Shown in pieces: positions 1 to 64,000 of a stretch of DNA of 64,000 nucleotides. Where the stretch lies: positions 6,473,501 to 6,537,500 of the forward strand of contig NZ_JACHMH010000001.1 in NCBI RefSeq assembly GCF_014204915.1, in the 5' to 3' direction. The notes beneath the pieces are model-generated. The model had not been told where the DNA came from. It saw only the letters and a program-made list of their open reading frames with translations, and searched no databases. How positions within the stretch are numbered: the first letter of the stretch is position 1; each line of letters opens with the position of its first letter. The translations under genes and the position numbers were made by a program. This DNA is from Crossiella cryophila. GTDB taxonomy: Bacteria > Actinomycetota > Actinomycetes > Mycobacteriales > Pseudonocardiaceae.

Positions 1-1
1 G

Positions 2-700
2 GCGCCGGTCCGGCAGGTGGCCGACCCGTGGATCACCCTGGCCGCGATCGCCACCGCCACCGAATCCCTCCGCTTCGGCCCCATGGTCACCCCCCTCGCA
101 CGCCGCCGACCGGCCAAGGTGGCCAAGGAGACCGCGACCCTGGACCGGCTCGGCGGCGGCCGGCTCACCCTCGGCGTCGGGCTGGGCAGTGATCGTTTCG
201 CGGGCGAGCTGAGTGCGACCGGGGAGGAACTCGACGACCGGCGGCGCGGGCAGCTGCTGGACGAGTCGCTGGAGATCCTGGCCGCCGCCTGGTCCGGTGA
301 ACCGGTGCGCCACCGCAGCGAGCACTACACCGTCGACGGCATCCGGTTCCTGCCAAGGCCGGTGCAGCGGCCCGGGGTGCCGGTGTGGGCGGCCGGGCGG
401 CCCGGCAACGTCAAACCGTTGCGCCGCGCGGCCCGGCTGGACGGGTTTTTCCCGGTGAATCTGGAAAACCCGGACCAGCTCGCCGAGATCGTCACTACCA
501 TCACTGATCTTCGCCAGCACCAGCTGACCGGGTACGACATCGCCGTCCCGCTGCCGCCCGGCGCCGATCCGGCGCGCTACGCCGCGGCAGGCGCCACCTG
601 GTGGCTGGCGGAGTTCGAGCCGGAAACGGTGTCGCTGGACCGGGTGCGGGGCGTGCTCCGCGACGGGCCCGCCGACATCGCGATCGAGAGGAACCGGTGA
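2..700 (+). CDS. LLM-class flavin-dependent oxidoreductase (5' truncated by window edge)
   Basis: This is the C-terminal part of a luciferase-like monooxygenase fold protein that would use reduced F420 or FMN. The frame is open to the first base, so the true start lies upstream of the window. An internal GTG at 17 is in frame but sits inside conserved sequence (APVRQVADPWITLAAIA), so I do not take it as the start. Visible family signatures are the barrel segment with RLTLGVGLGS, the LDESLEILAAAW helix, HYTVDGIRFLPRPVQ and PVWAAGRPG. Its stop overlaps the GTG start of the following methyltransferase, so the two are probably co-translated. The substrate cannot be told from the sequence. Confidence 0.85.
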   Translation, partial: APVRQVADPWITLAAIATATESLRFGPMVTPLARRRPAKVAKETATLDRLGGGRLTLGVGLGSDRFAGELSATGEELDDRRRGQLLDESLEILAAAWSGEPVRHRSEHYTVDGIRFLPRPVQRPGVPVWAAGRPGNVKPLRRAARLDGFFPVNLENPDQLAEIVTTITDLRQHQLTGYDIAVPLPPGADPARYAAAGATWWLAEFEPETVSLDRVRGVLRDGPADIAIERNR

Positions 701-1476
701 CGCCGATGTCCACCCTGTTCGACTACGACGCGGAACTGCGGCGGCACAACGACATCCTGCGTGCCGCGGCCCGCGTGGGCGCCGGTGACCACGTGCTCGA
801 CGTCGGCTGCGGCACCGGCCAGGCCACCCGCGAGGCCGCCCGCGCCTCGGGCAGCGGGCGCGTGCTGGGCGTGGACATCTCCGCGCCGATGCTGGCACGG
901 GCCCGTCAGCTCAGCGCCGCCGAGGGACTGGCCAACGTCACCTTCGAGGAGGCGGACGCCCAGGTGCACGCCTTCCCGCCCGCGGGTTTCGACCTGTGCC
1001 TCAGCCGGTTCGGCACCATGTTCTTCGCCGACCCGGTGGCCGCGTTCAGCAACATCGGGCGTGCGCTGCGGCCGGGGGCGCGCCTGGTGCTGCTGGTCTG
1101 GCAGGGGCAGGACCGCAACGAGTGGGCCACCGCGATCCGCCAGACCATCACCGGCGAACCACCGGCCACCCCCACCGGTCGCAACGCGTTCACCCTCGCC
1201 GACCCGGCCGTCACCGAGGGCATCCTGACCGCCGCCGGATTCACCGAGATCGACTTCGCCGACGTACACGAACCGGTCTACTACGGCCCGGACAGCGCCA
1301 CCGCCTACGACGCCGTGCTCCACCAGCTCAAGTTCCAGGACGTCCTCGCCACCCTCGACCCGGTAGCAGCCGAGCGAGCCCGCGAACGCCTACGCGCCAC
1401 CCTCGACGCCCACACCACCCCCGAAGGCGTCCACTTCGACTCCCGCGCCTGGCTCATCAAAGCCCACCGCCCCTGA
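697..1476 (+). CDS. Class I SAM-dependent methyltransferase
   Basis: A 259-aa methyltransferase of the UbiE/Methyltransf_11 type. The SAM-binding motif I is HVLDVGCGTGQATREAA near residue 30, followed by the acidic end of beta2 (VLGVDIS) and motif II-like EEADAQVHAFPPAGFDLCLSRF. I chose the GTG at 697 because a GAGAGGA ribosome site lies a few bases before it and it overlaps the preceding oxidoreductase stop. An ATG at 706 is the alternative, with longer spacing. Coupling to the oxidoreductase suggests joint action on a small molecule, but the acceptor is unknown. The gene is followed by a repeat array and then converges on ligA. Confidence 0.85.
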   Translation: MTPMSTLFDYDAELRRHNDILRAAARVGAGDHVLDVGCGTGQATREAARASGSGRVLGVDISAPMLARARQLSAAEGLANVTFEEADAQVHAFPPAGFDLCLSRFGTMFFADPVAAFSNIGRALRPGARLVLLVWQGQDRNEWATAIRQTITGEPPATPTGRNAFTLADPAVTEGILTAAGFTEIDFADVHEPVYYGPDSATAYDAVLHQLKFQDVLATLDPVAAERARERLRATLDAHTTPEGVHFDSRAWLIKAHRP

Positions 1477-1494
1477 CCAACCACCCCCACCACC

Positions 1495-1680
1495 GTGTTG
1501 GCCGTTCTCGTACGGTGTGTTGGCCGAACTGGACGGTGTGTTGGCCGAACTGGACGGTGTGTTGGCCGTTGTGGACGGCGTCTTGGCCGTTGCGGACGGT
1601 GTCTTGGCCGAATGGGTGTACCAGTTCGGCCAACACTCGGTACGACAACGGCCAAGACTGGGTACGAGAACGGCCAACAC
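1495..1680. repeat. Array of nine ~21-bp repeats, six direct then three inverted
   Basis: Six forward units beginning GTGTTGGCC or GTCTTGGCC start at 1495, 1517, 1538, 1559, 1580 and 1601, a 21-22 bp period. Three units in the opposite orientation follow at 1618-1636, 1640-1658 and 1662-1680, reading GTAC..NNNCGGCCAACAC or ..CAAGAC. Consensus forward unit is GTGTTGGCCGNNNTNGNACG. The array fills the gap between two convergent genes (methyltransferase stop at 1476, ligA stop at 1690). The forward and inverted halves could fold into a long imperfect hairpin in RNA from either strand, so it may act as a bidirectional terminator. It could equally be a dispersed genomic repeat or a protein-binding array. 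Confidence 0.9.
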
Positions 1681-1689
1681 GCCGGATGA

Positions 1690-3696
1690 TTAGGCCACGC
1701 CTGCGGCGATTAGCTGGCGCCAGATCTCGCCCGCGTCGATGACCTCGACTTCGAGCTTCTCTGCCTTGGCGAGTTTGCTCGCGCCGACGTCCGCGCCGGT
1801 GATCAGCAGGTCGGTGCTGGCCGAGACGGAGGAGGCGATGGTGGCGCCTGCCTTCTCGCACAGGCGCTGGAAGGCCGGGCGGGGCACCTTCTCCCCGGAG
1901 CGCGGGTCGTTGATCGCGCCGGTGACCACCACGGTCAAACCCGCCAGCGGCGCGTCCGAGGCGACCACGGGTGGCAGGTCCTCCTCGCGCACGTCCAGGG
2001 AGACGCCCCACTCGCGCAGGCGGTCGATCTCCGGGCGTAGCCGGGTGAGGTGTTCGGTCAGCGAGGCGGCCACCTTCGGGCCGATGTCCTCCACCGCGAC
2101 CAGGCGTTCCTCGCCCGCGTCGGCGACCTCCTCCAGCGAGCCGAAACCGGCACGGCACAGACGGGTCGCGGTGCCCTCCGAGGCCATCGGGATGGCCAGG
2201 CCGATCAGGGCGCGGCGCAGGCCGACCCGGCGGCTGGTGGCGATGGACTCGATCATGCGGGCCGCGGAGACCTCGGCGATCCGGTCGAACTCCAGCAGGT
2301 GCGCCTCGGTGAGGGTGTAGAAGTCCGAGGGGTTCTCCAGCAGCCCGGCCTCGGCCAGGCGTTCGATCCACTTGGGACCGACCGCCTCGATGTCGGCAGC
2401 GGCGCGGGAGGCCCAGTGGATCAGGCGTCGGACGGTCTGGGCGGGGCAGGAGACGTTGGTGCAGAACAGTTCCCGGCTGTTGCCCTGTTCGGTGAGCGGT
2501 TCGGCGCAGGACGGGCAGGTGGTGGGCGGCACGATCTCGCGTTCCGCGCCGGTGCGCTTGGACTCGTCCAGCACCCCGGCCACGAACGGGATCACGTCCC
2601 CGGCGCGGCGCACCAGCACGGTGTCGCCGATCCGGATGCCGCGGGCCCGGATGACCTCCTGGTTGGCCAGCGTCGCCTTGGTGACCGTGGTGCCGCCGAC
2701 GAACACCGGTTCCAGGTGCGCCACCGGGGCGATCTTGCCGGTCTTGCCGACGTCCCAGACCACGTCGGCGAGCACGGTGGTCTTCTCCTCGGCGGCGAAC
2801 TTGAAGGCCAGCGCGCCACGCGGGGAGTTGGACCGGGTGCCCGCGGCGCCGTAGGCGTCCCGGTCGGCCAGCCGCAGCACCGCGCCGTCGAGGTCGTAGT
2901 CCAGGTCGTTGCGGCCCTGTTCGATCTCGGTGATCACCGCCTGGGCCTGCTCGGCGTCGGTGCACAGCCGCATGTCCGCAGCGGAGAGCCCCAGCTGGCG
3001 CAGGCCCTCGCCCAGGTCGGCGGCGGCACTGTCCTCATCGGAGGTGTCCAGGTCGAAGGCGAAGAAGCGCAGCCGCCGCTCGGCGACGGTGGCCGGATCC
3101 TTGGCGCGCAACGTGCCCGCGGCCGCGTTGCGCGGGTTGATCAGCGGCTTGTCCGGGTGCGCGATGTTGTAGGCGGCGAAGGTGGAACGCAGCATGACCG
3201 CCTCGCCGCGCACCTCGACCCGGCCGGGCGCGGCCACCCGCTCGGGCAAGCCGTCGACCAGGGCACGCACCAGCGGGGTCACGTCGTCGCCGGTGCTGCC
3301 GTCGCCGCGGGTGACCGCCCGCGCCAGTCGGCCTTCCTCGTAGACCAGCGCGAGGGAGAGTCCGTCCAGCTTGGGCATGACCGCCACCGGCTGGCCGGGG
3401 AAGCGGTCGAAGAAGGCCGCCACCTGCTCGGGTTTGGTGGCCTTCTCCAGGGAGAGCATCGGGCGGGAGTGCCGGACCGGGGCGTGCAGCACGGTGGGCG
3501 CGCCGACCTGGTCCAGGGGGTTCGGGTCGGGCGTCAGCTCCGGGTTGGCCTCGATCAAGGCACGCAGTTCGTCCTCGATCGCGTCGTACTCGGCGTCGGC
3601 CACCAGCGGTGAGCCGCGGTAGTAGGCGTCGCGCAGCGCGACGATCTGATCAGCGAGTTCCCGGATGCGTTCCCCAGCGTTCACGCCGTTCAACAT
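1690..3696 (-). CDS. ligA: NAD-dependent DNA ligase LigA
   Basis: A 668-aa ligase that seals nicks in DNA using NAD+. The adenylation motif MPKLDG places the nucleophilic lysine at about residue 109 (E. coli uses K115). The N-terminal NAD-binding Ia region (DAYYRGSPLVADAEYDAIEDEL), the OB-fold region (GDTVLVRRAGDVIPFV), a four-cysteine zinc finger (CPSC...CTNVSC, about residues 394-417), a helix-hairpin-helix region and a C-terminal BRCT domain (from about 585) are in the expected order. The start is the ATG giving MLNGVNAGERIREL; longer upstream in-frame sequence is antisense to the next gene. The BRCT loop (GAINDPRSGEKVP) and some core motifs differ from typical actinobacterial LigA, so it may be a paralogue of the housekeeping enzyme. 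Confidence 0.93.
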   Translation of the reverse strand: MLNGVNAGERIRELADQIVALRDAYYRGSPLVADAEYDAIEDELRALIEANPELTPDPNPLDQVGAPTVLHAPVRHSRPMLSLEKATKPEQVAAFFDRFPGQPVAVMPKLDGLSLALVYEEGRLARAVTRGDGSTGDDVTPLVRALVDGLPERVAAPGRVEVRGEAVMLRSTFAAYNIAHPDKPLINPRNAAAGTLRAKDPATVAERRLRFFAFDLDTSDEDSAAADLGEGLRQLGLSAADMRLCTDAEQAQAVITEIEQGRNDLDYDLDGAVLRLADRDAYGAAGTRSNSPRGALAFKFAAEEKTTVLADVVWDVGKTGKIAPVAHLEPVFVGGTTVTKATLANQEVIRARGIRIGDTVLVRRAGDVIPFVAGVLDESKRTGAEREIVPPTTCPSCAEPLTEQGNSRELFCTNVSCPAQTVRRLIHWASRAAADIEAVGPKWIERLAEAGLLENPSDFYTLTEAHLLEFDRIAEVSAARMIESIATSRRVGLRRALIGLAIPMASEGTATRLCRAGFGSLEEVADAGEERLVAVEDIGPKVAASLTEHLTRLRPEIDRLREWGVSLDVREEDLPPVVASDAPLAGLTVVVTGAINDPRSGEKVPRPAFQRLCEKAGATIASSVSASTDLLITGADVGASKLAKAEKLEVEVIDAGEIWRQLIAAGVA

Positions 3697-3772
3697 AGTG
3701 CCGCCCACCGACAGTCCACGGCGGACGCGCTGCTGAGAGCCACCACAGCTTCGATGCGGGAAGATCGGAGGC

Positions 3773-4867
3773 ATGATCCGATACCTGCTCGGCGCGCTGG
3801 CCGCGGCCCTGGTGTGGGTGCTGCGCGAACTGCCTGCCCAGTTCGGCGGCCGGGCGGCCGGGGACCGCGTCACCAGGTCCCCGCAGTACCGCGACGGCGC
3901 CTTCCACAACCGCGCCCGCACCCTGGCCGCACCCAAGGGCCGGGCCAAGATCCTGCGCGAGCTGGTCCTGGGCAAGCAGCAGCGCAAACCGGCCGGTCCG
4001 GTGCCGCTGGTCGAGCCGCAGTCGCCGACCGGGCAGGGCGTGCACCTGACTTGGTACGGGCACTCCAGCGCGCTGGTCGAGCTGGACGGCGGGCTGATCC
4101 TGCTCGACCCGGTGTGGGGTGAGCGGGTCTCGCCGCTGCCCTTCGGCGGACCGCGCCGACTGCACCGGCCGCCGGTGGAGGTGGAGGCGTTGCCGCAGGT
4201 GGACGCCGTGATCATCTCGCACGACCACTACGACCACCTGGACCTGGCCACCGTACGGGCACTGGTGCGCACCCAGACCGCGCCGTTCGTGGTGCCGCTG
4301 GGTGTGGGCGCGCATCTGCGCCGCTGGCGGGTGCCCGCGGACCGGATCATCGAGCTGGACTGGTCGGAGTCGGTCACCGCGGGCGGGGTGCGGATCATCG
4401 CCACCCCGGCCCAGCACTTCTCCGGGCGGGCGCTCAAGCGGGACGACACGCTGTGGGCCTCCTACGCGCTGATCGGCCCCGAGCACCGCGTCTTCTACAC
4501 CGGCGACACCGGCTACTTCCCCGGCTTCGCCGAGATCGGCGCCCAGCACGGCCCCTTCGACGCCACCCTGGTGCAGATCGGCGCCTATGTGGACACCTGG
4601 CCGGACATCCACATGACCCCGGAGGAAGGCGTGACCGCGCACCAGGACCTGCGCGGCGGCCTGCTCGTCCCGGTGCACTGGGCGACCTTCACCCTGGGCG
4701 TGCAGGACTGGTCCGAGCCGGTGGACCGGCTGTGGGCGGAGGCCAAGGCGCGCGAGGTCGCGGTGGCCATCCCGCGGCCGGGCGAGCGGGTGGACGTGGC
4801 CGCGCCGACGCCGGTGGTGCCCTGGTGGCAGCTGCTCGAACCCGGTCAGACCGAGTCGACCAGGTGA
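3773..4867 (+). CDS. Metallo-beta-lactamase-fold hydrolase (NAPE-PLD/UlaG-like)
   Basis: A 364-aa protein of the lactamase_B_2 group, which includes NAPE-hydrolysing phospholipase D. The zinc-binding motif SHDHYDHLD is at about residues 148-156, with later metal ligands in YTGDTGYFPGF, the HMTPEEGV segment and PVHWATF, all typical of this group. The first about 15 residues (MIRYLLGALAAALVWVL) are hydrophobic and may be a signal anchor. A GGAG sequence precedes the ATG closely. It is divergent from ligA with 76 bases between them and its 3' end overlaps the next gene, on the opposite strand, by 22 bases. The substrate is probably a lipid or phosphodiester, by family only. Confidence 0.85.
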   Translation: MIRYLLGALAAALVWVLRELPAQFGGRAAGDRVTRSPQYRDGAFHNRARTLAAPKGRAKILRELVLGKQQRKPAGPVPLVEPQSPTGQGVHLTWYGHSSALVELDGGLILLDPVWGERVSPLPFGGPRRLHRPPVEVEALPQVDAVIISHDHYDHLDLATVRALVRTQTAPFVVPLGVGAHLRRWRVPADRIIELDWSESVTAGGVRIIATPAQHFSGRALKRDDTLWASYALIGPEHRVFYTGDTGYFPGFAEIGAQHGPFDATLVQIGAYVDTWPDIHMTPEEGVTAHQDLRGGLLVPVHWATFTLGVQDWSEPVDRLWAEAKAREVAVAIPRPGERVDVAAPTPVVPWWQLLEPGQTESTR

Positions 4868-5304
4868 TGTGAGGGGCCGTAGCTGATCCGCCAGCTCGCG
4901 CAGTAACCCAGCCTGCCGTCGGCCACACAGCGGATGGCGACGTAGATCCAGTGCACGTCCGCAGTCGGGGTGTCATCACGGAAGGTGAACCCGACCGCGG
5001 TCTCGAAGTTGTCCTCGCCGCAGGTGCACTCGACGAAGTAACGCGCCTCGGCTTCTTCATCGAGGGTCGGCCAATTCTCGGCCGAGTCGAGCATGGGCAC
5101 GGTGCGGTCACAGCCCGCGCAGGTGCGGCGCACGCAGGTACCGGACTCGTCGGTCTCCAGCACGAAGACCTGACCGGCGCAGTCCGCGCAGCGGGCCGCG
5201 ACCACCCGGTGCGGGCCGAATTCGGGCGGGTCGGCGGCGAAGTAGGCGAGCAGGTCGGCGAGGTCGTCCCCGACCCAGCTGTCGTCGATCTCCCTGAGCG
5301 TCAC
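4846..5304 (-). CDS. Cys-rich hypothetical protein, possible zinc ribbon
   Basis: A 152-aa protein I do not recognise. It has an acidic N-terminus, then C-x2-C pairs in RCADCAGQVF and RTCAGCDRTV, and a further CTCG in YFVECTCGEDNF, which together could bind one zinc ion. The C-terminal half (FETAVGFTFRDDTPTADVHWIYVAIRC) looks like beta sheet. The start chosen is the GTG giving VTLREIDDSW; no strong ribosome site is visible. It overlaps the end of the convergent hydrolase gene and faces away from the kinase gene that starts 42 bases upstream. Function unknown. Confidence 0.65.
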   Translation of the reverse strand: MTLREIDDSWVGDDLADLLAYFAADPPEFGPHRVVAARCADCAGQVFVLETDESGTCVRRTCAGCDRTVPMLDSAENWPTLDEEAEARYFVECTCGEDNFETAVGFTFRDDTPTADVHWIYVAIRCVADGRLGYCASWRISYGPSHHLVDSV

Positions 5305-5346
5305 CGCGGCAGAGTATTGGGTTGCCCCGACAGGGACGATCAGATC

Positions 5347-6330
5347 ATGACCAATTTCTTGACCCGACAGGACATCGCCCACCGCACCGCAGCCGCGGTG
5401 GACGCGGCGGTCGGGGCCGGGCGGGATCTTGGTCTCACCGTCACCGAGGCCAGGGTGCTGCACGAGGTGTTCTCCGTCGTGGTCCACCTCGCCCCCGCGC
5501 CGGTGGTGGCCCGGATTCCGGTGGTGCTGCCGGAATCGGCGGGCCTGGACGCGCTGGCACACCGCCAGCGGGCGGAGCTGGACGTGACCCGGTGGCTGGC
5601 CGACAAGGGTGTCCCGGTGCTCTCGCCCAGCCCGCTGGTACCGCGGAACCCCGTGCGGCGCAACGGATTCTCCATGACCTTCTGGCAGTTCGTCGCCGAG
5701 GACCGGGGCCGGGAACCCGACTACGCGGCCAACGCCGAGAGCACCGCCACCCTGCACGCCGCGCTGCGCGACTACCCGGGTCCGCTGTCGTTCCTGTCCT
5801 CGGCCGAGCCGGAGTTCATCGCCGAAGGCCTTGCGCTGCTGGGCGATCGGCCCGATCTGCTCGCTCCGGCCGACCTGGACCGGGCCCGCCGCGAGTGGCG
5901 GGTCCTGGAGCCGCTGGTGCGCTCGCGGGCGGCCTTCGAGCAGGCGTTCCCCGGGATCGACCTGCAGCCCATCCACGGCGATTCCCCGCCCGCCAACATC
6001 TTCGCCGGGGTGGACGGCGACCGCTACGCCGACTTCGAGCTGGTCACCCTTGGCCCGGTCGAATGGGACCTGGCCGCACTCGGACCCGATCTGGAAACCG
6101 CCTACAACCGCGGCGCCCAGCGCGAGGGCCTGCGCCCGCTGGATGAGGACGTCTTGAAGTTCGTCAACGCCGTGGGCATGTTGCGGGCCATCGCTTTCCT
6201 CGCACTCGCACCGCGACTGCCCGCGATCGTGGACTACGTGACGCCGACCCTCGAACCCTGGCGCGGCACACCGTTCGCCGGCGGCCTCACCCTCGGAAAC
6301 CCGGTTGGCCGCCCGCACAGCTCGGGCTAA
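5347..6330 (+). CDS. Aminoglycoside phosphotransferase (APH)-family kinase
   Basis: A 327-aa protein with the APH/choline-kinase fold. The catalytic loop is PIHGDSPPANIFAG (Brenner-type HGDxxxxN, around residue 210) and the metal-binding segment is DFELVTLGPVEWDLA, with DFE where many members have DFD or DFE. The N-terminal lobe contains the beta strands ending VVVHLAPAPVVARIP. The ATG at 5347 is chosen because the sequence upstream is antisense to the Cys-rich gene. Such genes in actinomycetes phosphorylate small molecules and are often over-annotated as resistance genes; no substrate can be named. It ends just before the ABC-F leader promoter. Confidence 0.82.
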   Translation: MTNFLTRQDIAHRTAAAVDAAVGAGRDLGLTVTEARVLHEVFSVVVHLAPAPVVARIPVVLPESAGLDALAHRQRAELDVTRWLADKGVPVLSPSPLVPRNPVRRNGFSMTFWQFVAEDRGREPDYAANAESTATLHAALRDYPGPLSFLSSAEPEFIAEGLALLGDRPDLLAPADLDRARREWRVLEPLVRSRAAFEQAFPGIDLQPIHGDSPPANIFAGVDGDRYADFELVTLGPVEWDLAALGPDLETAYNRGAQREGLRPLDEDVLKFVNAVGMLRAIAFLALAPRLPAIVDYVTPTLEPWRGTPFAGGLTLGNPVGRPHSSG

Positions 6331-6333
6331 CCT
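6305..6333 (+). promoter_or_regulatory. Promoter for the ABC-F leader and gene
   Basis: A TTGGCC hexamer at 6305-6310 and TAACCT at 6328-6333 are separated by 17 bp, matching the sigma-A-type spacing and the TAnnnT -10 pattern of actinobacteria. The transcription start would fall at about 6340-6341, exactly at the ATG of the 20-codon leader ORF, so the leader would be translated from a leaderless transcript. It overlaps the end of the upstream kinase gene. Inference from sequence only. Confidence 0.5.
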
Positions 6334-6340
6334 CGCAGCC

Positions 6341-6403
6341 ATGTGCACCAGTACCGGCTACGCCGCGATCAGCACGGCGATGCCGCCCCGCATCGCCGCC
6401 TGA
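6341..6403 (+). CDS. 20-aa leader peptide upstream of ABC-F gene
   Basis: A short ORF beginning MCTSTGYAAIS and ending PPRIAA sits 102 bases ahead of the ABC-F start. Its stop codon lies in the loop of a perfect 7-bp hairpin (CGCCGCC/GGCGGCG, 6394-6400 with 6405-6411), and a second GC-rich hairpin follows at about 6431-6460 before the ABC-F ribosome site. Antibiotic-resistance ABC-F genes in Gram-positive bacteria are commonly controlled by ribosome stalling on such a leader, which refolds the RNA. The arrangement suggests attenuation here too. No ribosome site is seen, fitting a leaderless start. Confidence 0.6.
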   Translation: MCTSTGYAAISTAMPPRIAA

Positions 6404-6505
6404 CGGCGGCGCACCGAGCACTCACTCCCTGCCCGCCGTTCCGGCCATCGCCGGGCGGCGCCACTTCGTGCTGCCCGGCTCCCCCGAGAGCTGCGGAGCA
6501 TTCAC

Positions 6506-8074
6506 TTGTCCATCTCGCCACATCTGCGCGCCACCGATATCTCGGTCACCCTGGGCGGTCGCGCGCTGCTCACCGACGTCTCCGTCACCGTCTCCGCCCG
6601 ATCCCGCCTGGCCATCGTCGGCGAGAACGGGCGCGGCAAGACCACCCTGCTGCACGTGCTCGCCGGACTGCGTGTCCCGGACCGGGGTTCGGTGCACCGC
6701 GCGGGCAGTTTCGGCCTGTCCCGGCAGGCGTTGCCGGCCGGTCCGGGTGAGACGGTCGGCTCGCTGACCGACGAGGCCCTGCACGCCGCCCGCACCGCGT
6801 TGCGCGAACTGGACGCGGCCACCGACGGCCTCACCAGGGGTCTCGCCGAGGCCGAGGCGCAGTACGCCCGCGCCCTGGAAACGGCCACCCGCCTTGATGC
6901 CTGGGATGCCGAGCGCCGCCTGGACATCGCCCTGGCCGGGCTCGACGCCTGTCCCGATCGGGAACGCGAACTGCGCACCCTCTCCGTCGGGCAGCGCTAC
7001 CGGGTCCGGCTGGCCTGCCTGCTCAGCGCCGGGCACGACCTGCTGTTGCTGGACGAGCCCAGCAACCACCTCGACGCCGGTGGCCTGGCCTTCCTGGCCG
7101 AGCGGCTGCGGACGCACCGGGGCGGGCTGGCCCTGGTCAGCCACGACCGCACCCTGCTGCGCGAGGTGGCGCGGGAGTTCCTCGACCTGGACCCCACCCA
7201 GGACGGCAGGCCACGCCGGTACGCCGGCGGTTATCAGGCCTGGGTGGAGGGCAGGCGACGGGACCGGGCGCGGTGGGTGCAGGAGTACGAGGAGCAGCAG
7301 GCCGAACAGCGTGGCCTGGCCACCGCACTTGATCAGGCCCGATCCCGGCTGAGCACCGGGTGGCGGCCGGACAAGGGCACCGGCAAGCACCAGCGGCAGT
7401 CCCGCGCGCCGGGCGTCGTGCAGGCGCTCAACCGCGCGCAGGAGGCACTGGCCGAGCACCGGGTCACCGTGCCCGAACCGCCACTTGCCCTGCGCTGGCC
7501 CGAATCCGGCACCCGCACCGGCGCGGGGCTGGTCCGGGTGGACGGGGTGCGGGTGGCAGGCCGGCTCGACCAGCCGGTCACGCACACCCTGGATGGTGGC
7601 GACCGGCTGCTGGTCACCGGCGGCAACGGCACCGGCAAGTCCACCCTGCTCGGTGTGCTCGCCGGGGTGCTCGCCCCGAGCGACGGCCAGGTGCGGCGGC
7701 TGCCGGGCGCGCGGATCGAGCTGATCGCGCAGGAGGTGCCGGACTGGCCGGGTGAACTGACCGCCTGGCAACTGTTCGAGCGGCAGGCGCTACCCGGTTC
7801 GCCGACCTCCTCCGGACTGCTGGACCGGGAGGCCGCGCGCACCCCGGTGGCCCGGCTTTCCCTTGGCCAGCAACGGCGACTGGACCTGGCGCTGCGGCTG
7901 GCCGCCCGCCCGGATCTGGTGATCTTCGACGAGCCGACCAACCACCTCTCCCCCGCACTCGTCGACGAACTCACCGCGGCGATGGCCGAGACCAGCGCAG
8001 CGGTGGTGGTGGCCACCCACGACCGCGGGCTGCTGGCCGAACTCGCGCACTGGCCCCGGCTGGCACTGGGCTGA
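6506..8074 (+). CDS. ABC-F ATPase, probable antibiotic-resistance ribosome-protection protein
   Basis: A 522-aa protein with two nucleotide-binding domains and no membrane segments. Domain 1 has Walker [10 protein letters not shown] (about residue 39), signature LSVGQRYR and Walker [13 protein letters not shown]. Domain 2 has Walker [10 protein letters not shown] (about residue 372), signature LSLGQQRR and Walker [13 protein letters not shown]. The linker is basic and helical ([15 protein letters not shown]). ABC-F proteins of this kind dislodge drugs from the ribosomal peptidyl-transferase centre or exit tunnel. The start is the TTG at 6506 with a GGAG site seven bases before it. A leader ORF and hairpins precede it, supporting drug-inducible expression. 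It could be self-resistance or intrinsic resistance. Confidence 0.9.
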
Positions 8075-8095
8075 GCACGGCATTGGGCTGAGCAC

Positions 8096-8123
8096 GGCAG
8101 GGCCCGGTCCGCCGGGCCCTGCC
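8096..8123. terminator. Bidirectional terminator hairpin
   Basis: A perfect 12-bp stem (GGCAGGGCCCGG, 8096-8107, with its complement at 8112-8123) and a 4-base loop lies between the convergent ABC-F and TetR genes and touches the TetR stop codon. There is no T tract, as is usual in high-GC actinomycetes. Confidence 0.75.
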
Positions 8124-8762
8124 TCAGTCGAGCCGGGCGAACCCGTCCAGCATCGCGGTGAGCCCGAGTCCGAAGTGGTCACCAGCCGCGTCCGCGGCCT
8201 TGGCCAGCAGGTTGTACTCCGGTGAGTCGGGCGAGGGTTTGCGACTGCGCCCGGCACCGCCGAGTTGGTGCACGGCAAGGGTGAGCGCGTGGCCGACGGT
8301 GAATTCCCGGACACAGCGCAGGATCTGCAAGGCGGTGCCCGGGGTGAAGCCGGCACCCGTCAGCAGTTCGAGCATCCGGTTGCCGGTGTTGATGGCCGCG
8401 GCCGAGCGCAGCGGGCGGGTGGCGAAGATGGTGACCGCGTGCGGGTGGGCGAGCAGGGTGTCCCGCAGGCGGTGCGCGTACTGCTCGGTCAGCTCCCGCC
8501 AGTTTCCCTGCCAGGGCAGCGATTCGACGTCGAGTTCGGTGAACAGGGTCTCGGCGACGCCGTCGAAGAGGGCTTCCTGGTCGGTGAAATAGCGGTAGGC
8601 GGCCATCGGGTCGAAACCCAGCTCGGCGCCGAGTTTGCGCATGGAGAACTTGCCCTGGCCGATCTCGTCGACCAGCGCCAGGGCCACGGCGGCGATGTGC
8701 TCGCGGCTCAGCGTGGGTTTGGTCGGCGCGTCCGGCCGGTGTGCGCGGTCGTGGTTCGTCAT
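8124..8762 (-). CDS. TetR/AcrR-family transcriptional regulator
   Basis: A 212-aa repressor. The N-terminal helix-turn-helix is residues 19-65 (LSREHIAAVALALVDEIG through FSMRKLGAELGFDPMAAYRYF), and the C-terminal region (residues 80-205) resembles the TetR_C group that binds small ligands. It is divergent from the DUF998 gene, and the 140-base gap between them holds two CTAC-N3-GTAG operator sites, so it most likely represses both itself and the DUF998/GH99-like pair. Ligand unknown. Confidence 0.9.
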   Translation of the reverse strand: MTNHDRAHRPDAPTKPTLSREHIAAVALALVDEIGQGKFSMRKLGAELGFDPMAAYRYFTDQEALFDGVAETLFTELDVESLPWQGNWRELTEQYAHRLRDTLLAHPHAVTIFATRPLRSAAAINTGNRMLELLTGAGFTPGTALQILRCVREFTVGHALTLAVHQLGGAGRSRKPSPDSPEYNLLAKAADAAGDHFGLGLTAMLDGFARLD

Positions 8763-8844
8763 GGGTGGCGTCGGTCCAGGATCTCGGTCAGGCGATGGGC
8801 GAATTCCAGGATGTCACGCGAAACCCACCGCTCGCCGCCCATCG

Positions 8845-8881
8845 CTGTCTACAGTGTAGCGTGCGTCTACACCGTAGACAG
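8845..8881. promoter_or_regulatory. Paired operator for the divergent TetR regulator
   Basis: Two near-identical palindromes, CTACAGTGTAG (8849-8859) and CTACACCGTAG (8867-8877), lie 18 bp apart centre to centre. Together they form a larger inverted repeat, CTGTCTAC...GTAGACAG (8845-8852 with 8874-8881). The spacing of nearly two helical turns fits two TetR dimers binding side by side. The site lies in the TetR/DUF998 intergenic gap, 22 bases before the DUF998 start. Confidence 0.75.
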
Positions 8882-8902
8882 CCATCAACCTGGGGGCTCC
8901 GC

Positions 8903-9406
8903 ATGCCGAATCCACTCACCCCGCGAACCCGGCTCTTACTGCTCGCCGGACTGGGTCCCGCGCTGTACGTCCTCGTCCTGCTCTTCGACAGCCTGACCCG
9001 TCCGGGGTACCACCCGCTGCACCACTTCGGCAGCGAACTCGCCAACGGCGACCGGGGCTGGCTGATGATCGCCAACTTCGTCACCGCGGGCCTGCTCACC
9101 GTGTGCTTCGCTTTCGGCCTGCGCACGGTGCTGAACCCCGGCCGCGGCGCGGTGGCCGCACCGCTGTGCACCGGGCTGTTCGGGATCGGGCTGGTGGTGG
9201 CCGGGGTGTTCGTCGCCGACCCGAAGCCGGGCTACCCGGCCGGGAGCACCGGCACCGCGACGCCGAGCCTGCCCAGCCTCATCCACGATGGGAACCTGTT
9301 CCCCACCTGGACCGTCCTGACCATCGCGATCCTCGTGCTCGCCGTCGGCCTGCTACGAACGGCCGGGTTGCGGGGTGCGGAGGCGGCCGGGAAGCTGCAT
9401 CCGTGA
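8903..9406 (+). CDS. DUF998 family membrane protein
   Basis: A 167-aa integral membrane protein of unknown function. Five hydrophobic helices can be seen: LLLLAGLGPALYVLVLLF, WLMIANFVTAGLLTVCFAFGL, APLCTGLFGIGLVVAGVF, and the pair around WTVLTIAILVLAVGLL. The family-typical stretch SLTRPGYHPLHHFGSELANG follows the first helix, with HDGNLF later. A TGGGGGC ribosome site precedes the ATG by six bases. It is divergent from TetR behind the paired operator, and its stop overlaps the GTG of the next gene, so the two genes form a small regulated operon. Confidence 0.85.
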   Translation: MPNPLTPRTRLLLLAGLGPALYVLVLLFDSLTRPGYHPLHHFGSELANGDRGWLMIANFVTAGLLTVCFAFGLRTVLNPGRGAVAAPLCTGLFGIGLVVAGVFVADPKPGYPAGSTGTATPSLPSLIHDGNLFPTWTVLTIAILVLAVGLLRTAGLRGAEAAGKLHP

Positions 9407-11052
9407 TCACACGCTGCGCCCTGCTCGTGCTGTGTTTGCTGACCTCCCTGCTCACCGCCCCGCAGGCGCTGGGCGTGGCGGCCAACGCCGAGGGCAAGGT
9501 CACCGATCCGGTGCCGTTGCTGGAGTACCGCACCGCGGGCCAGGTGGGCTGGTTCTGGACGTTGTCGCAGGCCGAGGGCAACGCCGCCGAGGGTCAGTAC
9601 GGGATGGCGCGGCAGTCCACCCGGCTCGGTTTCCTGCGACGCCAGGCGTTCCCGGGCAGCCAGCCCGTGTACCGGCTGCGGGTGGCGGACCGGTCGGCGT
9701 ACCTGCTGACCGCCTCGGCCGGTGAGCGGCAGAGCCTGCTCGACTCCGGGAAGTTCACCGAGGGCGGCGTGCTGGGGTACGCGGCGGCAGACCGGCAGGC
9801 CGGGACCGAGGTGCTGTACCGGATGTCCAACGGCGCCGAGTGGCGGGCCGTGCCCGCGCGCAGGCAGGCCGACTTCCTCGCGCTCGGGTACCGGACCGAC
9901 GGGCCGCTGGGCTATGTCCGGCCGGCGTTCCACCGGACCGGGGCGATCTACTTCGGCACCTTCGACGCCAAGGGCAACCAGTCCCTGATCGCCGGGGTCA
10001 AGCGGGTCTACCAGCGGGACAACGACTGGTGGGGCGGGCTGCGGGACTTCGCCGGGTCGGGGGTGCCGCGCAACGCCTGGCACTGGCCGCAGGAGGACTT
10101 CACCGACCGCGAACCGGCCATCGGCTACTACGACGACGCCAACCCGGACACCCTGCGCAAGCACGTCGCCCAGGCCGCGGGCGCGGGACTGCGGTACTTC
10201 AGCTTCTACTGGTACTGGAACCCGGCCGACGGCGGCGCGGAGAACTACATCGAGGGCCTGCGCGCCTACCTGGCCGCGAACAACCGCACCGATATCGACT
10301 TCAACATCCTCACCTGCCTGCACCCCTGGTCCGACGGCCCGGTCTCGCTGAAGCTGCCCCTGGAGCAGATCACCAAGGCCGCGAACACCATCGTGGACAG
10401 CTATCTCACCAAGTCCAACTACCTGCGCGCCAACGACGGCAGGCCGATCATCGGTGTGTGCGACGCCCGCGGCGTCGGCAACGGCACCGCCACCGCACCG
10501 CACGTGGCCGACACCCGCCGGTTCACCGACGCGATCCGGGCGCGGGCCAGGGAGAAGCTGGGCGAGGAGGTGCTGATCACGCTGAACGGGGTGCCGCCTG
10601 CCGGGGCGGGTTTCGACGGCAGCGACTGCCTTGGCCAGTTCGACGAGTCCCGCTCCTACCAGCGCTACGCCGACAACCAGCGCGGCTTCTTCCGCAACTA
10701 CCCCGGCACGCTGGTGCGCTGCGCGACCTCGGACTTCGACGAGCGGCCGCGGATCGCCATCTCCATCCCCGATCCCGGCCCGGATCCGGCCAAGCTGCGC
10801 GAGCGCTTCCGCTGGTACCCCGACGCCGACCTGCCCGGGTTCGAGCGGTTGCTGGACAACGTGCGCACCGACATCGCCGAGTCCACCCGGCCGTCCACCG
10901 TGGACAACTTCGTCTCGCTCTACGCCTGGAACGAGTGGCACGAGGGCGGTTACGTCGAACCGAACAAGCGCGACGGCTGCGCCTACCTGGACGCGGTGCG
11001 CCGCGAACTCGGCCTGACCACCGGGGCGGGCTGCGTGCCCAACCCCACCTGA
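9403..11052 (+). CDS. Secreted GH99/WbsX-like protein with N-terminal DUF5648-like repeats
   Basis: A 549-aa protein. Residues 1-25 form a signal peptide (CALLVLCLLTSLLTAPQALGVAA). Residues 30-165 carry repeats such as PVYRLRVADRSAYLLTASAGE and GAEVLYRMSNG-type strands, like lectin-like DUF5648 units. From about residue 190 to the end is a barrel resembling glycosyltransferase WbsX/GH99: GYYDDANPDTLRKHV, YFSFYWYWNP, and the closing motif YAWNEWHEGGYVEP. Such proteins act on or build polysaccharides; which applies is uncertain. The GTG start overlaps the DUF998 stop, so expression should follow the TetR operator. Confidence 0.75.
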   Translation: MITRCALLVLCLLTSLLTAPQALGVAANAEGKVTDPVPLLEYRTAGQVGWFWTLSQAEGNAAEGQYGMARQSTRLGFLRRQAFPGSQPVYRLRVADRSAYLLTASAGERQSLLDSGKFTEGGVLGYAAADRQAGTEVLYRMSNGAEWRAVPARRQADFLALGYRTDGPLGYVRPAFHRTGAIYFGTFDAKGNQSLIAGVKRVYQRDNDWWGGLRDFAGSGVPRNAWHWPQEDFTDREPAIGYYDDANPDTLRKHVAQAAGAGLRYFSFYWYWNPADGGAENYIEGLRAYLAANNRTDIDFNILTCLHPWSDGPVSLKLPLEQITKAANTIVDSYLTKSNYLRANDGRPIIGVCDARGVGNGTATAPHVADTRRFTDAIRARAREKLGEEVLITLNGVPPAGAGFDGSDCLGQFDESRSYQRYADNQRGFFRNYPGTLVRCATSDFDERPRIAISIPDPGPDPAKLRERFRWYPDADLPGFERLLDNVRTDIAESTRPSTVDNFVSLYAWNEWHEGGYVEPNKRDGCAYLDAVRRELGLTTGAGCVPNPT

Positions 11053-11082
11053 ACGCGACTGTCGCCCGAGTCCGGTAGACTG

Positions 11083-11096
11083 ACTGAAATTTCAGT
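11083..11096. promoter_or_regulatory. Perfect palindrome ACTGAAATTTCAGT before the agmatine-deiminase-like gene
   Basis: The 14-bp palindrome is AT-rich in a GC-rich genome and sits directly after a possible -10 hexamer TAGACT (11076-11081), 41 bases before the TTG start. That placement would let a bound repressor block transcription start. The sequence looks like a TetR-family operator; no regulator gene is adjacent, so the regulator is encoded elsewhere. Confidence 0.65.
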
Positions 11097-11136
11097 AAAT
11101 GGCTGACCGCCGACCAGCCCACAGTGGAGAGAGCAC

Positions 11137-12300
11137 TTGCGACCGAACCCGATGTCCCGCCGGACCCTGCTGCACGGCCTGACCGGCCTGGGCGCCTTCG
11201 CCCTCGTCTCGGCCTGCTCGAACCCGGACTCCCCCGCCCCCTCGAGCACCCCCAGCGGCACACCGGAGAAGGCGGCCGAACCCCCGTCCCGCCGGTTCGG
11301 CGCCGAGTGGGAGCCCCACGCCCGCACCTTCATGTCCTGGCCCGCCTCCACCGGCATCTGGGGTGAGGACCTGGGCGGGGTGCGCGCGGACATCGCCCGC
11401 CTGGCCCAGGCCATCGCCGGGTTCGAGCCGGTGGTGCTGCTGGCCAGGCCGGAGCAGGCCGAGGCCGCGCAACGGGCCTGCGGCAAGGACGTCGAGGTGG
11501 TGCCGATCCCGGTGGACGACCTGTGGGCCAGGGACACCGTGCCGGTCTTCGTCGAGGAGGGCGGCAAGGTCTCCGGGGTGGACTTCCACTTCAACGGCTG
11601 GGGCAAGAAGCAGCAACACGACCGGGACGGCAAGGTCGCCGCCGCGGTGCTGGCCAAGTACGGCGTTCCCGGGGTGTCCACCCCGCTGGTCGGCGAGGGC
11701 GGCTCGTTCGAGACCGACGGCCAGGGCACCCTGATGGTGACCGAGAGTTCGATGGTCAACGACAACCGCAACCCAGGGCTGAGCCGCGACCAGATCGAGG
11801 CCGAACTGAAGAAGGCCCTCGGCGTGCGCAAGGTGATCTGGTTCGCCGGGGTACGCGGCGAGGACATCACCGACGCGCACGTGGACTCCCTGGTCCGCTT
11901 CGCCGCCTCCGGCGTGGTGCTGCTGGACCAGGCCGCCCCCGACACCCCACCGGACTCCTGGTCCCGCTCGGCGGCCCAGGCCAAGACCGTGCTCAAGGAC
12001 GCCACCGACGCCAACGGCAAGAAGCTGGAGGTGGTGGAACTCGTCCAGCCCGACCCGGACCAGGTGGCCGGTTACCGCGACACCAGCGTGATCTCCTACG
12101 TCAACTTCTACGTGGCCAACAAGGCGCTGTTCGTCCCCCGCTTCGGCGACCGCCAGGCCGACGACCGGGCCCAGCAGGTGCTGCGCGAGCACTTCCCCGG
12201 GAGGGAGATCGTGCCGGTGGCGATCAACAACATCGCGGGCGGGGGCGGCGGGATCCACTGCGCCACGCATGACCAGCCGGGGGTGCCGGAGGCCCGCTGA
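11137..12300 (+). CDS. Exported agmatine deiminase-like lipoprotein
   Basis: A 387-aa protein of the agmatine deiminase/peptidyl-arginine deiminase (PAD_porph) family, which hydrolyses guanidino groups. The catalytic cysteine is C375 in GGGIHCATHDQP, with family segments EWEPHARTFMSWP, DDLWARDTVPVF, FHFNGWG and GEGGSFETDG. Residues 1-27 carry twin arginine in SRRTLLHG, a hydrophobic stretch and a lipobox ending ALVSAC, so it should be a Tat-exported lipoprotein, unlike the usual cytoplasmic enzyme. I chose TTG at 11137 because GGAGAGAG lies seven bases before it; ATG at 11152 is the alternative. The palindrome at 11083-11096 probably controls it. Confidence 0.88.
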   Translation: MRPNPMSRRTLLHGLTGLGAFALVSACSNPDSPAPSSTPSGTPEKAAEPPSRRFGAEWEPHARTFMSWPASTGIWGEDLGGVRADIARLAQAIAGFEPVVLLARPEQAEAAQRACGKDVEVVPIPVDDLWARDTVPVFVEEGGKVSGVDFHFNGWGKKQQHDRDGKVAAAVLAKYGVPGVSTPLVGEGGSFETDGQGTLMVTESSMVNDNRNPGLSRDQIEAELKKALGVRKVIWFAGVRGEDITDAHVDSLVRFAASGVVLLDQAAPDTPPDSWSRSAAQAKTVLKDATDANGKKLEVVELVQPDPDQVAGYRDTSVISYVNFYVANKALFVPRFGDRQADDRAQQVLREHFPGREIVPVAINNIAGGGGGIHCATHDQPGVPEAR

Positions 12301-12460
12301 TCAGGAAGTCGCCCCGGCCCGGCGAGGTCCGCTGCCAGGGCTCCTGGCCGACCCAGCGGGGGTCTGCCAGCCAGGGCACCAGCCAGAGCCCGCTCAGGTC
12401 TGCCGACTACCCCCGGCCCGGCACGCCGGATGCTCGCTGGCCGCACCCCGGCCCGGCGGG

Positions 12461-13432
12461 TCAGGCCGGGGTGGCCGCGCGCATCCGGTCGATGACCTCG
12501 CGGGTGCCCAGGTCGATCACCTCGACCAGGTGCGGTGCGCGTTGCACCGCTATCCAGGGCAGTTCACCGTGCACCTCGACCGGTTCGCTGGTCTCGGTCA
12601 CCGTGCGCACGCCGTCGGCGTCCCGGACCCGGATCAGGTCGCCGTCCCGCACCAGGAAGGCAGGTGTGCCGCCGAGCGAGATCAGCCGCAGCACCTGCTC
12701 CCCCGGCGGCACCGCGATCCCGGCCGCGGGCTCGATGCCGCCGGTCCGGAGCATCCAGGGTTCCGGCCACCGCCGGCTGAACGCCTGCCAGCTCCCCGGC
12801 CCGTGGACGCCGTCACCGCCCAGGAGCACCCTGGTGCTGTCGTACTGCCTGGACACCGTGCCCGGCACCGCGGACGAATCCTGGTAGAGGGTGTTCTCCG
12901 CCGCAGAAGCGATGCAGCTTCCACCACCGTCCGTCACGCCAGAAGGCCACGGCCTGGTCGTGCGGCCCGTCGCCGGTGGAGTCCAGCGGGGAGAGATCGG
13001 TCGCGACCAGCACCGACCGCCGGAACCGGAAGTTCGCCTGCTGGTCCCCGGCCCACGACAGCGCCACCTCGTTGGGCGTGTCACCACGGGCGAGCAGCAC
13101 CGGGTGCGCACACGGGAACACCGGGAAGCACACCGCCGCCCGCCGACCCGGATCCGATCGCACTGCCCGTCCGGGGGCACCTCGATCCGCGCCGCCACAC
13201 CGTTGGGCGCCACGCGCACCGTCCCCGGCCGCACACCGTTGGGCAGCAACAGGGTCGAGCCGCCCGCTTTGCCGAAGAAGGGGTAGTCCGGCCCAAACAG
13301 GGCCGGCCAGGCCAGCCGCGGGCGGGGTCGCGGTGGGGTTCCCCGGCGAAGTGCGCCGAGGCCGGGCGTGGAGGACCCCGGGCTCCGGTCGAGACGATCA
13401 TCCCTGCTCTCGACCGCGTACCGTGCTGGCAT
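12461..13432 (-). pseudogene. Frame-disrupted gene of unknown function
   Basis: Coding-like protein is seen in two minus-strand frames. The upstream part (WPALFGPDYPFFGKAGG...VAPNGVAARIEVPP) and the downstream part (QDSSAVPGTVSRQYDSTR...EVIDRMRAA) share a frame, but the middle, about 12900-13150, reads sensibly only in another (CAHPVLLARGDTPNEVALSW and AVAFWRDGRWWKLHRFC). Two compensating frameshifts, near 13150 and near 12900, would restore one protein of about 320 aa. Either the gene is broken or the sequence has two single-base errors. The product looks like a soluble beta-rich protein; I cannot name it. The first ATG (giving MPARYAVESRDD) abuts the divergent YigZ start. Confidence 0.5.
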
Positions 13433-14069
13433 GACCGACACCCCGTCCACCACCGTGATCGCCCGCGACGGCGTGCACGAGATCGAGATCCAGCGATCCC
13501 GGTTCCTGTGCAGCCTGGCCAGGGTGGAGACGGAGGAGGCCGCGGCGGAGTTCGTGGCCGGGGTGCGCAAGGAGTACTGGGACGCCAGCCACAACTGCTC
13601 GGCCTTCCGCCTCGGTTCCGGGGCACAGCGCTCCAGTGACGACGGGGAGCCCGCCGGCACGGCCGGGGTGCCGATGCTGGAAGTCCTCGCCCGGCGGGAG
13701 CTGACCGATGTGGTGGCGGTGGTGACGCGGTACTTCGGCGGCACCAAACTCGGCGCGGGCGGACTGGTCCGGGCCTACGGGCGGGCGGTGTCGGAGGCGG
13801 TGGACGCGGTGGGCACGCTCCGGCGAGGTCTGTTCCGCACCTTGGAGATCACCGCGGCGCACGCCGAGGCCGGGCGGCTGGAACACACGTTGCGGGCGGC
13901 GGGGCACCGGATCGCGGAGGTGGGGTACGGCAGCAGTGTGCGGCTCACCGTGCACGTGCCGGAGTCCGGGGTGGACGCGTTCCGGCAGTGGCTGGCCGAG
14001 CAGACCGCGGGCACCGTCACCGCGACCACCGGCGGCACCGTCGAACTGGACCTGCCGCCGGGGAGCTAG
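13431..14069 (+). CDS. YigZ/IMPACT family protein
   Basis: A 212-aa protein of the IMPACT/YigZ family. The N-terminal UPF0029 domain shows EIQRSRFLCSLARVETEEAA, HNCSAFRLG, SDDGEPAGTAGVPMLEVL and RYFGGTKLGAGGLVRAYGRAV, all hallmark segments. Residues 140-205 form the C-terminal DUF1949 domain. Relatives bind nucleic acid or ribosomes and affect translation, but the bacterial role is unsettled. A TACCGT element ends six bases before the ATG, so the transcript may be leaderless. Confidence 0.92.
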   Translation: MTDTPSTTVIARDGVHEIEIQRSRFLCSLARVETEEAAAEFVAGVRKEYWDASHNCSAFRLGSGAQRSSDDGEPAGTAGVPMLEVLARRELTDVVAVVTRYFGGTKLGAGGLVRAYGRAVSEAVDAVGTLRRGLFRTLEITAAHAEAGRLEHTLRAAGHRIAEVGYGSSVRLTVHVPESGVDAFRQWLAEQTAGTVTATTGGTVELDLPPGS

Positions 14070-14173
14070 CCACTGTCCGGCCGGGCACCCTTTGAGGCAG
14101 TCACTCCGCCGATCGGTTGACCTCGCCGGTGCGCGCCCCGAGTCTCGGTCACGAGCTGGGGGAGGTGGCGCGG

Positions 14174-16498
14174 ATGGGAAATCCGCCTCGGCAGGCAGCG
14201 GCGCCCGACCAGACCGGCAAGGGTGTGGTGGTCGGTGTGGTGGACAGCGGGATCGACGTGCACCACCCCGCGTTCCGCAACGGCCCCACCGGGCCCACCC
14301 GCATCGTGCGACTGCTCGACCAGGTGATCACGACCCGGCAGACCATCGGCCACGACGGCCCGGTCGGGCCGGGGTCCACGGTGCGGTTCAGCTGGACGGT
14401 GCCCGGCGCGCCGCAGAAGTTCCAGACCGACGTGCTGGCGATTCCGCTGACCAAGGAGACGTTGCAGGCCCAGCTCACCCAGCCCGGCCGGATCCCGGCC
14501 GCCGATGTGCAGGTGAGCGGTGGCCCGTTCCCCGACCAGGATCTGGTCATCGACTTCGTCGGTCGCTACGCCGCGACCGGCTTCGACCCGTACAACCTCG
14601 ACTCGGTCGGTGTGCAACCCGGCGGCACGAACTGGACGCCCACCATCAAGTTCGGCCGCGAGTACACCCAGCAGGAGATCGACAAGGCGCTGACCGACCG
14701 GGTGGACCCGTTCTACTCCAGGGACGCCGCCTCGGGGCACGGCACGCACGTGATGGGCATCGCCGCGGGCAGTTCGGTGGAACTGGACGACTCCTCCAGC
14801 GCCGACACCGTGGTGGGCATCGCCAAACAGGCCGATCTGGTTGCCGTGCGCACCAGTCTCGGCGACGACGACGAGATCGTCGAGGCCATCCGGTTCATCC
14901 TGGACCAGCCGTGGCGAGCACCCGGCACCCTGGCCAAACCCGCCGTGGCCAACCTGAGCATCGGCGGCAGTGACGGTCCGCACGACGGCACCAGCAGGCT
15001 GGAACGGGAGCTGGACAAGCTGGTCGTGGGCACCAAAGGCCGGGTGATCGTGGTGTCCGCGGGCAACGAGGCGGACAAGGTCGACCCCGAGGACGACGTC
15101 TACCTCAAGAGCAAGCAGCAGCCCAGGGGCGGCATGCACACCGTGGGCACGGTGCCTGCCAACACCGAGAACAAGCACACCATCATCGTGCCCGACGACC
15201 ACGACAAACTGCTGGAGCTGCACGTCTGGTACGCCGGTCCCGGCCGGATCTCGCTGGACCTGGCCGTTCCGCTGCCCGGCGGCGCCGCCGGCCGGTTCCC
15301 CGGGTTCGGGCCCACCCTGGCCACGCCGATCGTGCCCGGCACCGGTCCCGACCCGGCCAACGGGAAGTTCCCGGATCCGCCGCCGGTGGCGGTCACCCTG
15401 GCCGGGCACGCCGTGCAGGCCTCCTCCACGATCAGCAACCCCACCAGCGGCAAACAGCACATCTGGCTCAAGGTCCGGCCCCGCGCCAACGGCACCGTGC
15501 AGGCCGGGAACTGGCTGCTGGTGTTGCGGCAACTGCAGAACGCCAGCACCCCGTACCACATCTGGGGCATGTACACCGGGCAGGACCGGCACTTCCTGTT
15601 CGAGTTCGGCAAGCAGGATCCCACCACCACGGTGGAGAACCCGGGCACCGCGCACAACGTGATCACCGTCGGCGCCTACCACGGTCCCACCGGCACCAGG
15701 GGCACCTTCTCCGGGCGCGGCCCCACCACCGACCCCCGGACCGTCCCCAAACCCGATGTGAGCGCGCCGGGAATCGGCATCCTCTCCGCCAAGGCGCTCG
15801 CCCGCGGCAACGGCAAAGGGCGCTACGTCGAACTCAGCGGCACCAGTCAGGCCGCCCCCTACGTGACCGGCGTGGTCGCGCTCATGCTGGAGGCCAACAA
15901 GAACCTCTCGCACGAGCAGATCGCCCGCTTCCTCAGGGAGACCTGCGACAAGCCGGACGGCGTGTCCGACCCGCCGCCGGCGGACAGCGGCTGGGGCGCG
16001 GGCAAGGTCAACGCGGAGAAGGCGGTGAACAAGGCCAAGGAGAGCGCGGGCACGGCGCTGGCGGACGAGCCGCTGGTGCTGCCCACCGCGGCCTACGTCA
16101 CCGCCCAGGAACCGGTGACCGAGTTGCTGGCGGCGTTGCGGGCCAGGGTGGAGCACACCGAGGCCGGGCGGTTGCTTGGCAAGTTGATCGGCACCCACGC
16201 GCCGGAGATCCAGCGCCTGATCCACCTCCACCGGCGGCTGCTGGTGGCCTGGCTGCGGCTGCACGGACCGCAGCTGGTGCGGCTGGCACTGCACAGCGAA
16301 CAGTGCCACCGGATCCCGATTCCGGCGCGGCTGGGCGGCAAGCCGGTGGCGGCGGGGCTGGCCCGGTTGCTCGACGAGCTGATCCCGTTCGCCGGTCCGG
16401 AACTGCGGGCCGACATCGCGCAGTACCGGGAGTTCGTGCTCGCCGTGCCCGGGGTGCCAGCCGACGACTACGACCAGCTGCCCCGGAATGAGGCGTGA
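14174..16498 (+). CDS. S8 (subtilisin-like) serine protease, first gene of the six-gene block
   Basis: A 774-aa protease from the ATG at 14174, chosen for a GGGGGAGG site about nine bases upstream; a TTG at 14117 would add 19 residues. The catalytic triad is complete: Asp in VVGVVDSGID (residue 24), His in SGHGTHVMGIAAG (189) and Ser in LSGTSQAAPYVTG (558). Large insertions separate the triad, including about 370 residues between His and Ser. No signal peptide and no obvious propeptide are seen. Residues about 630-774 are a helical extension of unknown role. The stop overlaps the next ATG, so it is coupled to the DUF6603-like gene and may process proteins made by the block. Confidence 0.9.
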   Translation: MGNPPRQAAAPDQTGKGVVVGVVDSGIDVHHPAFRNGPTGPTRIVRLLDQVITTRQTIGHDGPVGPGSTVRFSWTVPGAPQKFQTDVLAIPLTKETLQAQLTQPGRIPAADVQVSGGPFPDQDLVIDFVGRYAATGFDPYNLDSVGVQPGGTNWTPTIKFGREYTQQEIDKALTDRVDPFYSRDAASGHGTHVMGIAAGSSVELDDSSSADTVVGIAKQADLVAVRTSLGDDDEIVEAIRFILDQPWRAPGTLAKPAVANLSIGGSDGPHDGTSRLERELDKLVVGTKGRVIVVSAGNEADKVDPEDDVYLKSKQQPRGGMHTVGTVPANTENKHTIIVPDDHDKLLELHVWYAGPGRISLDLAVPLPGGAAGRFPGFGPTLATPIVPGTGPDPANGKFPDPPPVAVTLAGHAVQASSTISNPTSGKQHIWLKVRPRANGTVQAGNWLLVLRQLQNASTPYHIWGMYTGQDRHFLFEFGKQDPTTTVENPGTAHNVITVGAYHGPTGTRGTFSGRGPTTDPRTVPKPDVSAPGIGILSAKALARGNGKGRYVELSGTSQAAPYVTGVVALMLEANKNLSHEQIARFLRETCDKPDGVSDPPPADSGWGAGKVNAEKAVNKAKESAGTALADEPLVLPTAAYVTAQEPVTELLAALRARVEHTEAGRLLGKLIGTHAPEIQRLIHLHRRLLVAWLRLHGPQLVRLALHSEQCHRIPIPARLGGKPVAAGLARLLDELIPFAGPELRADIAQYREFVLAVPGVPADDYDQLPRNEA

Positions 16499-19400
16499 TG
16501 ACCGCCGGAACCCTGGAACTGCTCGCCCGTGAACTCGGCGAGGCGTTGCGCCCGTTGGCCGATCGGCTCGCGCCGGAGACCCGGGAGCAGTTCCTGCTGA
16601 GCGAGCTGGGGGTGTGGGCGCCGGGCGGACTGGGCAACGCGGCCGGGGCCATCGGCACGGTGGTGGTGCAGGCCGGTGGGCTGGCGCCGATCGTGCAGCG
16701 GCTGGCCGGGGCGATCAACTCCGGGGACGCCCCCGCGATCCTCGCCGAGGGTGTGACGCTGCTCGGGGCGATCAAGTCCACGCTGAGCGCGGTGGACGCG
16801 CTCGGTCCGGCGCTGGAATCGGTGGTGTCCGGGGCTGCCGGGCTCACTCCGGCGCAGAAGCAGCGGCTGGTCCGGGAGGTCAGGGCGCTGCCCAAGCGGC
16901 TGATCGACTACGCCGCGGTCACCCACCTGGAGCGCACCAACCAGACCCTGGCCGACCTGCTGGCCGTGCTGGGCATCGTGGACCGGGTGGTGGTGCCTTC
17001 CGACCCGGCCGATCCGACCGTGGTGCCGGTGCGCTACCGGGTGCTGCACTTCGACCGGCTGCTCAAGCTGGTCACCGATCCGGCGACCATGCTGCGGGAG
17101 GCATTCGGCCTTGGCGAGCCGGACTTCACCGGCTCCGAGCTGTTCGTCCGGCTGGCCGACTACCTGGCCGCCCAGCACCGCGGCTTCCAGCACCTGAGGT
17201 TCCCCGACGGCACCCGCGGTTTCCAGGCCGAGGGCAGCACACTGGCCGTGGACCGGGGCACCACGCCACCCTCGCTGCGCCTGGAGACCCAGGCCCAGAC
17301 CACCGCCGACTTCACCCACACGGTGGAACTCGGTCCACTGTGGACACTGAAGTTCACCAGCCGCTCCCGGCTGACCGGCCGGATCCAGGGCCGGATCACC
17401 CCGCCGCTGGCCATCTCCATCGAACCCGGCGCCGGTGGCGCGCTGGACGCCGAGGTGTCCCTGGAGGCCAAGCGCCCCACCGACGAACCCATCGTGCTGC
17501 TCGGCCAGACCGGCGCCTCCCGGCTGGAGATCGCCCGCTTCGCGCTCGGCCTGCGGGTGCAGGCCGGTTCCGGCGCCGAACCCACCGTCCAGCTGCGCCT
17601 CGACGGCGGGCGGGTGGTCATCGACCTGTCCAAGGCGGACGGGTTCATCAAGACCATCACCCGCGGGGCGAAGATCGAGTCCGAGTTCGAGTTGCGGGCG
17701 CTGTGGTCGCCCTCGACCGGGTTGCGGCTGGAGGGCAGTGGATCACTGGACCTGGCGTTGCCGATCAATGTCGGGCTGGGGCCGATCGAGATCACCACGC
17801 TGTTCATCGGGGTGGGCATCAAGGACGACGCGGCGCCGGTGGAGTTGTCCGGGTCGTTCAAGGCCGAGCTGGGGCCGATCAAGGCGACCGTGCAACGGCT
17901 TGGGGTGATCGCGGACGTGCGGTTCCCCGGCGGTGGCGGCAACCTCGGGCCGGCGGACGTGGGCTTCCGGTTCAAGGCGCCCAACGGGATCGGGCTGTCG
18001 GTGGATGCCGGACTGATCGCCGGCGGCGGGTTCCTCTACGCCGATCCTGATCGCGGGGAGTACGCGGGCGCGCTGTCGCTGGAGTTCGCCGGGTTCCTGG
18101 AACTGAACGCGATCGGGTTGATCAGCACCCGGTTCCCGGACGGGGACAGCGGGTTCTCGCTGTTGATCGTGATCGCCACCGAGTTCGGCGGCGGCGGCAT
18201 CCAGCTCGGTTACGGGTTCACGCTGCTCGCGGTGGGTGGGCTGATCGGGCTCAACCGGGGCATGGACCTGCAGGCGCTGACCGAGGGCGTGCGCACCGGG
18301 TCGATCGAATCGGTGATGTTCCCCCAGGACGTGGTGGCCAACGCGCCGCGGATCATCTCCGACCTGCGCCGGTTCTTCCCGCCGGAGAAGGGCACCTTCC
18401 TGATCGGGCCGATGGCCAAGATCGGTTGGGGTACGCCAACACTGGTCAGTGTCTCGCTCGGGGTGATCGTGGAGATCCCGCCGGGCACCATCGCCATCCT
18501 GGGTGTGCTCAAGTGCATCCTGCCGCACAAGGCGTTGCCGCTGATCCAGGTGCAGGTGGCCTTCGTCGGCGCGTTCGAGCCGGACAAGTCACGACTGTGG
18601 TTCTACGCCCAGCTGTTCGACTCGCGCATCCTGACCATGACCATCGACGGCGGCATGGGCCTGCTGGTGGCCTGGGGCGACAACCCCGAGTTCGTGCTGA
18701 CCGTCGGCGGTTTCCACCCCTCCTTCACCCCGCCGCCGCTGCCGTTCCCGGTGCCGCCGCGGCTGTCGGTGGACATCCTGAACCAGCCCACCGCGCTGAT
18801 CCGGGTCTCCGGCTACTTCGCCATCACCAGCAACTCCGCCCAGTTCGGCGCCAAAGCCGAACTGCGCCTTGGCTTCAGCGACTTCGGCCTGCACGGGCAC
18901 CTGGCCTTCGACGCGTTGTTCCGGTTCTCCCCGTTCTCCTTCGTCATCTCCATCTCCGCCGGGGTCAGCCTCAAGGCGTTCGGGGTCGGGCTGTTCGGCA
19001 TCGATCTGCGCTTCCAGCTGGAGGGGCCCGCACCGTGGCGGGCATCCGGGCGGGGCTCGATCTCGTTGCTGTTCTTCGAGATCTCCGCCGACTTCGACAT
19101 CAGCTGGGGCGAGAAGCGGGACACCACACTGCCGCCGGTGTCCGTGCTCGAACTGCTCGGCGCCGAACTGGTCAAGACCGAGGGCTGGGAGACCCGGTTG
19201 CCCTCCGGCGGCACCCGCGCGCTGGTCACCCTGCGCACGCTGGACCCGGCCAACCCCCTGGACAACCTGGTGCTGCACCCGCTGGGCAGCCTGTTCATCC
19301 GGCAGCGGGCACTGCCGCTGGACGTGCGCATCGACAAGGTCGGCCAGCAGGCGCCCAGCGACGGCAACCGGTTCACCTTCGAGCCCAAGAAGGACAGCGG

Positions 19401-21057
19401 GCTGCGCCGGGTGGCCAGCACCGGCGACAAGTTCGCCATGGCCCAGTTCCAGCAACTCGACGACGCCGAGAAGCTGTCCCGGCCCGCCTACGAAACGCAG
19501 AACGCGGGCCTGGAACTGGCCGCGGGCGAGGCCAACCTGCTCAGCTCGCTGGTGGTGCGGCGCAGCGCGCGCTACGAGGAGATCATCACCGACAAGAAGC
19601 GCGGCATCCCAGGTGTGGCCCGGATGTCGGCGGCCGAGGCGGTGGCCACACCGGTGCGCAAACGCCTGGTGAGCGTCAGCCCGGCGGTGTTCGAGCACCT
19701 GATCGCGGGCAGTAGCACCGCCCGTTCGCCGCTCTCGGCCCAGCGGGCGGGCGAGTTGCAGCCCTTCGCCGCCGGGGAGACCGTGCGGATCCAGGACCAG
19801 CGCTACGTGATCACCAAGAAGCGGGACAACACCCAGGCGTTCCCGCCGCTGGGCGCGCCACTGCGGGAACCGGAGTTCCGCAGCCTCACCACCGCCAGGG
19901 ACGCCCTGGCCGAGTGGATCAAGGCCGACCCCCGGCTGGCGGACACGCTGCACGTCATCCCGCTGGCCGAACTCGCCGGTCCGCTGGCCGAATCCGGCAC
20001 CTGGTCGGACTCCCCCGCCGCACCCCTCGCCGTGGCCGGGGCGGGCGCGGTCCGGCTGGGCAACGGCAAGGTGCTGCTGGTCGGCGGCACCGGCTCCGAC
20101 GGCGCACCGGTGGCCGAGGCCGCGGTGTTCGACCCGATCGCGGACGCCTGGCAACCCGCCAAACCCCTGAGCACCGCCCGCGTCCAGCACACCACCACCC
20201 TCCTGGCCACCGGCCGGGTGCTGGTCGCGGGCGGCCTGGACAGCACCGGCAAGGCACTCGCATCCGCCGAGCTGTACGACCCGATCTCCGGCTCCTGGAC
20301 GACCCTGCCCGACCTCAAGGACGCCCGCGCCGGGCACACCGCGACCGCGCTGCCCGACGGCACAGCCCTGATCACCGGCGGCCGTAACACTCGCGCACTG
20401 TCCACAGTGGAACTGCTCGGCGCGGACGGCAAGTGGGCCCAGGCGAAACCCATGCTGGACGCCCGCACCGGCCACCAGACCCTGTTGCGGGACAAGACCG
20501 TGCTGGTACTCGGCGGCGCCTTCGACACCGGCGGCCCGGCCGGCGCCCGTACCAGCTGCGAGAGCTACGACCTGGCCTCCGGCACCTGGACCGCCGCCCC
20601 GGCCCTGGCCCTGCCCCGCACCGGCCACCAGGCCACCGCACTGGGCAAGCAGGTGCTGGTCACCGGCGGCGACCCGATCGCACCCCGCCTGCACGTGCCC
20701 ACTCACCTGGACCCGCCCTACCGGCCGGACGGGCTCACCAGCGTGGAAGCCCTGTCCGGCACCGCCTGGAGCACCACGGCCGCGCTGCCCGGCGGTCGCA
20801 CCGGACACCGGGCGGTGGCCCTGCGCACCGGGCGGCTGCTGGTCATCGGCGGCACCAGCCTGGCCGCCCACGGCACCGGCTTCCGCAACGTCACCGCCTA
20901 CGACCCGAACAGCGACACCTGGGTGGCCGCGGGCGCGCTGCGCACCGGACGCTGGGACGCCGCCGTGGTGGAACTGGGCGACGGCCGGGTCCTGATCATC
21001 GGCGGCCGCACCCACGGCGGCGCGATCACCGCCGCCACCGAGACCTACATCCCGTGA
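16498..21057 (+). CDS. Giant DUF6603-like protein with C-terminal kelch repeats
   Basis: A 1519-aa protein. Residues 1-130 are helical. Residues about 260-870 are a long run of glycine-rich alternating hydrophobic strands (for example GPIEITTLFIGVGIKDD, LSLEFAGFLELNAIG, IQLGYGFTLLAVGGLIGLN), which I match to the uncharacterised DUF6603 family. Residues about 870-1160 are a mixed linker. Residues about 1165-1519 are kelch repeats (LLVGGTGSDGAPVAEAAVFD, VLVAGGLDSTGKALASAELY, VLIIGGRTHGG) forming a propeller. There is no signal peptide or clear membrane helix. A GAGG site lies four bases before the ATG, which overlaps the protease stop. Role unknown; a structural or lipid/protein-binding scaffold is my inference. 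Confidence 0.75.
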   Translation: MTAGTLELLARELGEALRPLADRLAPETREQFLLSELGVWAPGGLGNAAGAIGTVVVQAGGLAPIVQRLAGAINSGDAPAILAEGVTLLGAIKSTLSAVDALGPALESVVSGAAGLTPAQKQRLVREVRALPKRLIDYAAVTHLERTNQTLADLLAVLGIVDRVVVPSDPADPTVVPVRYRVLHFDRLLKLVTDPATMLREAFGLGEPDFTGSELFVRLADYLAAQHRGFQHLRFPDGTRGFQAEGSTLAVDRGTTPPSLRLETQAQTTADFTHTVELGPLWTLKFTSRSRLTGRIQGRITPPLAISIEPGAGGALDAEVSLEAKRPTDEPIVLLGQTGASRLEIARFALGLRVQAGSGAEPTVQLRLDGGRVVIDLSKADGFIKTITRGAKIESEFELRALWSPSTGLRLEGSGSLDLALPINVGLGPIEITTLFIGVGIKDDAAPVELSGSFKAELGPIKATVQRLGVIADVRFPGGGGNLGPADVGFRFKAPNGIGLSVDAGLIAGGGFLYADPDRGEYAGALSLEFAGFLELNAIGLISTRFPDGDSGFSLLIVIATEFGGGGIQLGYGFTLLAVGGLIGLNRGMDLQALTEGVRTGSIESVMFPQDVVANAPRIISDLRRFFPPEKGTFLIGPMAKIGWGTPTLVSVSLGVIVEIPPGTIAILGVLKCILPHKALPLIQVQVAFVGAFEPDKSRLWFYAQLFDSRILTMTIDGGMGLLVAWGDNPEFVLTVGGFHPSFTPPPLPFPVPPRLSVDILNQPTALIRVSGYFAITSNSAQFGAKAELRLGFSDFGLHGHLAFDALFRFSPFSFVISISAGVSLKAFGVGLFGIDLRFQLEGPAPWRASGRGSISLLFFEISADFDISWGEKRDTTLPPVSVLELLGAELVKTEGWETRLPSGGTRALVTLRTLDPANPLDNLVLHPLGSLFIRQRALPLDVRIDKVGQQAPSDGNRFTFEPKKDSGLRRVASTGDKFAMAQFQQLDDAEKLSRPAYETQNAGLELAAGEANLLSSLVVRRSARYEEIITDKKRGIPGVARMSAAEAVATPVRKRLVSVSPAVFEHLIAGSSTARSPLSAQRAGELQPFAAGETVRIQDQRYVITKKRDNTQAFPPLGAPLREPEFRSLTTARDALAEWIKADPRLADTLHVIPLAELAGPLAESGTWSDSPAAPLAVAGAGAVRLGNGKVLLVGGTGSDGAPVAEAAVFDPIADAWQPAKPLSTARVQHTTTLLATGRVLVAGGLDSTGKALASAELYDPISGSWTTLPDLKDARAGHTATALPDGTALITGGRNTRALSTVELLGADGKWAQAKPMLDARTGHQTLLRDKTVLVLGGAFDTGGPAGARTSCESYDLASGTWTAAPALALPRTGHQATALGKQVLVTGGDPIAPRLHVPTHLDPPYRPDGLTSVEALSGTAWSTTAALPGGRTGHRAVALRTGRLLVIGGTSLAAHGTGFRNVTAYDPNSDTWVAAGALRTGRWDAAVVELGDGRVLIIGGRTHGGAITAATETYIP

Positions 21058-21082
21058 CCGGGCGCGTGAAGGGGAACATGCC

Positions 21083-22258
21083 ATGACCAGTCCCAACCCC
21101 TGGAAGAGCGTGCCGGACGCGCCCGTGGCGAGCAGCTGGAGCGGCCGCACCGACGGCGCGGTGCTGGTCACCGAGACCGGCAAACCGGACCGGGTGGTGA
21201 TCGCGGGCGGCTCGGACGGCACCGCCGCCGGGGCCCGCGCGGACACCGCCAGCTACGACAGCGGCACCGAAACGTGGACCGCGCTGGCCAAACTGACCAC
21301 CGCCCGGCGCGCGCACAGCACCACCGCGCTCACCGGCGGCCAGGTCCTGGTCATCGGCGGTATCGCGGGCGGCGGTCAGTTCCCGGCGGCCGGACTGCCC
21401 ACCGCCGAGCTGTACAACCCTGCCAGCAGCAAGTGGGAACCGGTGGTCAACCAGATGGCCGGGCCGCGCTGGGGGCACAGCGCGGTGCTGCTGAGCAACG
21501 GCAAGGTCCTGGTCACCGGGGGCAGCACCACCCGCACCGGCAACTCCGAACAGGCGCTCAACCGGGTCGAGCTGTTCGATCCGGTGGAGAAGACCTGGAC
21601 CACCAAGAAACCCATGCTGGACGCGCGCACCGGCCACGCGGCGCTGCGCCTGCCCAACGGGCACGTGCTGGTGGTCGGCGGCGCGGTGCCGATCCGGCAG
21701 GACCAGGAGGCCGCGCTGGCCTACTGCGAGGTCTACAACCCGGACGCCGACACCTGGACCGCGACCACCGGTGTGCTCGGCGAGCCCAGGGCCCAGCACC
21801 AGGCCACCCTGGTCGGCGGCAAGGTACTGGTCACCGGCGGCACCGCACCCGGCATGCGGCCCGACGGCGGTTTCGACCCGTTCAGCCGGGCCACCGCCGA
21901 ACTGTTCGACCCGACCGGCGGCACCTGGACCCCGGTGGCCCAGCCCATGCCCGGCGGCCGGGCCGCGCACCGGGCGATCGCCGTCAGCGGCAACCGGGTG
22001 CTCATCATCGGCGGCACCGGCGGGGCGCGCGGGGACACCGGGTACGCCAAGGCGTTGCTGTTCAACCTGGCCACCGGCGCCTGGGGGGACGGGGGCATCC
22101 CGGAGCAGGCCCGCTGGGACCTGGGCGCGGTGGCCCTCGCCGACGGCAAACGGGTCGTGGTCACCGGCGGCGTGGTGCGGGCCGGACTGACCGCGGCCAC
22201 GCCGGGCACCGCCGAACTCACCGCGGTCACCGAGGTGTGCACAGTGGACGGTCCGTGA
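21083..22258 (+). CDS. Kelch-repeat beta-propeller protein
   Basis: A 391-aa protein made almost entirely of about seven kelch units, each with a GG pair after a hydrophobic strand (VVIAGGSDGT, VLVIGGIAGG, VLVTGGSTTR, VLVVGGAVPI, VLVTGGTAPG, VLIIGGTGGA, VVVTGGVVRA) and a tryptophan about 20-25 residues later. One blade (KPMLDARTGH) is identical to one in the C-terminus of the preceding protein, so the two propellers are related by duplication. No signal peptide. GAAGGGG precedes the ATG. Its TGA overlaps the next ATG by one base. Likely a protein-interaction subunit of the block. Confidence 0.85.
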   Translation: MTSPNPWKSVPDAPVASSWSGRTDGAVLVTETGKPDRVVIAGGSDGTAAGARADTASYDSGTETWTALAKLTTARRAHSTTALTGGQVLVIGGIAGGGQFPAAGLPTAELYNPASSKWEPVVNQMAGPRWGHSAVLLSNGKVLVTGGSTTRTGNSEQALNRVELFDPVEKTWTTKKPMLDARTGHAALRLPNGHVLVVGGAVPIRQDQEAALAYCEVYNPDADTWTATTGVLGEPRAQHQATLVGGKVLVTGGTAPGMRPDGGFDPFSRATAELFDPTGGTWTPVAQPMPGGRAAHRAIAVSGNRVLIIGGTGGARGDTGYAKALLFNLATGAWGDGGIPEQARWDLGAVALADGKRVVVTGGVVRAGLTAATPGTAELTAVTEVCTVDGP

Positions 22259-25200
22259 TGAGCGGCTACACCTTCCTGCCCTGGCTGCGCGCCGGGCTGG
22301 CCACCCACATCGACGAGGACGCGGTGGTGCTGAACTCGCGGATCAGCATCCCGGTCGAGCTGGAGATCAAGGGCGAACCGCTCAACCCCAGCGATCCCAG
22401 CAAACCCTTCAAGCCGGTCTCCCGCAACATCGCACTGTACGGGCCCGGCGATGTGATCGGGGTGGACGGGCGGGCCATCTCCCGGGTCGAGCCACTGCCC
22501 TGGATCACCAACTTCGAGCCGAACTACCTGGCGCACATCGAGTTCTACGAGGAGGACTTCCCCTGGCGGTACAGCCCGGCCAAGCACAGCGACGCCATCG
22601 GCAAGGTGCGGCCGTGGCTGGCGCTGGTGGTGCTGGCCGGCGCGAGCAGTCCCGGCGAGGGCGATGAGTTCACCGACATCACCGTTCCCGGCGCGCCACT
22701 GCCCGCGATCACCGTGCTGGACCCGGCGAAAACCCTGCCGCCGCAGGATGAACTGGGGGCCTGGGCGCACGTGCACGTCAACGGCGACCTGTCCGGGGCG
22801 GTGCTCGCCCCGGCCAAGGGCGGGCCACTGGCCGCGCTGGAACGGGTGCTGCGGGAGAACCCGGACCTGGCCTGCTCCCGGCTGGTCTGCCCGCGTCACC
22901 TGCTGCCCAACACCGGCTACCACGCGTTCCTGGTGCCCGCCTTCGAGAACGGCCGCCTGGCCGGGCTGGGCCTGACCCCCACGGCCGAGGCACCGGTGCC
23001 GAGCTGGAGCGGGACCGGGATCGGTGGGCCGCTGCCCTACTACCACCGCTGGTTCTTCCAGACCGGCACCGCGGGCGACTTCGAGTACCTGGTGCGCATC
23101 CTGGAACCCCGGTTCGCCGATCCGCGGATCGCCCGCCGGGACATCGACGTCAGCCGCTCCCCCGGCTACGACCTGCCGCCGATCCTGGCGCCCACCCGCG
23201 GCCTGCTCAAACTCGGTGGGGCACTGCAAACCGACCGTCCGCTGGACATCTTCGACCGCTGGGCCGAGGCGTTCCCGCACCCGTTCCAGGAGAAGCTGGC
23301 CGAGCTGATCAACCTGGCCGACGACTACCTGACCACCGAACCCGTGCGGGCCAACGCGGGCCTGACCGCACTGCCCGAACCCGCCGACCCGGTGATCACC
23401 CCGCCGCTGTACGGGCGCTGGCCCGCGCTCACCTCCCGGCTGCTCACCGGCCGGAACGGTGAGCCGCTGGTACCGGATCCGGCCAACCCGAACTGGTTGC
23501 ACACGCTCAACCTGGACCCGCGCTACCGGGTGGCCGCCAACTTCGGCACCCGGATCGTGCAGGACCGCCAGGAGGAGTTCATGGCCGCGGCCTGGGAACA
23601 GGTCGGCGAGGTCCTCGAAGGCAATGCCCGGATCCGGGCCGCCCAGCTGCACCGCGAGGTCGGACACTCCTTGCAGCAGAAGCACTTCGAACCGGAAACC
23701 CGGGAGGAGCAGCTCCTGGACGCCACGCCGCGGCCGGGTCGCAAGCTGACCTGGACCGCGCCGGTGCACACCAGGGTCACCGCCGAGGGCGAGGGCACCG
23801 ACGCGGCCCCGGCCGAACGGGTCGCGGTCGGCTTCCGGGTGGCCCGCTCCCGGATCGCGGGCGCGCCGGTGTCCCCGGCCATGCGCCGCGCCACCCGGCC
23901 AGCCTCCCGGCTGATGCGCAAGCTCTTCCCGCCGCCCGTACCCGGCGCGCTCGACGCGGCGGGTCCCAGTGCAGAGGAACTGTTGCCGCGCATGGACGAT
24001 CCGGCCGGGGTGACCGCGGCCGTGCCCAAACGCAAGCCCGTCTCGCTGATCACCCCCAAGGACGTCGAGGGCGCCCCGGTCCTGCTGGACGCCGATCCGA
24101 ACGACCCGCCGCCGGACCCGGTGCCGGGCCTGCCCAAGAACAACCTGTTCAAGCTGCGGGACCTCAACGACCTGGAGACCACCCCGGCCGGGGACCGGGA
24201 CAGCGATGAGGCACTGAACTTCAAGAAGGCGCTCAGCTCGCTCTACCAGGGCTGGCAGGGCTCCTTCGCCGGGGCCAGGGTGCCGGAACGGCCACCGCTG
24301 GGCGTCACCGGCACCGCACAGTCCACTTTGGACAACATCCGCTCGGACAGCACCGTGCTCAGGCGGTTGCAGGACTCGGTCAAGGTGCCCGGCAGGCTCA
24401 CCGGCGAGACCCCGCGGCTGACCGAGGCGCTGGCCTACCCGCGGCTCGACCTGCCGATGTACCAGGCGTTGCGGGACCTGGACGTGGAGGCGTTCGTGCC
24501 CAGCCTCGGGCTGGTGCCGCCGAACACGATCACCCTGCTGCTCACCGACCAGGCATACATCGAGGCGTTCATGGTCGGCCTCAACCACGAACTCGCCCGC
24601 GAACTGCTGTGGCGGGAGTACCCGACCGACCAGCGCGGCACCCCGTTCCGCCAGTTCTGGAAGCCGATCGGGCAGCCCGGCCAGTCCAGGGAGGCCACCT
24701 ACGACATCAAGCCCATCCACCAGTGGTCGGCCACCGCCAAGCTGGGCGAGAACGACGCCAGGGACGCCGGACTCGGCAGGCCGCAGGAAGAAAACCTGGT
24801 GCTGGTGATCCGCGGCGAGCTGCTCAAGAAGTACCCGACCGCGGCCATCTACGCGCACAAGGCCCGCTGGCAAACCGATCCGGTCACCGGCGAGATCCTC
24901 AAGGACCAGGAACGCAGACTGGTGGGACTGGCCGATCCCAACCGGCCTGACCCGGTCACCGAGATCCGGCTGCCGATCTACGAGGCCAAGGTGGAGCCGG
25001 ACCTGTACCTGCTGGGCTTCCCGCTCTCCGAAGCCGAGGCCGAGGGCCGCACCACCGATCCGAACGAGGACGGCTCCGGCTGGTTCTTCGTGATCAAGGA
25101 ACGGCCGGGCGACCCGCGGTTCGGACTGGACGAGAACAAGCAGCCCGACGTCGAGGTGTGGAACGACCTGTCCTGGCCGGACGTGGACAACTCGGTGCCG

Positions 25201-25431
25201 CCCAAGGGTTTCCTCAACCTGTCGGCCACCCCGACGGTGCCGTTGTCGGCGCAGCTCAGCGATGTGCGCGACGACGACGAGAAGGTGCCGCAACGCCTCG
25301 AAGACGTGCAGCTGCCGCCCTGGAGCGCCGGGCTCAGCTCCGCCGAGTTCGCCTACATCCTCTTCCAGGCCCCGGTGCTGATGGCCGTACATGCACAGGA
25401 GATGCTGCCCGATGACGACGCCACTCAGTAA
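22258..25431 (+). CDS. 1057-aa conserved-looking protein of unknown function
   Basis: I do not recognise this protein. It begins SGYTFLPWLRAGLATHIDED, has no signal peptide or membrane segment, and contains tryptophan- and proline-rich stretches such as WITNFEPNYLAHIEFYEEDF and FPWRYSPAKHSDAIGKVRPW in the first 130 residues. A central region (about 520-640) is basic and low in order (MRRATRPASRLMRKLFPPPV). Residues about 770-900 have a well-ordered look (LPMYQALRDLDVEAFVPSLG, LTDQAYIEAFMVGLNHELAR, LLWREYPTDQRGTPFRQFW). It overlaps the kelch gene by one base and the next gene by 20 bases, so it should be made in fixed proportion to its neighbours. Confidence 0.8.
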   Translation: MSGYTFLPWLRAGLATHIDEDAVVLNSRISIPVELEIKGEPLNPSDPSKPFKPVSRNIALYGPGDVIGVDGRAISRVEPLPWITNFEPNYLAHIEFYEEDFPWRYSPAKHSDAIGKVRPWLALVVLAGASSPGEGDEFTDITVPGAPLPAITVLDPAKTLPPQDELGAWAHVHVNGDLSGAVLAPAKGGPLAALERVLRENPDLACSRLVCPRHLLPNTGYHAFLVPAFENGRLAGLGLTPTAEAPVPSWSGTGIGGPLPYYHRWFFQTGTAGDFEYLVRILEPRFADPRIARRDIDVSRSPGYDLPPILAPTRGLLKLGGALQTDRPLDIFDRWAEAFPHPFQEKLAELINLADDYLTTEPVRANAGLTALPEPADPVITPPLYGRWPALTSRLLTGRNGEPLVPDPANPNWLHTLNLDPRYRVAANFGTRIVQDRQEEFMAAAWEQVGEVLEGNARIRAAQLHREVGHSLQQKHFEPETREEQLLDATPRPGRKLTWTAPVHTRVTAEGEGTDAAPAERVAVGFRVARSRIAGAPVSPAMRRATRPASRLMRKLFPPPVPGALDAAGPSAEELLPRMDDPAGVTAAVPKRKPVSLITPKDVEGAPVLLDADPNDPPPDPVPGLPKNNLFKLRDLNDLETTPAGDRDSDEALNFKKALSSLYQGWQGSFAGARVPERPPLGVTGTAQSTLDNIRSDSTVLRRLQDSVKVPGRLTGETPRLTEALAYPRLDLPMYQALRDLDVEAFVPSLGLVPPNTITLLLTDQAYIEAFMVGLNHELARELLWREYPTDQRGTPFRQFWKPIGQPGQSREATYDIKPIHQWSATAKLGENDARDAGLGRPQEENLVLVIRGELLKKYPTAAIYAHKARWQTDPVTGEILKDQERRLVGLADPNRPDPVTEIRLPIYEAKVEPDLYLLGFPLSEAEAEGRTTDPNEDGSGWFFVIKERPGDPRFGLDENKQPDVEVWNDLSWPDVDNSVPPKGFLNLSATPTVPLSAQLSDVRDDDEKVPQRLEDVQLPPWSAGLSSAEFAYILFQAPVLMAVHAQEMLPDDDATQ

Positions 25432-28400
25432 CCGGCACCCGGTCCTGCTCGGCCCGGTCCGGCTGGAAACCCGGTTCACCGCGACGGAACTGCTCATCCG
25501 GATCTACCCGGACGAGTGGGCGGTGGACAAGTTCGAGCCCAAGGTCAGCCCGGCCGAACTCGACGCCCTGGACGCCTACTGGACCGCGCTGTGGCGGGCG
25601 GGCAGCAGCACGGTGGCCCAGCAGGCCGCCTGGCGCGAACTGGCCGGGCGGATCCCGCCGGGCCGGGCCACCTGGCTGCTCACCGAACGCAAGCCCGCCA
25701 ACGAGACCGAGCGGCCCAGCACCGCGCCCGCCGGTGCGGTGGTGCTGCCGGTTGTCACCAGCACACCGGTGCCCGCGGCGGACCGTCAGCCCACCATCAC
25801 CTACTGGACCGCGATCTGGCAGGCGCACGGCGACCGGGAAAAGCTCCGCGCGGCCGATCGCGCACTGATCACCGCGGTCGGTTCGCCAAGGGCGGCCACC
25901 ATCCGGTCCCGGCGACCGTCCGGAGTGGACGGTGCCGAGCTGAGCCCGAACAACACGGTGGTGGTGGCCTTCCTGGTGCTGGCCCCGCACCCGCCGGAGA
26001 AGATCGCGGCCAAGTCCTGGACCACCCCGGCCACCGCGCGGCTGCTGCCGGACCGGTTCACCGTGCTCGCCCTGGACGGTGACAGCCAGATCTTCGAGCT
26101 GACCACCAACCCGGTGCTCGGCCCGTTCGCGGTCAGCCCCGACCCCACCGCCCAGGACAAGCCGAAGATCAACGAGGACACCGGCGCACTGCACGTGCCG
26201 GAGGCGCTGAAGTGGCTGACCAACTTCGAGGAGGCGCACCGGCGCGGCCTTGGCGTGCGGATCGGCCGCACCACCCGGATCGACGCCGGAATCCCGACCC
26301 TGCTGGTGTACGGGCTGCGGGAGAACCCGGACGCCGCAGCCACAGCCGCGGCGCTGACCCAGCAGCTGCAACGGCAACTGCGCAGTACCTCCGGGCTCAG
26401 CCTGCTGGCCCAGGGCACCCCGACCAACAACTCCGAGCAACTCCCGGCCGGTCCCGGCGATCAGGCCGAGGCGGCCCGGCGCGCGGCGAGCGCCAGCTTC
26501 GCCGCCGCCGACTGGAAGTCCACAAAGGACGGACCGCAGCTCGCCGGACTGCTGGGCCTCGATCTGACCCAGTTGCCCGGACTGCCCGGCGCGGACGGCA
26601 CCGACCAGGCCGAGGCCAAGGCGGCCAACATCGCGCTCTGGCCTGCCACCTGGGGCAGTTTCCTGCGGCACACCCTGCACCCGCTGCTCGACGACGAAGC
26701 CGTGGCCAGGACCAGGGAGTTCTTCGTCCGCAACGTCTCCGGCCGCGGCCCGCTGCCGGTGCTGAAGATCGGCCGCCAGCCCTACGGCATCGTGCCGACC
26801 ACCGACTTCCGCGCACTGAGCTGGCCCGCGGCCAACACGCACCGGCACGCGCTCAAGAAGGTCCTGGACACCGCGGCCGCCGACTGGGACCGGGTGGCCG
26901 CGGAGAAAGTCCAGTACCTGCACAAGCCCGGCGGCGACCCGCACCAGAAGCTCCTGGACATCCTGGCCCTGCACCCGGGTTCGGCGGAGTACCACCAGCG
27001 GTACGCGCAAAGCGTGGAGGACCTGTTCAACCGGGCCAACCTGGGTGCGGCCGGGGCGGGCATCCTGGACGCGTTGCGCCGCCTGCAGCTGGCCCCGCCC
27101 ATCCAGGCCCTGCTCACCAAACTCGGCGCCACCAACCCGGATCCCGACCTGCTGCGCCGGTTGTTCGTGGACAGCCAGCACCCGCTGCTGGCCCCGCTCG
27201 TCGACGACCGGCCACTGTCCGAAGAGGACCCCATCCGGCCCTACGACCTCAAGGGCCGCAACTACCTTGGCTGGCTGGCCGCCAACGCCAAGGCCGACCT
27301 GACCGCGATCCGCAACGAGACCGGCTTCGCCGGGACCGCGCCGGCCGCACTGCTGTACTACCTGGCCCGGCACGCGGTGCTGCTCGGCTTCGCCGACGCC
27401 GCCCGCCGCCTGGCCATCCGCGCCGGGGTGGCCGACCCCACCGACCTGGCCGACCGGGACCCGCTGTTCGTGCACGTCAAGCACTTCAGCACCGGAACCG
27501 GCGTGCTGGACAGCGAGAGCCGGTACCGCCGCCTGTACTCCAGCGATCCGCTGATCACCGGCAGCACCGAGGTCACCGTGGCCAAGCACATCGGCACCGT
27601 GCTGGCCACCAACCCGGACACCGCCGCGCTCAAGGAACAACTCGACGCGGTGGAGGTCCTCGCGGCCACCCCGACCGCCCGGTTGGAACGGGTGCTGGCC
27701 GAACACCTCGACCTGGCCACCTACCGGCTGGATGCCTGGCGGCTGGGCCTGGCCACCGAACGCCTCACCGAACTGCGTGCCCAGCCAGGGGCCGCGCAGG
27801 GCATCCACCTGGGCGCCTACGGCTGGCTGGAGAACGTCAAACCCGACCTGTCGCCCACCGACAACGGCGGCTACATCCACACCCCCTCCCCCGCGCAGGC
27901 CCGCACCGCGGCGGTGCTGCGCTCGGGCTACCTGGCCAACCGCACCACCGAACGCGGCGAGTTCGCGGTCAACCTCAGCTCCGACCGGGTCCGGGTCGCC
28001 CTGGAACTCCTGGACGGCCTGCGCCAGGGCCAGTCCCTTTCCGCGCTGCTGGGCTACCGGTTCGAGCGCGGCCTGCACGAAGGCCACCCCGAACGCGAAC
28101 TGGACAAGTACCTGGCCCCGCTGCGGGCGGCCTTCCCACTGCGCTTCGGCAAACTCGACCAGCCCGCTGCTGGCGCGCCGCCGGAGTTCGCCGAGCACGA
28201 GGCGCGGGTGGTCATCGACGGCCTGGAACTGCACCGCACGGTCACCAGGGCCACCGACCCGGCGCACCGGGTCTATCCCTTCGGCAAGAAGGGACTGCCG
28301 CCGAACCCGCCCAACGACGACCTGATCGCGATCCACGCCGAGGTGGAGAACCTGCGCAACCTGCACGACGCGCTGGCCGACCTGGCGGTGGCCGAGGGCA

Positions 28401-30547
28401 CCCACCAGGCCCTGCTCGGCAACCACGAACGCGCCGCGGCCACCCTGGACTCCTACGCCAAGGCCGGGTTCCCGCCCGAGCCCGCGATCGTGGAGACCCC
28501 GCGCAGCGGCACCACGCTCACCCACCGCTTCGCCCTGCACCTGCGGCCCAACCTCTCCCCCGGCCTGTCCGCCACCCCGCGCGCCCAGGCCGAACCCGCG
28601 GTCAACGACTGGCTGCCGCAACTCCTGCCACTGCCGGACAAACTGGTCGCCCAGGTCACCTGGTTCGACCCGATCCGCAAGCGGAACGACGGCCGCGCGG
28701 TGTCCATGAGCGACCTCGGCCTGCAACCCATCGATCTACTGTGGACGGTCCGCCCGGTCGGCGAGACCGCCACCCGGTCCGATCTGGAGGACCGGATCCT
28801 GGGTGCGGTGTTCAAGGCCGACACCCCGCGCCCGGACGTCCGGCCGAAGATCGAGTTCACCACCAGGGTCGCCGGGCGGGTCACCTTCTTCGAGCTGTCC
28901 CCGCTGATCAACGCGCTGCGCACACTGCTCACCACGGCCCGCCCGGTCCGGCCGACCGACCTGGTGCCCGGTGCGGGCGTGGCCACCGTGGACCGCACCG
29001 CCGACGCGGCGATCAACGTGCCGAGGGAACGTCCGGCCGCGGTCCGCAAGGCCCTTGGCACCCTGCTCACCAGCACCACCACCTACGGCACCGACCTCGG
29101 TGCGCTCTACCCACCCGCCGGGCCGAGAACCGCCGACCTGCTCAAGAACATCGACACCTTCCTCATCCGCTACGCCGACCTCATCGGCACCGCGGGCCGC
29201 TTCGGCCTGGTGCGCAGTGGCTGGGGCGAGCTGACCCTGTGGCGGGGCACGCTGTTCGCCGAACTCCTGGCCGCCCTGGACGGCACCGCCAAACGCCTGG
29301 ACCCGGTGCTCAAGGAAGCCGACGTGCTGATCGCCAAGTACGACGGACTGCCCGCCACGGCCACCGACGAGGAGCGATACCGGTTGCTGGAACAGGCCGA
29401 ACGCCTGCTCAGCACCACCGTCACCAGCCCGCGCCCGGACCGGCCGCGCACCCTGCGCACCACCGTGGGCACCCGCCGGAACACCTTCAAGTCCACAATG
29501 GACGCCATCGCGCGCACCGCGAACACCACCAAGGTCACGTTGAGCGGCCTGTTCGCCGAGATCGCCGCCCTGCCACCACTGGCCGCTATCGACCCGGTTG
29601 GCCTGGACCTGACCCCGTTCCAGCTGCGGGTGGTCGAGTTCGGCCGCGACCTGCTGGCCAGGGCCGCCCAGCTGAAGAAGGACATCGAGGCGCGGAACAC
29701 CCTGGCGGACAAGGCCCTGCTGGCCTACGACGCCGCGATCCCCGGACCGGACCGGGTCACCGCCGCCATCGACGCGCTCAAGGCCATGCTCGGCGAGGAC
29801 GTCCTGGTGGTGCCCGAGTTCACCCCGTCCGAGGACCTGGTCGACCAGTGGCGGGACGCCCACTTCGACAGCGGCGAACTCCTGGAACACCTGGCAGCCC
29901 GCAAGTTCCCGCTGGACGACTGGCTGCACGGCGTGGCCAGGGTGCGGGAACAGCCGCGCCGCTGGGAGAAGGCGGTCGCCCTCGGCGATGTGCTCTTCAG
30001 CGGCCCCGGCCTGCTCGGCATCCCCTCCTGGCGGGAACCCGCGCTCACCCCGATCCAACTGCCCTACCGGGAGAACGACTCCTGGCTCGGCCTGGAGTTC
30101 AAAAAGGACAGTGCGGGCAAGCCGGTGGCGATCACCGAGGACAAGGTGCTCTACACCGCGCACTACGCCACCGGCGCGCTGCTCGGCCAGACCAGGGCCG
30201 GGCTGCTGCTGGACGAGTGGACCGAGGTGATCCCGGCCGAGACCGAGACCACCGGCATCGCCCTGCACTACGACGGCCCGGACTCCGAACCACCGCAGGC
30301 CATGCTGCTCGTCGCCCCGCCGGTGGTCACCGACCCGCCGCAGAACTGGCAGCGGGCGCACCTGGTCAACGCCATCCGGGACACCTTCGCCATGGCCCGT
30401 AGCCGCGCGGTGGAACCCGCCCAGCTCGACGACACCGCGTACGCGCAGCTGCTGCCGGCCACCGTGATGTCCGCGACCCGGCAGCAGATCACCATCAGCA
30501 CCGATCTCGCGCTCGCCAACCTGCGCTGGAAGGCCGACCATGACTGA
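25412..30547 (+). CDS. 1711-aa protein of unknown function
   Basis: The largest protein of the block, with no signal peptide, membrane helix or enzyme motif that I can name. It opens with a compact domain (HPVLLGPVRLETRF, TELLIRIYPDEWAVDKFEP). Other conserved-looking stretches are LKIGRQPYGIVPTTDFRAL (about residue 455), IHLGAYGWLENVKPDLSP (about 800) and LSALLGYRFERGLHEGHPE (about 880). The middle is helix-rich. The ATG at 25412 lies inside the end of the preceding gene (20-base overlap), and the stop overlaps the next ATG by eight bases, both signs of translational coupling. A structural subunit is likely; that is inference. Confidence 0.8.
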   Translation: MTTPLSNRHPVLLGPVRLETRFTATELLIRIYPDEWAVDKFEPKVSPAELDALDAYWTALWRAGSSTVAQQAAWRELAGRIPPGRATWLLTERKPANETERPSTAPAGAVVLPVVTSTPVPAADRQPTITYWTAIWQAHGDREKLRAADRALITAVGSPRAATIRSRRPSGVDGAELSPNNTVVVAFLVLAPHPPEKIAAKSWTTPATARLLPDRFTVLALDGDSQIFELTTNPVLGPFAVSPDPTAQDKPKINEDTGALHVPEALKWLTNFEEAHRRGLGVRIGRTTRIDAGIPTLLVYGLRENPDAAATAAALTQQLQRQLRSTSGLSLLAQGTPTNNSEQLPAGPGDQAEAARRAASASFAAADWKSTKDGPQLAGLLGLDLTQLPGLPGADGTDQAEAKAANIALWPATWGSFLRHTLHPLLDDEAVARTREFFVRNVSGRGPLPVLKIGRQPYGIVPTTDFRALSWPAANTHRHALKKVLDTAAADWDRVAAEKVQYLHKPGGDPHQKLLDILALHPGSAEYHQRYAQSVEDLFNRANLGAAGAGILDALRRLQLAPPIQALLTKLGATNPDPDLLRRLFVDSQHPLLAPLVDDRPLSEEDPIRPYDLKGRNYLGWLAANAKADLTAIRNETGFAGTAPAALLYYLARHAVLLGFADAARRLAIRAGVADPTDLADRDPLFVHVKHFSTGTGVLDSESRYRRLYSSDPLITGSTEVTVAKHIGTVLATNPDTAALKEQLDAVEVLAATPTARLERVLAEHLDLATYRLDAWRLGLATERLTELRAQPGAAQGIHLGAYGWLENVKPDLSPTDNGGYIHTPSPAQARTAAVLRSGYLANRTTERGEFAVNLSSDRVRVALELLDGLRQGQSLSALLGYRFERGLHEGHPERELDKYLAPLRAAFPLRFGKLDQPAAGAPPEFAEHEARVVIDGLELHRTVTRATDPAHRVYPFGKKGLPPNPPNDDLIAIHAEVENLRNLHDALADLAVAEGTHQALLGNHERAAATLDSYAKAGFPPEPAIVETPRSGTTLTHRFALHLRPNLSPGLSATPRAQAEPAVNDWLPQLLPLPDKLVAQVTWFDPIRKRNDGRAVSMSDLGLQPIDLLWTVRPVGETATRSDLEDRILGAVFKADTPRPDVRPKIEFTTRVAGRVTFFELSPLINALRTLLTTARPVRPTDLVPGAGVATVDRTADAAINVPRERPAAVRKALGTLLTSTTTYGTDLGALYPPAGPRTADLLKNIDTFLIRYADLIGTAGRFGLVRSGWGELTLWRGTLFAELLAALDGTAKRLDPVLKEADVLIAKYDGLPATATDEERYRLLEQAERLLSTTVTSPRPDRPRTLRTTVGTRRNTFKSTMDAIARTANTTKVTLSGLFAEIAALPPLAAIDPVGLDLTPFQLRVVEFGRDLLARAAQLKKDIEARNTLADKALLAYDAAIPGPDRVTAAIDALKAMLGEDVLVVPEFTPSEDLVDQWRDAHFDSGELLEHLAARKFPLDDWLHGVARVREQPRRWEKAVALGDVLFSGPGLLGIPSWREPALTPIQLPYRENDSWLGLEFKKDSAGKPVAITEDKVLYTAHYATGALLGQTRAGLLLDEWTEVIPAETETTGIALHYDGPDSEPPQAMLLVAPPVVTDPPQNWQRAHLVNAIRDTFAMARSRAVEPAQLDDTAYAQLLPATVMSATRQQITISTDLALANLRWKADHD

Positions 30548-32417
30548 ACCCGTGCCGTTCGACTTCCCGCGCGACCTCGGCAACCGCAGCGAACCCACCG
30601 TCGGCGTGTGGAACCGGCTGGAAGGCCGTCCGCGCACCACCGACTTCGACCGGGCACTGCGCGCGGAGATCCGCGATCCGCTGTGGCTGCTCACCCGGCA
30701 GTGGCAGCTCGGCGAGTTCCAGGCATCCGACGGCGGCTCCCCGGTCACCGCCTCCTACACCGTGCAGGCCTCCAGTGTCAGCCGGTTCAAGCCCTTCGAC
30801 GGCAACCCGGTGGAACTGCCTGCGGAACAACCGCTGCCGGTGGAGGCACTGGCCGAACGGCGGGCGCTGCGCTTCACCTCGGGCACCGAACGGGTCTCCT
30901 TCGACCTGCGCCTGGCCATCGGGCGGCGCTGGTTCAAACTGCTCGCCACCCTGCCGCTGGGCCTGGGCGAACTGCTCGCCTCCTTCCGGGCCCAGTACGT
31001 CAAGCTGTACCCGATCGCGCTGCCGGATCCGTTGCAGGACAAGGACAGTCCGCGACTGGCCCATCCCGAGGTGTGGGCCAGCATGCAGGCCATGGCCGGG
31101 CGTTACCTGGACGGCTACCAGCTCTACGAGCACATCAAGTACCGCGGCGGCACCGCCTACGACGGCATCGAGGAACTGCTCAACCTGCACAAGCAGCCCA
31201 TCACCCGGCTGGGCCTGGAACTGCGGGACTGGTTCGACGCGCTGATCCAGCAACCGGCCAACGTCCAGCCCGAACTGCGACCCACCGGCGAGGACTGCTG
31301 GGACGGCACGCATCTGGAACACAACTTCTCCGTCGGCACCACCCTCGCGGGCGGTCGGCAGAAGACCCTCACCGCCCGCGAGTACCCCGGCGGCACCCTG
31401 GACTGGCACGCCTTCTCCGTGGACGCCAAGCTCCCGCTCGGTGGCAGCCGACCGCCGAAACCCTTCCGCCGCACGGTGTTCCCGGCCCCGGTGCGCTACG
31501 CCGGGATGCCGCTGCCGCGCTGGTGGGCGGTGGAGGACGGCCGCACCAACTTCGCCGCGGTCACCCCGGACAGCACCGACCTGGCCCGGCTGATCTTCCT
31601 GGAATTCGCCCTGGTCTACGGCAACGACTGGTACCAGCTGCCCTGCGACCTGCCGGCCGGATCCCTGGCCACCCTGGAAAATGTGAGCGTCACCGACACC
31701 TTCGGCATCACCACGGTGGTCGAGCCGGCCAACGCGGGCCCGGACCAGGACTGGCGGCGGTGGTCCATGTTCAGCCTGGACACCCTCGGCGCCGAACCGG
31801 TGGCCGCCGACACCAGCCTGCTGCTGCCCGCCAGCGTGCCCAAGATCGCCGAGGGCCCGGCGCTGGAGGAGGTGGTGCTGCTGCGCGATGAGAACGCGAA
31901 CCTGGTGTGGGGCGTGGAACAGACCGTGCGGATGGCCACCGGCGAACCCCGCCGCGGCAGCGAGATCGCCGCCGAATCGGTGGCCTGGCGGCAACGCCAC
32001 CAGCCAACCCAGCCGCCGGGTCCGCCACTGGCCCCGGTGTCCTATGAGGTGATGAACACCGTGCCGGAGCACTGGATCCCGTTCGTACCGGTGCACCAGG
32101 ACAGCACCCGGCGCTCCATCCACCTGCAACGGGCCGCCCTGCCCAGCGCGATCCGCCAGGCCGACCCGACCCAGCCGCGCGCGGTGGTACGGCCACGCAC
32201 CGACCTGTTGCGCGAGGGTCTGGACCGGGGTGAGCCGTACTTCGTGAACGAGGAGGAGGTCACCCAGACCGGCACCCGGCTCGCGTTGTCCTTCCAGCGC
32301 ACCCGCTGGCGGGACGGGCGGGTGGTGGTGTGGCTGGGCGTGCGGCGGGGCACCGGGCGCGGTCAGGGGTCCAGCGGGTTGCGGTTCGACTCGGTGATCG
32401 ACAGCCCGGCGCCTTAG
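30540..32417 (+). CDS. 625-aa protein of unknown function, last gene of the block
   Basis: I do not recognise the family. The N-terminal region carries a striking stretch, RDPLWLLTRQWQLGEFQASD followed by GGSPV (about residues 45-70). Later segments include LLNLHKQPITRLGLELRDWF, FPAPVRYAGMPLPRWWAVED and EFALVYGNDWYQLPCDLPAG, rich in aromatic residues like the 1057-aa protein. The C-terminus is basic. No signal peptide, membrane helix or catalytic motif is visible. It overlaps the 1711-aa gene by eight bases. A 399-base gap follows, so the block ends here. Confidence 0.8.
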   Translation: MTEPVPFDFPRDLGNRSEPTVGVWNRLEGRPRTTDFDRALRAEIRDPLWLLTRQWQLGEFQASDGGSPVTASYTVQASSVSRFKPFDGNPVELPAEQPLPVEALAERRALRFTSGTERVSFDLRLAIGRRWFKLLATLPLGLGELLASFRAQYVKLYPIALPDPLQDKDSPRLAHPEVWASMQAMAGRYLDGYQLYEHIKYRGGTAYDGIEELLNLHKQPITRLGLELRDWFDALIQQPANVQPELRPTGEDCWDGTHLEHNFSVGTTLAGGRQKTLTAREYPGGTLDWHAFSVDAKLPLGGSRPPKPFRRTVFPAPVRYAGMPLPRWWAVEDGRTNFAAVTPDSTDLARLIFLEFALVYGNDWYQLPCDLPAGSLATLENVSVTDTFGITTVVEPANAGPDQDWRRWSMFSLDTLGAEPVAADTSLLLPASVPKIAEGPALEEVVLLRDENANLVWGVEQTVRMATGEPRRGSEIAAESVAWRQRHQPTQPPGPPLAPVSYEVMNTVPEHWIPFVPVHQDSTRRSIHLQRAALPSAIRQADPTQPRAVVRPRTDLLREGLDRGEPYFVNEEEVTQTGTRLALSFQRTRWRDGRVVVWLGVRRGTGRGQGSSGLRFDSVIDSPAP

Positions 32418-32730
32418 CAGTGCGGTCGGCCTAGCGGGTGTCGGGGGCGAGGACGTGGCCGCCCGCGTCCTGCACGCGCCGACAAGATCACATCACATCC
32501 AAGATCACTCTGTTACGACCGCCAAGGGGGACTGTTCGTCCGAGGTGCCACATTTTGTCCGGATTCTGGCGTTACTGCGTTCCAGACTCACGCTCGCCGT
32601 GACCGGATTGCCGGTTGGGGCACCGTTCGTGGGGTCCAGCGCAGAAGTGCAGGCCCAGCATGTCGATGCCCTCAGGTGAGAGCAGCGCAGCCGCGGCGAT
32701 GCCTCGCTGAGGCTGCCGGCAGAGCCCGCA
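32418..32730. other. Gene-poor gap after the six-gene block
   Basis: No convincing gene is seen. A 74-codon ORF at 32455-32679 lacks a ribosome site and its protein has no recognisable features. The stretch 32490-32600 is less GC-rich than its surroundings and may hold the end of the operon transcript or a promoter, but I see no clear terminator. Confidence 0.5.
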
Positions 32731-32760
32731 CTGTTCGCGCAAACCAGGTTGCGCGAACAG
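32731..32760. promoter_or_regulatory. 12-bp perfect inverted repeat upstream of the monooxygenase operon
   Basis: CTGTTCGCGCAA (32731-32742) and its exact complement (32749-32760) are separated by ACCAGG. The site ends 21 bases before the -35 element at 32782, a position typical for an activator or a looping repressor. No regulator gene is adjacent. It could also form an RNA hairpin, but it lies upstream of the proposed transcription start. Confidence 0.6.
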
Positions 32761-32781
32761 GCAGAGGTGCCGGGGCCGTCG

Positions 32782-32810
32782 TTGAATCAGAGGTGGGATC
32801 TGCCTACCTT
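32782..32810 (+). promoter_or_regulatory. Promoter of the monooxygenase-MFS operon
   Basis: TTGAAT (32782-32787) and TACCTT (32805-32810) are 17 bp apart and the ATG follows the -10 by six bases, so transcription would start at or next to the start codon. This is a close match to the actinobacterial leaderless promoter pattern. Confidence 0.6.
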
Positions 32811-32816
32811 CGCAGC

Positions 32817-34052
32817 ATGCCGTCGTTGTACTGGGACGCCGACGTGGTGATCGTGGGCGGTGGTGTCGCCGGTGCCGGCACCGCGCACGCGCTGGCCACC
32901 GTTGGCGTGTCCTCGATCGTGCTGGAACGTTCGGCGGACTTCCCCGAACTCAACCGGGGTGACGTCATCCAGCCCCTGTCGCTGGGGCTGCTCGACAAGT
33001 GGGGCGTGTTGCCGCACATCCACGGTTATCAGGTGGTGGCCTCGGGTATCCACCACCGGGTGCACGGATTCCTTGGCGAGTGGGGCTTCGCGGACCTGGA
33101 GATCGATCATCCACATCAGACGGTGTTGCGGCACACCAACATCCACCGTGCCCTGCACGCCGCCTTCGCCGGGCACGGCGATCTGGTGTCGGTGCGGCGG
33201 GGCGCGCGGGTGTCCGCGCCACTGTTCGACGACCGAGACGGCGCGCTGCGCGGGGTCACCGGCACGATCGGGGGCGAGCCGTTCCGGGCGCTCGGCCGGA
33301 TCGTGGTGGCCGCCGACGGCCCCGCCTCGCCGTTGCGCCGGGCCGCAGGCATCCGGTTCGAGCAGCGGTACCGCTACGACCACGTGCACCTGATGACCAC
33401 CTGCCCGCGCCCAGACGCGCCGCAGCTGGATCACCGCACCGCGCGTTATGTCGGCGCGGACGGGATCACCATGATCATCCCGCTGGACGGCGGCACGCAG
33501 GTGCGGGTCGCCGTGCAGCTCCCGGTGGCCGAGGAGATGGCATGGCGGGCCCTGGAACCGGGGCGGCTGTGGCGGCGGATGGTGGCCCGAGCCCCGATGC
33601 TGGCCGGTGCGCCCTCGGCGTTGGCGGGCGAGCCGCACACCTACCGCGCCCACCTCGCGCACGCCGAGCGCTACGTCCAGGGCAACCTCTGCCTGGTCGG
33701 CGACGCGGCCCACGTGGTCCCGCCGACCCTGGGACAGGGCATGAACATGGCGATGCTGGACGCGGACGTGCTGGCCGCCGTGGTGCGGCGCACCCTGGAC
33801 GGCGCGGCGACCCTGGATCTCTACGACCGGTTGCGCCGCCCGGCGAACGAGATCGTGCTGGCCTCCTCGCACGAACAGACCCTGGTCCAGACCGCGACCG
33901 GTCCCGAGGTGGATGAGCACGTGCTGCGGAACTACGCCTGGCTGGCCGATCCGGTGCGCCGTCGCGAGGTCGCCGAACGCGTCGCGGGCCTGCACAACAA
34001 GACAGCCGAGCAACTCGGCATCCTCGACCTGGCGGGAGACTGTCGCCGATGA
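32817..34052 (+). CDS. FAD-dependent aromatic-ring-type monooxygenase
   Basis: A 411-aa group A flavoprotein monooxygenase (PHBH/UbiH fold). The FAD-binding GxGxxG is VIVGGGVAGAGTAHALATVG (residues about 10-30), the DG motif is VVAADGPASPLRRAAG, and the second FAD motif is LVGDAAHVVPPTLGQGMNMAMLDA. Such enzymes hydroxylate or epoxidise aromatic or polyketide substrates with NAD(P)H and oxygen. The ATG at 32817 is favoured by the -10 six bases upstream. The ATG of the MFS gene overlaps its stop (ATGA), so oxidase and transporter are co-expressed; catabolism or detoxification of an imported or exported aromatic compound is plausible. Confidence 0.88.
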   Translation: MPSLYWDADVVIVGGGVAGAGTAHALATVGVSSIVLERSADFPELNRGDVIQPLSLGLLDKWGVLPHIHGYQVVASGIHHRVHGFLGEWGFADLEIDHPHQTVLRHTNIHRALHAAFAGHGDLVSVRRGARVSAPLFDDRDGALRGVTGTIGGEPFRALGRIVVAADGPASPLRRAAGIRFEQRYRYDHVHLMTTCPRPDAPQLDHRTARYVGADGITMIIPLDGGTQVRVAVQLPVAEEMAWRALEPGRLWRRMVARAPMLAGAPSALAGEPHTYRAHLAHAERYVQGNLCLVGDAAHVVPPTLGQGMNMAMLDADVLAAVVRRTLDGAATLDLYDRLRRPANEIVLASSHEQTLVQTATGPEVDEHVLRNYAWLADPVRRREVAERVAGLHNKTAEQLGILDLAGDCRR

Positions 34053-35419
34053 CCAGTACGGTCAACCACGGCGCGCTGATCGCGGCGCGCATCGACCGGC
34101 TGCCGGTGTCCAGGCTGACCGTCCGGGCGCGGCTGGTGATCGGCGCGGTCACCTTCTTCGACGGCTTCGACCAGCTGCTCATCGCCTACGCCTTGCCCGC
34201 CCTGCGGGCCGAGTACCACCTGGGCGCGGTCGCGACCACGTTCACCATCACCGTCGGCTCGGTCGGCATGCTGCTCGGCGCGCTGCTCACCGGCAGGCTG
34301 GCCGACCGCTTCGGCCGGGTGCCGGTGGTGCTGTGGTGCCTGCTGCTGTACTCCCTGAGCAGCCTGTTCGCCGCGCTCGCGCCGGGCATCGAATGGTTGC
34401 AGGCAGCCAGATTCCTGCAGGGCATCGGCATCGGCGGCGAGGTGCTGGTGGCCGCCACCTACATCAGCGAGATCATCGGCCCGCGCACGCGCGGCAGGTT
34501 CGTGCTCGTCTACGAACTGGCTTTCGTGGCGGGACTCGCGGCCGCCTCGCTGGTCTCCGCCTGGGTGGTGCCCGTCTTCGGCTGGCGGGTCCTGTTCGCG
34601 GTGGGCGCGCTGCCGGTGCTGCTGGCGATCGGATTGCGGACGGTGCCCGAATCGCCCCGGTGGCTGGCCGCCCGAGGCCGCCACCAGGAGGCCGAGGCGG
34701 TCGTGGACCGGTTCGAGGCGTCGGCGCGCAGGCAGTTCGGCCCGCTGCCCGATCCCGCGCCGGCACCGGCGCTGGCGCCGCCTGTCAGCGCCGGTGATTC
34801 CACGAGCGTGCTGGATCTGTTCCGGGGCAGGTATCTGCGCCGCACGGTCGTGGTCTCGGTGCTGTGGTTCGTCTCGTTCCTGGTGAACTACGGCCTCACC
34901 TCCTGGCTGCCCACGATCTACACCAGCGTCTTCCACCTGGACGTGGGCACCTCGCTCACCTACAGCATGATCACCACCGTCGCCGGGTTCGCCGGCAGCA
35001 TCCTGATCGCCGTCACCGTCGACCGGGTGGGCAGACGAGCCGGTCTGATCACGGGATTGTCCGGCGGGGCCGTGGTGCTCACGGCAGCCGCGCTGGTCGC
35101 ACCGACGACCGGCCTGGGCGTGCTGCTGTTCGTCTCCACCGCCGCGTTCTTCGTCTTCGCGGTCAACCTGGCACTCAACCTCTACGGCCCCGAGCTGTAC
35201 CCCACCCGATCGCGCGCGGCGGGCGCGAGCATCGGCGGCGTGTTCGCCCGCCTCGGCGTCATCACCGGCCCGATCATCACCGGCCTGGCGGTCGGCACCG
35301 GCGGCGGCATCACCCCGGTGTTCGCCGTGCTGGCCGTGGCCAGCGTCCTCGGCGCGCTCACCGTCGCCCTCTACGGCGTGGAAACCGCCCGCCGCCCGCT
35401 GGAAACCCTGTCTCCATGA
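34049..35419 (+). CDS. MFS transporter (aromatic acid/sugar porter type)
   Basis: A 456-aa major facilitator with twelve predicted membrane helices. Between helices 2 and 3 is the loop motif GRLADRFGRVPVV, and after helix 6 comes PESPRWLAARGR, both typical of the metabolite:H+ symporter and sugar porter branches. The helix 1 segment FFDGFDQLLIAYALPAL with its acidic residues resembles the aromatic acid:H+ symporter (AAHS) group. It overlaps the monooxygenase stop and is followed by a strong palindrome at 35485-35510. An import role for a compound oxidised by its neighbour fits, but direction is not proven. Confidence 0.88.
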   Translation: MTSTVNHGALIAARIDRLPVSRLTVRARLVIGAVTFFDGFDQLLIAYALPALRAEYHLGAVATTFTITVGSVGMLLGALLTGRLADRFGRVPVVLWCLLLYSLSSLFAALAPGIEWLQAARFLQGIGIGGEVLVAATYISEIIGPRTRGRFVLVYELAFVAGLAAASLVSAWVVPVFGWRVLFAVGALPVLLAIGLRTVPESPRWLAARGRHQEAEAVVDRFEASARRQFGPLPDPAPAPALAPPVSAGDSTSVLDLFRGRYLRRTVVVSVLWFVSFLVNYGLTSWLPTIYTSVFHLDVGTSLTYSMITTVAGFAGSILIAVTVDRVGRRAGLITGLSGGAVVLTAAALVAPTTGLGVLLFVSTAAFFVFAVNLALNLYGPELYPTRSRAAGASIGGVFARLGVITGPIITGLAVGTGGGITPVFAVLAVASVLGALTVALYGVETARRPLETLSP

Positions 35420-35484
35420 GGACCTGATCTGGAAGGCCACTGCTGGCATCGACTCAAGAACAACCCAATCTGTCAGGACTTCCA

Positions 35485-35510
35485 AGGGCCTCCTCCGCGG
35501 AGGAGGCCCT
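35485..35510. terminator. 26-bp perfect palindrome, probable terminator
   Basis: A perfect palindrome with arms AGGGCCTCCTCCG and its complement lies 65 bases after the MFS stop. It could fold into a hairpin ending the monooxygenase-MFS transcript. It also sits directly ahead of the MOSC -10 element (TACCTT, 35513-35518), covering the place where a -35 would lie, so an operator role is a real alternative. Confidence 0.65.
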
Positions 35511-35525
35511 AGTACCTTGGGGCGC

Positions 35526-36304
35526 ATGGCAATCGTGCACTCGCTGGCGGTGTACCCGATCAAGGGGTGTGCCGGGGTTGTGCTGGAGCGGGCCGAGGTG
35601 ACGCCGACCGGGCTGGCCCACGACCGGCTGTTCGCGGTGGTCGGGCCGGACGGGGACACCTGCTGGCAGGGTGCGACGCCACGACTGGCGGTGATCCGCG
35701 GTCAGTTGCGGCACGAGGGCGCGAAGCTGGCGTTGAGCGCGCCCGGCGCCGATGAGCTGGTGCTGGATGTGGCCACGGACGGGGCGGCTCGGCCGGTCGA
35801 GGTGGAGAAGTGGCCGGGGGCCGGGATCGACCAGGGTGCGGAGGCCGCCGAATGGGTGTCCGGGGTGGTCGGTCAGCCGGTGCGTCTGGTGCGTGAGCCT
35901 GCCAGGGCGAGTCGGACCGGGGTCGATCCGACCGCGTTGCTGGTGCTCTCATTGTCCTCTTTGGACTGTCTGAACGAGCGGATCCTGGAGCGGGGGGCCG
36001 ATCCGGTGCCGATGGACCGGTTCCGGCCCAACATCGTCATCAGTGGCTGGCCCGAGCCGCACACCGAGGACCGGGTGGGCCGGATGACCATCGGCGGCGC
36101 CCGGATCGGCTTTGGCGAGCTGGCCATCCGCTGCGCGGTCACCCTGGTCGACCAGTCGGTCGGGACGCGGGTCGGACCCGAGCCGTTGCGCACCCTGGCC
36201 ACCTACCGCCGGGAACCCGAAGGGGTGAGCTTCGGGTTGAAGGCGGCTGTGCTCCGCCCCGGCTCAATCGCCGTCGGCGATGCGGTCACCGTCGAGGAAT
36301 GGCG

Positions 36305-36308
<4 letters not shown>
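35526..36308 (+). CDS. MOSC-domain protein
   Basis: A 260-aa protein with an N-terminal MOSC beta-barrel (LAVYPIKGCAGVVLERAEVT, GLAHDRLFAVVGPDG) and a C-terminal MOSC domain (residues about 110-258) containing VPMDRFRPNIVISG, FGELAIRCAVTLVDQSVGTR and the PLRTLATYRR region. Family members bind molybdenum cofactor sulphur, or reduce N-hydroxylated compounds; the domain cysteine here is in IRCAVTLVDQ, two residues from the usual place. The ATG is seven bases after TACCTT. The gene converges on the LysR gene and the two share one CTAG as stop codon on both strands. Confidence 0.85.
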
Positions 36309-38622
<2,314 letters not shown>

Positions 38623-38703
38623 TGGTCGCGCGCCGTGGTGCCGACCCACGTGCGCCGGGATCATGACTCCCGGCTGGCTGCCGAGCCGCGCGCGTCGCGT
38701 TGC

Positions 38704-38724
38704 CCCCGCCCGGACCGGGCGGGG
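38704..38724. terminator. Terminator between dgdA and tRNA-Arg
   Basis: A 9-bp stem CCCCGCCCG/CGGGCGGGG with a GAC loop lies 80 bases after the dgdA stop and 25 bases beyond the 3' end of the minus-strand tRNA, so it could end both transcripts. Confidence 0.7.
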
Positions 38725-38748
38725 TGATGCCCTGGGCGGAATTGGTCG

Positions 38749-38822
38749 CACCCCTGCCAGGATTCGAACCCGGGACCTCCGCATCCGTAATGCGGCGCTC
38801 TATCCAACTGAGCTACAGAGGT
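38749..38822 (-). tRNA. tRNA-Arg (anticodon ACG)
   Basis: A 74-nt cloverleaf reads on the minus strand: acceptor ACCTCTG pairing with CAGGGGT, D arm with TAGCTCAGTTGGATAGAGC, anticodon stem CCGCA/TGCGG enclosing loop TTACGGA (anticodon ACG), and T arm CCGGGTTCGAATCCTGG. CCA is not encoded. ACG is read with inosine to decode CGT, CGC and CGA. No integrase or attachment duplication is seen beside it. Confidence 0.95.
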
Positions 38823-38858
38823 AAGTCGAAATACATTTCAGGCACACCAAACAAAGAA

Positions 38859-38890
38859 AGCCGCCCTTGTCGGTTTCCCGATGGGCGGCT
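38859..38890 (-). terminator. Rho-independent terminator of the small minus-strand ORF
   Basis: AGCCGCCC (38859-38866) pairs with GGGCGGCT (38883-38890). On the minus strand the hairpin is followed by TTTCTTTGTTTG, a good T tract for this GC-rich genome. It lies 23 bases after the stop of the 22-codon ORF at 38914-38982 and before the tRNA. Confidence 0.75.
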
Positions 38891-38913
38891 CCCTGGTCAC
38901 GACGTGGTGCACG

Positions 38914-38982
38914 TCATGGCGGGGAGCCGGTGCTGCGCGAGGATCGTCGGGTGTGACGCCGCATGTTCATCATGTTCGTCAT
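38914..38982 (-). CDS. 22-aa basic peptide with strong ribosome site
   Basis: The ORF starts MTNMMNMRRHTRRSSRS and ends TGSPP. It is preceded by GAGGAGGGG three bases before the ATG, the strongest Shine-Dalgarno in this part of the window, and is followed by a T-tract terminator. That layout argues for a translated small gene or leader rather than chance. The peptide is rich in methionine, arginine and serine and matches nothing I know. A longer in-frame start at 39117 exists but lacks a ribosome site. Confidence 0.5.
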   Translation of the reverse strand: MTNMMNMRRHTRRSSRSTGSPP

Positions 38983-39107
38983 AACCCCTCCTCGCTCGTG
39001 GTGTGCGTTCATCATTGCCCACCGCCGAACCCGGGTCAATCCCATTTCGCGAATGGATCCAAGAATCCTCCAAGAACTGTCCATGCCGGCTCCGGCACCG
39101 TGCTCCC

Positions 39108-39629
39108 ATGCGAACACACCGCAAAATCGCGATCTTCGTCGCGATAGTCACCATGGTCATCCTCAGCGCCGGAACAACGGCCTCCGCCGCGGCGGCGCCG
39201 CCGCCGTTCACCGCGCACATGAAGTTCCTGCACAGCGGGAAGTGCCTGGAGACCGCCAACAACGCCGGGCACAACGGAGCCCGGGTCCAGCAATGGGAGT
39301 GCCTGGCGCAACCCGCCGCGTACTGGATCTTCAACCTGAACCCCGCGAAGGGCGTGTGGATCCAGCACCGGGACCACCCTGCCCAGTGCCTGAAGATCGC
39401 CGGGCCCAGCAAGGCCAACGGGGCCAGGGCCGAGCTGTACACCTGCGCGGACCAGGCCGAGGCGTACTGGGAGTTGCGGCAGAAGGAGAACGACCCCCGG
39501 TACTTCTACCTGGTCAACCGCTACAGCGGGAAGTGCCTGCAGATCGCCGGGCGCGGCATGGCCAACGGGGCGGTTGCCGAGCAGTGGGACTGCCAGGGGC
39601 AGCAGAACGCCTACTTCAACCGGGACTGA
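39108..39629 (+). CDS. Secreted ricin-type beta-trefoil lectin
   Basis: A 173-aa protein. Residues 1-30 form a signal peptide (KIAIFVAIVTMVILSAGTTASAAA). The rest is a single ricin B-like domain with three repeats carrying paired cysteines and QxW-like motifs: SGKCLETANNAGHNGARVQQ with WEC, AQCLKIAGPSKANGARAELY, and SGKCLQIAGRGMANGAVAEQ with WDC. Such domains bind galactose or other sugars and often anchor secreted enzymes; here no catalytic domain is attached. Its 3' end overlaps the convergent SARP gene by 19 bases. Confidence 0.85.
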   Translation: MRTHRKIAIFVAIVTMVILSAGTTASAAAAPPPFTAHMKFLHSGKCLETANNAGHNGARVQQWECLAQPAAYWIFNLNPAKGVWIQHRDHPAQCLKIAGPSKANGARAELYTCADQAEAYWELRQKENDPRYFYLVNRYSGKCLQIAGRGMANGAVAEQWDCQGQQNAYFNRD

Positions 39630-40444
39630 GCACCAGCGGAGGGCCTGGGGCCGGTGTGGACAGGTCGTCCGCGCCAGCCCCAGCCGACCCGCTCACCCGG
39701 ACCCGGGGCCAGCCCGCGCAGGATCCGGCAGTGCAGTTGCCGAAGCGGCATACCGGGATCCACGCCCAGTTCGGTCACCAGCCTGGTGCGCACCACCTCG
39801 AAGTGTGCCAGCGCCTCGGCCGCGCGGCCGGACTGCCAGAGCGCGGTCATCAGCTGGGCGGCGGCGCGTTCGTCCAGCGGGTGGGCGGTGGCCCTGCTGG
39901 TGAGGGCGGGCAGCAGTTCGGAGTGGCGGCCCTGGCCCAGCGCGAGGTCGGCGTGGTCCAGTTCGGCGATCAGGCGTTGGGCGTGCAGGGTGTCGCGCAG
40001 GTTGTTGAACCACGGCAGGTCCACCCCGGCGCAGAACTCGCCCCGCCACAGCGCGAGCGCCTGCTCGAACAGGGCGGTCGCCAGGTCCGGGTCCGGTTCG
40101 ACCCGGGCGCGGCGGAGCAGGTCCTGGAAGCGGTGCAGATCCAGTGCGTGTTCAGGGGTGGCGAGCAGGTAGCCGTCGGTGGTGCGTTCGATCGCGGCCC
40201 CGCCGGTCCGGTCCAGGATCGCGCGCAGCCTGGAGAGGTAGGAGTACAGGGTGGCCCGGCTGCTGGGTGGCCTGCGCCGGCCCCACAGGCGATCTTCCAG
40301 TACGGGCAACGGAACCGGGCGGCCGGACTCGGCCAGCAGGGCCGCCAGGACCACGCGTTGCTTGGCGTGACCCAGGTGAATCCCGCGGTTGCCCGAGTAC
40401 ATCTCGATCACGCCCAGCAAAGCGAAATCCACCATGTGCGGCAC
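39611..40444 (-). CDS. SARP-type (AfsR/DnrI/RedD) transcriptional regulator
   Basis: A 277-aa regulator with an N-terminal OmpR-like winged helix (residues about 10-95: HLGHAKQRVVLAALLAESGR, LPVLEDRLWGRRRPPSSRAT, LYSYLSRLRAIL) and a bacterial transcriptional activation domain (about 100-245, with HALDLHRFQDLL and LHAQRLIAELDHADLALGQG). SARPs activate antibiotic clusters by binding heptamer direct repeats. A GGGGGG site lies five bases before the GTG at 40444; ATG at 40435 is the alternative. It is 4.3 kb from the PKS and could control it, but this is unproven. It is divergent from the GlxA-family gene. Confidence 0.88.
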   Translation of the reverse strand: MPHMVDFALLGVIEMYSGNRGIHLGHAKQRVVLAALLAESGRPVPLPVLEDRLWGRRRPPSSRATLYSYLSRLRAILDRTGGAAIERTTDGYLLATPEHALDLHRFQDLLRRARVEPDPDLATALFEQALALWRGEFCAGVDLPWFNNLRDTLHAQRLIAELDHADLALGQGRHSELLPALTSRATAHPLDERAAAQLMTALWQSGRAAEALAHFEVVRTRLVTELGVDPGMPLRQLHCRILRGLAPGPGERVGWGWRGRPVHTGPRPSAGAQSRLK

Positions 40445-40535
40445 ACTTTCCCCCCTGGCCCATCCCCCTCCAGGTTGAACGTCGCGGTACCTCGGGGTAA
40501 GGCCGCTGGCAGTCAGCTCCCGATACATTCGCGCC

Positions 40536-41498
40536 ATGGTGGTGACCGGGGGGCAACGCCTGCGAGTGGTGGTGCCGTTGCTGGGCGGGGTGGGGTTGTT
40601 CGAGCTGGCGGTGCCCTGCGAGGTGTTCGGCTGCGACCGGGTGGACCTGACCCCGCGCTGGTACCACCTGACGCTGTGCCAGGCCGATCCCGGGCCGCGG
40701 CGCACCCCGGACGGGCTACGCCTGGAGGCGCCGGCCGGCCTGGCCGCGCTGGAGACGGCCGACCTGGTGGTGGTGCCGGCCGGCATCTCCTCGCGGCCGC
40801 CGGAGTCGCTGCTGGCCGCGCTGCGGCGGGCCCATCGGCGTGGCGCGCGGCTGGCCACGGTGTGCTCGGGGGTGTTCGTGCTGGCCGCGGCCGGGTTGCT
40901 GGAGGGGCGCACGGTGACCACGCACTGGATGTACGCCGAGCGGCTGCGCCGGGACCATCCGGGCATCCGGGTGGCGGAGAGCGCGCTGTACACCGACGAC
41001 GGCGACATCCTCACCAGCGGCGGCACCGCGGCCGGGATCGACCTGTGCCTGCACATCGTGCGCAAGGACTTCGGCACCGCGATCGCCGCCGAGGTCGGGC
41101 GGCGGATGGTGATCGCCCCGCACCGGGAGGGCGACCAGACCCAGTACATCCCGCCACCCGCCGCGCCCGCGGGTCAGGCCGACAGCCTGGGCTCGGTGCT
41201 GGACTGGGCACTGCACCGGTTGCACGAGCCGTTGACGTTGCGGCAGTTCGCCGAACGCGCGGCGATGAGCACCCGGACCTTCGGCAGGCACTTCAGCAGG
41301 CAGGTCGGCCTCACCCCGCTGCGCTGGCTGAACCAGCAGCGGCTGACCGCGGCCAGGGAACTCCTGGAGACCACCGACCTCACTGTGGACCGCATCGCCG
41401 AGCGCACCGGGTTCGCCACCGGTCAGCTGCTTCGCCAGCACTTCCGCCGGGCGCTGCGGACCACTCCTTCTGCCTACCGGCGCACGTTCGGCGCCTGA
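40536..41498 (+). CDS. GlxA family AraC-type transcriptional regulator
   Basis: A 320-aa regulator with an N-terminal DJ-1/PfpI-like domain (residues about 8-175; VVPLLGGVGLFELAVPCEVF, ATVCSGVFVLAAAGLLEGR, ILTSGGTAAGIDLCLHIV) and a C-terminal AraC helix-turn-helix (about 215-315; LTLRQFAERAAMSTRTFGRH, FATGQLLRQHFRRAL). The class senses metabolites through the N-terminal domain. A TACATT element ends six bases before the ATG, suggesting a leaderless transcript. The ligand and targets are unknown. Confidence 0.9.
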   Translation: MVVTGGQRLRVVVPLLGGVGLFELAVPCEVFGCDRVDLTPRWYHLTLCQADPGPRRTPDGLRLEAPAGLAALETADLVVVPAGISSRPPESLLAALRRAHRRGARLATVCSGVFVLAAAGLLEGRTVTTHWMYAERLRRDHPGIRVAESALYTDDGDILTSGGTAAGIDLCLHIVRKDFGTAIAAEVGRRMVIAPHREGDQTQYIPPPAAPAGQADSLGSVLDWALHRLHEPLTLRQFAERAAMSTRTFGRHFSRQVGLTPLRWLNQQRLTAARELLETTDLTVDRIAERTGFATGQLLRQHFRRALRTTPSAYRRTFGA

Positions 41499-41525
41499 GC
41501 GAGGCGGCGGTGGGATGATGGGCGG

Positions 41526-42020
41526 GTGAGTTCGGATGGCAGTGCGCAGCAGCTCGACCGGGACCGCGACGACGAGGGCCGGGCCCGCAACGCCCGCCCA
41601 CGGGACGGGCTCGGCAGACCACTGCCGCACGGCGCCCCCGGCATCGAACGCCTGCCAGAGGGCGTCGTCCGCACACCCGAGGTCACCCTGACCGAGGCGC
41701 AGCGGCTCCTGGACGCGGGCATGCCCTTCCACGCGCACGAGATCCTGGAGGACGCCTGGAAGTCCTCGGACGAGGAGCACAGGATGCTGTGGAAGGGGCT
41801 GGCGCAGCTCGCGGTGGGGGCCACCCATGCCGCCCGCGGGAATCGGACCGGCGCGTTCAGCCTGCTCCAGCGCGGGGCCGGGAACATCGAGGCGTACCAG
41901 CGGGATTCGCCGTACGGGATCGATGTGGCCGGGTTGCTCGGGTGGGCGCTGGCGCAGGCGGCCGAACTGGAGCACGGGCTTGGCGAGCTGAGCACACCCC
42001 GGCTGCGCGCGGGCCACTGA
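41526..42020 (+). CDS. DUF309 protein
   Basis: A 164-aa protein whose C-terminal two thirds match DUF309: AQRLLDAGMPFHAHEILEDA with W next, then KGLAQLAVGATHAARGN and LLQRGAGNIEAY. The FHAHEILEDAW helix is the family hallmark. The first 45 residues are charged and probably disordered. Start GTG follows a purine-rich stretch. It lies 27 bases after the GlxA-type regulator and may be co-transcribed. Function unknown. Confidence 0.85.
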   Translation: MSSDGSAQQLDRDRDDEGRARNARPRDGLGRPLPHGAPGIERLPEGVVRTPEVTLTEAQRLLDAGMPFHAHEILEDAWKSSDEEHRMLWKGLAQLAVGATHAARGNRTGAFSLLQRGAGNIEAYQRDSPYGIDVAGLLGWALAQAAELEHGLGELSTPRLRAGH

Positions 42021-42192
42021 CCCCGGGGTGACCGACCGTAGTGGCCGGGTGCCGCTGCGGGGTCGACGGTCGCTTGTGGACGGTGCGGGCCGGCAGTTTC
42101 TGGCCAGTTCTGGTCAGCTACTGGCGTCGGGGCGTGCGGGAAAGTCCAATCAGCTCTGGGAAAACCCCTCGACTTGGCGGCGTATCGAGCCC

Positions 42193-42222
42193 TTGTCGGG
42201 GTGTGGACGGGCGGGTTAGCGT
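42193..42222 (+). promoter_or_regulatory. Promoter of the amine oxidase-amidase pair
   Basis: TTGTCG (42193-42198) and TAGCGT (42217-42222) are separated by 18 bp, close to the actinobacterial consensus, 51 bases before the amine oxidase ATG. The rest of the 253-base gap (42021-42273) shows no gene. Confidence 0.5.
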
Positions 42223-42273
42223 CGCGCCGCGAGTCGCGCCCGCCCGCACCCGAGCGACCCGAACCGGCGGCAG

Positions 42274-43938
42274 ATGACCAACTCTCCCTTGGGCTTGTCC
42301 CCCGAGCTGACCATGCTCGGCCCCGACTTCCCGTTCTCCTATGACCATTGGCTGGCTCACCCGGCCGGGCTGGGTGTGCTGCCTGCCGACCGGTGTGGGG
42401 CGCCGGTCGCGGTGGTGGGCGGCGGGATCGCGGGGATCACCGCGGCGTATGAGTTGCTGCGCCTGGGTTTGCGGCCGGTGGTGTACGAGCCGGGGGCGAT
42501 CGGTGGCCGGATGCGGTCGGTGGCCTTTCCCGGTCATCCGGACCAGCACGCCGAGATGGGCGCGATGCGGTTTCCGCCGACGGCGCGGGCATTGGCGCAC
42601 TACATCGACCTGGTCGGGCTGGCAACCCGGCCGTTCCCGAACCCACTCGCGGAGTGCACACCGGCCACCCTGGTCGACCTCGGCGGACAGCAGCATCTGG
42701 CCAGGGAACTGGCTGATCTGCCCTCGCTGTACCAGGAGGTGGCCGACGCCTGGGACAAGACGCTGCGGGAATCGGCCGAACTCGCCACCCTGGACGACGC
42801 GTTGCGGCGGCGGGAGGTGGGCACGCTCAAGGCGGTGTGGAACCGTCTGGTGGCCGAGCTGGACGACACCTCCTTCCACGGTTTCCTGGCCACCTCGCCG
42901 TTCTTCGCCTCCTTCCGGCACCGGGAGGTCTTCGGGCAGGTCGGCTTCGGCACCGGCGGCTGGGACACCGACTTCCCCAACACCGTCCTCGATGTGCTGC
43001 GGCTGGTGCTGACCGGCGCCAACGAGGACCAGGTGAGCATTGTCGGCGGCTGCCAGCGGTTGCCGGAACGGTTGTGGGCGCACGCCCCCGCGGACGCGGC
43101 GCACTGGCCGGCTGGGACCTCGCTGGCCGGATTGCACGGTGGCGCGCCGCGGCCCGCGGTGACCGGGCTGGCCAGGGTGGGCGACGGATTCGCGGTCACC
43201 GACGCGGACGGGCGCGTCGAGCAGTACCCGGCGGTGGTGGTGACCGCGCCGCACCGGGTGCTGGTGACCAGGGTCGAGGGCGCGCGGGCGTTGTTCTCGG
43301 CCGCGGACTGGACCGCGCTGGAACGCACGCACTACATGTGCGCGTCCAAGCTGTATGTGTTGGTGGACCGGCCTTTCTGGCAGGACCTGGACCCGGCCAC
43401 CGGCGAGCCGGTGCTGGCGATGACCTTGACCGACCGGTCGCCGCGCAGCACCTACCTCCTGGACGACGGACCGGACCGGCCAGCGGTGATGTGCCTGTCC
43501 TACACCTGGAACGACGATTCGCTGAAGGTCGCGCCGCTGAGCGCCGAACAGCGCCTGGACGTGACACTGCGGGCGCTGGCCGACATCTACCCCGGGGTGG
43601 ACATCCGCTCGCACATCATCGCCGGGCCGCTGTGCGTGTCCTGGGAGGACGAACCGGACTTCCTGGGCGCCTTCAAGGCCAACCTGCCCGGCCACTACCG
43701 TTACCAGCGCAGGCTGTTCACCCACTTCATGCAGGCGGACGCGCCACCCGAGCGGCGCGGGCTGTTCCTGGCCGGTGACGACGTGTCGTGGACGGGCGGC
43801 TTCGCGGAGGGGGCGGTGACCACCGCGCTCAACGCCGTCTGGGGGGTGCTGCACCACCTCGGCGGCGGCGCCCGGCCGGACAACCCGGGTCCGGGGGACC
43901 TGTTCGACCGGTTCGCGCCGGTCGCCCTGCCCGAATGA
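42274..43938 (+). CDS. Flavin amine oxidase, probable L-amino acid 2-monooxygenase
   Basis: A 554-aa flavoprotein. The FAD-binding fold is VAVVGGGIAGITAAYELLRLG (from about residue 46) followed by GAIGGRMRS, and the C-terminal FAD motif is GLFLAGDDVSWTGGFAEGAV. The segment HAEMGAMRFPPTARALAHYI and the overall layout resemble tryptophan, phenylalanine and arginine 2-monooxygenases, which convert an amino acid to the amide one carbon shorter. The nitrilase-family gene starts seven bases after its stop and would hydrolyse that amide. This pairing beside a modular PKS is known from clusters that make 4-guanidinobutyryl or aminobutyryl starter units. Which amino acid is used cannot be read from the sequence. 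Confidence 0.8.
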   Translation: MTNSPLGLSPELTMLGPDFPFSYDHWLAHPAGLGVLPADRCGAPVAVVGGGIAGITAAYELLRLGLRPVVYEPGAIGGRMRSVAFPGHPDQHAEMGAMRFPPTARALAHYIDLVGLATRPFPNPLAECTPATLVDLGGQQHLARELADLPSLYQEVADAWDKTLRESAELATLDDALRRREVGTLKAVWNRLVAELDDTSFHGFLATSPFFASFRHREVFGQVGFGTGGWDTDFPNTVLDVLRLVLTGANEDQVSIVGGCQRLPERLWAHAPADAAHWPAGTSLAGLHGGAPRPAVTGLARVGDGFAVTDADGRVEQYPAVVVTAPHRVLVTRVEGARALFSAADWTALERTHYMCASKLYVLVDRPFWQDLDPATGEPVLAMTLTDRSPRSTYLLDDGPDRPAVMCLSYTWNDDSLKVAPLSAEQRLDVTLRALADIYPGVDIRSHIIAGPLCVSWEDEPDFLGAFKANLPGHYRYQRRLFTHFMQADAPPERRGLFLAGDDVSWTGGFAEGAVTTALNAVWGVLHHLGGGARPDNPGPGDLFDRFAPVALPE

Positions 43939-43945
43939 GGTTCAT

Positions 43946-44706
43946 GTGCGGATCGCCTGCTGGCAAGCCGAAACCCCGGCTTCGGGCACCCGGCCCGGCG
44001 AGCAGCTCGACCGGCTGGCGGTGGCCGCCGCGCGGGCGGCGGAGGCCGGTGCGGCACTGCTGATCACGCCGGAGCTGTACGCCACCGGTTATCCGCTGAG
44101 CAGGCGGCTGCTGGCCGAGGTGGACGCCGGATACACCGCGCGGGTCGGCCGGATCGCGGCCGGGACCGGGGTGACGATCGTGCACGGACTGCCCGAAGTG
44201 GACGGTGCCGCGGTCTACAACGTGGCCGCCGTGGTCACCCCGGAACGCGGGACCGTGGCGAGTTACCGCAAGGCGCACCTGTACGGCGAGCACGAGCGGG
44301 CGGTGTTCACCGCCGGGGACGAGCCGCTGGTGCAGGTCGAGGTCGACGGGGTCCTGGTGGGTCTGGCGATCTGTTACGACGTGGAGTTCCCGGAGGTGGT
44401 GCGGGCGCACGCGCTGGCGGGCACCCAGTTGCTGGCCGCGCCGACCGCGCTGGCCGGGCCGTGGCGGTTCGTGCCGGAGACCCTGGTGGCGGCCAGGGCC
44501 TTCGAGAGCCAGCTGTACCTGGCCTACGTGAACTGGGCGGGTGGCCAGTACTGCGGCCGCTCCCGACTGGTGGACCCGCACGGCCAGGCGAGGGCGGCCG
44601 GACCGGAGGCCGAGGAGCTGCTGCTCGCCGAGGTCGACCTCGGCGAGCTGGCCGCCGCGCGGGCGGAGACCACCTACCTCACCGACCGGCGGCCGGAGCT
44701 GTACCG

Positions 44707-44710
<4 letters not shown>
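43946..44710 (+). CDS. Nitrilase-superfamily amidohydrolase
   Basis: A 254-aa carbon-nitrogen hydrolase with an intact triad: E43 in [11 protein letters not shown]109 in [11 protein letters not shown] and C143 in [11 protein letters not shown]. The size and the [13 protein letters not shown] region fit small-amide hydrolases. Start is GTG with GAGG five bases upstream, directly after the amine oxidase stop. Its likely role is hydrolysis of the amide made by the amine oxidase to give the free omega-amino or guanidino acid for PKS loading. The TAG stop forms a CTAG shared with the stop of the opposing PKS gene. Confidence 0.85.
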
Positions 44711-60375
<15,665 letters not shown>

Positions 60376-60426
60376 GGGTGGTTCTCTCCTGGTGGGTGGC
60401 GGCGGGTTGATCGTGCCGGGTTCCGG

Positions 60427-63400
60427 CTAGTCGATTCCCTGGTCCACTAAGGCGAACAGTTCGTCGTCGGATGCCTCGTCGAGGTCCTCGGCCTCCGGGG
60501 CTGGGGCGGCGCACAGGTCGAGCAGTTCGCGCAGGCGCTCGGCGATGCGGTCGCGTTCGGTGGCGCCGACCGCGTCCACGGTGGCCTTGAGGCCGGTGAG
60601 GTAGGCCAGCACCGGTTCGGCGGGCGAGGGCTCGTCCACCTCGATCCGGTCCCGCAGCAGTGCGACCACCCGGTGCGGGGTGGGGTGGTCGAACACCAAG
60701 GTGGCGGGCAGGGTCAGGCCGGTCGCGGCGCTGAGCCGGTTGCGCAGTTCCACCGCGGTCAGCGAGTCGAACCCGAGATCGCGGAATGCCTGCCCGCCCT
60801 CGACCGCGCCAGGGTCGGGGTGGCCGAGCACGGCGGCGGCCTGACCGCGCACCAGGTCCAGCAGGAACGCGGGGCGTTCCGCGGCGGGCAGGGCGGCCAG
60901 CCGGGCGGTGAAGGCGTCCTGGTCGGCGGGGGCGGCCCCGGCGACCGGACGGCTGGCGCTGGCGGGCCGGTCCCGGCGGGCGGTGAACCTGGTCAGGCCG
61001 AGCAGTGGCCGGTCGGCGCGCAGTGCGGTGTCGAACAACGCCAGGCCCTGTTCCACCGACAGCGGCAGCATCCCGGCGGCGGCCATCCGTCCCCGGTCGG
61101 CGGCGGTGAGGGTGCTGGTGAGGCCGACCTGCGCGGTCCAGGAGCCCCAGGCCATCGAGGTGCCGGAGCGGCCCTGGGCGCGGCGCAGCCGGATCACGGC
61201 GTCGGCGAAGGTGTTGGCGGCGGCGTAGTTGCCCTGGCCAGGGTTGCCCAGCAGTCCGGCGAGGGAGGAGAAGACCACGAAGAACGCGGTGTCGCCGAGA
61301 AGTTCGTGCAGGTGCCAGGTGGCGTCCACCTTGGGTGCGAACACCCGGTCCACCCGCTCGGGGGTGAGGGCGGAGAGCACGCCGTCGTCGAGGACCCCGG
61401 CGGCGTGCACCACCCCGGTCACCCGGTGCCCGGCCAGTGCGGCGGCCAGTGCGGTGCGGTCGGCGGCGTCGCAGGCGGTGACGGTGACCTCGGCGCCGAG
61501 GCCGGTCAGTTCCTCGACCAGTTCGGGTGCGGTGCCGCGGCGGCTGAGCAGCAGCAGGCGGCGGGCGCCGTGCGTGCGGACCAGGTGCCGGGCGACCGCG
61601 CTGCCGAGTCCGCCGGTGCCGCCGGTGATCACCACGGTGCCGTCGGGGTCGACGGGTTCGGGCAGGGTGAGCACGAGTTTGCCGGTGTGCCTGGCCTGGC
61701 TCATGGTGCGGAAGACCGAGCGGGCCGCGCGCACGTCGGCGCTGGTCACCGGCAGTGGGCGCAGTGCCCCTTCGGCGAACAGGGCCATCAGCCCGGTCAG
61801 CATGGCACCGATCCGCTCGGGGCCTGCCTCGACCATGTCGAATGCCTGGTAGCCGGGGATGCCTTCGCGGAGGTCGGTTTTGCCCATTTCCAGGAACCGG
61901 CCGCCCTCGGTGAGCAGGCCCAGGGAGGCGTCGATGTACTCACCGGCGAGGGAGTTGAGCACCACGTCGATGTCGCGGAAGCGGTCGGCGAACTCGAGGG
62001 ATCGGGAGGAGGCGATGTGGTCGTCGTCCAGGCCGAGCGAGCGCAGGGTGTCCCACTTGCTTTCGCTGGCGGTGGCGAAGACCTCCAGCCCGAAGTGCCT
62101 GGCGAGCTGGATCGCGGCCATGCCTACGCCGCCGGTTCCGGCGTGTACCAACAGTTTCTCGCCGCGGCGGACTCGGGCGAGGTCGACCAGGCCGTAGTAG
62201 GCGGTGAGGAAGGCGATCGGGATGCTGGCCGCCTCGGCGAACGCCCACCCGTCCGGGATCCGGGCGACCAGGCGCTGATCGGCCACGACGGTGGTGCCGA
62301 AGGCGGCGGGTGCCATGGCCAGCACCTTGTCCCCCACGGCCAGTCCGGTGACGTCCGGGCCGACCTCGGTGATCACGCCGGCGGCCTCGCCGCCGAGCGG
62401 GCCGGGGTCGCCGGGGTACATGTCCAGGGCGCTGAGCACGTCGCGGAAGTTGAGCCCGGCGGCGCGCACCGCGAGCCGCACGTGCCCGGCTGGCAACGGT
62501 TCTGCCTGTTCGGGGCAGGCGACCAGGGCGAGTCCGGCCAGGGTGCCGCGTTCGGTGGTTTCCAGTCGCCAGTGGTTGGCGGGCGGTGGGATGAGGGTGT
62601 CGGTGTCGGGCTGCCACAGCTCGGGGGCGCGGGCGATGCCCTCGCGTACGGCGATCCGGGGTTCGCCGGTGGCCACCGCGGCGGCGAGCTGGGCGAGGTC
62701 GAGTTCGGCGGTCGGGTCCAGGTCGATCAGGGTGATCCGGTCCGGGTGCTCGTTCTGCGCGGTGTGCACCAGGCCCCAGATCGCGGCGGCGGCCGGGTCG
62801 GTGTCGGTCGCGCCCGCGGTGACCACGACCAGGTGGGTGGTGTCCGCGCGCGGGTCGGCGAGCCAGCGCTGCAGCCGGTCCAGCACCAGTGCGGTCAGCC
62901 GGTGCGTTCTGTCCACAATGGACTCATCGTCCGCTCGCGGGACTGGCATGACCAGGTGGGTGGGGTTGCCCTCGGCGGTGGCCGGGTCCTCGGCGATCAG
63001 CCAGCCGTCGACCTCGCCGGGTGCCAGTTCGCCCAGTGCACGCCAGGTCGGGGTGAGCACGGTGGTGTCGTCGGTGAGCGCGCCGTCGGGCAGTGGGCGG
63101 GTGGTCATGCCGCCGATGGTGAGCACCGGTGCGCCGGTGGGGTCGGTGACCGCGAGGGTGACCTGGTCGCCGGTGGTGGTCAGCGCGATCCGGACCCTGG
63201 TGGCGCCGGAGGCGTGCAGGACCACGTCGGTGAAGGTGAACGGCAGCCGGGTCCCGCCGTCGCCGATGGCGAAGGCGGCGGTCTGCAGCACGGCGTCGAG
63301 CAGGGCCGGGTGGATGCCGTAGCCGGTGGCGGGCAGGCCGGGCAGCTCCGCGGCGGCCCACACCCGGCCGTCCTGTGCCCACACCTCGGTCAGGCCCTGG

Positions 63401-64000
63401 AAGGCCGGTCCGTAGCGGACTTCGCCGTCCTGGCCGTACAGCCCGGCGGTGTCCACCCGGGTGCCCTCGGGGGTCCACGGTCCGATCGGGGTGGGGCCGC
63501 CGGTGGTGAGCAGGCCGGTGGCGTGCCGGGTCCAGTCGGCGTGCTCGGCGCGGGCGTGCACGGTCACCGCCCAGCCGCCGTCCCGTTCGGCGAGCGAGAC
63601 GCGCAGCTGCACGCCGCCGCGGGCCGGGAGCACCAGCGGGGCTTCCAGGACGAGTTCGGCGAGCCGGGTGCAGCCCACCGCGTCCCCGGCGCGCACCGCG
63701 AGTTCGACCAGGGCCGCGCCGGGCAGTAGCACGGACCCGCGCACGGTGTGCTGGGCCAGCCACGGGTGGGTGGCCAGGGAGAGCCTGCCGGTGAACAGCG
63801 GCGCGCCGGAGTCGGGCAGCGCGACCAGGGCGCCCAGCAGCGGGTGGTCGGCGGGGGCCAGGCCCGCGCCGGTCACATCACCCGTGTTCGCCGGGGCGGC
63901 GGGCCAGTAGCGCTGGTGCTGGAACGGGTAGACGGGCAGGTCCACCAGGTTCGCGGCAGGCAGCAGGGGCCGCCAGTCGACCGGCACGCCGCTGACGAAG
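60427..64000 (-). CDS. Type I PKS, final reducing module DH-ER-KR-ACP (N-terminus outside window)
   Basis: The frame stays open to the window edge; KS and AT lie outside. The first visible residues (FVSGVPVDWRPLLP) are the end of an AT-DH linker. DH has AQHTVRGSVLLP and [12 protein letters not shown], with Q in place of the usual H after the aspartate motif. ER is recognised by LNFRDVLSALDMYPGDPGPL and HAGTGGVGMAAIQLARHFG. KR has [18 protein letters not shown] and GQGNYAAAN (tyrosine codon at 61225-61227). ACP has LGFDSL (serine at 60763-60765). The last about 90 residues end in an acidic docking tail (EAEDLDEASDDELFALVDQG) expected to pair with the N-terminal helix of the next PKS. This module delivers a fully reduced segment to the three ene-forming modules. 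Confidence 0.93.
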   Translation of the reverse strand, partial: FVSGVPVDWRPLLPAANLVDLPVYPFQHQRYWPAAPANTGDVTGAGLAPADHPLLGALVALPDSGAPLFTGRLSLATHPWLAQHTVRGSVLLPGAALVELAVRAGDAVGCTRLAELVLEAPLVLPARGGVQLRVSLAERDGGWAVTVHARAEHADWTRHATGLLTTGGPTPIGPWTPEGTRVDTAGLYGQDGEVRYGPAFQGLTEVWAQDGRVWAAAELPGLPATGYGIHPALLDAVLQTAAFAIGDGGTRLPFTFTDVVLHASGATRVRIALTTTGDQVTLAVTDPTGAPVLTIGGMTTRPLPDGALTDDTTVLTPTWRALGELAPGEVDGWLIAEDPATAEGNPTHLVMPVPRADDESIVDRTHRLTALVLDRLQRWLADPRADTTHLVVVTAGATDTDPAAAAIWGLVHTAQNEHPDRITLIDLDPTAELDLAQLAAAVATGEPRIAVREGIARAPELWQPDTDTLIPPPANHWRLETTERGTLAGLALVACPEQAEPLPAGHVRLAVRAAGLNFRDVLSALDMYPGDPGPLGGEAAGVITEVGPDVTGLAVGDKVLAMAPAAFGTTVVADQRLVARIPDGWAFAEAASIPIAFLTAYYGLVDLARVRRGEKLLVHAGTGGVGMAAIQLARHFGLEVFATASESKWDTLRSLGLDDDHIASSRSLEFADRFRDIDVVLNSLAGEYIDASLGLLTEGGRFLEMGKTDLREGIPGYQAFDMVEAGPERIGAMLTGLMALFAEGALRPLPVTSADVRAARSVFRTMSQARHTGKLVLTLPEPVDPDGTVVITGGTGGLGSAVARHLVRTHGARRLLLLSRRGTAPELVEELTGLGAEVTVTACDAADRTALAAALAGHRVTGVVHAAGVLDDGVLSALTPERVDRVFAPKVDATWHLHELLGDTAFFVVFSSLAGLLGNPGQGNYAAANTFADAVIRLRRAQGRSGTSMAWGSWTAQVGLTSTLTAADRGRMAAAGMLPLSVEQGLALFDTALRADRPLLGLTRFTARRDRPASASRPVAGAAPADQDAFTARLAALPAAERPAFLLDLVRGQAAAVLGHPDPGAVEGGQAFRDLGFDSLTAVELRNRLSAATGLTLPATLVFDHPTPHRVVALLRDRIEVDEPSPAEPVLAYLTGLKATVDAVGATERDRIAERLRELLDLCAAPAPEAEDLDEASDDELFALVDQGID

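What the first reader, a model, noticed from the sequence alone, without database searches (positions are those of the whole stretch)
14174..32417. Six-gene coupled block: S8 protease, DUF6603-kelch giant, kelch protein and three giant unknowns
The sequence shows six same-strand genes over 18.2 kb; four of five junctions overlap by 1-20 bases and the fifth gap is 24 bases. The proteins total about 6,100 aa, none has a signal peptide, and only the protease and kelch repeats have a known biochemical identity. Such investment and strict coupling suggest a single multi-subunit assembly with a protease for maturation. I see no sheath, tube, baseplate ATPase or LysM protein, so it is not a recognisable contractile injection system.
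Basis: partly seen in the sequence, partly recalled or inferred. Interest (0 to 1): 0.88.

Follow-up and report, generated by a model that had tools for sequence, protein, structure and literature searches.

The report
Giant-protein operon with swappable enzyme
A block of very large, undescribed proteins occurs in the same gene order in scattered bacteria and salt-loving archaea, usually with an interchangeable enzyme in first place, which suggests an unrecognised machine that carries or delivers enzymes.

Summary
The block is real. Six intact genes lie on the + strand at 14174-32417, with overlaps of 1, 1, 20 and 8 bases and one 25-base gap. Related loci show what it is. Four giants form a fixed core: DUF6603 protein, P4, P5, P6. 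Of the 80 best P5-bearing loci, from ten bacterial phyla, 67 hold all four in this order; eleven more are cut by contig ends and two are true exceptions. Haloarchaeal plasmids carry the set too. Kelch repeats belong to one actinobacterial clade. The protease is not a dedicated maturation enzyme: its position is a slot holding, in other loci, S8, trypsin-like, M64 or M14 peptidases, phospholipase D, PhoD, tyrosinase or galactose-oxidase-like proteins. The class changes at least 22 times on the P5 tree. Core proteins show almost no signal peptides and little cysteine. P4, P5 and P6 match no Pfam family or PDB sequence. DUF6603 is modelled as a long amphipathic beta-meander. My best reading: a non-phage assembly carrying an exchangeable enzyme, probably to act outside the cell. 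The linked, swapped operon is shown; delivery is inferred.

The parts
14174..16498 (+). P1, the 'slot' gene: S8 subtilase (motifs with D, H and S beginning at residues 23, 188, 556) plus a C-terminal tail domain P1C (residues 644-764)
   Evidence: Pfam Peptidase_S8 E 4e-43; motif positions; P1C shared with 22 of 65 slot proteins elsewhere
16498..21057 (+). P2, core: helical N-terminus, long DUF6603 beta-meander, C-terminal kelch domain (kelch only in one actinobacterial clade)
   Evidence: DUF6603 E 2e-127 at residues 425-991, kelch from about 1185; model pLDDT 79, pTM 0.46
21083..22258 (+). P3, stand-alone kelch protein, clade-specific accessory
   Evidence: Kelch_6 E 6e-37; present in 37 of 67 tree rows, one change
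22258..25431 (+). P4, core giant without known family
   Evidence: no Pfam or NCBIfam hit at E<=1, no PADLOC hit, PHROGs only at E 0.11; found with DUF6603 in 10 of 12 genomes and in 77 of 80 loci
25412..30547 (+). P5, core giant without known family, 1711 aa without a cysteine
   Evidence: 349 loci encode relatives; Pfam only a sub-threshold EAD8 hit, E 0.061; Cys count
30540..32417 (+). P6, core protein without known family; fused to P5 in some loci
   Evidence: no Pfam, NCBIfam, PHROGs or PADLOC hit; model pLDDT 81, no PDB or viral fold match at E<=0.001; fusion

Best explanation
This is a horizontally spread operon for an undescribed giant protein assembly that carries an exchangeable enzyme. 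Shown: four core proteins (DUF6603 protein, P4, P5, P6) are inherited together in fixed order, and directly in front of them sits an enzyme gene whose type is swapped repeatedly while the core stays. In this window the enzyme is an S8 subtilase with a C-terminal tail domain (P1C) that it shares with trypsin-like enzymes in the same position elsewhere. Inferred: the core proteins assemble in the cytoplasm without Sec signals; P1C, where present, docks the enzyme onto the core; the 640-residue amphipathic beta-sheet of DUF6603 contacts lipid, or encloses or wraps a partner; the kelch propellers in this clade add a binding module. The loaded particle acts outside the producer, after lysis or non-classical release, on cell-envelope or extracellular polymers of other cells. 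Without an ATPase it would be a pre-assembled or one-shot device, not an energised pump.
For: Fixed core: 67 of 80 loci with all four in order, 11 cut by contig ends; ten bacterial phyla, the full set in nine of them, and haloarchaeal plasmids. Swapped slot: 65 slot genes read, 19 S8, 16 trypsin-like, 15 M64, 3 galactose-oxidase-like, 1 each M14, PLD, PhoD, tyrosinase, 8 unassigned; in the 35 refetched actinobacterial loci the slot ends within -61 to +41 bases of the DUF6603 start. At least 22 class changes on the P5 tree over 59 classified rows; sister cores with different slots on starred branches (L072/L058, L070/L052). Of the two copies in G059 one slot is S8-like with P1C and the other has P1C behind a trypsin-like N-terminus recognised by eye. 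P1C in all 16 trypsin-like and 6 of 19 S8 slots and the window. P5-P6 fusion in L108, L147, L149. Outside action: core cysteine 0.24% against 0.86% in downstream ORFs, lower in 19 of 19 low-GC loci; peptidoglycan-binding domain in slots L017 and L150; BGTF and lamin-tail annotations on P5 and P6 of two haloarchaeal plasmids. Beta-amphipathicity of DUF6603 z 8.2; its nine best Foldseek hits are membrane beta-barrels, ushers and the ApoB100 beta-belt.
Against: Nothing shows export, assembly or a target. Low cysteine also fits a large, cysteine-poor intracellular assembly; slot proteins have ordinary cysteine (0.89%); and many Streptomyces secreted proteins do contain cysteines (passage of PMC10433416). 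The nine DUF6603 fold hits have TM of at most 0.20 and the model's pTM is 0.46, so barrel, belt or groove cannot be told apart. 43 of 65 slots lack a recognisable P1C, so docking by P1C is not general. 5 of 66 slot proteins pass the crude N-terminal hydropathy threshold, so some could be exported by themselves. No immunity or release gene was recognised. Trypsin-like slots taken alone are not clustered on the tree (66 of 500 shuffles as low).
Confidence: 0.42

Rival explanations
1. An intracellular defence or stress-response complex: the giants sense an intruder and switch on an exchangeable effector enzyme (protease, PLD, phosphatase) that damages the cell's own components.
For: Patchy, horizontally moving, effector class swapped; in the S8 slots scanned no propeptide family was hit and the window protease has no signal peptide by hydropathy; the S8 part has PADLOC hits to a generic subtilase model (E 2.5e-22) and to IetS (E 5.5e-9).
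Against: No PADLOC match for P2, P4, P5 or P6; no Walker A in the window proteins; tyrosinase, galactose-oxidase-like, M14, M64 and PhoD are unusual effectors for that role (recalled); peptidoglycan-binding domains on two slots. Flanks were not scanned for defence genes.
Confidence: 0.2
2. A surface or extracellular degradative complex, like a scaffolded enzyme array, used to feed on polymers or remodel the producer's own matrix rather than to attack others.
For: Slot enzymes are mostly hydrolases and oxidases of kinds that act on extracellular material (recalled); low core cysteine; a second slot-like gene further upstream in L045, L071, L076 and L098.
Against: Almost no signal peptides on the core by hydropathy; no LPxTG motif near the C-terminus in 132 aligned P4, P5 and P6 sequences.
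Confidence: 0.2
3. One reading: one assembly with the S8 protease as its dedicated maturation enzyme.
For: In the window the protease is translationally coupled to the giants.
Against: The position holds non-proteases in other loci with the same core, and switches class at least 22 times on the P5 tree.
Confidence: 0.06
4. An accessory payload set of a contractile injection system encoded elsewhere in the genome.
For: Sheath-family genes (PF04984) in 15 of 20 core-carrying genomes tested (11 over cut-off), in one (G527, Gelidibacter) about 3 kb upstream of the slot gene; in Actinomycetota 5 of 12 DUF6603 genomes against 32 of 384 others, Fisher p 0.003.
Against: 5 of 20 core-carrying genomes have no sheath match, while 3 of 3 Crossiella genomes without the core have one; the Actinomycetota association falls to p 0.057 when only DUF6603 genomes with P4 are counted; the Gelidibacter gene stands alone beside CRISPR-like genes, with a signal-peptide-like start and no other contractile component recognised by eye in the ORFs of 38 kb; the other over-cut-off sheath genes lie on other contigs or 100 kb or more away.
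Confidence: 0.05

Closest known systems
Extracellular contractile injection systems (eCIS)
   Same: Patchy, horizontally spread operon of environmental bacteria and archaea with conserved structural genes and changing toxin cargo (eCIS described in the abstract starts of PMC8213781 and PMC11297309 seen in the listing)
   Different: No sheath, tube or baseplate family in the six proteins; no strong relation of P2, P4, P5 or P6 to viral protein families except through kelch, nor of the P6 fold to viral models
Tc toxin / Rhs polymorphic toxin shells
   Same: Large beta-rich proteins with a propeller-containing partner and a changing toxic enzyme (recalled)
   Different: No RHS/YD family hit; variable enzyme is a separate gene; no Tc or Rhs structure among the 50 listed fold hits of DUF6603
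Outer-membrane beta-barrels (SlpA, FimD, LptD) and the ApoB100 beta-belt
   Same: DUF6603 model matches them locally as a long amphipathic antiparallel meander
   Different: TM at most 0.20 for the nine hits at E<=0.001; almost no signal peptides; occurs in Actinomycetota and Bacillota and in haloarchaea
IetAS anti-phage system and T7SS mycosin (S8 enzymes)
   Same: Subtilase catalytic domain
   Different: No IetA-like ATPase among the six proteins; mycosin score 81 against cut-off 279

Membership tests
Contractile injection system (eCIS, tailocin, T6SS) | sheath, tube, baseplate proteins in the operon | tested here: not met
   Pfam scan of all six proteins; NCBIfam of all six; PHROGs of P2, P4, P5, P6
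Contractile injection system (eCIS, tailocin, T6SS) | exchangeable effector carried by a conserved structural core | tested here: inconclusive
   exchange beside a conserved core shown; physical carriage not testable here
Tc / Rhs polymorphic toxins | RHS/YD-repeat shell with C-terminal variable toxin | tested here: not met
   no such family in the six proteins; the variable enzyme is the upstream gene and its shared part is C-terminal
Tc / Rhs polymorphic toxins | adjacent immunity gene | tested here: inconclusive
   no downstream family at a fixed place; the commonest plausible one is in 8 of 80 loci at scattered distances on both strands; slot-specific immunity genes were not sought
IetAS defence | IetS subtilase with IetA AAA ATPase | tested here: not met
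   IetS hits E 5.5e-9 and weaker only in P1, none in P2, P4, P5 or P6; no Walker A in the six proteins
T7SS mycosin | score over the curated cut-off | tested here: not met
   81.2 bits against 278.75
DUF6603 (PF20248) | Pfam match over gathering score | tested here: met
   426 bits against 27
Outer-membrane beta-barrel | Sec signal peptide | tested here: not met
   hydropathy screen: window protein negative, 2 of 55 P2 rows over the threshold and not examined further; no positive control was run
Outer-membrane beta-barrel | closed membrane barrel | tested here: inconclusive
   cannot be judged at pTM 0.46

The most novel reading that the evidence does not exclude
A previously unrecognised class of effector-carrying machine, unrelated to phage tails and to known secretion systems, shared by bacteria and archaea. 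Four giant proteins form the vehicle, a DUF6603 amphipathic beta-sheet makes the lipid- or cargo-contacting part, and any of at least eight enzyme classes is loaded through a one-gene slot.
Probability: 0.33. Interest if true: 0.95.

Novelty: categorically new. Interest (0 to 1): 0.8.

Why it matters
A four-giant core kept in order across nine bacterial phyla and haloarchaea, beside a gene that keeps changing enzyme class, has the evolutionary signature of an effector system. P4, P5 and P6 have no relative in the family and structure libraries searched, and DUF6603 is named in none of the papers held. If the reading holds it would add a new kind of enzyme-delivery or enzyme-display device, possibly with a docking tail that accepts different enzymes. 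The whole set is about 18 kb and genetically tractable, so the question can be tested directly.

Tried and rejected
Maturation protease: rejected because the slot changes class. Phage origin: no relatives in viral contigs with P5; the single 'phage' record (MT835531) also holds a LexA-like ORF and other bacterial-looking ORFs by eye and is marked unverified. Contractile injection system: no component families in the block. Hidden homology among P4, P5 and P6: none. PDB relatives by sequence or profile: none at E<=1 for P4, P5, P6; for DUF6603 eleven weak hits (E 0.006-0.7), mostly designed helical proteins, all on the helical N-terminus. Kelch as core: rejected.

Led nowhere: paper searches by domain combinations; empty-site search: the conserved YigZ gene lies beside the block in two Crossiella genomes; in three others no block lies in the stretch fetched around YigZ, but the other flank was not found there.

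Limits: the 80 loci are the best P5 matches of 349 relatives, so they favour near relatives and loci with P5. Slot genes were picked as the longest same-strand ORF ending near the DUF6603 start, so what lies further upstream was not read systematically. Trypsin-like assignments rest on sub-threshold Pfam hits in two members (a third scanned member gave none), on clustering and on catalytic motifs seen by eye. M64, S8 and galactose-oxidase-like classes are extended from scanned members to the rest by clustering. Only P6 and DUF6603 were modelled; P4 and P5 were not. The tree is a quick search with LG+G4. The cysteine test used only loci of GC at most 0.56, and its downstream ORFs may include a few that are not genes; in the window's 13 controls the DNA ligase alone gives 17 of 52 cysteines and one control has none. 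Flanks were not scanned with PADLOC.

My odds did not change.
Full report
WHAT IS THERE. The six genes at 14174-32417 are intact, with overlaps of 1, 1, 20 and 8 bases and one gap of 25 bases. Gene 1 is an S8 subtilase, gene 2 holds DUF6603 and a C-terminal kelch domain, gene 3 is kelch, and genes 4-6 (P4, P5, P6) have no Pfam family above cut-off, no NCBIfam or PADLOC hit and only PHROGs hits of E 0.11 or worse, and no PDB relative by sequence or profile. The window lies in a 10.06 Mb single-contig genome; its nearest named relative with the block is Crossiella sp. S99.2, 94% identical in P5.

ONE SYSTEM. P6 was found in 7 of 100 genomes, the window's own included. The seven loci read in the six others all keep DUF6603-P4-P5-P6 in order. 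A scan of 84,980 species genomes with a P5 alignment gave 417 stretches, 349 of them relatives; the best 80 were returned. Of these 80, 67 hold all four genes in order, 11 are cut by a contig end, and two are true exceptions: L088 lacks DUF6603 and L082 lacks P6 at the locus, although its genome has a P6 match at another place. The 80 come from 47 Actinomycetota, 15 Bacteroidota, 5 Pseudomonadota, 4 Cyanobacteriota, 3 Chloroflexota, 2 Acidobacteriota and one each Myxococcota, Bacillota, Nitrospirota and, by its title, Aminicenantes; the Myxococcota locus is one of the cut ones. Of the four haloarchaeal plasmid loci read, three hold all four genes in order (in L101 DUF6603 is cut by the stretch), and one (L103) holds DUF6603 and P5 each in two ORFs, P4, and no P6 match. 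P5 and P6 are one ORF in L108, L147 and L149. Divergent DUF6603 genes without the rest also exist: of 12 DUF6603 genomes among 396 Actinomycetota, the window's own included, P4 was found in 10 and P6 in 8, some on fragmented assemblies. Elsewhere it is rare: P6 in 6 of 296 genomes of the Chitinophaga phylum and 1 of 292 of the cyanobacterial phylum, each count including the centre genome.

THE SLOT. Clustering of flanking ORFs shows one neighbour that recurs at a fixed place, the gene directly upstream of DUF6603. Downstream, the commonest families, setting aside an antisense ORF that overlaps P6 in 7 loci, are in 8, 7 and 6 of 80 loci at scattered distances and on both strands; they were not identified. 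I read 65 slot genes from the 80 loci; 15 loci were cut, unresolved or, for L020, left out as the window's near copy. They are 19 S8, 16 trypsin-like, 15 M64, 3 galactose-oxidase-like, one each of M14, PLD, PhoD and tyrosinase, and 8 unassigned (classes). PhoD or PhoD-like slots also occur in haloarchaeal L100 and in L110 (L110 below Pfam's cut-off), and two slots (L017, L150) hold a peptidoglycan-binding domain. A tail of about 120 residues, P1C, ends all 16 trypsin-like and 6 of 19 S8 slot proteins and the window's protease, and was not found in the other classes. On a P5 tree of 67 rows the slot class changes at least 22 times over 59 classified rows (eight classes, so 7 is the least possible). 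For S8, trypsin-like and M64 alone it changes 16 times (least possible 2, shuffled mean 24.5, as low in 0 of 200). S8 (9 changes) and M64 (7) are clustered; trypsin-like (12) is not (66 of 500 shuffles as low). Starred branches alone force 9, 10 and 7 changes for S8, trypsin-like and M64. Close cores sit in different genera (L022, L039, L093: end branches 0.008-0.034), which suggests recent transfer. The two copies in genome G059 carry different slots, one S8-like, one trypsin-like by eye. Kelch (37 of 67 rows) is a single change on the same tree.

THE CORE PROTEINS. P6 is modelled at pLDDT 81, with no PDB or viral fold match at E<=0.001. Its residues 20-33 and 36-62 are below pLDDT 50 although they hold invariant residues E28, D46, Q54, Q56 and E59, as expected if that part folds on a partner (inference). 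DUF6603 is modelled at pLDDT 79 and pTM 0.46 as a helical N-terminus and a nearly continuous beta-meander from 232 to 871, with strong beta-amphipathicity (z 8.2). Nine PDB hits reach E<=0.001: outer-membrane barrels, ushers and ApoB100, all with TM-scores of at most 0.20. A hydrophobic N-terminus was found in none of P4 (0 of 59), P5 (0 of 7) or P6 (0 of 66), in 2 of 55 P2 rows and in 5 of 66 slot proteins; no known secreted protein was run as control. Walker A motifs are absent from the six window proteins and sporadic elsewhere (1 of 66 P6, 2 of 59 P4, 1 of 55 P2, 4 of 67 P5 rows). Core cysteine is 0.24% against 0.86% in downstream ORFs, lower in 19 of 19 low-GC loci; in the window 0.165% for all six genes against 0.84% in 13 control genes, of which one has none and the DNA ligase has a third of all. 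Cysteine exclusion in extracytoplasmic proteins of Gram-positives is described in passages seen of PMC4628341; [quoted passage not shown]

MECHANISM. Shown: a co-inherited core, a swapped enzyme, a shared tail, a P5-P6 fusion. Inferred: assembly, docking through P1C, lipid or cargo contact by DUF6603, action outside the cell. PhoD family enzymes are extracytoplasmic (abstract start of PMC4223295 in the listing). The main rivals are an intracellular defence complex and a feeding or matrix complex; neither is excluded.

CONTRACTILE SYSTEMS. The core is not one, but sheath-family genes occur elsewhere in 15 of 20 core-carrying genomes tested, 11 over cut-off; 3 of 3 Crossiella genomes without the core have one too. 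In Actinomycetota 5 of 12 DUF6603 genomes have one against 32 of 384 others (Fisher p 0.003); with only the 10 that have P4 it is 3 of 10 against 34 of 386 (p 0.057). In Gelidibacter (G527) such a gene lies about 3 kb upstream of the slot gene, alone, with a signal-peptide-like start, beside CRISPR-like genes; I saw no further contractile component by eye in the ORFs of 38 kb. Shared ecology is the simplest reading; eCIS are described as enriched in environmental microbes (abstract start of PMC8213781 in the listing).

PRINT. DUF6603 occurs in none of the 5.39 million held papers; other searches by domain combination found nothing relevant. Preprints and most papers of subscription journals are not held, so the statement is limited to that library.

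Noticed in passing
window 44707-63987, - strand: A 1186-aa protein with KR, DH and carrier domains (type I polyketide synthase) lies beside a 5222-aa ORF on the same strand; the 5222-aa ORF itself was not scanned.
   Followed up: partly
window 11137-12297: Peptidyl-arginine-deiminase family protein (PAD_porph, E 1e-108).
   Followed up: no
window 9103-11049: Protein with WbsX and GH99-like matches plus DUF5648.
   Followed up: no
L108, L147, L149: A subfamily with P5 and P6 fused into one ORF of 1947-2101 aa; L108 has a WD40 propeller gene upstream and L147 looks alike by eye.
   Followed up: partly
L014 8194-12797: P4 of this copy is spread over two overlapping frames and runs on into P5, so it may be frameshifted or fused.
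   Followed up: no
L105, L106: Divergent DUF6603 proteins in genomes G073 and G340, where no P4 or P6 match was found.
   Followed up: partly
L102 (MT835531): An unverified record named Bacteriophage sp. carries P4-P5-P6 beside a LexA-like ORF and other bacterial-looking ORFs; it seems to be bacterial DNA.
   Followed up: partly
G000:C1:7091791-7092213, 4492766-4493032, 9610105-9610524: Three sheath-family matches elsewhere in the window's genome.
   Followed up: partly
L155 14650-16212: In Gelidibacter a lone 520-aa sheath-family ORF with a signal-peptide-like start lies on the other strand about 3 kb upstream of the slot gene, beside CRISPR-like genes.
   Followed up: partly
L045, L071, L076, L098: A second gene of the slot family lies further upstream of the slot gene.
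   Followed up: no
L154 2466-5330: In the sister genome G001 the FAD monooxygenase-MFS pair beside the block is inverted relative to the window.
   Followed up: no
L069, L072, L086, L089 slot proteins: Trypsin-like slot proteins hold a run of cysteines (CCCC) of unknown role.
   Followed up: no
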